Shown: piece after piece, positions 1 through 39,576 of the stretch
Numbering within the stretch: position 1 is the first letter of the stretch
Layout: each line of letters starts with the position of its first letter
Source: Bacteroidales bacterium
GTDB taxonomy: Bacteria; Bacteroidota; Bacteroidia; Bacteroidales; UBA932
Assembly (NCBI GenBank): GCA_017546585.1
Contig: JAFYWC010000111.1
Coordinates: forward strand, 1 to 39,576
Direction of reading: 5' to 3'
Length of the DNA: 39,576 nucleotides
Position numbers and translations under genes: made by a program
The notes under the pieces: model-generated
What the model was told of the DNA's origin: nothing
What the model saw: the letters and a program-made list of their open reading frames with translations, nothing else
The model's database searches: none

Positions 1-1
1 G

Positions 2-268
2 ACGGTAGTTATTGCTCCTGCAGCAACAGACACGTTGGCAATACCTTCTATGGAATATTCGTTGTGTCTTCAGAATGCCGAAGAAGTCGGTATATCTCAC
101 GAGAACCAATTATTGGTCAGCCTCAAGAAGGGAGTTGACAAATTCTTTACAGATTACGACTACGAGGAGTTTGAGTATACCTTTAAGGTAGATGGTCAGA
201 CGTGGACAGAAGACAGATTGTGGCCAAGATATAGATATCATATCACAAATGAAATGATAAACCGCTAA
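2..268 (+). CDS. C-terminal part of an unidentified protein (cut by window edge)
   Basis: The frame is open from base 2, with no start codon needed, and ends at TAA 266-268, so this is the 3' end of a gene that begins outside the window. A TTG at 35 is possible but not convincing as a start. About 88 residues are visible. They are polar and rich in acidic and aromatic residues (a DYDYEEFEYTF stretch, then a W/R-rich end). I see no signal peptide, membrane segment or known motif, and I do not recognise the family. It is followed by a hairpin-bearing repeat (286-365) that may act as its terminator. Confidence 0.5.
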   Translation, partial: TVVIAPAATDTLAIPSMEYSLCLQNAEEVGISHENQLLVSLKKGVDKFFTDYDYEEFEYTFKVDGQTWTEDRLWPRYRYHITNEMINR

Positions 269-285
269 TCTTGTTTCATTTTTGA

Positions 286-365
286 GCGACAGCTAATCCT
301 TTGAAAATAAGGTGTTTACATAGTGAAGGTGACTAAAAAGTCTTAAAGACTGATTAGTCACCTTC
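286..365 (+). repeat. Intergenic palindromic repeat, copy A (degenerate head, nested hairpin)
   Basis: A head-like GCGACAGCTAA at 286-296 is followed by a spacer nearly identical to that of copy B (shared AATAAGGTGTTTACATAG). Then comes a hairpin with perfect 12-bp arms, GAAGGTGACTAA (325-336) and TTAGTCACCTTC (354-365). The loop holds a second inner hairpin (AGTCTT/AAGACT). Spacer identity with copy B but a different stem sequence suggests a family with a conserved frame and an exchangeable hairpin. It could also terminate the upstream gene. Confidence 0.6.
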
Positions 366-380
366 ATCGTTATTTTGTAA

Positions 381-659
381 ATGTGTAACATTGCTGTCCG
401 GAACTTTTACCGGACAGCAATGAGAGAATATGATAAAGGAACAGCAAAACTATCAGCCAGGATGGATGTAAAGGGAGGCTATAAAAAAGAAGATTCTATT
501 GATATCGAGCTTTGTGGAAGTTTTGAATATTGTTTTGAGGATCAAAATAGAGATTGTGGAACGTTATTGTTACGCTATTATGAAAATCCAGAAAAGAATC
601 TTACCTTTACAAACTACGATTCATATATTACAATCAGTGAAATAGATGACAATAATTAG
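381..659 (+). CDS. Small hypothetical protein, start uncertain, possible gene fragment
   Basis: This is an open frame of 92 codons to TAG 657-659. The 5' end is doubtful. The first ATG (381) lies just before, and the second (420) inside, a perfect hairpin, and neither has a ribosome-binding site. A third in-frame Met near 462 is also possible. The protein is soluble-looking and charged, with no signal peptide, membrane segment or motif I recognise. The hairpin over the start and the AT-rich surroundings suggest either a remnant of a larger gene or a short accessory gene. It could also be non-coding. Confidence 0.35.
   Translation: MCNIAVRNFYRTAMREYDKGTAKLSARMDVKGGYKKEDSIDIELCGSFEYCFEDQNRDCGTLLLRYYENPEKNLTFTNYDSYITISEIDDNN
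389..422 (+). repeat. Perfect inverted repeat (13-bp arms) at the 5' edge of a small ORF
   Basis: CATTGCTGTCCGG (389-401) and CCGGACAGCAATG (410-422) are exact reverse complements around an 8-nt loop. The element lies just after repeat A. The ATG at 420 is inside the right arm, so translation from it would be occluded in RNA. It may be a terminator-like hairpin or a remnant of another repeat. Confidence 0.65.
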
Positions 660-689
660 TTTGCTGTAGAATTAAAAACTTCAAGAGAT

Positions 690-1202
690 ATGAAACGGAT
701 TATTTTGGTAGTTATGGCATTCGTGATGGCAGTGTCTGCCTCTTATGCTCAGAACTTTGCAGACAAGAAGGGCTATCAGGGAAATGTGGAACTGGAACTG
801 GGATATATAACAGGGACCAATGCCTTCGACAGCGCAATATTGACCACTCACGGTTACAGCACAGGAAACGGTTGGTTCTTTGGTGCGGGAACAGGTCTGC
901 GTATAACACCGAATCATCACGCTATTGTTTCCATCCCTTTTTATGCAGATGTGAGATACTCATTCTGCAATGGATATGTACGTCCGTTTGTGGATATGAA
1001 GTTGGGAACAGAAATGAATGTAGAGGAGGTTACAGCTGGCCTATACTTGTCGCCATCCATAGGTGTAATGATCAACCGTTATTCTATTTCTCTGAAATAT
1101 GGCTACAGCAACGGATACACCTCATATATGAGTTCCAATAAATTAGTTGGATACCAATATGATACTCACGCGATCAGCGTTGGCTTGGCAGTAAGTTTCT
1201 GA
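690..1202 (+). CDS. Small outer-membrane beta-barrel-like protein
   Basis: The protein has 170 residues. An N-terminal signal peptide (charged KR, hydrophobic core, A-S-A-S-Y-A-Q site near residue 21) is followed by alternating hydrophobic/polar strands with many Gly and aromatic residues. The last strand ends in ISVGLAVSF, with the terminal Phe typical of outer-membrane barrels assembled by BAM. Length and layout fit a small 8-stranded OmpA/OmpW-like porin-type barrel, but I cannot name a family. The start ATG at 690 has an AAGAGA stretch just upstream. The gene stands alone, followed by two hairpin repeats. Function unknown. Confidence 0.7.
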   Translation: MKRIILVVMAFVMAVSASYAQNFADKKGYQGNVELELGYITGTNAFDSAILTTHGYSTGNGWFFGAGTGLRITPNHHAIVSIPFYADVRYSFCNGYVRPFVDMKLGTEMNVEEVTAGLYLSPSIGVMINRYSISLKYGYSNGYTSYMSSNKLVGYQYDTHAISVGLAVSF

Positions 1203-1218
1203 TGAACACTAATTTGAA

Positions 1219-1327
1219 GTGTGGCGGTTAACGCTTTGAGAATAAGGTGTTTACATAGTTGAGGGTCGGTAAAAATACCGACCCTCAATCATTTAACATA
1301 TTGAATAACAGTATTTTAGCTGCCACA
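1219..1327 (+). repeat. Intergenic palindromic repeat, copy B
   Basis: The head GTGTGGCGGTTAA (1219-1231) and tail TTAGCTGCCACA (1316-1327) are inverted repeats with two mismatches (both G-T type). Between them is a perfect 13-bp hairpin, TTGAGGGTCGGTA (1259-1271) and TACCGACCCTCAA (1276-1288), with an AAAA loop. The same hairpin recurs about 37 kb away in the copies flanking the HUH transposase (38025-38050 and 39307-39334). Placed after 690-1202, it may also terminate transcription. Confidence 0.75.
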
Positions 1328-1342
1328 TTGTGGTTGGAAGAA

Positions 1343-1452
1343 GCGTGGCGGCTAACACTCTGTCATACAATGATTTACAAGAACTGCGTGCCGCCAAAGG
1401 GGAGCACGCAGTTTCTGTTATGTGTTGATATGTAATGATTTGCCCGCCACGC
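1343..1452 (+). repeat. Intergenic palindromic repeat, copy C (convergent terminator position)
   Basis: The outer arms GCGTGGCGG (1343-1351) and CCGCCACGC (1444-1452) are perfectly complementary. The inner hairpin is AACTGCGTGC (1382-1391) with GCACGCAGTT (1404-1413) around a GCCAAAGGGGAG-type loop. It sits at the 3' end of the long minus-strand operon, between convergent genes, so a bidirectional terminator role is plausible, although no strong T-run follows. Its hairpin is homologous, with a compensatory base-pair change, to that at 27583-27624. Confidence 0.7.
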
Positions 1453-1493
1453 GAGAGGGCAGAGTCCTGATGGAGGTTTGCCGATAGGAAGGC

Positions 1494-3638
1494 CTAGCGT
1501 TCGAAGATGAGGACGGAGATGGCGTTGTGGCCGAGGGTGAGCTTCGAGGCTGAAGAGCCGGCAGAAGCGGAAACCTTGGCGTCTCCGATAGAGGAGTGCT
1601 CTACGAACTTGTAGCCAGGAACTGAGATCTTGCCGTTGGCACCGTCGGCCGACAATGTAGTGGCAACGATAGCGAGGCGGTCGCCGTTGGCGTAGCCGCG
1701 CGCGATGATGTCATCGGAAGAGCAAGTGAAGCCGTCCATATGGATGAAGCGTCCGGCTCCGAGGAGGAGTTCAGGATACTTGTGACGGATGGCGTTGATC
1801 TGTGCGAGATACTGCTGGTAGTGAGGAGTCTCGTCGATGAGTCCGCGGCAGCGGAAGATCTCGATGTCGTTTACGAGTCCCTTCAAAAGAGTATTGTTGG
1901 CTCTGCGCTCGACATCTGTGTCGTCGCGGAGGCAGCGGTCAGACCAGATCACCTCAGGGAAGGTGTATTTGAACCACTCAGGGAAGCTGTAAGGCTCTGC
2001 TGTGAACTCCACGATGTGGACGAAGTCGCAGAACTGAGCAGTGCAGTCGTTGAGCCACTCTGTACCGAGGCAGAATTCAGGGTCGATTGCCTTGATATGG
2101 TCACGGATCTCCTTCAAAGCCTCTGCCTTGTAACGGCCTGTGAACAGGTCCTGAACAGGGAACTCGCGCGAACGGTCCCAGTTAGGGAACTCCTCGGCCA
2201 CTCCGAGCTGATCATAGAACACTGCGTCGGCACCGTATGCCATAGCCCTGTCAGCCCACTCGAGGAGCATATCGCGCCACTCACGGTTGGCCATATTGGC
2301 GATAGAGAATGTACGTGTGTCATAGTATCCTACGGCTGTACCTTGAGCGGTGAACTTGTAATGCTCTGCGAATTCGGCTCCGGTGTTGTCACGGTTCACG
2401 GCCTTCTTGCCGTTTCCGTGCATATACCAGTCGCTCTCACGGTCAACCAGACGGCCGTTGTAATACAGCACGAGGCGGTTGCCGTCGGCACGGTAGTCGG
2501 CAATAGCCTCCTTCCACGCCTCCTCGCCGCCCTGGGTCTCGTCGATGTAGTAGTTAGGGTAGCCGTTGTCCATACCGTCGCTCCACCAGCCGAAGGCGAG
2601 CACTGTGTTGCAGCCTACGCTCTTTCCGCAGTCGTTGATGCGTCCAGGAAGGTCGGTGTATTTGCGGAGGTATTCGCCGTACTGGTGTTTGAAGATGATG
2701 CGCTGCCAGCCGTTCATCTCCTTTACCCACTGAGGAACGTCCTTCTTGTCCCACCAGGTGTCGATCCACTCGCGGTAGATGCGCGAAGTCTCTGTCCACT
2801 CGCCCATATACGGTCTTACGACGCTTGCATCGCAGGTCCAGCTGTCGCCGCACATTGCGTTAGGATAGCGGTAGAAACCTGCCTCGAGCATATCGAACTT
2901 GCCCGGAGCGGAAGGATAGGCACGAAGGCCGTGCCAGGTCTGCTGGAGGCTCTGGTCGTGGCTTCCAAAGTAGAGACCGTCGTTCTCGCCGAAGAACGCA
3001 TAACAGTTCGATGCAGCGTGGCGAGGATACTGGAGGTCATACTGACGGAAGTACTGGTCAGGCTTCATATAGAGGGTCTTAGGATTCACGTTCACGATGA
3101 GGTCGAGAGCGTCGTTGTGCACCTGTCCGCCTGTGTGGGTGGTAAGGAGCTTGTGGCCCTTCGGAAGCTGCATATCGCCTACGAGAGGGTACTGGAGCTC
3201 GCGGATGATGGTTCCCGGCTCGTTGTTGGTCACTGTAGAGCCGAAGCGCACCTCGCCGTCCTCAAGAGAAACGGTAAGGACGAGGTCCATCTTCAGGGCC
3301 TTTCCTCTGTGTACGAGATCCTTGTATGCGATAGTGATCACATTGCCTTCCTGAGAGACAGCAGGAGTGTTCTCTGAGCAGTCGATCTGCATCTCCTTCT
3401 CCTCGTGGGTGTTGTAGAACATTCTCCAGAGGCTCTTTCCCGAAGCATAGTTGTGTCCGGTTTCGGCGTTGCTCAGGACAAGGAGGCTTCCGTCCTCTCC
3501 GATCTTGACTTCGATGTTTTCATCGGCCAGTACGAAGCCAGGAACATCGCATATGTATTCCTCACCTATAGTGTTATCGGCATTGTTGCAGCCTAGAATC
3601 AGTACTAATGTTGTTAGAATTATTGTTATTCTTTTCAT
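1494..3638 (-). CDS. DUF6259-like putative glycoside hydrolase lipoprotein
   Basis: The protein has 714 residues with a lipoprotein signal (LILGC, Cys17), so it is probably anchored in the envelope. An N-terminal beta-rich region (about 30-290) resembles the beta-sandwich domains that precede glycosidase barrels. Residues 300-620 look like a (beta/alpha)8 barrel with acidic residues at strand ends: D476 in AVFYDQLG and E527 in LGTEWLND, a spacing compatible with a nucleophile/acid-base pair. The C-terminal 80 residues look like a small beta domain. From memory it resembles DUF6259 proteins of Bacteroides; no activity is established. It is last in the polysaccharide operon, and its leader is formed by a REP-like element 7 nt upstream of the ATG. 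The glycosidase role is inferred from fold-like features and context. Confidence 0.7.
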   Translation of the reverse strand: MKRITIILTTLVLILGCNNADNTIGEEYICDVPGFVLADENIEVKIGEDGSLLVLSNAETGHNYASGKSLWRMFYNTHEEKEMQIDCSENTPAVSQEGNVITIAYKDLVHRGKALKMDLVLTVSLEDGEVRFGSTVTNNEPGTIIRELQYPLVGDMQLPKGHKLLTTHTGGQVHNDALDLIVNVNPKTLYMKPDQYFRQYDLQYPRHAASNCYAFFGENDGLYFGSHDQSLQQTWHGLRAYPSAPGKFDMLEAGFYRYPNAMCGDSWTCDASVVRPYMGEWTETSRIYREWIDTWWDKKDVPQWVKEMNGWQRIIFKHQYGEYLRKYTDLPGRINDCGKSVGCNTVLAFGWWSDGMDNGYPNYYIDETQGGEEAWKEAIADYRADGNRLVLYYNGRLVDRESDWYMHGNGKKAVNRDNTGAEFAEHYKFTAQGTAVGYYDTRTFSIANMANREWRDMLLEWADRAMAYGADAVFYDQLGVAEEFPNWDRSREFPVQDLFTGRYKAEALKEIRDHIKAIDPEFCLGTEWLNDCTAQFCDFVHIVEFTAEPYSFPEWFKYTFPEVIWSDRCLRDDTDVERRANNTLLKGLVNDIEIFRCRGLIDETPHYQQYLAQINAIRHKYPELLLGAGRFIHMDGFTCSSDDIIARGYANGDRLAIVATTLSADGANGKISVPGYKFVEHSSIGDAKVSASAGSSASKLTLGHNAISVLIFER

Positions 3639-3645
3639 ATTATAA

Positions 3646-3733
3646 AGATTTCTCCACTCACTTCGTTCGGTCGAAATGACAGTGTTGTTGTTCGGTCGAA
3701 ATGACAGTGTTGTTCGGTCGAAATGACAGTGTT
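3646..3733 (-). repeat. GTCATT-type REP-like element with tandem partial copies
   Basis: On the minus strand a 36-bp palindromic element (3681 to 3646) begins TGTCATTTCGACCGAACG and ends GTGGAGAAATCT. Upstream of it, two further copies of its GTCATT end plus a short spacer are stacked. As 22-bp units on the plus strand they start at 3665 (within the full element), 3690 and 3712. The array fills the gap between the DUF4855-like gene (stop at 3732) and the next gene (ATG at 3638). The element's GGAGAAA lies 11-17 nt before that ATG and may serve as the ribosome-binding site. Confidence 0.8.
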
Positions 3734-5279
3734 ATTTTCGTAATGGGTTGTTGACTATGAATTCGCAGTATTCGAGGTACATCTCGCGGTCTGCCGCGTC
3801 CGGTGAAGTCGCAAGCTCATACATCGCGTTGGTGCCGGAATATGTGGCTATGCGCGCCTTTCCGTAGTATCCCGCCTTCTTGAACTCGCTCATATAGTCG
3901 CGCAGCAGCTGCTTGTTGCGCGCTGCCTGAGGGTTGGGTGCGCCTTTCTTCGTGCCCTGTGCGTCGTTGTTCGTGCGCACTGTCTCGAGGATGGAAGAAC
4001 TTGTGCGTGCCACACCTTCCTCATACTGGCTCCAGCCCGGTTCGCCGTGGGAGCCTTCGAACTCGATCTCCATTCCGTGGCCATATGTGGCCATAGTGTT
4101 GAATACCCAGGTCCAGCTCTTCTTCTGCTTCTTTTCCGGGTAGTCCCAGTACTTGTTCGGCTGGATCCAGGTGTAGTCGATGCCCAGCTGCTTCGTCATA
4201 TCGTAGCCGTCCGCCTGGTAGTACGGAATCCAGTTGAGGGTGTATTTCAGGCTGTGGAGATACTCGGAAACTGGAGGGAGGATCTGGTCCCATCTCTTGT
4301 ATTTGTAGTTCCATCCGTCGGATTTCGCCACAAGGATTTCAGAGAGGATGTAGAAGCCCGCAAGTTCGAGGTTGGCCGGTGAGGCTGCAGCCCAGAGGTC
4401 TCGGACATAGTCGATGTACCAGCGGTATGCAAGCACCTGGTCCGCCGCATCTGTGAAATCCAGCTGGCGGCCGAAGGCTTCGCCCCAATATGTGGTCGAT
4501 GAGTTCTTGTCGTAGAAATACTCAAGCATAATAGGGTCCGGCATAGTCATAACCACCTTGTGCTTGAAAGATGGCTGCCCTATGCGCGCCGCGGCATTTT
4601 CGATGGCAGAATCCAGCACTTTAACAGCGCCGGAACCGCCCATCCACCAGTCTGCGAACCCTTTCCACGAGGTCTTGTTGCCGGACTTGTTCTTTCCCTC
4701 TGCGATGCAGAGGATGGCGCTGTTGACAGAGTCCTCGCTTCCGATGAAGAGGAAGGCCTCGTGGAGCCAATGCTCCTGGCCTGCCTCGTCAGTATAGGTG
4801 ATATGCGGCAGAAGTCGTTCTTCTGTCCAGGTGTTCGGTGTCTTGGATGTATATCCTCCCGGCAGAAGGTCGAGGTCTGCAAAAGTGAGCCGTTCCTCGC
4901 GCTCCGCCTCCCAGGGGTAGAGTGAAGGAGTGACGATCGTGAAGTGCTCGATTGCGCTGAACTCCTCGCCCTTTATTCCCACGACATAGACAGTGTATTC
5001 CGTCTCTTTGACAAGTCCGCTTATAAAGATCTTCTTTCCCTCTGCCTTGACGCCGTTTTCCGCGATTTCCGGGCCTGTAGGGGCAGGATCGGAAGGAAGG
5101 CGGGCAAGACCATAGACAGCGTCGGTATTGAGGCTTTTGACGCTTACTACGACGCCGTCTCCCTTGAACGACTCGAAGGCCGCCTCGATCACCGGCTTGG
5201 GGACATATGCCGGCTTCTCTTCATTCTGGCAGCTTGCTGCGACAAGGATAAGGGATAATATGTACAGGAATTTCCGCAT
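3732..5279 (-). CDS. DUF4855-like lipoprotein with N-terminal FN3-like domain
   Basis: The protein has 515 residues; the lipoprotein signal ends in VAASC (Cys17). Residues about 28-115 look like a fibronectin-III/BACON-type beta-sandwich. Residues about 120-515 form the main domain, whose motifs are shared with the next gene upstream in the operon: TWTEERLLPHITYTDEAGQEHW, a W/Y-rich middle, M403-E-I-E-F-E-G-S-H-G-E-P and a C-terminal GTNAMYELA. The two proteins are clearly paralogues. I recognise this as resembling DUF4855, a family seen in Bacteroidota glycan loci with no proven activity known to me. The acidic EFEG/HGEP motif could be catalytic, but this is inference. The gene lies 15 bp downstream of its paralogue, so they are co-transcribed. 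Confidence 0.75.
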   Translation of the reverse strand: MRKFLYILSLILVAASCQNEEKPAYVPKPVIEAAFESFKGDGVVVSVKSLNTDAVYGLARLPSDPAPTGPEIAENGVKAEGKKIFISGLVKETEYTVYVVGIKGEEFSAIEHFTIVTPSLYPWEAEREERLTFADLDLLPGGYTSKTPNTWTEERLLPHITYTDEAGQEHWLHEAFLFIGSEDSVNSAILCIAEGKNKSGNKTSWKGFADWWMGGSGAVKVLDSAIENAAARIGQPSFKHKVVMTMPDPIMLEYFYDKNSSTTYWGEAFGRQLDFTDAADQVLAYRWYIDYVRDLWAAASPANLELAGFYILSEILVAKSDGWNYKYKRWDQILPPVSEYLHSLKYTLNWIPYYQADGYDMTKQLGIDYTWIQPNKYWDYPEKKQKKSWTWVFNTMATYGHGMEIEFEGSHGEPGWSQYEEGVARTSSSILETVRTNNDAQGTKKGAPNPQAARNKQLLRDYMSEFKKAGYYGKARIATYSGTNAMYELATSPDAADREMYLEYCEFIVNNPLRK

Positions 5280-5294
5280 CTTTTCAGGAATACA

Positions 5295-6479
5295 TTACTT
5301 TTTCAATGGCGAATTTATGACAAATTCTCCAAGTTTGCGATACATCGCCTTGTCTGCAGGGTCTTCCGACACGGCAAGTTCGTAAAGGCCGTTGGTGCCT
5401 GCATAGAGGACGAAAGGAACTCTTCCGTAAAGTCCGCGCTTGGCTGCATTGTCCAGATACTCCTGGAAACGAGCCTTGTTGCGCGCAGAGTATGGGTTGG
5501 GCTGGCCGTTCTTGAGGAAGCTGAGGATAGAGGACTTGAGAGGCTCGCCGTGTGTTCCCTCGAACTCGAGTTCCATTCCGAGGCCGTAGTCCCTGATCTT
5601 CTTCTCGATCTGGTCCCAAGACCATTTCGCGTCGGTCCAGTAGTAGTTCGGCTGCATCACGACGAGGTCGAAACCGAAGTCCTTTCCTCTCTCGATGCCT
5701 GGAGCCATTGCGTAAGGCACCCAATAGAATCCTTCGCCGACAGAGTGGCAGTAGTCCGCTGTAGCCTTGATGGTGATGTCGTGCTGCTTGTACTCGTACC
5801 TGAAGCTGCCGGGAACAGAAAGCTCCTCCGAAAGCACATAGAAGCCCTTGAGTTCGATATGCTTGTACTTTGCCTCTGCAAACTTTGCACGTACAGCGTC
5901 CACCATCCATCTGTATGCCTTGATGCGGTCCTGCTCCTTCGAGAAGTCCATAGCGACGCCGTCGATTTCTCCCCAGTACACGGTGTTCCTGTTTTCACCC
6001 TTCATAGCCTTTGTGTAGTGCTCGAAGTACACAGGATCCGGAAGCGAGAAGATGATGCCTCGCTTGGTAGGGGGATTGCCGATGCGCCTTGCCGCGTCAT
6101 CGATGCATTTCTCAAGTGCTGCAAAGCCGTTCACAGGGTCGAACCAGTAGTCGATCTGTCTCTGCCAGTGCTCCTTCCTTGATGAAAATCTGCCGTCGTT
6201 GGCGATGGAATAGGTGACTGCATAGTCGTCGTCCCAGAGTTCCATCATAATCATATTGTCGAAGAACCAGTGCTCCTGACCCTTTTCGTCAGTATAGATC
6301 ACGGTCTTCTCGAAACGCTCCGGCGTCCATAGATAAGGGTTGCGGGCACCGTGGCCTCCGTAGCAGATCGCAGCGTCCGCGATAGTGCCTACGGAATCCT
6401 TCTCCCACTTGTACAGCTTGGCCTGCTGTCCGCATCCGCACATCATCAGTACGGCAAACAATATGGATAATCTCTTCAT
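5295..6479 (-). CDS. DUF4855-like lipoprotein (shorter paralogue)
   Basis: The protein has 394 residues; the lipoprotein signal ends in MCGC (Cys16). It is a single-domain version of the following gene and lacks the extra N-terminal beta domain. Shared motifs include LWTPERF, ytDEKGQEHWFFDN, VYWGEIDG, GFYVLSEEL, the M302-E-L-E-F-E-G-T-H-G-E-P acidic motif, NPYSARNKARFQEYL and AGTNGLYELAVS. A paired paralogue with one long and one short member suggests two related steps on one glycan or an enzyme/binding-protein pair. The operon position directly after the SGBP gene points to an envelope role in glycan processing. Its activity is unknown. Confidence 0.75.
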   Translation of the reverse strand: MKRLSILFAVLMMCGCGQQAKLYKWEKDSVGTIADAAICYGGHGARNPYLWTPERFEKTVIYTDEKGQEHWFFDNMIMMELWDDDYAVTYSIANDGRFSSRKEHWQRQIDYWFDPVNGFAALEKCIDDAARRIGNPPTKRGIIFSLPDPVYFEHYTKAMKGENRNTVYWGEIDGVAMDFSKEQDRIKAYRWMVDAVRAKFAEAKYKHIELKGFYVLSEELSVPGSFRYEYKQHDITIKATADYCHSVGEGFYWVPYAMAPGIERGKDFGFDLVVMQPNYYWTDAKWSWDQIEKKIRDYGLGMELEFEGTHGEPLKSSILSFLKNGQPNPYSARNKARFQEYLDNAAKRGLYGRVPFVLYAGTNGLYELAVSEDPADKAMYRKLGEFVINSPLKK

Positions 6480-6545
6480 ATGGTTTATTCAAATCCCTCC
6501 TCCCCGGAATGAGGAGGAGGGATAAAATTACAAATTATGTCCGGA

Positions 6546-8585
6546 TTACTCGGCGATGAAGCCAGCGTTGAGCTTGAATACCGAGATACCTACGTTCTGG
6601 ATCATTACGGCCATATAGGTTGTTCCGTTCACCTCACGTACCACGCAGTCACCTGTAGAGTGGGTTGCAGGGCAAGGAGAGATGACAGTCGCATCCATAC
6701 CGTCCTGTACTGGAGCCTCGAACACTACCTTCTGAGTCTGGAGAACTCCCGCGAGTCCGTCGTAAGTGCCGTTGAAGTCAGAGATGACCTTCACTGAACC
6801 CTTGTCCTGAGCAGACTCGATGGCTACGTATGCCACATACTTCGCACCTGTCTTTTCGTCAGCGAAGAAGTTGTATCCGTGGGTCATACCGAGACCGAGG
6901 TCTGCAGTCGAAGCGAATACGTTGCCTGAAGTGTTGGCAACCCAGTGGCCGCTGGCAGTCGAGGTAACGAGGAAGCCAGGGACGATGTCGGAACCTGCCT
7001 TAGGTGTGCCAGGGTATACATATGCAGAACCGATGCAGCCTGCTGCGTCAAGAACTGAAGCGGAGTAGTCCATACGTCCGCGTGCATATGCGAGTCCGTC
7101 GGCTCCTGGCCACTCGCCGACACCTGTGTCGACCATAGCGTTTCTTACGATGTTGCCGGTGTTGTAGTCCTTGAGGTAGATCTCGCCGTTCTTCCAGCTT
7201 CCGAGCACGATGAACTTGTCACCCATACGACGGCCTGAGTCGTCGACCATATACTTGGTAGGAGCGTTGTCGATACCGTTGAGCCAAGCGTAGTAGTGGA
7301 GGTGTGAACCGTCACCGAGACTGAGGTTGGTAGCAAGGAGGATGTCCTTTCCGCCGTTGATTGCAGGATCTGTGTTAGGAACCATTCTCACGCAAGAGAG
7401 GCTGTGTGTACCGCCGCTTACGCCGTCCACGTTCACATTCTTCACAACAGATGGGTCAGTGATGCTTACTGCCTTGAGGACAGCTGCGTCTCCTGAATTC
7501 TGAGGGATGTAGATATACTGGTCATCCATAGTGATGTTACGTGAATCGGTAATACCGAATGTAGACTGCCAAGGAGTTGTAGATGAAGTTGCATAGATAC
7601 CCCAGAGGCGAGTGAAGAGCTGTGGCGGGATAGGCTCGAGACCCTTCACCACGATGTAGGTGAGGCCGTTGTTTATCTTGACGCCGTCAACTGACATACC
7701 TGATAGCTTCACAGGAACCACATAACCGTCCCAGTCTCTCTTGACGAGTCTCTTGGTCTCTGTGACGCCGTTCTTCTCCACCTCCATCTCGACTGCGAGA
7801 GCCTCGGTATTGATGGTTACAGGAAGGAGTACATAGCCCTCGCCAGCCTTGATTACAGGGTCTGCGCCGAGAGTCACGAGTCCCTCCGGTGCAAGCTCGT
7901 AGTCTGTACCGTTAGCCTCGTTGTATGCGGCAACGAGAGTTTCGTCCACCTCGAAATCGAGAGTGAGGTCGATGCCTGGGATTGCCTTGTCGATACGTAC
8001 TGTGATGTCCATAGTCTCTGCTGCAGGCTCAGACTCCCACTCGTAAGTGCGGCTGATAAGTGTCTGCTCGGCAGTGACTGTAGAAGTCACGAGGTTGAGG
8101 ATGAACACCTGGCGTCCGTCGTTGACCTCGAGGTCGTCCGAACGGAGTGCTACAGGGATACAGTACTGGTTTGCAGGCTCTTCAGCCATAAATGCAGCCA
8201 CCTTGGCGATGTCCCAAGACACTGTAAGCGGCTTGGTCACATCCTCAGTGCCGAAAGCGATGCTCTCGCTGCTGAAAGAGTAGAGGTCCTGGTCTGCAGG
8301 GAGCGGAATGAACTCCACGCCGTACTGCTTGTTGTATTCTGAAAGGTCGTGGTTAGATGTCGTGATGTTCACTACACCCTCGTTCAGACCTTTTCCGCTC
8401 TTGATCACGTTGATGGTGTGTGAACCACCGTAGAGAGGAAGAGTGAGGACATTCTCACCGGCCTTGTTGTTGAAGCCGAATGAGTCGTCCGGAAGGAAGT
8501 TGTTCCTGTCGTCCGCACAAGACGCTACGGTTGCAATCGTCAGTGCAGAGAGTAAGATATGTTTGAAAATCTTCTTCATATTCAT
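6546..8585 (-). CDS. Surface glycan-binding lipoprotein (DUF1735-type, SGBP)
   Basis: The protein has 679 residues; the lipoprotein signal ends in VASC (Cys23). A second Met at codon 3 could equally be the start. Two successive beta-sandwich domains (about 40-160 and 165-315) carry DUF1735/BT_3987-type features: Leu-Tyr-Gly-Gly near the first strand, a YNxxNGTDYELxPEG segment, and motifs ending in VPV. The C-terminal 350 residues are Gly-, Ser- and aromatic-rich repeated strands, probably a propeller-like binding domain. Its position immediately after susD is the classical place of the surface glycan-binding protein that hands substrate to SusCD. Substrate unknown. Confidence 0.8.
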   Translation of the reverse strand: MNMKKIFKHILLSALTIATVASCADDRNNFLPDDSFGFNNKAGENVLTLPLYGGSHTINVIKSGKGLNEGVVNITTSNHDLSEYNKQYGVEFIPLPADQDLYSFSSESIAFGTEDVTKPLTVSWDIAKVAAFMAEEPANQYCIPVALRSDDLEVNDGRQVFILNLVTSTVTAEQTLISRTYEWESEPAAETMDITVRIDKAIPGIDLTLDFEVDETLVAAYNEANGTDYELAPEGLVTLGADPVIKAGEGYVLLPVTINTEALAVEMEVEKNGVTETKRLVKRDWDGYVVPVKLSGMSVDGVKINNGLTYIVVKGLEPIPPQLFTRLWGIYATSSTTPWQSTFGITDSRNITMDDQYIYIPQNSGDAAVLKAVSITDPSVVKNVNVDGVSGGTHSLSCVRMVPNTDPAINGGKDILLATNLSLGDGSHLHYYAWLNGIDNAPTKYMVDDSGRRMGDKFIVLGSWKNGEIYLKDYNTGNIVRNAMVDTGVGEWPGADGLAYARGRMDYSASVLDAAGCIGSAYVYPGTPKAGSDIVPGFLVTSTASGHWVANTSGNVFASTADLGLGMTHGYNFFADEKTGAKYVAYVAIESAQDKGSVKVISDFNGTYDGLAGVLQTQKVVFEAPVQDGMDATVISPCPATHSTGDCVVREVNGTTYMAVMIQNVGISVFKLNAGFIAE

Positions 8586-8590
8586 TCAGA

Positions 8591-10573
8591 TTAGAATCCG
8601 TAGTTCTGTGTAAGGTTTGTCATCTCGGCGAGCTGATCAGAGTCGAATGGGAAGAGGTAGTCTCTCTTTGTGAACTTCGAGTGCTTTGCAAGAGGGAAGT
8701 CCTCGCTTGAACGTACCCAAGAGTCATAGTAGTCTGCAGGGTCGTTGAGGTTGAGGGTCCAGTTGAGAGCAGGGAAGTTCTTCTCTGCAGTCATCCAGCG
8801 GGTGTTGTCGTAGAAGTGCATAGGTCCCTCGATCGCGAACTCGATCATCTTCTCCTGCTTGAAGCACCATCTGAGAAGCTCAGGATCTGTAGCGATTCCC
8901 GGATAAGCCTCCTCAAGGTTGTTGAGGCCTGAACGGTTACGGATCATATTGAGGTACTTGATAGCCTCAGTGTACTCGCCGGTCTCGATGCAGCACTCTG
9001 CATAGTTGAAGTAGATCTCCGCGAGACGGAATGCAGGGTATACATAGTGGATCTGCTGATAGTCCGATCCTACGTCGAGAGGGTTGTCAGCCTTGTAGAG
9101 ACGACGCCAAGCATAACCGAAGTAGTTGTTTGTCGAAGTCTGGTCCCAACGCTGGCAGAGGGCGCCAGAACCTCTCCAGAAATGACATCTCATATCCTCT
9201 GCAGTCCAAGTGGTAGAAGAGGTCTTAGGGTTGGTCATTGTCTTGAGTGCAGGGTTGCAAGGCCAGTAGTATCCGTTAGGAACGACTGAAGCATAGTAGC
9301 GTGGCTCGCGGCCGAGGGTAGAGTTGTGTGCCTCGAATTCGCCTGCCCACTCAGCCTCGAACTGTGTCGCCATACTGAATCCTTCCGAAACGTATCCGGC
9401 AGCCTCGTCGATGATAGGCTTAGAGTAGTCGTCCATACCTGAAGTCCTGTCGTAGCCTGTCACAGGGTAGCGGCCTGACTCATACATCGCGTAAGCGTCG
9501 ACGAGCTTGAACGATGGAGTGAGCGACTGCCATCCCTCTACGGTGATGTTACGTGGTGCGCAAGCGCCGATGAATCCGCCTGTACGGCCGAGCCAGTCTG
9601 TGTAGAAGTTCATCCACCATCCCCAGATAGTCTCCTCGTTCCACTGCTTGAAGAAGATGTTCTGGTAAGCGCGGATACCGTCCACGAACTTGTCGCCGGT
9701 TGTCTTGTCTGCCTGTACGAGGCTGTATGCGTTGAGGTCGATCACAGCCTTTGCAGCCTTCTTTGCATCCTCCCACTTTGAAGCGTCGTATGTCTGAGGG
9801 AAGATCTCGTTGCCGTAGTAGTTGGTCATACCTGCATAGAGCTCGTTGCCGTTGAAGAGGGGTGACGCCGCATAAAGGAGCACGCGTGACTTGAGAGCCA
9901 TAGCTGCACCCTTTGTAGCGCGACCCATATCGGAACCCTCCTGAAGACCTACCTCGGTGATGCTCAATGGAAGCACCTCGATAGCTCTGTCAAGCTCCGA
10001 AACGATGAAGTCGATGTTCTCCTCGAGAGTATTTCTGTCGAGCTGTGAACCCACTGCATCAGAAGGAGCAGCCTTGTCGCCCCATACGATCACAGGACCG
10101 TATGTACGGAAGAGGCAGAAGTAGTAGAATGCGCGCATAAAGCGGGCCTCTGCCTTCATATATTCACGTACTGCCTCGTTGTCCTCCTTGTTGAGGTGGA
10201 TGTTGTCGATCACGAGAGTACAGTGTGCGATTGCCTTGTAGTAGTTCTCCCAGAGGTTGTAGCCTGTGATGGAAGCAGGGCTGTAGTCACCCACGCGGAG
10301 GTCGAACACGTTGTTCGCATAAGCGGATGCGTTCACCTGACGTGCGTCTGTACGGCCTGAGAAACCTCCCTCAGTGGTAGCGTCCACCGGATTCTCCTCC
10401 TTAGGAAGGTAAGCATACATATGTGCTGCGAGCTGGCGGGCTGTTCCTCTCTTGCTGAACATCTCCTCGATGGTAGCCTGGTCCTGAAGCTCCACGTCGA
10501 AGTAGGAGTCGCAGGAAACGGCACCAAGCGCAAGCACAACGAATGTCGATAATGTATAGAGTAATTTTTTCAT
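8591..10573 (-). CDS. susD: SusD/RagB-family starch-binding-like outer-membrane lipoprotein
   Basis: The protein has 660 residues; the lipoprotein signal ends in GAVSC (Cys21). The N-terminal SusD-like helical region is followed by the typical EARFMRAFYYFCLFRTYGPV stretch, TPR-like helices, and the C-terminal signature RLAEIYFNYAECCIE, YLNMIRNRSGL and a final FPFDSDQLAEMTNLTQN. This is the lid of the SusCD importer; it binds oligosaccharide at the cell surface and gates TonB-dependent uptake. It lies 15 bp downstream of susC and is followed by the SGBP after 5 bp, all one transcript. At 660 residues it is longer than the roughly 500-550 of many SusD proteins. The symbol denotes the family, not starch specificity. 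Confidence 0.95.
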   Translation of the reverse strand: MKKLLYTLSTFVVLALGAVSCDSYFDVELQDQATIEEMFSKRGTARQLAAHMYAYLPKEENPVDATTEGGFSGRTDARQVNASAYANNVFDLRVGDYSPASITGYNLWENYYKAIAHCTLVIDNIHLNKEDNEAVREYMKAEARFMRAFYYFCLFRTYGPVIVWGDKAAPSDAVGSQLDRNTLEENIDFIVSELDRAIEVLPLSITEVGLQEGSDMGRATKGAAMALKSRVLLYAASPLFNGNELYAGMTNYYGNEIFPQTYDASKWEDAKKAAKAVIDLNAYSLVQADKTTGDKFVDGIRAYQNIFFKQWNEETIWGWWMNFYTDWLGRTGGFIGACAPRNITVEGWQSLTPSFKLVDAYAMYESGRYPVTGYDRTSGMDDYSKPIIDEAAGYVSEGFSMATQFEAEWAGEFEAHNSTLGREPRYYASVVPNGYYWPCNPALKTMTNPKTSSTTWTAEDMRCHFWRGSGALCQRWDQTSTNNYFGYAWRRLYKADNPLDVGSDYQQIHYVYPAFRLAEIYFNYAECCIETGEYTEAIKYLNMIRNRSGLNNLEEAYPGIATDPELLRWCFKQEKMIEFAIEGPMHFYDNTRWMTAEKNFPALNWTLNLNDPADYYDSWVRSSEDFPLAKHSKFTKRDYLFPFDSDQLAEMTNLTQNYGF

Positions 10574-10587
10574 TTCTTGAGAGTCGA

Positions 10588-13500
10588 TTAGAAGTTGATG
10601 TTCAATCCGAGACTTACGTTACGGGTGATAGGGTATCTTGTACCGTAAGCGGTGTCAAGTTCAGGATCCCAGAGCTTGAACTCAGAGAATGTGAGGAGGT
10701 TTGTTCCTGCCACATAGAGACGGAGTGCCTGGATTCCGGCCTTCTTTGTGAGTCTCTTAGGGAAGGTGTAACCGATCTCTGCGTTCTTCAGACGGAGGAA
10801 GCTCATATCGCGTGTCCAGTAGTCCGAAGTCTGGATGTTGTTGTTTGAACGTGTTGTTCCAAGTCTTGGATAAGGAGCGTTGGCGTCAGGGTTGCTTGTA
10901 GTCCAATGGTTCTGGGCAACATCCTTGAACACCTGTCCGGTAAGCTGAGGAGATGATGACGCACCGTAAAGGTTTGTACCTCCGATCTGACGTGTAACGT
11001 TTGCCACGCCGCTGAAGAATACTGAAACGTCGAATCCCTTGTAACCGAGGCTCGCACCGAAACCGTAGTTGATCTCAGGAATTGTAGTGTATCCGATAGC
11101 CACCTTGTCATACTGGTCAACGTAGCCGTCACCGTTGATGTCCTTGTACTTGATATCTCCCGGCTGAACGTCGCCGAATGTCTGTGTAGGCCAGCTGTCG
11201 ATGTCCTCCTGGCTCTCGAAGAGACCGCAAGAGATGAGGCCCTTTCTCTGACCGTACGCGAAGCCCACCTCGCTGAGGTACTCTTCTACCGGTGTAGGCT
11301 GGTCGTTGTAGATGAGGCGGTTGCGGTTGAATGTGAAGTTTCCTCTTGCGGAAAGTGAAAGACCGTTGCTGAATGTGTGGTCATATACTACCGACATATC
11401 GAAACCGCGGTTGAGCATCTCTCCGATGTTCACGTACTGGTCCTTCTGGAGACCTACCGCAGATGGAGTGGACTGACGCATAAGGAAGATTCCGTCACGA
11501 TAGTCGCGGAAGAGGTCGGCCTGGATGGTGAGGTCGTTGAAGAGACCGAGCTCGATACCTACGTTGCTCTTTGTCGCCTCTTCCCACTCTACCTCCGAGT
11601 TACCCATTTCAGCTGTTGTGATACCACCTACGGTAGTATAGCCTGTAGCAGATGAGTTAGGAGTTGTACCCCAGGCAGCACCTGTCGCAGAAGTGTTGAT
11701 AGTAGTGTTGTAAGCGAAACGGCGGCTACCACCGATCTGGTCGTTACCTACCTTACCGTAAGAAGCCTTGAACTTGAGGAGGTTGATGACGTCTGAGATG
11801 CCTTCCCACCAAGGCTCGTTGCTGATCATATAACCGACAGCGAAAGCAGGGAAGAATCCGAAGCGGTGACCTGGAGCGAAGTTCTCCGATCCGTTGTAAC
11901 CCATATTGAACTCAGCGAAATAGCGGTCCTTGTAAGAGTAAGTCGCGCGTGCTGCAACACCCATAGACTTGTAAGGGAAGGCTGCGATGTATGAGCCCGG
12001 GTGAGTGTATGAAAGCGAACGCATACTGTAGAGAACCATACCGCTTACACGGTGAGCATAAGCGAACTGACGCTCGTAGTTCACCGAACCCTCGAAGTTG
12101 ATGTAGCGTGTACCGCTGTGTGAAGTACCGAGAGTGATGTAGCCGGCGTAGTCGTCGATCACCTCATACTGGAGTGCATTTGTCTCCTCGTTTCTTCCGA
12201 TGGCACGGTAAGTCTTAGGAAGGATGGTACGGTTGAGTGTGTTGGTGTTTGTCGCGTCGAATGAGAATGCCACGCGTGCTGTGAGACCCTCGGTAACGAA
12301 GTCGGAGAAGTCCTGAGTGAGGGACACTGTAGACTGTGCTACGTTGCTGCTTGTATTTGAGTAACCCTTCTCGTTGAGGAGGTTGTATGGGTTCTCAGTA
12401 CCCTTGATGGAAGCGAGAGTACCGTCAGAATACTTGAGCGGAATCGCTGTAGGGGTCATTGTCATTGTCTGAGAGAGGAGGGCGTCAAGACCAGCAGCAG
12501 GAGAGTTCTTCACTGTGAACTGTGTAGACACGTTCATACCGAGCACAGTAGACTTGGTGAGGTTGATGTCCACGTTAGTACGGAAGTTGAATCTCTGGTA
12601 GCTCATCTGAGCGTCGTAGCGGTCATTGGCCGCTGTGTTGAGGATACCGTCCTCGAGGTAGTATGAACCGCCGACATAGTAGCGTACGTTCTTTGTACCG
12701 CCGCTCACACCGATGTTGGCCTTTGTGGTCATCGCCTGGTTCTTGAATGTCTCGTTCACCCAGTCGACTGAAGGGTAGAGATCTGGATCCGCACCTTCAA
12801 GACCCATAGCGGTAGCGAGGTACTGCTCCTTCTGGTAAGCAGAGAAGATCGCATCCTGGCCGCTGTTCACATACATATTGTTGAGGAAGTCGATGAACTC
12901 CTCTGTGCTTGCCATCTCAGGAAGTCTCACCGGTGAAGTCATACCTGTCTCGACCTTGATCGAAAGCTGTGGCTTTGACTCCGCACCGCGGCGGGTAGTG
13001 ATGAGCACGATACCGTTTGCACCGCGCACACCGTAGAGGGCTGTAGCTGACGCATCCTTGAGGATGGAGAGCGATGCAATATCCTCAGTGTCAACCATAT
13101 CCATACTACGCTCCACGCCGTCCACGAGGATGAGAGGAGTAGAGTTGGCACCGAATGTACTCACACCTCGGATCCAGAAATCAGCTGAAGCACCTGGCTC
13201 ACCGGTCTTCTGGATTGCAACGACACCGGCAAGTTTACCGGCGAGGCTGGTAGAAAGGTTACCCTGTGACTGAGCGAGGGTTCCCATATCCACAGTCGAG
13301 ATGGATCCGATCACGGATGCCTTTCTCTGTGTACCGTATGCCACCTTGATCACTCCGTCGAGCTCGTTGGCTGCAGGTACGAGTTTGATTGTAAGCTTTG
13401 TCTGGTCGCCTACCTTCACTTCCTCGTCTACGTATCCGAGGAATGAGGCAACGAGTACGTCCTTAGGAGATACGCTGATGTTGAAGCGTCCTTGGTCGTC

Positions 13501-13686
13501 TGTCATCGCACCACGGGTCTCTCCCTTTACAACGACGTAAGCTCCGGGGATTCCCTGATCAGTCTCGTCAAGGATGACACCGGATACGTTTCTTTCCTGC
13601 GCAAAGGCCGAAACCACTGCGCAAGCGGACAAGAAGCAGAGTGCAATCACTCTTCTGAGTCCGTTCATACGTGTTTTTAGCATCAT
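10588..13686 (-). CDS. susC: SusC/RagA-family TonB-dependent outer-membrane transporter
   Basis: The protein has 1032 residues. A signal peptide ending in VSAFAQ is followed by the carboxypeptidase-D-like regulatory domain (about 32-115, VSGVILDETDQGIPGAYV ... LGY). Next come the SusC region IKVAYGTQRKASVIGSIS, the plug (LAGKLAGV, RGVSTFG, ILVDGVE, LKDASATALYGVRGANGI) and a C-terminal barrel of about 800 residues ending in NINF. It imports glycan fragments into the periplasm with energy from TonB. No N-terminal STN domain is present, so it does not itself look like an ECF/anti-sigma signalling receptor. It starts 37 bp after the ROK kinase gene, with no convincing promoter between, placing cytoplasmic catabolic genes and importer in one operon. 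Confidence 0.96.
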   Translation of the reverse strand: MMLKTRMNGLRRVIALCFLSACAVVSAFAQERNVSGVILDETDQGIPGAYVVVKGETRGAMTDDQGRFNISVSPKDVLVASFLGYVDEEVKVGDQTKLTIKLVPAANELDGVIKVAYGTQRKASVIGSISTVDMGTLAQSQGNLSTSLAGKLAGVVAIQKTGEPGASADFWIRGVSTFGANSTPLILVDGVERSMDMVDTEDIASLSILKDASATALYGVRGANGIVLITTRRGAESKPQLSIKVETGMTSPVRLPEMASTEEFIDFLNNMYVNSGQDAIFSAYQKEQYLATAMGLEGADPDLYPSVDWVNETFKNQAMTTKANIGVSGGTKNVRYYVGGSYYLEDGILNTAANDRYDAQMSYQRFNFRTNVDINLTKSTVLGMNVSTQFTVKNSPAAGLDALLSQTMTMTPTAIPLKYSDGTLASIKGTENPYNLLNEKGYSNTSSNVAQSTVSLTQDFSDFVTEGLTARVAFSFDATNTNTLNRTILPKTYRAIGRNEETNALQYEVIDDYAGYITLGTSHSGTRYINFEGSVNYERQFAYAHRVSGMVLYSMRSLSYTHPGSYIAAFPYKSMGVAARATYSYKDRYFAEFNMGYNGSENFAPGHRFGFFPAFAVGYMISNEPWWEGISDVINLLKFKASYGKVGNDQIGGSRRFAYNTTINTSATGAAWGTTPNSSATGYTTVGGITTAEMGNSEVEWEEATKSNVGIELGLFNDLTIQADLFRDYRDGIFLMRQSTPSAVGLQKDQYVNIGEMLNRGFDMSVVYDHTFSNGLSLSARGNFTFNRNRLIYNDQPTPVEEYLSEVGFAYGQRKGLISCGLFESQEDIDSWPTQTFGDVQPGDIKYKDINGDGYVDQYDKVAIGYTTIPEINYGFGASLGYKGFDVSVFFSGVANVTRQIGGTNLYGASSSPQLTGQVFKDVAQNHWTTSNPDANAPYPRLGTTRSNNNIQTSDYWTRDMSFLRLKNAEIGYTFPKRLTKKAGIQALRLYVAGTNLLTFSEFKLWDPELDTAYGTRYPITRNVSLGLNINF

Positions 13687-13722
13687 AATAAGGTTAGTTT
13701 TTTATAATATTCTTTCAATGAT

Positions 13723-14598
13723 TTACAATGAAGCGATTCCGACGAGGACTGTGCCCTGGATGTCATCCACTACAGACACATCGACTCCTTCGCCGAGACC
13801 TTCCTTGATCACTCCCTCCATAAGGTCGAACGATCTTGCGATCTGTCCGGCAAAAAGGAGGTGGCTGATGCCGAGTTCCTCGATAAGGCCCTTTGCTCCG
13901 GCAACATAGTGCCTTCCGGCGCTTCTGAAGGCCTCAAGGGCCTTCTCATCGCCTCCACGTGCCTTCTCAGAGATCTCCTTCACATCCTCTCCCTCGGCGA
14001 GAGTGCCGCCGAGTTCTGTGTAGAAGCGGATGATGGCTCTTCTTGAGATGTAGTCCTCAAGGATGCCTCCCTCGTAAGGGACGTCCCAAAGGTCTCTTGC
14101 CGGCGAACCTGTCTCAGACTCCTGCACGATGCCGTCCTTGGCATATGAGAAGCCGAGTCCTGTTCCAAGTGTGGACATAGCCACAGTGCCTTTCTTGAGC
14201 TCAGGGTTGATGGTGAGCGCACCTGTAAGGGCGCCGTTCACATCGTGAGCGAAGGCAAGGCGCATCTGGGGAGCGATGGCGTCGCCGAGGATCTCACGGA
14301 ATGAGCGTCCGTACACAGAAGCGAACTTGTGCTTCATAAGGAAGATGCCCTCCTTGTAGTTGAACGGACCAGGCATAACGACGCATACTGCGTCAACGGT
14401 GCAGCCAGACTCTTCTGCTCTCTTCATCTGGCCTGAGACAGCTGTGCGGAATGATGTCTCGATCTCTTCCGCCGAGCCGTCCGATGACATCGGTGTGCTG
14501 TCGAAAGTGCCCTCGACAGCGCCTTTGCCGGCGATGCCGAGTGACGACTTCACGAATGTTCCGCCGACGTCGAGGAGAATGATGCGATTATTTTTCAT
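13723..14598 (-). CDS. ROK-family sugar kinase
   Basis: The protein has 291 residues from ATG 14598; a GTG at 14616 in the same frame is less likely because AAGGA sits 10 nt before the ATG. The N-terminal phosphate-binding LLDVGGTFVKSS and a central AHDVNGALTGAL plus LGTGLGFSYA segment (with catalytic-type Asp) are the ROK/actin-fold hallmarks, and the size is typical. The Cys-rich zinc motif of many ROK proteins is not evident. It would phosphorylate a hexose or related sugar released from the imported glycan. The start overlaps the end of the upstream PMI-like gene by 11 bp, implying translational coupling. The exact sugar is unknown. Confidence 0.85.
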   Translation of the reverse strand: MKNNRIILLDVGGTFVKSSLGIAGKGAVEGTFDSTPMSSDGSAEEIETSFRTAVSGQMKRAEESGCTVDAVCVVMPGPFNYKEGIFLMKHKFASVYGRSFREILGDAIAPQMRLAFAHDVNGALTGALTINPELKKGTVAMSTLGTGLGFSYAKDGIVQESETGSPARDLWDVPYEGGILEDYISRRAIIRFYTELGGTLAEGEDVKEISEKARGGDEKALEAFRSAGRHYVAGAKGLIEELGISHLLFAGQIARSFDLMEGVIKEGLGEGVDVSVVDDIQGTVLVGIASL

Positions 14599-16459
14599 CG
14601 TTTTCGAATCCTTCACGGAGTGTTGTCTTGTGAATGCTGATCGGCTCCTTGCCGAGGTTCTCTACAACGTACTTGCCCATATCTGCAGGAACGCATACGA
14701 TGTCCATAAAGTCCATATCGTAGCAACGCTCAGGGTGCTCTACGCTGCGTACACGTGCTCTGTCACCATCAACGAGGGTGAGTACGTGGAACTTCTCGTT
14801 CTTTGTATCCTGCTCGCACATCTTCTCGAACTCGAGGCGGCGGAGAGAGATGTACATCTGAGGATTCTCACCGAGGATGTACTCCTTCCAGCCTTCTCCC
14901 TCTGCGTCGAGGCGTGGCTTCTGCACGATGTAGTCCTTGTTCTCAGGATCGTGGATCACAGAATATCTTCTCTCCTGGTTCACAACCTCCTCACCGAGTT
15001 TGGTGTGGATAGGACGCTGCTTTCCGTCGAAGTCGAGACGGAGGTAGTCGTACATCTTATATGTATATGAACCGATTGTAAGCGAACCGATCTCGAGGAT
15101 CACCTGGTTTCTTCCGCTTGAGTGGATTGTTCCTGCAGGAAGCATAACCTGGAGTCCTGGAACCGAAGGCTCGTAGCTTACGTATTTCTCATAGTCGCAA
15201 GGGATCTGCTTTGTGTCGGCATCCTCGATCTCCTTGAAGAACTGAGGGATGTCGGCGTCGTCACGGAAGCCGATGAATGTCTTCGCGTCCTGACCTGTAA
15301 CCACTACATAGTAGCTCTCGTCCTGACGGCCGAACTCGTTGTAGTTCTCGACATTGTACTTTCCGCCTGAGTGACACTGGATTGACATATTACCTGTAGA
15401 GTGGTAAGAGTCATCCCAGTTGAAGCGGATAGGGAAGTAGCCCTGGTACTTTGCCACAGCCTTCTCACCCATAAGTTTCACGCCTTCCTTGTGAACGAAT
15501 GAGCAGTAGTTGATGTCAAGCATCTCCTTGCCAGCCTCAACGAGCACGCTGACCTCCATAGGGATGAAGTCGAACACCCAAGCGGCGTTCTTCATCTCCT
15601 CAGGAAGGTTGCGGTACTTCTTCATATATGAACCGCCCCATACTCCCTCGAGGTAGCAAGGCTTTGCGCGGAACGGATACTTCACGAGTTCTGCACAGAT
15701 GTCTGCGAAAGACTCGAATGGCATCATCTGGAGTTTCTTAGGATCGTTGTCGAGGAAGAAATAGTCGAGGACATTGTTCTTCCAGAGCTCCTTTCTGAGC
15801 TGTACGGCGCACTCGAAGTCGCAGTAGTAGCAGCGACGGATGGTGCGGTTGATGATGCCGGGATGCTCCTTGCCGAGGTTTGAATACTCGCCGCCTCTGA
15901 TGCGGAGCATAGTTCTCATCGGAGTGATGTCGAACCAGCACTTCACGTCGTACATATCGCGGAACTCAGGGATCATAGAACCGTAACCGGCTACGACCAC
16001 GAGCTTGCCTGCTGCCTTCTTTGCAGGAACAGCCTGCTTGAACTCAACCATCTTGGCCTGGTCGAAGAGACCGATGTAACCTCCGTGGTAAAGCTTACCG
16101 AAGAGGAGGGTAGGGTCGATCTTGGTGTCCCAGATGAGGTTAGGGTCGATCATATCGTCGATCTCCTTGCCTGACTTGAGGGTCTCCTTGTTTGAGTCCA
16201 CAACCTCGAACTCGAATCCGTGGATCACGCACTCGCGTGCGAGAAGGTTCACGAAGAGGTTCCAGTTTGCGGTAGTGTAGCCGTCGATGCCCACGATGAC
16301 ACCTTCAGCCTTCACTCTGTCGGCGATTTCCGCAACGAATTTCTTTGCAACGTTAGGAGTGCCTCCTGTTACAATCGAATTGATGGTCTTTTCTGAAAGT
16401 TTCGGTCTATTGATCGGCTTCGGATCATCAAACGGAAACGGGTTATACATAAAGCTCAT
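14588..16459 (-). CDS. Class I mannose-6-phosphate isomerase-like protein with kinase-like N-terminal domain
   Basis: The protein has 623 residues. The C-terminal half has the cupin metal site of type I phosphomannose isomerases: Q361-x-H363, E381 in GRQDESYYVV, and H446 in PAGTIHSSG. These are the expected zinc ligands of an enzyme interconverting mannose-6-P and fructose-6-P. The N-terminal ~300 residues resemble a nucleoside/uridine-kinase-like P-loop fold, but the segment aligned with the Walker A loop reads GIDGYTTANWN, without the GK[ST]. The domain may therefore be catalytically dead or bind something else. The gene lies between the isomerase and ROK genes, so kinase product and isomerase form a likely catabolic route. 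The true substrate may differ from mannose-6-P. Confidence 0.75.
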   Translation of the reverse strand: MSFMYNPFPFDDPKPINRPKLSEKTINSIVTGGTPNVAKKFVAEIADRVKAEGVIVGIDGYTTANWNLFVNLLARECVIHGFEFEVVDSNKETLKSGKEIDDMIDPNLIWDTKIDPTLLFGKLYHGGYIGLFDQAKMVEFKQAVPAKKAAGKLVVVAGYGSMIPEFRDMYDVKCWFDITPMRTMLRIRGGEYSNLGKEHPGIINRTIRRCYYCDFECAVQLRKELWKNNVLDYFFLDNDPKKLQMMPFESFADICAELVKYPFRAKPCYLEGVWGGSYMKKYRNLPEEMKNAAWVFDFIPMEVSVLVEAGKEMLDINYCSFVHKEGVKLMGEKAVAKYQGYFPIRFNWDDSYHSTGNMSIQCHSGGKYNVENYNEFGRQDESYYVVVTGQDAKTFIGFRDDADIPQFFKEIEDADTKQIPCDYEKYVSYEPSVPGLQVMLPAGTIHSSGRNQVILEIGSLTIGSYTYKMYDYLRLDFDGKQRPIHTKLGEEVVNQERRYSVIHDPENKDYIVQKPRLDAEGEGWKEYILGENPQMYISLRRLEFEKMCEQDTKNEKFHVLTLVDGDRARVRSVEHPERCYDMDFMDIVCVPADMGKYVVENLGKEPISIHKTTLREGFENDEK

Positions 16460-16500
16460 TGTCTGTATATGTTTTTGCTTTGTTTATACTTTTCTTTTTT

Positions 16501-16532
16501 CCCGTCCCAGAAGGGACGGGTCGGCAAGCCGA
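16501..16532 (-). other. Two adjacent GC-rich hairpins inside the operon
   Basis: CCCGTCCC (16501-16508) pairs with GGGACGGG (16513-16520) around AGAA, directly followed by TCGGC/GCCGA (16521-16532) with a 2-nt loop. Both arms are perfect. They lie in the 85-bp gap between the isomerase-like and PMI-like genes. On the transcribed minus strand A's, not U's, follow, so this is not a standard terminator. An RNA-processing or stability role separating the two genes' expression is possible. Confidence 0.6.
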
Positions 16533-16544
16533 CTTGTTATACTA

Positions 16545-18008
16545 TTATTTAATACTATAGAATTCAAATCCCATGATCTCGGCGAAGTCAGCGAGTTCTT
16601 TGCGCCAGTCGCCGTCCACGATGGCGTAGTGCTGGGTCGCTCCGATGCGGAGCACCTGCTCCCAAAGCTCCTTCACAGGCACAACCGGCTTGAAGATGCC
16701 GTGGCTGTATGTCGCGAGGAGGTGCTTCTTTGCGCTCTGTGGAGTGTCGTTTTCAGAGAGGCTCTCTGCGAGGAATGTGATGAGCTTGTACTTGCCGTTC
16801 TCCTCATAGAGACCTGCCACTGTCTTCATACCAGGGCTGAAACGGTACCAGGCGAATGGTGCACCTGCATATTTCCAGTGTGTCTTTGCGAAGCGCACGT
16901 CGCGTGAAATGATCACGTTCTTCTGCCACTCAGGGTCGTTGTGGTCGTTAGGACCTGCGTGACCGCCTGCGAATGTGCCGAAATCGTCCTCGATGTGGAA
17001 CGGCTCCACGAAATTCACGTTCTTTCCGGTCATAAGCTTGAGCACATATGTGATGACGCCCGCTCCTATGTCGGCCTCAGGCACGAGCACGCTCACATTC
17101 TCGTTGAACCACTGAGGGTAGAAGCCTGCACGGCATCCCGATGTCTTGAATGTGGCCTGGTCGATGTCGTTGTATACGTAGCAGTCGATATCGTTCTTCT
17201 CAGCGAGCTTCTTGATGCCGAGGGTAGCCTTTACGCAGCCGATGAACTTGTCATATTCAACGTCGCTCATCATCTCGTACTTCTGTGTGAGCTCGTCGGC
17301 GTATGCCTTCACCTCCTCGTCTGTGAGGTTTTCGAGTTCGATGCCGTAGTCGCTGTATGGGAGGTAGTGGATCTCCGGGCCGATCTTGGTGAATAGGTCG
17401 TAGTTGTCGATGTAGGTGCTCCACATAGCCTCGTTCATATTGGCCATAAGACCTACGTTGGAGTGGCGGAGGATAGCTCTTGCCTTGGCTGCATTCGCAT
17501 AGACGCGAAGCTTCTCTGTCACCTCCTCGCGTGTTCCCATAATGGTCTTCACGTTCTGGCGTGGCACTCTCTTGACGCTTCCTGAAGCCTCGAGCGAGCC
17601 TACGAGCGTACCAGCGCAGAGATAATCCACGAAATCGTCCTCGTCGAGGGTGGTCTCGAAGGTCATCTTTGGCTTGGCCACATTGCAGAAGATGATAGGG
17701 ATGTTAGGGCAGTCGCGGAGGAAACGGATCCACGCGAAGTCCTCGCTCCACGAAAGGAACTCTGCATAGATGAAGTCCACCTTCTCTGCATAGAAGAGGT
17801 CCATCGCCTTCTGTGCATCCTCTCTTTCGTAGGTGATGCCTGGATACACGACGTCAAGGAAGTCCATCGTTGCGAGGATTTCCTTGACTGCCTTTTCTTT
17901 TCTTTCACCGTAGGTTCCGCGCTGCGGGCCTGACAGGTTCTTGAATCTTGGGGAAGCGATCAGCAGCACGCCTGCCTTCGGCTTCCTAGCTTTTAATTCA
18001 GCTTTCAT
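16545..18008 (-). CDS. L-fucose/L-arabinose isomerase-family protein
   Basis: The protein has 487 residues, with no signal peptide, so it is cytoplasmic. The N-terminal Rossmann-like part (about 10-180: KAGVLLIASPRF, VDFIYAEFLSW, IPIIFCNVAKP) and the C-terminal isomerase part match the sugar-isomerase superfamily of FucI and AraA. E311 in VLVPEADIGAGVITYVL is the expected position of a metal-binding catalytic Glu, and the later EPFHIEDDFGTFAGGHAG also fits. It would convert an aldose to a ketose. A match to L-arabinose or L-fucose is not certain, because family members with other substrates exist. Placed between the transporter and the PMI-like gene, it supplies the first intracellular step. 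The only CATG found in this window lies near its 3' end (16572-16575). Confidence 0.8.
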   Translation of the reverse strand: MKAELKARKPKAGVLLIASPRFKNLSGPQRGTYGERKEKAVKEILATMDFLDVVYPGITYEREDAQKAMDLFYAEKVDFIYAEFLSWSEDFAWIRFLRDCPNIPIIFCNVAKPKMTFETTLDEDDFVDYLCAGTLVGSLEASGSVKRVPRQNVKTIMGTREEVTEKLRVYANAAKARAILRHSNVGLMANMNEAMWSTYIDNYDLFTKIGPEIHYLPYSDYGIELENLTDEEVKAYADELTQKYEMMSDVEYDKFIGCVKATLGIKKLAEKNDIDCYVYNDIDQATFKTSGCRAGFYPQWFNENVSVLVPEADIGAGVITYVLKLMTGKNVNFVEPFHIEDDFGTFAGGHAGPNDHNDPEWQKNVIISRDVRFAKTHWKYAGAPFAWYRFSPGMKTVAGLYEENGKYKLITFLAESLSENDTPQSAKKHLLATYSHGIFKPVVPVKELWEQVLRIGATQHYAIVDGDWRKELADFAEIMGFEFYSIK

Positions 18009-18086
18009 ATCTAGTATGTTGATTTATCGTTCGGATGGTATCGTAGGTCAGTGGTTATCGTAATGTTTTACCCGGCTGAATTTTGT

Positions 18087-19388
18087 CTACGTTGGTTTAT
18101 TGATCTTGTCGTAGTCTTTCTGGTAGTGGGTGCGGCTGACGATGAGCATAAGGGCTCCGCAGACGATCCATACCGCTCCAAGTACAGGGAATGTAGCCGA
18201 AAGGCTTCCCATACTGTCCTTCATCGCTCCGAGGATCACCGGTGCAAGGGCGCCGACAGCAAAACCGGTAGTGATGAGTGCGCTCGAGCAGGATGCGTGG
18301 AGGTGTGACGGTGTCACGTCATACAGTACTGTATAGATGTTCGCATCGAAGAACGCTCTGAAGAATCCCCATCCGGCGAAGCAGAGGTAGATGCCCCACA
18401 AAGCCATATCGGCTCCCACGAAGAAGAGGAATGCGGCTCCGAGGATGAGGCCGATGCCCTGGATGACCATACGGACCTTGCGGTCGCGTACTGCGATCTT
18501 GTCTGAGAGCGTGCCGGCGAGGAGAACTCCCGCGAACGCTGCAAGATAAGTCCAGAACATTGAGTTGAATCCTGCTGCTGCCTGAGTCTGGCCGAACTCT
18601 TCCTGGAGGAAGGCCGGAACCCAGGTCATATATCCTGTGATCACGAAGATGAATCCGCTGAAGCCGATGGTGAGAACGAGTGCTGTAGGAGTGGTGAACA
18701 CTGTCTTGAATCCGTCGAAGATTCCCGGCTTCTTCACATCATTGCCAGCTGTTTTCACGTCATTGTCGACACTTTTCACGTCATTGCGAGGAGCGTCAGC
18801 GACGTGGCAATCTGCGTCCTTCTTGTCCTTGAGGCGGAGCGCCATAACGATACCCCATACGATACCTGCTGCACCGAAGATGATGAACGAGTACTGCCAG
18901 CCGAGTTTGTCGGCGATGTAGCCGGCGAGCCAGCCCGCGAGAATCACACCCACATAGTATGAAGTCTGGTGGATCGACATCGCACGCGCTCTGGTGTCAG
19001 TGTGGTACTGTCCGAGAAGCGAGTAGTTGGCCGGACCGAAGAAGGCCTCTCCGCCGCCTGTCGCAACGCTTCGCATAAGGATGAGCATCACAACTCCGCT
19101 GGCCAGACCGGTGAACATCGTAGCCACACTCCAGAAGAGGATGGCGATGGTGGTCACCCACTTGCGGCTGAGACGGTCGCCTGCCATACCTCCGAGCGGA
19201 ACCATACACGCATAGCAGAGGTTGAAGATGGTTGCGATCAGACCCACCGAGGTGTCTGTAAGGTTGAGGGCATCGCGGATTGCAGGGAGCACGGTGTTGA
19301 ACACCTGACGGTCTGCCTGGTTGAGCAGATATGCCATCCAGAGAAGCGCCAGAACCTCCCATTTGTAATGCTTGTGAGTGCCTTTCAT
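18087..19388 (-). CDS. MFS sugar/anion transporter, first gene of the operon
   Basis: The protein has 433 residues with twelve hydrophobic segments in two groups of six. It carries the MFS motif-A-like GGMAGDRLSRKWV after TM2 and an R/G-rich second copy (AGTLSDKIAVRDRKVRM). No signal peptide cleavage is expected. It would move released mono- or disaccharide, possibly a sugar acid, from periplasm to cytoplasm. The central cytoplasmic loop between TM6 and TM7 contains a 27-residue stretch encoded by a REP-like element with three NDVK repeats (18733-18813), inserted in frame. The gene starts 47 bp from the promoter at 19435-19442. Confidence 0.88.
   Translation of the reverse strand: MKGTHKHYKWEVLALLWMAYLLNQADRQVFNTVLPAIRDALNLTDTSVGLIATIFNLCYACMVPLGGMAGDRLSRKWVTTIAILFWSVATMFTGLASGVVMLILMRSVATGGGEAFFGPANYSLLGQYHTDTRARAMSIHQTSYYVGVILAGWLAGYIADKLGWQYSFIIFGAAGIVWGIVMALRLKDKKDADCHVADAPRNDVKSVDNDVKTAGNDVKKPGIFDGFKTVFTTPTALVLTIGFSGFIFVITGYMTWVPAFLQEEFGQTQAAAGFNSMFWTYLAAFAGVLLAGTLSDKIAVRDRKVRMVIQGIGLILGAAFLFFVGADMALWGIYLCFAGWGFFRAFFDANIYTVLYDVTPSHLHASCSSALITTGFAVGALAPVILGAMKDSMGSLSATFPVLGAVWIVCGALMLIVSRTHYQKDYDKINKPT
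18733..18813 (+). repeat. GTCATT-type REP-like element with 21-bp tandem copies, inside a coding gene
   Basis: TTCACRTCATTG recurs at 18733, 18754 and 18775, exactly 21 bp apart. The last copy runs into a full palindromic element at 18780-18813 (begins GTCATTGCGAGGAGC, ends GTGGCAATCT). GTCATTGCGAGGAGC resembles a repeat seen in many bacterial genomes. Both the period (21 = 7 codons) and the total length (81 = 27 codons) are multiples of three, so the MFS frame stays open. The stretch adds CHVADAPRNDVK and further NDVK units to the loop. Confidence 0.85.
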
Positions 19389-19434
19389 AGTGCTGAAAAT
19401 GTGCTTTTTAAATTATGTGTGGTGTAGTGTGGTG

Positions 19435-19464
19435 CAAAAGTACGCAAATTCTTGCAATTTCCAA
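19435..19464 (-). promoter_or_regulatory. Bacteroidota-type promoter of the ten-gene operon
   Basis: On the minus strand TTG (19464-19462) is followed by a 19-bp spacer and TACTTTTG (19442-19435), matching the TTG-N19-21-TAnnTTTG consensus of the primary Bacteroides sigma factor. Transcription would begin near 19428, leaving a leader of about 40 nt before the MFS gene. It overlaps the divergent promoter by about 13 bp. Confidence 0.7.
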
Positions 19465-19483
19465 GACAATTTTATTATTTTTG
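19452..19483 (+). promoter_or_regulatory. Bacteroidota-type promoter of the divergent glycosidase operon
   Basis: TTG at 19452-19454, a 21-bp spacer and TATTTTTG at 19476-19483 fit the -33/-7 consensus. The start site would fall near 19490, about 26 nt before the ATG at 19516. The promoter is interleaved with the minus-strand promoter, so one regulator bound here could control both arms of the locus. Confidence 0.65.
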
Positions 19484-19515
19484 CACCCTGACGAAACATT
19501 AAGAAGCAATAAATT

Positions 19516-21147
19516 ATGAACAGAATTATGAATATCCTTCTTGTGATGGTTGCCTTTGCTGCAGTGTCCTGCCAGAAGCCTGCTGTCGAGCAGGCGGCTC
19601 TCGCCGATCCTTCGGATCTCAAGGTAGAGCAGGTTGACGAGGAGACAGTGGTCCTCAGATGGACAGACAATGCATCAGGCGAGGTCGGATACAGAGTGTT
19701 TCTTCGCGGAGAAGGGGATTCATACAGCGTGGATCCGCTTGAGACAATCGCTGCCGATGCTGTTGAGCACACCTTCGGCGGCCTTACTGCCGGAGTGGAG
19801 TATGACTTTGGTGTTCAGGCAGTTGCAGCGGAACTTAGATATCACTCCAAGGTAGTGTATTACAACAACTTTGTGATCCCGGTTCCAGAGGAGCCGGAGG
19901 TTCCGGTAGATCCTGTAGACCCTGAAGTGGACCCTCAGGTCGTTCCTTCTGTGACAAAGGTGAAGGCTTCCTATGCTTATATCGCGGTTTCGTACAAGGT
20001 GGCGAAGATCAACGGCTCCAACCCTGAGCACGGCGTTTGCTTCAGTGCTTCAGGTGTGCCTACAGTTGACGACATCAAGTCGTATGGTCCTGAGATCAAG
20101 GCGAATACAGAGATTCTTCAGGTGGTGCCTAACGCATACCTTGAGGATGGCGTGGAATACCAGATGTGTGTGTATATAAAGGACGGCAGTGACTACAGAT
20201 ACAGTGAGCCGCAGACCGTCAAGCTTGAGGCTCAGCCTGCTGCGGTCGAACTCAAATGGGAAAAGCAGACATATGCGGGACTTCCTGCCGATGTAGAGGT
20301 CTATAAGACTACATCCAAACTCAACGACCGCAACTTCAACGCCTGGTATGCGATCGCAGATCCTTCAAAGGTGGATTTCAGGGTGCTTTATCCTGAGACA
20401 GTGGGCACAAAGAAGACCGTCGCCTCGCAGGCGGAGGCTGCCGGCGACTGCCTTGCGCTCATCAACGGAGCCATCTATGGAAACTATAACATCGGTGTCA
20501 TCATAACTGAGGGCAAGATGACCCAGCAGTGGCACGGAGAGATCGAGGGCTGCTATTGGGCTACAAACAGTCAGCTGTATCAGCTCACCCGCCCTATCAT
20601 CGGAGTGGACAAGGACGGAAAGGCAGGCGCATATTGGGTGGGAGTGCCTCAGCAGGGTACATTCTACTATTATGACAGACCTCAGCCTAACGTAGTCGGC
20701 CAGGCTAAGTATGGCAAGGTTACATCGACTTCGCCGGTACCTGCAGTAAGTTGGGAGCCATATTATGCGATCAGCTGTGGCCCTATGGTGCTTTATGACG
20801 GTCTCGTATGTGCGGATAATTCAATGGTGGACGACACTCATTATTATACCAATTTCGAGTGCTGGGACGAGTCGGGTGTGTATTCTGCTCATCCTGACAG
20901 AACAGCTGTGGGCGTGACTGCAGACGGCAAGATCGTGCTCTTCATCTGCGACGGCCGCATCGATGCAAGCCAGGGTGCGTACATCAAGGAGCTCGGACCG
21001 ATTATGAAGAGCATCGGATGTGTTCACGCAATGAACCTCGACGGCGGCGGATCCACAGGTATGTGGCTCAGCGGCGCGGGAATGATCAACTACAAAGACA
21101 GCAGCTGGAGAGCTGTGAAATCTACCCTCGGTTTCTTTACAAAATAG
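19516..21147 (+). CDS. Phosphodiester glycosidase-family (NAGPA-like) lipoprotein with FN3 domain
   Basis: The protein has 543 residues; the lipoprotein signal ends in AAVSC (Cys19). Residues 30-105 are a fibronectin-III domain (PSDLKVEQVDEETVVLRWTDNASGEVGYRVF), followed by a Pro/acidic linker (about 123-145). A second FN3-like domain (about 147-240) precedes the C-terminal catalytic domain (about 250-543). The latter has ALINGAIYG, AISCGPMVLYDG, RTAVGVTADGKIVLFICDGR and the signature M506-N-L-D509-G-G-G-S-T-G of phosphodiester glycosidases related to the mannose-6-phosphate uncovering enzyme. It would remove a sugar attached through a phosphodiester. It is first in the plus operon, 4 bp before the GH127 gene. 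It suggests the target glycan contains, or is linked by, phosphate, which is inference. Confidence 0.88.
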   Translation: MNRIMNILLVMVAFAAVSCQKPAVEQAALADPSDLKVEQVDEETVVLRWTDNASGEVGYRVFLRGEGDSYSVDPLETIAADAVEHTFGGLTAGVEYDFGVQAVAAELRYHSKVVYYNNFVIPVPEEPEVPVDPVDPEVDPQVVPSVTKVKASYAYIAVSYKVAKINGSNPEHGVCFSASGVPTVDDIKSYGPEIKANTEILQVVPNAYLEDGVEYQMCVYIKDGSDYRYSEPQTVKLEAQPAAVELKWEKQTYAGLPADVEVYKTTSKLNDRNFNAWYAIADPSKVDFRVLYPETVGTKKTVASQAEAAGDCLALINGAIYGNYNIGVIITEGKMTQQWHGEIEGCYWATNSQLYQLTRPIIGVDKDGKAGAYWVGVPQQGTFYYYDRPQPNVVGQAKYGKVTSTSPVPAVSWEPYYAISCGPMVLYDGLVCADNSMVDDTHYYTNFECWDESGVYSAHPDRTAVGVTADGKIVLFICDGRIDASQGAYIKELGPIMKSIGCVHAMNLDGGGSTGMWLSGAGMINYKDSSWRAVKSTLGFFTK

Positions 21148-21150
21148 CAT

Positions 21151-23166
21151 ATGAAAAGAATCATCATAATGACAGTCCTGGCCCTTTCGGCTTTGTCGGC
21201 TTCGGCCCGGGACTACATCTTCAACCGTGCGCCTCTTGCGCCGACTCAGTATGCGGAACTTCCTATCGGTGCCATCAAGGCCGAGGGCTGGCTCTATGAT
21301 CAGCTCGTAAGGCAGAAGGACGGAATGACCGGCCATCTGGATGAGTTGTATGCCGAGGTGGTGGGAGCCGACAACGCCTGGATAGGCGGCGAAGGCGACA
21401 CCTGGGAGCGTGGACCATATTGGCTCGACGGTCTTATGCCGCTCGCATATCTCCTTGGTGACGAGGAACTTATAAAGAAGGCTACAGTGTGGTCGGAGGC
21501 TATGCTGACAATGGTTTACGAGGACGGATATTTCGGCAACAGGATCTCCCGCAAGTACATCGAGGGATTCCAGAGAGGAAAGGCCGAGGACTGGTGGCCG
21601 AAGATGGTTGCCCTCAAGATCCTCAAGCAGTACTATATGGCGACCGGTGACCAGCGCGTCATCGATGTGATGACCGGATACTTCAGGTATCAGTTGGCTA
21701 ATCTTCCGGAGAAGCCGCTCGACCATTGGACCTTCTGGGGCGAATGGCGAGGTGGCGACAATCTTGATATGGTGTATTGGCTCTACAACATCACCGGAGA
21801 CGAGTTCCTCCTTGAACTCGGCGACCTCATCCACAGCCAGACAACTCCTTGGACAGCAATGTTCTGGGGTGAGACCAACGAGCTCCGTACCCAGAATTCT
21901 ATGCATACCGTAAACCTGGCCCACGGCTTCAAGGAACCGGTTATCTGGTGGCAGAGATCCCACGATCCTAAGGATCTCGAGGCTCCGAAGCAGGCCCTTA
22001 AGACCATACGTCATACCTTCGGTCTTCCTACCGGTCTCTGGGCCGGTGACGAGCAGGTGCATTTCGGTGACCCGACCCGTGGATCGGAACTCTGCACAGC
22101 AGTGGAGATGATGTATTCTCTCGAGGAGATGCTTCAGGCTACTGGTGATCTTCAGTGGGCTGACCACCTCGAAAGAGTGGCGTACAATGCACTTCCGACC
22201 CAGGCTACCGATGCCTATGACGGACGTCAGTATTACCAGCAGACAAATCAGATCGCCTGCTCCCGCGAGTGGAGAAACTTCGTGACTCAGCACGAGGACA
22301 ACGACAATCTCTTCGGTGTGCTCAACGGTTATCCTTGCTGTTCGTGCAATATGCACCAGGGCTGGCCGAAGTTCACCCAGAACCTCTGGTACGCCAGTGC
22401 AGACGGCGGTCTGGCGGCATTTGTATATGCTCCTTCGACTGTGAATGCAAAGGTTGCAGGCGGCGTTGAGGTGTCGTTGAAGCAGGAGACATTCTATCCT
22501 TTCGACGAGACTGTGAAGGTGACTGTGAACTTCGCTTCGAAGAAGGTGAAGAAGGCTGAGTTCCCGCTTTATTTCCGCATTCCGGAGTGGTGTGACGGTG
22601 CTTATGTCAAGGTGAACGGAGTGAATGTGAATTGCGTTTCCAGGGCTGGAGATACTGTTCGCATTTCGCGCGAATGGGCTAAGGGTGATACAGTTACGCT
22701 TACCTTCCCGATGGAGGTGCGCATCAGTCATTGGTATGACGGAGCGACTGTCGTTGAGCGTGGACCGCTTGTGTATGCGCTCAGGATGGAGGAGAAGTGG
22801 GAGAAGCACGAGTTCGAGGCTTCATATGAAGGAAAATATGGTCCTTACTACTATACCTGTATGTCTGACACTCCTTGGAACTACGGTTTCCGTCTCAAGG
22901 ATATGACTCCTGAGCTGATGGAGGAGAATTTCAAGGTTGAGGTACGTCCGGATGCGGGTGAATACCCTTGGAATCTTGAGAATGCACCGGTGAGCATCAA
23001 GGCGAAGGCCGTGGTGATCAAGCCTTGGAAGGAGTACAACGGCTCGACAGGCCAGATCGCGTACTATCGCGAGGATGGTGACGACACCGGTGAGGAAGTA
23101 TGGATCGAACTGATCCCATACGGCTGTACAACCCTCCGCATCGCCGAATTCCCGACCCGACTTTAA
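21151..23166 (+). CDS. GH127-like beta-L-arabinofuranosidase family protein (DUF1680)
   Basis: The protein has 671 residues with a cleaved signal peptide (SALSASA). The (alpha/alpha)6-barrel family hallmarks are intact: E313-L-C315-TAVE319, and C396-C397-S-C399 in YPCCSCNMHQ. These are the positions of the acid/base Glu and the zinc-coordinating, nucleophilic Cys cluster in GH127/GH146. The C-terminal beta-sandwiches (about 430-671) are complete. Members release beta-L-arabinofuranose; related members act on other branched sugars, so the substrate is not certain. The gene overlaps no neighbour and follows the NAGPA-like gene by 3 bp. A hairpin pair follows it. Confidence 0.88.
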   Translation: MKRIIIMTVLALSALSASARDYIFNRAPLAPTQYAELPIGAIKAEGWLYDQLVRQKDGMTGHLDELYAEVVGADNAWIGGEGDTWERGPYWLDGLMPLAYLLGDEELIKKATVWSEAMLTMVYEDGYFGNRISRKYIEGFQRGKAEDWWPKMVALKILKQYYMATGDQRVIDVMTGYFRYQLANLPEKPLDHWTFWGEWRGGDNLDMVYWLYNITGDEFLLELGDLIHSQTTPWTAMFWGETNELRTQNSMHTVNLAHGFKEPVIWWQRSHDPKDLEAPKQALKTIRHTFGLPTGLWAGDEQVHFGDPTRGSELCTAVEMMYSLEEMLQATGDLQWADHLERVAYNALPTQATDAYDGRQYYQQTNQIACSREWRNFVTQHEDNDNLFGVLNGYPCCSCNMHQGWPKFTQNLWYASADGGLAAFVYAPSTVNAKVAGGVEVSLKQETFYPFDETVKVTVNFASKKVKKAEFPLYFRIPEWCDGAYVKVNGVNVNCVSRAGDTVRISREWAKGDTVTLTFPMEVRISHWYDGATVVERGPLVYALRMEEKWEKHEFEASYEGKYGPYYYTCMSDTPWNYGFRLKDMTPELMEENFKVEVRPDAGEYPWNLENAPVSIKAKAVVIKPWKEYNGSTGQIAYYREDGDDTGEEVWIELIPYGCTTLRIAEFPTRL

Positions 23167-23180
23167 CCGGAATCCTTCAT

Positions 23181-23269
23181 ACTTTACGAAACCCAAGGTC
23201 GACCGTGTTTTGTAAAGTGGTGTAAAACAGACGATTACGTTATTGTAGGTGGGCGAAAATGCCCACCTA
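23181..23269 (+). repeat. Two hairpins downstream of the GH127 gene (repeat copy D / terminator)
   Basis: Hairpin 1: ACTTTAC...(23181-23194) pairs with ...GTAAAGT (23205-23218) around a loop containing GGTCGACC. Hairpin 2: TAGGTGGGC (23246-23254) and GCCCACCTA (23261-23269) are perfect around GAAAAT. The second has the same design (pyrimidine/purine stem, A-rich loop, following GTGCTGATA) as the other copies of the family, but lacks the GTGTGGC head. It likely also ends the first two-gene transcript. Confidence 0.55.
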
Positions 23270-23315
23270 TGTGCTGATAAAACCTTGATAGTTAATAATA
23301 TACAAAACACGCAAA

Positions 23316-24206
23316 ATGTTTTCGATAGCCAATGATACACTGAAAATCACCCTTCATAATCCCGATGGGGAGAAGGGTTATTATCGTGGCACCCGTTTCG
23401 ATTGGGCGGGTGTGTTTGAAAGTATCGAGTACAGAGGCTGCAATTATGCGGAACCGTGGTTCGAGAACTATTCTCCGGTGATGCACGACGCGGTCTGCGG
23501 ACCGGCGGAGGAGTTCGGCCCGATAGGGCTCGACGAAGCCGTGGAAGCAGGTGCACCTTTCTTGAAGATCGGTGTCGGAATACTGGAGCGTATGGAAGGG
23601 GAGTATGACAGATTCAAGCTGCACAATATCCTTGACGGAGGCCGCAGAACTGTCTGTGTGACTGAAAACTCCGTGGTGTTCGGACATTTCATCGACTCTG
23701 AAACAGGCTATGGCTATGAATACATCAAGGAGATTTCTCTCACTGGTCCGAATGCTTTCCGCATCGGTCACAGACTTAAGAACACCGGCAGAAAGCCTCT
23801 CGCCGGCAACGTATACAATCATAATTTCTTCACGCTCGGTCTGATGGCCACAGGGGAATCCCGTCAGCTGGATTTTCCGTTCACACCCGAAGGTGACTGG
23901 CGTGCTGAATATTCCGAAGTGGGATTCAAGGAAAACGGAATCCGTTTCACCCGCACCCTCCAGAAAGGGGAGTCGGTCTTCACCGGCAATCTCCACGCGG
24001 CAGGATGTGGATTGAACGGTAGTCCTTATGGTTTGGAACTCAGGGAGTTGCAGAACGGTCGTGCAGTGAGCGTCAGATGCGACGAACCTATGACAAAGGC
24101 TGTATTCTGGTCCAACTACCGCATCGCCTGCATCGAGCCGTACATCGACTTTGCCGTCGCTCCAGGCGAAACCTTCGACTTCGCCATCGACTATGCTCTG
24201 TCTTAG
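23316..24206 (+). CDS. Galactose-mutarotase-fold (aldose-1-epimerase-like) protein
   Basis: The protein has 296 residues, with no signal peptide, so it is probably cytoplasmic. The beta-rich pattern, an N-terminal LKITLHNPDG..GYYRGTRFDWAG stretch, a central YNHNFFTLG with candidate catalytic His, and a C-terminal CIEPYIDF with candidate Glu fit the mutarotase-like superfamily, but I cannot name a subfamily. It could equilibrate anomers of a sugar released by the neighbouring enzymes. The stop codon (TAG 24204-24206) lies inside a palindromic REP-like element (24205-24232), so the natural C-terminus may have been altered by that insertion. Confidence 0.6.
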   Translation: MFSIANDTLKITLHNPDGEKGYYRGTRFDWAGVFESIEYRGCNYAEPWFENYSPVMHDAVCGPAEEFGPIGLDEAVEAGAPFLKIGVGILERMEGEYDRFKLHNILDGGRRTVCVTENSVVFGHFIDSETGYGYEYIKEISLTGPNAFRIGHRLKNTGRKPLAGNVYNHNFFTLGLMATGESRQLDFPFTPEGDWRAEYSEVGFKENGIRFTRTLQKGESVFTGNLHAAGCGLNGSPYGLELRELQNGRAVSVRCDEPMTKAVFWSNYRIACIEPYIDFAVAPGETFDFAIDYALS

Positions 24207-24395
24207 ATATCTCGACTTCGCTCGATATGACATTCACACTGTCATCTGGACTGACAGTTGACTTTTCGCTGTCATTTGACTGATGGTAGACTTTTGGATT
24301 GTCATTTGACTGATGGTAAACTTTTGGATTGTCATTTGACTGATGGTAGACTTTTGGATTGTCATTTCGACTGAGCGTAGCGAATGGAGAAATCT
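24205..24395 (+). repeat. REP-like elements in inverted pair enclosing four 30-bp tandem repeats
   Basis: A first palindromic element in minus orientation (24205-24232; minus reading starts TGTCATATCGAGCG) is followed by four 30-bp units at 24241, 24271, 24301 and 24331. The first unit is degenerate; the last three differ by at most one base. A second full element follows in plus orientation (24361-24395, starting GTCATTTCGACTGAGCG, ending GGAGAAATCT). Every 30-bp unit begins with GTCAT, the same end as the element. The array fills most of the gap before the GH3 gene. Confidence 0.85.
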
Positions 24396-24400
24396 TTTAG

Positions 24401-24408
24401 TATATTTG
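24401..24408 (+). promoter_or_regulatory. Candidate -7 element of the GH3 operon
   Basis: TATATTTG matches TAnnTTTG, six bases after the end of a REP-like element. A start near 24415 would give a leader of about 28 nt. No TTG lies at the expected -33 position, which falls inside the REP-like sequence, so the promoter may be weak or activator-dependent. Confidence 0.5.
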
Positions 24409-24442
24409 CACGATTGACCGAATAATCAATAACACTTCCGAT

Positions 24443-26680
24443 ATGAAGAAACTTGTAATCTTTTCTGCAGCGGCCCTCGCTCTTGCGGCCTGCTGCTCAC
24501 AGCCAAAGTTTGACGGTCCGACTTATCTGAATCCTAACGCTCCTGTAGAGGAGAGAGTAGAGGATGCGCTCGCACGTATGACTCTCGAGGAGAAGGTGGG
24601 TATGACCACAGCTCAGTCCAAGTTCAGTTCACGCGGTGTTCCACGTCTCGGTATTCCTGAGGTATGGCATACTGACGGCCCTCACGGCATCCGTCCTGAG
24701 GTTCTCTGGGACGAGTGGGATCAGGCAGGCTGGACAAACGACTCTTGTACTGCATTCCCTGCACTCATCAACCTCGCTGCAACCTGGGACAAGGAGATGT
24801 CTCTCCTTTATGGCCGCAGCATCGGTGAAGAGGCTCGTTACCGCAAGAAGGACATCCTTCTCGGCCCTGGTATCAACATCTGCCGTACTCCGCTCAACGG
24901 ACGTAACTTCGAGTATATGGGTGAGGACCCTTATCTCGCAGGCCAGATGGTTGTCCCTTACGTAAAGGGTGTTCAGGAGAACGGTGTGGCTGCCTGCGTA
25001 AAGCACTATGCTGTAAACAACCAGGAGTTCCAGCGTACACAGTCAAACTCTGTTCTTGACGACAGAACTCTCTATGAAATCTACCTTCCTGCATTCAAGG
25101 CTGCCGTAGTCGAGGGTGACGCCTGGTCTATTATGGGATCATACAACCTTTACAACGGCCAGTTCAACTGCCACAACAAGAAGCTCCTCGTGGACATCCT
25201 CAAGGGCGAGTGGGGCTTTGACGGTGTTGTAGTAAGTGACTGGGGCGGATGCCGCGACGATGAGGAGGCTGTTCTCAACGGTCTCGACATCGAGATGGGC
25301 ACCTGGACAAACGGTCTCACCGGTGCGGCAAGCGACGGTTACAGAAACTATCATATGGCAGACCCATACCTCAAAGGTCTCCGTGAAGGCAAGTACACAA
25401 CAAAGGAGCTCGACGACAAGGTTCGCCGTATCCTCCGTCTCATCTTCCGCACAAGTATGCGTCCGGAGCCTAACTACGGCCGTTTCGTATGCCCTGAGCA
25501 CTATCAGGCTGCACGCGAGATCTCAGCAGCCGGTGTTGTTCTCCTCAAGAACGACAACAACGCCCTTCCTCTCAACGTTCCAGAGGGTGGCAAGATCCTC
25601 CTCGTAGGTGAGAACGTAGTGAAGAAGATGGTTGTGGGCGGTGGTAGCTCTAACCTCAAGACAGCATACGAGGTGAACCCTCTCGAAGGTCTCCAGAACG
25701 CTTACGGCGACAAGGCTGAGGTAGTTTGGGCACGCGGATATGTAGGTGACACTTCAACATCATACAACGCAGTGGACACAGGTCAGGACCTTACAGACAA
25801 CCGTTCTCCAAAGGAGCTCATCGCAGAGGCTGTGGAGATGGCAAAGGATGCTGACTACGTTATCTTCGTAGGTGGTCTCAACAAGAGTGCAAATCAGGAC
25901 AACGAGAGCACAGACCGTCTCCAGATCACTCTTCCATACGACCAGGAGGATGTTATCCTCGCACTCGCAGAGGTTGCCAAGAACCTTGTTGTAGTGAACA
26001 TTTCAGGTTCTGCAGTCGCAATGCCTTGGGCTGACAGCGTAGACGCTATCGTTCAGGGATGGTACGGCGGTACAGAGACAGGAAACGCTCTCGCTGACGT
26101 GCTCACAGGTAAGGTGAACCCTTCAGGTAGACTTCCGTTCTCTGTTCCGTTCAAGTATGAGGACGGCCCTATCAAGACCGAGGCTCAGTACCCTGGAATC
26201 AAGGCTGACGGTGACGAGTTCTGGCAGACACACTACTCAGAGGGTGTATACGTAGGCTACAGATGGTATGACTCTAACGAGATCCCTGTTCAGTTCCCAT
26301 TCGGACACGGTCTCAGCTACACTACTTTCGAGTATTCGAATGCAAAGGCAGCAAAGCCGTCTATGAAGGCTGACGGCACACTCAAGGTGTCAGTCGACGT
26401 AACAAATACAGGTGACTGCGACGGCGCTGAGATCGTTCAGCTCTACATCGCCGATCCACAGGCTTCTATCGACCGTCCGTCTAAGGAGCTCAAGGGCTTC
26501 GAGAAGGTATGGCTCAAGGCTGGCGAGAAGAAGACAGTTACATTCGAGATCGATGCTGCTGACCTCAGCTACTTCGATGCAGACAAGCACGAGTGGGTTG
26601 CAGAGCCAGGTGAGTTCCAGGCCCTCTTCGCAAGATCTGCCGGCGACGTGAAGGCAGCCGCTGCGTTCGTACTTAAATAA
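24443..26680 (+). CDS. GH3-family glycosidase (beta-glucosidase-like) lipoprotein
   Basis: The protein has 745 residues; the lipoprotein signal ends in LAAC (Cys17). The GH3 barrel contains TDGPHGIRPE, KHYAVNNQE and GVVVSDWGG with the nucleophile D266. The second alpha/beta sandwich spans about 360-590 (VVLLKNDNNALPL, VGENV, YGGTETGNALADVL) and the C-terminal FN3-like domain about 650-740 (PFGHGLSYTTFEYS, VTNTGDCDGAEIVQLYI). All three domains are complete and the length is normal. It cleaves terminal beta-linked sugars from oligosaccharides; in Bacteroidota loci this can be glucose, xylose or others. It forms a two-gene transcript with the EEP-family gene 7 bp downstream. Confidence 0.92.
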   Translation: MKKLVIFSAAALALAACCSQPKFDGPTYLNPNAPVEERVEDALARMTLEEKVGMTTAQSKFSSRGVPRLGIPEVWHTDGPHGIRPEVLWDEWDQAGWTNDSCTAFPALINLAATWDKEMSLLYGRSIGEEARYRKKDILLGPGINICRTPLNGRNFEYMGEDPYLAGQMVVPYVKGVQENGVAACVKHYAVNNQEFQRTQSNSVLDDRTLYEIYLPAFKAAVVEGDAWSIMGSYNLYNGQFNCHNKKLLVDILKGEWGFDGVVVSDWGGCRDDEEAVLNGLDIEMGTWTNGLTGAASDGYRNYHMADPYLKGLREGKYTTKELDDKVRRILRLIFRTSMRPEPNYGRFVCPEHYQAAREISAAGVVLLKNDNNALPLNVPEGGKILLVGENVVKKMVVGGGSSNLKTAYEVNPLEGLQNAYGDKAEVVWARGYVGDTSTSYNAVDTGQDLTDNRSPKELIAEAVEMAKDADYVIFVGGLNKSANQDNESTDRLQITLPYDQEDVILALAEVAKNLVVVNISGSAVAMPWADSVDAIVQGWYGGTETGNALADVLTGKVNPSGRLPFSVPFKYEDGPIKTEAQYPGIKADGDEFWQTHYSEGVYVGYRWYDSNEIPVQFPFGHGLSYTTFEYSNAKAAKPSMKADGTLKVSVDVTNTGDCDGAEIVQLYIADPQASIDRPSKELKGFEKVWLKAGEKKTVTFEIDAADLSYFDADKHEWVAEPGEFQALFARSAGDVKAAAAFVLK

Positions 26681-26686
26681 TCTGAA

Positions 26687-27541
26687 ATGAAGAAAGGATT
26701 CATATTTATGCTGCTGGCAGTGCTTATGGCACTGCCGCAGTTGTCTGATGCCAAGAAGAAGCAGGATCAGCCTGACGAACTCAAGGTGATGTCTTACAAC
26801 ATCCGCCTCGGTTCGGCAAAGGACGGCACAAACGCCTGGATGTACAGATATCCGGCTACTGCGATGATGATCGAGGACCAGATGCCTGACGTATTCGGCG
26901 TACAGGAGGCCCTCGACTATCAGGTGAAGTTCATAGATGAATACTGCAAGGACTACGATTGCGTAGGAGTAGGCAGAGAGGACGGAAAGAAGTCCGGTGA
27001 GCATATGTCTATCTTCTGGAACAAGAAGACCGTGAAGATGCTCAAATGGGGCACATTCTGGCTTTCAGAGACTCCTGAGAAGCCTTCTATGGGTTGGGAT
27101 GCCGCTTGCTACAGAACAGCCACCTGGGCCCTTATGAAGGACAAGAAGACAGGAAAACACTTCTATTTCGTGAACACACATCTGGATCACGTCGGCGTTG
27201 AGGCACGCAGGAACGGCCTCAAACTCATCGTGGACAGAATCGCGAAGATCAACCCTGAAGGCTATCCTATGGTGCTTACAGGAGATTTCAATGTGAAGCC
27301 TACAGATCCAGCTCTCGCTGAACTTGACACAATGATGGATTCGGCCCGAAAGATCGCTGAGGCTACAGACAACCACAATACTTTCAACGGCTGGGGCAAG
27401 GCCAAGAAGGATGATGTCATCGACTACATTTATGTCTCTGGCTTCACAGCTTGTCCTGAATATCAGACAGTGACCAAGAAGTACAACGACCGTGCTTTCG
27501 TTTCCGATCACTTCCCGATCTTCGCCCGCCTTATCTTCTAG
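26687..27541 (+). CDS. Secreted endonuclease/exonuclease/phosphatase-family protein
   Basis: The protein has 284 residues with an N-terminal signal peptide (MKKGFIFMLLAVLMALPQLSDA). The conserved metal-dependent hydrolase motifs are intact: MSYN38IR, VQE74A, NTHLDHVG, LTGDFNVKPTDPAL, DYIYV and SDHFPIFARL. Family members hydrolyse phosphodiester or phosphomonoester bonds in nucleic acids, inositides or lipids; in glycan loci their substrate is usually unknown. Co-transcription with the GH3, near a phosphodiester glycosidase, supports a phosphorylated or phosphodiester-linked substrate, though this is inference. It ends just before a strong bidirectional hairpin. Confidence 0.85.
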   Translation: MKKGFIFMLLAVLMALPQLSDAKKKQDQPDELKVMSYNIRLGSAKDGTNAWMYRYPATAMMIEDQMPDVFGVQEALDYQVKFIDEYCKDYDCVGVGREDGKKSGEHMSIFWNKKTVKMLKWGTFWLSETPEKPSMGWDAACYRTATWALMKDKKTGKHFYFVNTHLDHVGVEARRNGLKLIVDRIAKINPEGYPMVLTGDFNVKPTDPALAELDTMMDSARKIAEATDNHNTFNGWGKAKKDDVIDYIYVSGFTACPEYQTVTKKYNDRAFVSDHFPIFARLIF

Positions 27542-27582
27542 CTGTTTTACCTGACGCTTAATATGCTCAGTGTTAGTAACTT

Positions 27583-27659
27583 ACACAAACCGCGTGCTCC
27601 CTTTTGGCAGCACGCGGTTTGTGTGTTGTATTGATAATCAAATAGTTGCCCGCCAGGCG
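27583..27659. terminator. Bidirectional hairpin between convergent genes (repeat copy E)
   Basis: The 15-bp arms ACACAAACCGCGTGC (27583-27597) and GCACGCGGTTTGTGT (27610-27624) are perfect. The element separates the EEP gene (plus) and dnaE (minus). A CCCGCCAGGCG at 27649-27659 corresponds, read on the other strand, to the GTGGCGG-type head of the repeat family. Read on the minus strand, the loop GCCAAAAGGGAG and stem match copy C at 1382-1413. Confidence 0.7.
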
Positions 27660-27672
27660 AAGCTGGAGGAGG

Positions 27673-30600
27673 CTATTTCTTGATGACGGAGTAGCGGATT
27701 CCGAGGGCCTGGAGTTCTTCGATGAACGGTTGGGTCACCTGCACCTTGAACTTCTGCGAGAGGAACTCGATGTTCCATTTCTTCACAGGATCGTAGATGA
27801 ACATTGTGAGCGGAACGTTACCCTTGTTGTTCTTCACCAGCTTCACCAGCTTTTCGCGGAAGTCCGGCGACAGCATAGGTGTGGTCACAGTAATAGAGAA
27901 TCCCTTGATGTAGAGGTCAGAAACATTGCCCAGCAGCATCATACTCTTAGGTTTGAATGCGTACTCTACCTCCTTTCCTTTAGCCCTGTCTTCCGGTTTG
28001 ATGTAGTACTTCTCCTCGATCATACCCTCGACGAAGATAGCTGTACTCAACTTCTCGTACTGCATAAAGGTCTCGTGGTCCTTGCCGAAGAAAGCGAACT
28101 CATAACTTCCGCCGTAGTCCTCGATAGTCATCCTGGACATAGGACGTCCGGTCTTTGTCAGACCGTCCGATACGGCTGTGATGAATCCGGCCACATTGAC
28201 CTTCATCTTGGTCTTCTTGGCGCTGCATTCCGCCACGAGCGAAGGAATGTCGCTCAACTGGCAGGTCGTGAAGTTCTCCATCTCGAAAGCGAAGGTATCC
28301 AGAGGATGCGACGAGAGGTACATTCCCACGAGTTCCTTCTCATATTTGAGCTTCTCCATAATGTCCTCATCACCCACCATCTCAGGAATCTCCGGTCTTT
28401 CAGGCTTCATCTCCTCGGCATCGCCGAAGAGTGACACTGTGCTTTCCAGAGTGTCCTTCTTATAGAGTTCTCCATAGCGGAGGATTGTGTCAAGGAAGGT
28501 CTCGCCGCTCTTGCAAGGAAGCGAGAACTGCTTGCGACAGAGGCCGAAGCTGTCGAACGCTCCCGAGTGAAGAAGGGCCTCGAATCCCTTTCTGTTCACT
28601 ACACCCGACATTCTCTCCACAAAGTCGTAGATGTCCGCGAACGGACCGTTTTCCTCGCGGTCTGCAAGGATTGCCTTCACGATGTTCTCGCCGAATCCCT
28701 TGATTCCGCCCAAGCCGAATCGGATCTCGCCCTGCTTGTTTACAGTGAACTTCGACTCTGACTCGTTGATATCAGGATTCAGAACCTTGATGCCGTTCTT
28801 CTTGCAGTCATCCATAATCTTCTTGATCTCATCCATATTGGAGAGATTCTTCGTAAGGTTGGCTGCCTGGAACTCGGCAGGGTAGTGGGCCTTGAGCCAT
28901 CCTGTCTGGTAGCTCACCCACGCATAGCAGGTCGCGTGCGACTTGTTGAACGCATATGACGCGAACTTCTCCCAGTCTGCCCAGATCTTCTCGAGCATAT
29001 CCTGAGGGTGGCCGTTCTTTGTACCTCCTTCGATGAAGAGGCCCTTGAGGCTGTCCAGCACGTCCTTGAGCTTCTTACCCATCGCCTTACGGAGGGTATC
29101 CGCCTGGCCTCGGGTGAAGTCTGCAAGCTTACGCGACAGAAGCATCACCTGCTCCTGGTATACTGTAATTCCGTATGTGTCCTGAAGTGTATCCTCCATC
29201 TCCGGAAGGTCGTAGACGATAGGCTGACGGCCCTGCTTGCGCTCTACGAAGTCAGGAATATAGTCCATTGGGCCCGGACGATAGAGGGCGTTCATCGCAA
29301 TGAGGTCCTCGAATCGTGTAGGCTGGAGCTTGATGAGCCACTCCTTCATACCAGGCGACTCGAACTGGAACACGCTGGTAGTGTCTCCGCGGCTGTAAAG
29401 CTCATATGTAAGAGGATCGTTGATGTCGATCTGCTCGATGTCGAATTCGATGCCGTGGCGCTTCTTGATGTTAGCCTGGCATTCCTTGATGATGGACAGG
29501 GTTCTAAGGCCCAGGAAGTCCATCTTGAGCATACCCACCTCCTCGATGTAGTGGCCGTCGTACTGCGACACCCACACCTCCTCGCCTGTAAGCTTGTCGT
29601 TGGCGATGGAAATAGGAATATATTCGGTGAGGTTGCTTCGTCCGATGATCATCGCACAGGCGTGCACACCGGTCTGGCGGATGCAGCCCTCAAGCTTGCC
29701 CGCATATGTAAGCACGTCTCTGGTGAGCTCGTTGCCGTTCTCCAGCTCTTCGTGGAGTTCGCCGTACTTGAGGCAGTTGCCGAGCTTTGGCTTGAACTCC
29801 TTGGTCACCTTCTTGCCGTCCTCCACTACAGTGGCCTCGAAAGGCTTGTCCGGAACCATCTTGGTGAGTCTGTTGGACTCGTCGATGGACATACGGCTCA
29901 CACGTGCAACGTCCTTGATGGCCGATTTCGCAGCCATTGTACCGTATGTGATCACGTGAGATATCTGCTCCTTGCCGTATTTCTCCTCGATGTACTGGAA
30001 CACGCGATAACGTCCGTCGTCGTCGAAGTCGATGTCGACATCGGGCATATTGATACGGTCAGGGTTGAGGAATCGCTCGAAGAGGAGGTCGTACTTGATA
30101 GGGTCGATATTGGTGATCTTCAAGCAGTATGCAACTGCGGATCCTGCAGCCGAACCACGGCCGGGACCTACGGAAATGCCCTCTGAACGCGCTGCAGCGA
30201 TGAAGTCCTGGACGATAAGGAAGTAGTCCGGGAATCCCATACTGCAGATGGTCTTGAGCTCGAACTCGATGCGCTCAGCCTGCTCGTCTGAAAGAGTGTC
30301 GCCGTATCTCCTGTGTGCACCTTTATATGTAAGGTGGCAGAGATATGCTACCGAGCGGCAGAACTCCTCGCCGCGCTCGTTTCCCTTCGGGTCGCAGCGG
30401 CCGGCGTCGATGATATGCTTATATTTCTCAAGATATTCGTCTATGTTGGCAAGGAACTCCTCCGGAAGGTCGAACTTTGGAAGGATTGGGTCCTTGTCCA
30501 CCTTGAAACTGTCGATCTTCTCAGCGACCTCGAGGGTGTTGCTGAGGGTCTCCGGATGCTTGTAGAATATGTCCAGCATTTCCTCCTCGCTCTTGAGGTA

Positions 30601-31356
30601 CTCCTGCTGGGTATAGCGCATACGGTCCGGATCGTCAAGGTTTGCGTTTGTGGTAAGGCAGATGAGTCGGTCGTGTGCCGGTCCGTCCTCCTTGCGCACG
30701 AAGTGCACGTCGTTCGTAGCCACGACCTTCGTTCCGGTCTTCTCCGCAAGCGCGAAGATGCCCTCGTTCACAACCACCTGGTGCTCGTACACCTCCTGTG
30801 ACTGGCCCGGAATCTGGGTCTTGTGCTCCTGCACTTCAAGGTAGAAGTCCTCTCCGAAGACCTTCTTGTGCCACTCGATCGCCTTTTCAGCACCGGACAT
30901 ATCGCCGGCGATGATGTTTCTGGCAACCTCGCCCGCGATGCAGGCAGAACAGCATACCAGATCCTGCGAATACTGCTCCACGATTTCGTGGGACACACGC
31001 GGCTTGTCATAGTATTTGCCCTCGATATGTCCTGTGGAAACGATCTTCATCAGGTTCTTGTAGCCGTTGTAGTTCTTGGCCAGAAGAATGAGGTGGAAAT
31101 AGCCCCTGTGGTCCTTGTCCTTGATCTTGTGGTCATAATGCTTGGTCACATAGATCTCGCAACCGATGATCGGCTTCACCTCCGGGAACTTCTTCGCCAC
31201 CTTCAGGAATTCCTTCACACCGTACATATTTCCGTGGTCTGTGATCGCAAGTGCCGGCATACCAAGCTCTTTGGCTCTTTCGAAAAGGCCGGCAATCGAC
31301 GCCTGACCGTCGAGAATCGAATACTGTGTGTGGACGTGAAGATGGACGAATGACAT
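27673..31356 (-). CDS. dnaE: DNA polymerase III subunit alpha
   Basis: The protein has 1227 residues from ATG 31356; the frame is open further upstream, but the PHP domain starts right here (FVHLHVHTQYSILDG) and the promoter at 31385-31415 would lie inside a longer gene. The PHP domain (1-280) has ITDHGNMYG. The polymerase core has VGPGRGSAAGSAVAYCL and the catalytic PDVDIDFDDDGR (two of the three Asp), followed by thumb and finger motifs such as TGVHACAMI and YRPGPMDYIP. The C-terminus carries the helix-hairpin-helix and OB regions (MKVNVAGFITAVSD). This is the replicative polymerase, a core chromosomal gene. It is transcribed from its own promoter downstream of the secDF terminator. Confidence 0.96.
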   Translation of the reverse strand: MSFVHLHVHTQYSILDGQASIAGLFERAKELGMPALAITDHGNMYGVKEFLKVAKKFPEVKPIIGCEIYVTKHYDHKIKDKDHRGYFHLILLAKNYNGYKNLMKIVSTGHIEGKYYDKPRVSHEIVEQYSQDLVCCSACIAGEVARNIIAGDMSGAEKAIEWHKKVFGEDFYLEVQEHKTQIPGQSQEVYEHQVVVNEGIFALAEKTGTKVVATNDVHFVRKEDGPAHDRLICLTTNANLDDPDRMRYTQQEYLKSEEEMLDIFYKHPETLSNTLEVAEKIDSFKVDKDPILPKFDLPEEFLANIDEYLEKYKHIIDAGRCDPKGNERGEEFCRSVAYLCHLTYKGAHRRYGDTLSDEQAERIEFELKTICSMGFPDYFLIVQDFIAAARSEGISVGPGRGSAAGSAVAYCLKITNIDPIKYDLLFERFLNPDRINMPDVDIDFDDDGRYRVFQYIEEKYGKEQISHVITYGTMAAKSAIKDVARVSRMSIDESNRLTKMVPDKPFEATVVEDGKKVTKEFKPKLGNCLKYGELHEELENGNELTRDVLTYAGKLEGCIRQTGVHACAMIIGRSNLTEYIPISIANDKLTGEEVWVSQYDGHYIEEVGMLKMDFLGLRTLSIIKECQANIKKRHGIEFDIEQIDINDPLTYELYSRGDTTSVFQFESPGMKEWLIKLQPTRFEDLIAMNALYRPGPMDYIPDFVERKQGRQPIVYDLPEMEDTLQDTYGITVYQEQVMLLSRKLADFTRGQADTLRKAMGKKLKDVLDSLKGLFIEGGTKNGHPQDMLEKIWADWEKFASYAFNKSHATCYAWVSYQTGWLKAHYPAEFQAANLTKNLSNMDEIKKIMDDCKKNGIKVLNPDINESESKFTVNKQGEIRFGLGGIKGFGENIVKAILADREENGPFADIYDFVERMSGVVNRKGFEALLHSGAFDSFGLCRKQFSLPCKSGETFLDTILRYGELYKKDTLESTVSLFGDAEEMKPERPEIPEMVGDEDIMEKLKYEKELVGMYLSSHPLDTFAFEMENFTTCQLSDIPSLVAECSAKKTKMKVNVAGFITAVSDGLTKTGRPMSRMTIEDYGGSYEFAFFGKDHETFMQYEKLSTAIFVEGMIEEKYYIKPEDRAKGKEVEYAFKPKSMMLLGNVSDLYIKGFSITVTTPMLSPDFREKLVKLVKNNKGNVPLTMFIYDPVKKWNIEFLSQKFKVQVTQPFIEELQALGIRYSVIKK

Positions 31357-31384
31357 ATGGGCTATATTATATATGAAAGGGGAA

Positions 31385-31415
31385 CAAAGATACAAAAAAC
31401 AGAGCGACCCGTCAA
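31385..31415 (-). promoter_or_regulatory. dnaE promoter overlapping the secDF terminator
   Basis: On the minus strand TTG (31415-31413), a 20-bp spacer and TATCTTTG (31392-31385) match the Bacteroidota consensus. The TTG is in the loop of the upstream terminator hairpin, and the U-tract falls in the spacer. The start site would be near 31378, about 22 nt before the ATG. Confidence 0.7.
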
Positions 31416-31425
31416 GGTCGCTCTG
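31394..31425 (-). terminator. Rho-independent terminator of secDF
   Basis: On the minus strand CAGAGCGACC (31425-31416) and GGTCGCTCTG (31409-31400) form a perfect 10-bp stem with a 6-nt loop, followed by six T (31399-31394). It lies 23 nt after the secDF stop codon and is the most classical terminator in the window. Confidence 0.88.
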
Positions 31426-31448
31426 CATATTTAGGTATTTGAAGTATC

Positions 31449-34400
31449 TTACTTCTGAGCCTTCTTCTCAGCTCTCTTTGTAACGTCGTACATAATAGGA
31501 GTTGCGATGAAGATTGAAGCGTAGGTACCGATGATGATACCGAGGATCAATGCTACAGCAAGACCTCTGATCACCTCACCACCGAAGATTGCAATTGCAA
31601 GCATTGTAACGAGAGTAGTGAGTGATGTGTTCATTGTACGTGAGAGAGTGCTGTTGAGAGCCGCGTTCACGTTCTGCTTGAAGTCAGCCTTAGGGTGAAG
31701 AGTCTTGTACTCACGGATACGGTCGAAGATAACCACTGTATCGTTGATAGCGTAACCGATGATAGTCAGGATCGCAGCGATGAATGTCTGGTCGATATCA
31801 AGGCTGAATGGAAGGATGCCTGAGAAGAGTGAGAAGAATCCGATCACGATGAGTGCTGTATGTGCAAGACCTACAACACCACCAAGTCCCCAAGTCCATC
31901 CCTTGAAACGTACAGCGATGTAACCGAAGATCACGATGAGTGCGAGGATTACAGCGATGAATGCGTCTCTTGTGATGTCGTTGGCGATAGTAGGACCTAC
32001 CTTGTCAGAGCTGATGATACCGTTAGGGTTCTCCTGAGTTGAAGTGAAGTCCTCGAGAGAGAGCTCGTTAGCATAGAAGCCCTTGAGTGACTCGTAAAGG
32101 ATACCCTCTACCTCTGTATCAACCTCAGCAGCCTCGTTCTCTACCTTGTAAGTAGTAGTGATCTTGATCTGGCTCTCACCACCGAACTGCTTAACCTCGG
32201 CAGCAGCATTGTCAACAGTCTCGTCGTTTGCAGCAGCAGCGTCGAATGCGTTGTTTACAGCAACACGTACAGCCTCAACGTCAGCCGGCTGGTCGAATCT
32301 TACAACATATGTACGTCCACCAGTGAAGTCAACACCGTATGAGAAGCCCTTGATTCCGATTGAAAGAACCGAGATAAGGATGAGCGCACCTGAAAGGATG
32401 TAAGCGATCTTCTTCTTGCCGATGAAGTCTACGTGAGTGTTCTGGAGGAAGTTTCTAGTGAACTTGTTGTCGAAAGTGATGTTCTTGCCCTTCTCCACTC
32501 TGTCGTCGAAGATCATTCTTGTGATGAAGATTGATGTAACGATAGAAGTGATGATACCGATGATCAAAGTAGTAGCGAAGCCCTGTACAGGACCTGAACC
32601 GAATACGAAGAGAACGATACCTGTAAGGAGGGTAGTGATCTGACCGTCGATGATAGCTGAGTAAGCGTTTGAGTAACCGTCAGCGATAGCCTTTCCGAGA
32701 CCCTTGCCTGCGCGGAGCTCTTCCTTCACGCGCTCATAGATGATCACGTTAGCGTCCACTGCCATACCGAGAGTCAACACGAGACCTGCGATACCAGGGA
32801 GAGTGAGGACTGCACCGAATGAAACGAGTGTACCGAAGAGGAGAACTACGTTGCAGAGGAGAGCGATGTCAGCTACGAGACCTGCGCCTGCGTAGAAGAC
32901 GATCATATAGATGAGGACGAGTACGAATGCGAGGATGAATGAAATCATACCTGCGTTGATTGACTCGGCTCCGAGTGATGGTCCTACAACCTGCTCCTGG
33001 ATGATGGTAGCCGGTGCAGGGAGCTTACCTGACTTGAGGACGTTTGCAAGGTCCTCAGCCTCCTCGATTGTGAAGTTACCTGTGATTGATGAGTTACCAC
33101 CCTCGATCTTGCCGTTTACTACTGGATAAGAGTAAACCATACCGTCGAGAACGATAGCGATCTGCTTGCCGATGTTGTCGCCTGTGAGTCTTGCCCAGAT
33201 ACCTGCGCCCTCACCGTTCATTGCCATAGACACCTCAGGTGATCCGCCGGTGTTGCCGAACTGTACGCGTGCGTCAGCTACGTAACCTCCGTCGAGCGGT
33301 GCTCTTCCGTCAGCAGATACTGACTTGATTGCTACGAGCTCGAAGTAGTTCTCGTTAAGCTGTGATGGCTTTACAGACCACATCGGCTTGAACTCTGCAG
33401 GGAAGATCATCTTTACCTGCGGCATTGCGAAGTACTTGTTGATCTTTGATGTGTCAGCATAGTGAGCGTAGCCGAGGCAAGCGCCCTTGTACTGTGCTGG
33501 CTGGAGTACAGCGAAGAGTGGGTTGTTCTTCATCCACTGTGCCTCTGCGAGAGCCTCTTCCTTGTTCTGCTGGAGCTCAGCTGCGAGGAGGTCGTCCTCT
33601 GCAGTCTCAGCCTCTGCAACAACCTCTACAGCCTCCTCAGCCTCAAGGCTTGCGAGGAATGCGTTAGCCTCCTGGAGGAATCCCTGGAGCTCAGTGTTGT
33701 CGTAAGTAGGCCAGAACTCGAGTGATGCAGTACCCTGGAGGAGCTTTCTTACACGCTCTGGCTCCTTTACACCTGGAAGCTCTACGAGGATACGTCCGCT
33801 GTTTCCGAGCTTCTGGATGTTTGGCTGTGTCACACCGAAACGGTCGATACGGTTTCTGAGGACGTTGAATGAGTTTGCGATTGCGCTCTCAGCCTCTGCT
33901 CTGATAACCTCGATAACCTCAGCGTCAGTTGACTCTGGGCCGATCTTGCCGACCATATCGAATGTGCCGAACACCTGTGCGAGAGGCATACCGTTTGAAG
34001 TCTCCTTCCAAGCCTCTGCGAAGAGAGTGATGAAGTCCTGGCGTGAATCCACGCTGTTCTTCTTTGCGAGTGCGATCGCGTTCTGGAACTCTGCTGTCTG
34101 GTTGTTGTCAGCAAGAGCCTTCACGAGGTCCTCGAGCTGTACCTGAAGCATAACGTTCATACCACCCTTAAGGTCGAGACCAAGGTTGATTGCCTTTGCC
34201 TTGATGTCCTTGTAAGTGTATCCGAAGTAGATCTTCTCGGATGAAATGGAATCAATGTACATTCTGTTCTCAACCTTTCTGATAGAGTCGAGGTAGAATG
34301 CCTTGTCCATATCTGCCACTTTCTCGAAAGCGGCTGACTGCTCTGCAGCGATGACCTTAGCCTCAGCATACTTCTCAGCCTTCTTCTCCTGCATATTTGT

Positions 34401-34481
34401 CACAAGAGTGAATGAAAGCTGCCAGAGTGATGCGAGAGCGAGAAGCACCGCTACAAATCTGATAGCACCTTTACTTTGCAT
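31449..34481 (-). CDS. secDF: Protein translocase subunit SecDF (fused)
   Basis: The protein has 1010 residues. The N-terminal membrane anchor (about 8-30) is followed by the SecD LGLDLKGGMN motif near residue 105 and a periplasmic P1 domain. Five membrane helices (about 520-660) follow, then the SecF half with its own N-terminal helix (about 690-710), the GVDFTGGRTYVVRF motif and five further helices to the Lys-rich end. Fusion of SecD and SecF in one chain is common in Bacteroidota. It uses the proton motive force to help pull exported proteins through SecYEG. A Glu/Ala-rich insertion around 275-310 (EEAVEVVAEAETAEDD) lies in the P1 region. It is a single gene with its own terminator. Confidence 0.96.
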   Translation of the reverse strand: MQSKGAIRFVAVLLALASLWQLSFTLVTNMQEKKAEKYAEAKVIAAEQSAAFEKVADMDKAFYLDSIRKVENRMYIDSISSEKIYFGYTYKDIKAKAINLGLDLKGGMNVMLQVQLEDLVKALADNNQTAEFQNAIALAKKNSVDSRQDFITLFAEAWKETSNGMPLAQVFGTFDMVGKIGPESTDAEVIEVIRAEAESAIANSFNVLRNRIDRFGVTQPNIQKLGNSGRILVELPGVKEPERVRKLLQGTASLEFWPTYDNTELQGFLQEANAFLASLEAEEAVEVVAEAETAEDDLLAAELQQNKEEALAEAQWMKNNPLFAVLQPAQYKGACLGYAHYADTSKINKYFAMPQVKMIFPAEFKPMWSVKPSQLNENYFELVAIKSVSADGRAPLDGGYVADARVQFGNTGGSPEVSMAMNGEGAGIWARLTGDNIGKQIAIVLDGMVYSYPVVNGKIEGGNSSITGNFTIEEAEDLANVLKSGKLPAPATIIQEQVVGPSLGAESINAGMISFILAFVLVLIYMIVFYAGAGLVADIALLCNVVLLFGTLVSFGAVLTLPGIAGLVLTLGMAVDANVIIYERVKEELRAGKGLGKAIADGYSNAYSAIIDGQITTLLTGIVLFVFGSGPVQGFATTLIIGIITSIVTSIFITRMIFDDRVEKGKNITFDNKFTRNFLQNTHVDFIGKKKIAYILSGALILISVLSIGIKGFSYGVDFTGGRTYVVRFDQPADVEAVRVAVNNAFDAAAANDETVDNAAAEVKQFGGESQIKITTTYKVENEAAEVDTEVEGILYESLKGFYANELSLEDFTSTQENPNGIISSDKVGPTIANDITRDAFIAVILALIVIFGYIAVRFKGWTWGLGGVVGLAHTALIVIGFFSLFSGILPFSLDIDQTFIAAILTIIGYAINDTVVIFDRIREYKTLHPKADFKQNVNAALNSTLSRTMNTSLTTLVTMLAIAIFGGEVIRGLAVALILGIIIGTYASIFIATPIMYDVTKRAEKKAQK

Positions 34482-34533
34482 AATTTTTATTGATTTTAAT
34501 GTTATTTGATTTCTTCGAACGCAAATAAGGGCA

Positions 34534-34611
34534 CAAATTTACGATTTTTTTCGGATATACGAAGAAACTGGCACGTTTTCTCCTCTGTTTATTTAAAAAT
34601 TTATAAATTTG
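34534..34611. promoter_or_regulatory. Divergent promoter region, secDF / SPOR gene
   Basis: The 142-bp gap holds a minus-strand TAAATTTG (34541-34534) for secDF and a plus-strand TAAATTTG (34604-34611) for the gene at 34624. Both match TAnnTTTG, but neither has a clean TTG at -33. A plus start near 34618 would leave a very short leader of about 6 nt. Confidence 0.45.
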
Positions 34612-34623
34612 TAAATTGAATAA

Positions 34624-36504
34624 ATGTCGAAAATAGAGATGTCAAGAGGCAAAACCTTGCTATATATTTTGATTTCAGCGCTTTTCGCTGTTTCAACAGG
34701 ACATCCGGCAGCCGCACAGACTGACAGTCTTGTGCTCTCCGGTGATGCCCTGCGCAAGGCATATCGTTTCGAGGAATCCCTCGATGCCTATGACCAGGCT
34801 CTGGACTATGCTTTAGAAGCCGGCGACGAGGCCCTGGCGGATCTCGTCCGTGATAGGTCTGTGCTTTCGGAAAACGGACGCAATATGTCCCGTTTCGTAC
34901 AGAAGCCGACAGTAATCGCGAAGCGCCTTTTCTCCCTCGATGAATTCTTCCTTTACTACCCGCTTGAAGACAGGAGCTGGAGGGCTCTTCCGAATCCTCT
35001 CGACTCGTCTTCGACAGAGAGTCTTGTGCGTGCGCTTTTTGCTCCTGACTGGAATGATGTGATCTATTTTTCTACCCAGGGCGATGAGGGAGTGAGAAAT
35101 CTCTATGTCACTGAGCAGCAAGATACTGTGTGGTCTGTTCCGCTTCTTATGGAAAAGCAGTCGACAGCGTCTTCTGATGAGATTTATCCTATGCTTTCAC
35201 CTGACGGAAAGACACTGTATTTCGCGTCGAAGGGTTTCTATGGTGTAGGTGGTTATGACCTTTACAAATCGGTGTTTGACGAGGCTGCCCAGACCTGGTC
35301 TACGCCTCAGAATATGGGCTTCCCGTACTCGTCTCCTGCGGACGATTTCCTCTATGTGGAGTCGGAGGACGGAGAGTATGCGGTGTTTGCTTCGAACAGA
35401 GAGTGTTCACCTGACAGCGTGTGGGTGTATGTGCTTCAGTATGAGGATTATCCTGTACACTCTGCCGTGACAGACCCTGGCGAATTGCTCGCGCTTTCGC
35501 GCCTCGACCCTCCGGTGTCAGAAGTCAAGAAGGACAAGGCTGATATGCCTCATAGTACGCTGACTCTCAGTTATATGGAGAAGATGGGCGAAGTTCGCTC
35601 GTTAAGGGATTCGATAGATGCACACAATGCTGCTCTGGAGGCGCTCCGTATGGATTTTGCGTTCAGCAATGATGCGGAAGAGAGAATGCGCCTGACTCAG
35701 CAGATCCTCGGTCTTGAGACCGGAATACCTTCGCTGCTCAAGGCTCTTGAGGGTGCTAATTCCGAGTTGAGGGACATCGAGATGGAGTTCAGAAGAGAGG
35801 GTGTCTTCATCACTTCCGACTTTGGTGAGGAGGATGAAGAGACAGACCTTCCGGAGTACACATTCCGCAAGATGTCGATGGGCGATCCGCTTGACATAAA
35901 GGTGCTCGAGCCTGAAGTGAAGTTCGACTACACATTCCAGATCCTTCCGGAGGCGCAGTTTGCTGAGGATCAGTCTATTCCGTCTGGAGTCATCTATCAG
36001 ATACAGTTGTTCAGCGGCGGTCGCAAGGCACTTCCTGCTGAACTCAAGGGCCTCAGCCCTATATATGAACACCGCACACCTTCGGGTATGTACACATACA
36101 GAGTGGGGCGCTTCGAGGCGTATGAGGATGCTCTTGCAAATGTAGACAAGGTCAGAGCCCGCGGTTTCAGAAGTGCATACATCACTGCGTTCATTGATGG
36201 CGAGGTCGTTTCAGTAAGCGCGGCGAGAACAGCCGAGGCGAAGGCCAAGAATGTGATGCTGATGTATGAGGTGAGGATTATGCCGGAGACGGGCGAACTC
36301 GATAGAGAGGTCGTCGAAGGCATCGTGACTTTGGCGCTTGGAAAGGATATCGCACGAGTTGAGGCCGAGGACGGTACACAGGTGTTCATCGTGGGTCCGT
36401 TCGACGACAAGACCCAGGCTGAAAATCTGGTGGACTTTGTGAAGTCAAAAGGATCAGCCAAGGTGACCTGCGAACTTCTCGGAAATGAAATCATTGTAGA
36501 GTAA
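34624..36504 (+). CDS. Envelope protein with PD40 beta-propeller repeats, coiled coil and SPOR-like domains
   Basis: The protein has 626 residues. A signal peptide (LLYILISALFAVSTGHPAAAQ) is followed by a short TPR-like helix pair (about 38-75). WD40-like PD40 repeats (about 130-270) include YPMLSPDGKTLYFASKGFYGVGGYDLY and DDFLYVESEDGEYAVFASNR. A coiled-coil region (about 320-385) precedes two C-terminal SPOR-like units (about 452-530 and 540-626; VIYQIQLFSGGRK..., YTYRVGRFEAYEDALANVDKVRARGF). SPOR domains bind denuded peptidoglycan. In Bacteroidota similar PD40/SPOR proteins attach to gliding or envelope complexes, but no exact role is known here. The gene precedes nfeD-like and floA with a 10-bp gap, so an envelope-organisation role is plausible. 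Confidence 0.75.
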   Translation: MSKIEMSRGKTLLYILISALFAVSTGHPAAAQTDSLVLSGDALRKAYRFEESLDAYDQALDYALEAGDEALADLVRDRSVLSENGRNMSRFVQKPTVIAKRLFSLDEFFLYYPLEDRSWRALPNPLDSSSTESLVRALFAPDWNDVIYFSTQGDEGVRNLYVTEQQDTVWSVPLLMEKQSTASSDEIYPMLSPDGKTLYFASKGFYGVGGYDLYKSVFDEAAQTWSTPQNMGFPYSSPADDFLYVESEDGEYAVFASNRECSPDSVWVYVLQYEDYPVHSAVTDPGELLALSRLDPPVSEVKKDKADMPHSTLTLSYMEKMGEVRSLRDSIDAHNAALEALRMDFAFSNDAEERMRLTQQILGLETGIPSLLKALEGANSELRDIEMEFRREGVFITSDFGEEDEETDLPEYTFRKMSMGDPLDIKVLEPEVKFDYTFQILPEAQFAEDQSIPSGVIYQIQLFSGGRKALPAELKGLSPIYEHRTPSGMYTYRVGRFEAYEDALANVDKVRARGFRSAYITAFIDGEVVSVSAARTAEAKAKNVMLMYEVRIMPETGELDREVVEGIVTLALGKDIARVEAEDGTQVFIVGPFDDKTQAENLVDFVKSKGSAKVTCELLGNEIIVE

Positions 36505-36514
36505 TATATAGCGT

Positions 36515-36973
36515 ATGGGATTGATAATCACATTGATATTGGTCGGACTTGTGCTGATCTTCGCTGAGATCCTTCTTATACCGGGAGTCGGTGTGGCAGG
36601 TATTCTCGGACTGCTTTCTATGGGTGGTTCGTGCTATTATGCATTCACTGAGATGGGCGCTACGGCAGGTGCTGTCGTCACTGCTGTGAACGCCGTCCTC
36701 ATTGTCGCACTTACAGTCTGGGTGCTCAGGGCAAAGACCTGGAAGAGACTCACTCTCAACACCAATATCGAGTCAAAGGCGGTGGTGCTTTCCGCACCTG
36801 TCGCTGCCGGCGACACCGGCCGTGCGCTCACAAGGCTCGCGCCGATGGGAACAGCCCGTTTCGGCAATGATACATTCGAAGTGACAGCGATGGAAGGCCT
36901 GATCGATCCGGGCGCAGATGTCGAAGTCGTTTCTGTGGAAGGAATAAAGATTTATGTAAAACAAATAAACTGA
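36515..36973 (+). CDS. NfeD-like membrane protein
   Basis: The protein has 152 residues. It has a hydrophobic N-terminal half with about three membrane segments (residues 1-20, 24-45 and 50-70; [28 protein letters not shown]) and a C-terminal OB-fold domain (about 95-150: [48 protein letters not shown]). This is the short NfeD form without the N-terminal protease domain. It is almost always next to a flotillin-like gene, as here, with floA starting 5 bp downstream. NfeD and FloA are thought to work together in membrane-microdomain organisation. Confidence 0.88.
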
Positions 36974-36977
36974 TACT

Positions 36978-37931
36978 ATGGACACAATGATTATCGTTTG
37001 GATTGCAGTCGCTATTGTAGGACTTGTGGTCTTCCTCTGGTTCTTCCCTGTGACCCTTTGGTTCCAGGCTCTGATCTCCGGAGTACGTGTTTCACTTATT
37101 CAGCTTGTCCTGATGCGTTGGAGAGGTGTTTCTCCAAGCACTATCGTTATGGCGATGGTGACAGGAACAAAGGCTGGCCTTACTCTTTATGCCAATGAGC
37201 TCGAGGCTCACTACCTTGCAAAGGGAAATGTTCCTAAGGTCGTGAATGCCCTTATTTCAGCAGACAAGGCAAATATCTCCCTTGATTTCAAGATGGCTGC
37301 TGCTATCGACCTCGCTGGTCGTGACGTATTCGAGGCTGTCCAGATGTCAGTAAATCCTAAGGTGATCAACACTCCTCCTGTGACTGCGGTTGCAAAGGAC
37401 GGTATCCAGCTCATCGCAAAGGCTCGTGTTACTGTACGTGCGAACATCAAGCAGCTCGTCGGTGGTGCCGGTGAAGAGACTGTTCTCGCCCGCGTAGGTG
37501 AGGGTATCGTATCGTCTATCGGTTCTGCAGAGAGCCACAAGCTCGTTCTCGAGAATCCTGACAGCATATCGAAGGTGGTGCTCAACAAGGGCCTTGACGC
37601 AGGTACTGCATTTGAGATCCTCTCTATCGACATCGCTGACATCGACATCGGAAAGAACATCGGTGCTGTCCTCCAGATGGACCAGGCAGAGGCTGACAAG
37701 AACATTGCACAGGCTCGCGCTGAGGAGCGCCGCGCAATGGCTGTCGCTCTCGAGCAGGAGATGAAAGCGAAGGCTCAGGAAGCACGCGCACGCGTTATCG
37801 AGGCCGAAGCAGAGGTTCCTCTCGCAATGGCGGAGGCATTCCGCAACGGCAACCTCGGCATTATGGACTACTACAAAATGAAAAACATCCAGGCCGACAC
37901 CGAAATGCGCGAAAACATCGCTAAGCAGTAA
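36978..37931 (+). CDS. floA: Flotillin-like protein FloA
   Basis: The protein has 317 residues. The N-terminal membrane hairpin (about 4-30, [22 protein letters not shown]) is followed by an SPFH-type domain ([53 protein letters not shown]). The C-terminal EA-rich coiled coil ([45 protein letters not shown]) matches FloA (formerly the YqfA/UPF0365 family) across its whole length. It forms detergent-resistant membrane domains that scaffold protein complexes. It is the last gene of the SPOR-nfeD-floA transcript; a repeat hairpin (38025-38050) follows and may terminate it. Confidence 0.95.
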
Positions 37932-37982
37932 TCTGTATAGTCCTGGAATAGGTTTACAGATTATTGAACAATAGTCTTTTAA

Positions 37983-38092
37983 GTGTGGCGGCTAAATAAT
38001 TGAACTATAGCACTTTGCATATTTGAGGGTCGGTATTTTTACCGACCTTCGTTTGTTTAATATGCTGATTGTCAGTAATTTGGCTGCCACAC
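37983..38092 (+). repeat. Intergenic palindromic repeat, copy F (left flank of the HUH transposase)
   Basis: The head GTGTGGCGGCTAA (37983-37995) and tail ending GGCTGCCACAC (38082-38092) form imperfect inverted arms. The inner hairpin is GAGGGTCGGTA (38025-38035) and TACCGACCTTC (38040-38050), with one G-T mismatch and a TTTT loop. The distal spacer includes TATGCTGATTGTCAG with a CTGA/TCAG dyad, shared with copy G. Confidence 0.8.
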
Positions 38093-38197
38093 CCAAAAGC
38101 TATCTTCTGTTTAATGTGTCTGCAGTCAGTGGTTTGTCTGTCACACCAAAGCCTCTCTTTTTAAGGTGTCTGCTGCCAATAAGGAGGTTGCTACACC
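38056..38197 (+). repeat. Three degenerate 38-bp direct repeats of the repeat's right arm
   Basis: Units of exactly 38 bp start at 38056, 38110 and 38160. Each starts TTTAA and ends CACACC or CTACACC; units 1 and 2 agree at 27 of 38 positions by eye. They are separated by 16 and 12 bp. The first is the right arm of copy F; a fourth, weaker copy may start near 38211. This fills the 315-bp gap between floA and the transposase gene, which otherwise shows no coding content. Confidence 0.75.
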
Positions 38198-38245
38198 AAA
38201 CAGCAGTTAGCTTAATATGTGGATAGTTTAGTATGGTGTTTTCAA

Positions 38246-39172
38246 TTAGCGTTTGCTGTGGGAGGTGGCTTGTGGAATGTGGAGAAACTTCCGGATCTGT
38301 GTCCCCGATGCTGATGTCCTGGATTTCAAGACAGAATAAAGTTTCCTTTTCTCGGCCTCAGATGCGACTATGACATTTTGAATTTTTTCCACCCCGGATT
38401 TCTTCAGTATTGAGATTATTTCCCTGTATGGGACATCTGTCTTGCAGTAGTGTCTTTCTGCAATGTCGTACTCGCTTCCTGTGTTTGAGTTTATGGCTTT
38501 GATCATATCGTCATATGATCTGTAATAGCTGTTAGTGGTCTCGACATCAAATGGCAGGTACTTCCAGATGATATATTCAGTGAGCGCCTCCTTTTCATCC
38601 CCGTCAAGTGTCTTGAACAGTTTGTCCAGAAGTGCATATTTCAGGTATAATCCCTTCTGGAACTGCGATTCCACAACCTTTATCGCTCTCCTCATAGCGT
38701 GGGAATATTCCCTCATCTTCTTATGAGGTAATTTGTACTGAGGGTTATAGTAACGGAGAAAACTCCATCGATACCCTTCCGCTTTCGTGCAGAGCATCTT
38801 TTCTACCGGATTGTTGAACAGATATGCGATTGCTGAACGGATCTTCTTGGTCTCCGTTTTCAAAGCGCTTCCAAATGTGGACTCGAAGAGTGGGCCTTTC
38901 CTGCCTGTCCACGAGTTGAACTCTCTTACGAACAAAGAAGTGTACTCCGATATGAACCGGCTGATCTGACTTATGTCTCCTCCGGTCAGCAGAAGATGAA
39001 TGTGATCAATCATCAGACACAATCCTAAAAGATTGATCTTGAACTTCCTTGCCTTGATTGCGATGATCGTATAGAAGACCAGAAAGTCTTCCAAAGAATA
39101 GAAAATGTTGAACCCATAAAGGGTTCTCTGATATACGTGCAGTACTCCGCCAGCACAAAACCTCCTCTTCAT
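38246..39172 (-). CDS. REP-associated-type HUH (Y1) transposase with C-terminal extension
   Basis: The protein has 308 residues from ATG 39172. A TTG at 39202 in frame is rejected because TATATTTG at 39207-39200 would place transcription start downstream of it. The Y1/IS200-like fold shows the HUH motif H57-I-H59 in LMIDHIHLLL and the nucleophile candidate Y117 in AIAYLFNNPVEKML, with correct spacing, so it looks catalytically complete. The FVREFNSW and GPLFESTFGSAL segments match single-copy REP-associated tyrosine transposases (RAYTs). A C-terminal extension (about 165-308) ends in a helix-turn-helix-like SGTQIRKFLHIP. It is flanked by repeat copies F and G in the same orientation and lacks IS200-type TnpB. 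The surrounding DNA is AT-richer than that of the core genes. Confidence 0.85.
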   Translation of the reverse strand: MKRRFCAGGVLHVYQRTLYGFNIFYSLEDFLVFYTIIAIKARKFKINLLGLCLMIDHIHLLLTGGDISQISRFISEYTSLFVREFNSWTGRKGPLFESTFGSALKTETKKIRSAIAYLFNNPVEKMLCTKAEGYRWSFLRYYNPQYKLPHKKMREYSHAMRRAIKVVESQFQKGLYLKYALLDKLFKTLDGDEKEALTEYIIWKYLPFDVETTNSYYRSYDDMIKAINSNTGSEYDIAERHYCKTDVPYREIISILKKSGVEKIQNVIVASEAEKRKLYSVLKSRTSASGTQIRKFLHIPQATSHSKR

Positions 39173-39199
39173 ATCTACTGCATTTAATGTGTACCCTTG

Positions 39200-39207
39200 C
39201 AAATATA
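39200..39207 (-). promoter_or_regulatory. Candidate -7 element of the transposase gene
   Basis: On the minus strand TATATTTG (39207-39200) lies 28 nt before ATG 39172. No clear TTG precedes it at the expected distance, so expression is probably low. Confidence 0.45.
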
Positions 39208-39265
39208 TGTAAAATAGTCAGCCGTCATATACCTTGCCTGAAAAATTTGCACTATTTTTAATTTG

Positions 39266-39377
39266 GTGTGGCAGTTAAAATGCTGATAGTCAGCGTTTTG
39301 ATTGGTTGAGGGTCGGTAAAAATACCGACCCTCATTTGCTCAAACTGCTGATTTTCAACCCTTTAGCTGGAGCCCAC
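39266..39377 (+). repeat. Intergenic palindromic repeat, copy G (right flank of the HUH transposase)
   Basis: The head GTGTGGCAGTTAA (39266-39278), a spacer with TGCTGATAGTCAG, and a perfect 12-bp hairpin TGAGGGTCGGTA (39307-39318) with TACCGACCCTCA (39323-39334) are followed by a degenerate tail (39362-39377, TTTAGCTGG...CCCAC). It has the same orientation and hairpin as copies B and F. Confidence 0.78.
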
Positions 39378-39423
39378 TAAAACCACCCACGACAAGCATC
39401 AGATGAGCATTTTGCAGTTTTAT

Positions 39424-39455
39424 TTGGAGAATCTCTAAATTTATTTATATCTTTG
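39424..39455 (+). promoter_or_regulatory. Promoter of tRNA-Ser
   Basis: TTG (39424-39426), a 21-bp spacer and TATCTTTG (39448-39455) match the consensus. A small hairpin CCCATT/AATGGG (39460-39475) lies between the expected start site and the tRNA. Confidence 0.7.
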
Positions 39456-39484
39456 CAGTCCCATTGGAAAATGGGTCAGTTTTG

Positions 39485-39570
39485 GTGAGATGGGTGAGTG
39501 GCTGAAACCACCAGTTTGCTAAACTGACGTACGGGCAACCGTACCGGGGGTTCGAATCCCCCTCTCACCG
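39485..39570 (+). tRNA. tRNA-Ser (anticodon GCT)
   Basis: The acceptor arms GGTGAGA (39485-39491) and TCTCACC (39563-39569) pair fully, with discriminator G at 39570. The anticodon loop TTTGCTAA gives GCT (serine AGC/AGT codons). A long variable arm (TACGG, GCAA loop, CCGTA) is typical of type II tRNA-Ser, and the T arm GGGGG-TTCGAAT-CCCCC is perfect. CCA is not encoded. The tRNA lies 108 bp beyond the last repeat copy, next to the transposase module. Confidence 0.96.
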
Positions 39571-39576
39571 CAGAAA

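Follow-up and report, generated by a model that had tools for sequence, protein, structure and literature searches.

CATG has been almost completely purged from the genome studied here, that of a gut bacterium of the genus Ca. Cryptobacteroides, and it was selection, not mutation bias, that removed it. The pressure probably came from a DNA-cleaving agent that recognises the word, most likely an orthodox type II restriction–modification (R-M) system. In the window, by which we mean the whole 39,576-base stretch analysed, a programmatic count finds exactly one CATG, against 163.2 expected under a second-order Markov model (z −17.4) and 153.6 from base composition; the preliminary description, made by eye, had likewise reported a single site and estimated about 150 at random. 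CATG is the most depleted of all 256 tetranucleotides. The second lowest, CTAG (6 vs. 53 expected), is scarce also in most of the 80 loci compared, and the remaining 14 palindromes lie at O/E 0.65–1.09, so that the specificity to one palindrome claimed earlier stands. The depletion had also been said to span core genes and intergenic DNA. The identities of dnaE, secDF, and floA are confirmed (Table 1), and the 5,223 bases not covered by the 19 main ORFs, some perhaps coding or transcribed, contain 0 CATG vs. 15.9 expected. The setting of the sole site, an Ile-Met codon pair read by eye from the sequence, was described correctly; the isomerase identity assigned to the surrounding gene was not upheld, as no Pfam or NCBIfam model matched the ORF.

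Table 1. Positions of the CATG-related features and reference genes in the window.
Feature	Position	Strand	Remark
CATG-purged native background	1..39576	.	1 observed, 163 expected
Sole CATG of the window	16572..16575	.	ATC-ATG codon pair near the 3' end of minus-strand ORF 16545-18008
CATG-free 23-kb run	16573..39576	.	contains dnaE, secDF, floA
dnaE (DNA polymerase III alpha)	27673..31428	-	comparison with relatives; basis of species tree
secDF	31449-34481		inside the 23-kb CATG-free run
floA	36978-37931		inside the 23-kb CATG-free run

Codon choice within the 19 ORFs is shaped accordingly: synonymous-codon shuffles (n = 200) contain 131.9 ± 8.6 CATG, with a minimum of 111, where the real sequence has 1. 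Before a codon starting with G, histidine is written CAC 45 times and CAT never, and xCA precedes TG in 0 of 74 cases. A C-ending codon precedes methionine in only 1 of 299 cases, as against 4,353 of 11,133 elsewhere, in agreement with the avoidance before Met noted in the preliminary description.

When the CATG of nine relatives are aligned to the window, 0 of 482 are kept, although these sites are not independent owing to the relatives' common ancestry; for eight control palindromes compared with the five nearest relatives, 33–71% are kept (pooled). In dnaE, none of the aligned CATG of G026, G024, and G021 survives (0/17, 0/16, and 0/22). The manner of escape is informative. Among single changes relative to the five nearest relatives, scored as plus-strand letters with genes on both strands, transitions at the two middle letters account for 35 of 38 escapes in the CAT|G frame; in the xCA|TG frame 63 of 65 fall on the two middle letters, 56 of these 63 being transversions; and in the xxC|ATG frame 143 of 144 fall on the two outer letters, most commonly as C to T and G to A (111/144). 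In coding orientation, almost every single change in the dnaE alignment alters the silent letter (CAC|G, TATG or GATG, CCTG). Because escapes depend on the frame and lie mostly at letters that can change silently, we attribute the loss to selection. One silent change can always remove CATG (44/44 dicodon contexts), a property common to 14 of 16 palindromes and therefore not what sets CATG apart.

The window's genome, G000, comprises 163 contigs, is 95.6% complete, and looks like a metagenome bin; of 100 stretches taken from it, 28, all contigs <3 kb, read as N. The readable stretches are bimodal, a CATG-free background alternating with near-normal imported or foreign tracts: 45 of 72 have a CATG O/E <0.05, in core genes and intergenic DNA alike, as the genome-wide pressure proposed earlier would have it, and several of the other 27 are normal throughout (foreign or imported). 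The native part (766 kb) contains 26 CATG vs. ≈3,280 expected, a ratio of about 0.008 that is partly circular because the segmentation into native and imported DNA itself relies on CATG; unsegmented, the stretches hold 692 vs. 4,042 expected. The twelve one-mismatch neighbours of CATG have O/E 0.92–1.44 in the native part, CATA (1.44) and TATG (1.33) being mildly elevated. As practically all CATG contexts are lost, the specificity looks like that of the bare 4-mer. The CATG-rich tract on contig C85 has long CATG-free DNA on its flanks, and those on C20 and C45 have 1.8–2.2 kb of it on the shorter flank; that such tracts last inside native contigs means that CATG sites are not simply lethal. 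Each CATG-rich tract in a purged genome is a likely recent import, which makes for a simple map of gene flow. A 16S motif scan of the G000 stretches found none.

The six nearest relatives have CATG ratios of 0.79–0.93, against 1/163 in the window; the pressure is thus not genus-wide, and we reject an ancestral genus-wide trait. Strong depletion occurs in 37 of 400 genus genomes, themselves a draw from a larger group, and on a dnaE tree (built from match pieces, midpoint-rooted, with a few genomes present twice) the purges arose at least 9–13 times. RYCATGRY counts were whole-genome, but include foreign contigs in bins. Avoidance of restriction sites is already known; here it is almost complete and recurs several times in a single genus. 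The account of type II hosts by Rusinov et al. (2015, PMC4687349), in the sections on which we draw, is alike in palindrome, selection, recurrence, and system-less cases; its avoidance cut-off is a ratio ≤0.78, compared with about 0.008 in our native DNA and the 0.79–0.93 of the nearest relatives. A literature search by titles and abstract openings turned up no description of CATG loss for this genus, which is not proof of absence.

Intermediate states exist as well. The half-purged L148, in another lineage, has 68 of 121 CATG sites in common with its relatives, and L188 has 14 of 25 (7 sites only), fractions similar to the sharing in normal genomes (0.43–0.60); the survivors of both are spread evenly, so that recovery after full loss is unsupported for these two. 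Clustering is seen among the survivors of L141 (P 0.014), even though 29/52 are shared, and among those of L180 (P 0.001); both sets may therefore be imports. The coexistence of normal, half-purged, and fully purged species is a natural experiment on self-restriction: on the pace at which it reshapes a genome, the persistence of the system, and the traces left.

A candidate agent is encoded by some relatives. In G064, G065/G145, G208, G365, and G405 we found a cassette which, in the purged relatives, places a PF05315 (ICEA) nuclease (8.5e-114) beside a D12 methylase; wherever the locus is whole, the order is methylase 2 – nuclease – methylase 1, and the motif DHKDGRK is conserved without change across the five nuclease sequences, of which one is a fragment. 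By its family and the accompanying depletion, this cassette is predicted to cut CATG; an NCBIfam scan named none of its proteins as a CATG enzyme. The type II systems NlaIII and HpyI (IceA1-M.HpyI) recognise the same word, and NlaIII itself is presumably a PF05315 relative. The Cryptobacteroides cassette differs from both in its second methylase, upstream of the nuclease. Among the 400 genomes, in which PF05315 was the family searched, there are four carriers, three of them depleted (Fisher P 0.0027). The fourth, G405, lacks strong depletion (223 per Mb), and its cassette locus still has 9 CATG vs. 12.8 expected, as a recent arrival should show. The depleted G066 (CATG 2/96) combines these two methylases with a different nuclease. 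PF05315 is missing from 34 of the 37 depleted genomes, no cognate system was found in 36 genus members searched, and none of five families (PF05315, D12, N6_N4, C5, N6_Mtase) occurs in the depleted G030, which is 97% complete. Purged species of this kind, for which no CATG system is known, are where new CATG-specific enzymes might be sought.

In G000 itself no system of the NlaIII/HpyI type was found: neither a PF05315 nuclease nor a D12-class N6-adenine methylase matched in this 95.6% complete bin, in which the short contigs read as N. The restriction enzyme, present or past, that the preliminary description proposed is favoured by the selection and by the cassette in some purged relatives, while the NlaIII-like pair or orphan methylase it suggested looking for did not turn up. 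Three other methylase families have one match each, and all three were rejected as the cause. The sole C5 match, on C73, adjoins a SacI-family nuclease on a CATG-rich imported tract; that on C37 belongs to a type I system, and type I sites are not known to be 4-bp palindromes; the third is a phage methylase on the phage-like contig C158, whose near-identical viral contigs themselves avoid CATG. This contig and nine viral contigs (primase 98–99% identical) have ratios of 0.08–0.19, and eight more distant ones (L311–L318) show no avoidance, a pattern that speaks for restriction. A tblastn search of 910 kb of G000 with the relatives' cassette genes returned nothing beyond a weak match between methylase 2 and the phage methylase. 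A pattern scan, which finds close relatives only, detected none of either nuclease in viral contigs, and among plasmids the PF05315 nuclease has a single partial relative, from Priestia (39% over 57%). Either the enzyme acting on G000 is absent from the bin, or it was lost a short while ago, or it belongs to a different kind.

Of the causes considered, restriction explains the loss best, with self-restriction as the likely driving force. CATG sites missed by the methylase would sometimes be cut, so that each new or old CATG would slightly lower fitness; silent mutations destroying the word would be favoured, and it would disappear. We infer that a CATG system is active in this species or was until very recently. 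Counting against this are the lack of PF05315 and D12 in G000, the carriage of PF05315 by only 3 of 37 depleted genomes, G030 with none of the five families, the persistence of CATG-rich tracts, and the G405 cassette without strong depletion. So does Helicobacter pylori, in which, according to the portion of PMC10423294 used here, M.HpyI is present in all genomes while its nuclease is not always there, and no motif is denser than CATG (9,036 per Mb).

It is possible, though we hold it doubtful, that in most purged Cryptobacteroides, including this species, the agent is an undescribed CATG-specific DNA-destroying system outside the five families, which has repeatedly driven near-total removal of its target. 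UpaP162 of Ureaplasma parvum cuts CATG, and its authors, in the part of PMC6191088 consulted, could link it to none of the known nucleases, so that cleavage of CATG may extend to families besides PF05315; unlike the purged genome, that of U. parvum has 1,450 CATG. In an extreme form, absence of CATG may replace methylation as self-protection, the nuclease being kept without a methylase, an idea weakened by the CATG-rich imports inside the genome.

Somewhat less probable is that the system has been lost from the lineage and the purged state is its memory. No system was found in the G000 sequence, CATG-rich imports are present, and systems are known to leave traces of this sort after their loss, as the consulted part of PMC4687349 has it. 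Set against these, residual native CATG is <1% of expectation (by a segmentation that uses CATG itself), and, estimated from a simple four-letter turnover, ≈0.1% substitution per site would already bring neutral recovery to 0.5%, which means that any loss would be very recent; moreover, the half-purged L148, albeit of another lineage, retains ancestral sites instead of new ones.

That an endoribonuclease cutting CAUG in mRNA exerted the selection is improbable. The window is mostly coding and, CATG being palindromic, strand bias does not speak against an RNA target; the empty non-ORF DNA, the CATG-type DNA system of purged relatives, and the avoidance by the phage-like contig do. Still less credible is deamination to T, unrepaired, of a methylated C in CATG: the prevalent C to T and G to A changes of the xxC|ATG frame and the mild rise of CATA and TATG would fit, but we reject it because the other frames change at A and T where this can be silent, largely by transversion in xCA|TG, and the only C5 methylase matched sits on an imported tract. 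An artefact of library, assembly, or binning, such as fragmentation at CATG, might be suspected in a fragmented bin, but is rejected as next to impossible given the long contigs, the substitutions at homologous positions, and the like behaviour of bins from other isolate series (SIG153 0/102, SUG1207 2/96, RUG12515 1/50).

The window's 39,576 bases hold a single CATG against 163 expected, making it the rarest of all 256 tetranucleotide words, and the avoidance shows directly in the choice of codons: in the window ORFs histidine before G is written CAC 45 times and CAT never, methionine follows a C-ending codon in 1/299 cases (39% elsewhere), and xCA precedes TG in 0/74. Synonymous-codon shuffles of the 19 main ORFs yield 131.9 ± 8.6 copies, and the DNA beyond these ORFs has none against 15.9 expected. 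The transposase ORF near the window's end is itself free of CATG, and is therefore either long resident in the genome or derived from a CATG-free source.

Features discussed in the text
Feature	Location	Content or context
Polysaccharide-use locus	window 1494-13686	SusC, SusD, BT_3987-like, DUF4855 and DUF6259 proteins
IS200-like (Y1) transposase ORF	window 38246-39202	no CATG inside
Imported tract	native contig C45	transposases, CotH protein
Imported tract	native contig C20	glycoside hydrolases GH2 and GH20
Imported tract	native contig C85	peptidase
C5 methylase and SacI-family nuclease (PF09566, 3.2e-80)	L113 1274-3474 (C73)	CATG-rich tract, native contig's end
Unrelated 384-aa protein	G066, L226 338-1489	in the PF05315 nuclease's place
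Deletion relic of G066-type protein	G208, L300 1180-1486	between intact PF05315 nuclease and D12 methylase
Phage-like contig	contig 158 of the bin (L081)	DnaE-type polymerase pieces, N6_N4 methylase

The pattern extends across the assembly (2.49 Mb, 163 contigs, 95.6% complete; the window is contig 59), where the counting word RYCATGRY occurs 90 times (36 per Mb; genus median 332 per Mb) and its reversed control 389 times. Of 100 stretches taken from this genome, 28, each of them a contig shorter than 3 kb, consisted of N; in the other 72, together 910 kb, CATG was found 692 times against 4,042 expected; the observed-to-expected ratio lay in the lowest tenth for 50 stretches and below 0.05 for 45, with a second group at about 0.7-1.0. 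A two-state segmentation of stretches and window, partly circular in that it uses CATG itself, separated 766 kb of native DNA (26 CATG, about 3,280 expected) from 184 kb of imported or foreign DNA (667, 988 expected). Eight of the 26 native sites are special cases of position: three lie on the phage-like contig, and five are no more than 300 bases from where a contig ends. Among the tracts inside native contigs, that of C85 alone satisfies a criterion of over 3 kb of other DNA to either side; in the sequence analysed, the shorter flank of the C20 and C45 tracts amounts to 1.8-2.2 kb without CATG. The SacI-type system of C73 is likely a recent import, and contigs with normal CATG throughout may have entered the bin as foreign DNA.

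Alignment of the window with the corresponding loci of nine relatives points to selection: of the 482 CATG in those loci, none is a CATG in the window. For the five nearest relatives, pooled from per-relative alignments, 0/294 were kept, compared with 33% (GGCC, 72/217) to 71% (TCGA, 256/362) for eight control palindromes. Most escapes, scored on plus-strand letters, are one change, affecting the middle letters in CAT-G and xCA-TG and the outer letters in xxC-ATG, the positions where the genetic code permits a silent change. In a dnaE codon alignment in coding orientation, almost every single change hits the silent letter itself; one CATA is among the few that do not.

The six nearest relatives by dnaE (protein identity 84-90%, 46-55% of compared fourfold sites differing) have CATG ratios of 0.79-0.93, and a somewhat more distant locus, L141, 0.26. 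On a dnaE tree of 83 sequences, a cut-off of 0.15 marks 11 tips and requires at least nine changes; a cut-off of 0.3 marks 15 tips and requires 13 or more. RYCATGRY falls under 60 per Mb in 37 of 400 genus genomes drawn from a larger group, and in 11 of the 157 at least 90% complete. One locus, L145, is fully purged (0/102); its sister L148 is half purged (45/94), with loss evenly spread and surviving sites common to relatives (68/121) as often as in normal genomes, so that its purge is either under way or halted midway.

The cassette present in two purged genomes, G064 (L160, CATG 3/89) and G065 (L161, 2/32), consists of methylase 2, a PF05315 nuclease (8.5e-114 in a profile test on G064) and a D12 methylase. 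Four of the 400 genus genomes have PF05315: G145, G208, G365 and G405, with 38, 40, 7 and 223 RYCATGRY per Mb. Judged from coordinates and sequence, G145 and G065 are probably one genome; the G365 nuclease is apparently truncated at a contig end. The family is associated with depletion (Fisher P 0.0027), and 34 further depleted genomes are without it. The replacement protein in G066, together with its relic in G208, suggests that one methylase pair has been common to two different nucleases. This protein, a candidate CATG nuclease, has only weak matches to UPF0310 proteins, which are EVE-like, and by eye its IELK stretch looks like a PD-(D/E)XK core.

Family searches of the window's genome gave no PF05315 or D12 match in the 95.6% complete bin, and one match in each of three other methylase families, none suited to a CATG role; all five families are likewise missing from G030, a depleted genome that is 97% complete, except that G030 lacks the other three as well. 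The enzyme may lie on a plasmid outside the bin or on short contigs, may have been lost recently, or may be of a different kind. Published work describes avoidance of orthodox type II sites in about half of cases, and thus as common, with lost systems frequently leaving traces (PMC4687349), M.HpyI in all H. pylori genomes with CATG abundant and the nuclease sometimes absent (PMC10423294), and a Ureaplasma CATG cutter without known homology (PMC6191088). The kind of phenomenon is thus known; what stands out is its near-completeness, its recurrence inside one genus and the enzyme not found.

The phage-like contig 158, with helicase- and primase-like replication genes by eye, avoids CATG (3/40), ACGT (2/23) and GATC (14/47). 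A related primase occurs in 26 viral contigs. CATG is also avoided in the nine whose primases are 98-99% identical (ratios 0.08-0.19) but not in L311-L318; the other nine vary (17/81 to 64/79). Viral avoidance fits restriction in the host community, yet these phages avoid several palindromes. ACGT is nearly absent from contig 158 and the near-identical viral contigs.

Other palindromes are nearly gone from other Bacteroidales loci: CCGG (0/42, L217), GGCC (0/40, L218), AGCT (2/33, L144), ACGT (5/36, L196) and, in Phocaeicola barnesiae, GATC (6/111, L206). At dnaE, G016 and G013 (L026, L027), with a DpnII-like pair of D12 and N6_N4 methylases, have near-normal GATC (33/41, 25/35), and the GATC-poor G019, G018 and G022 (L030, L036, L049; 10/28, 13/35, 6/26) have no D12 methylase. 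G009 has a D12 methylase yet is GATC-poor (13/35), which counts against a simple D12/GATC rule.
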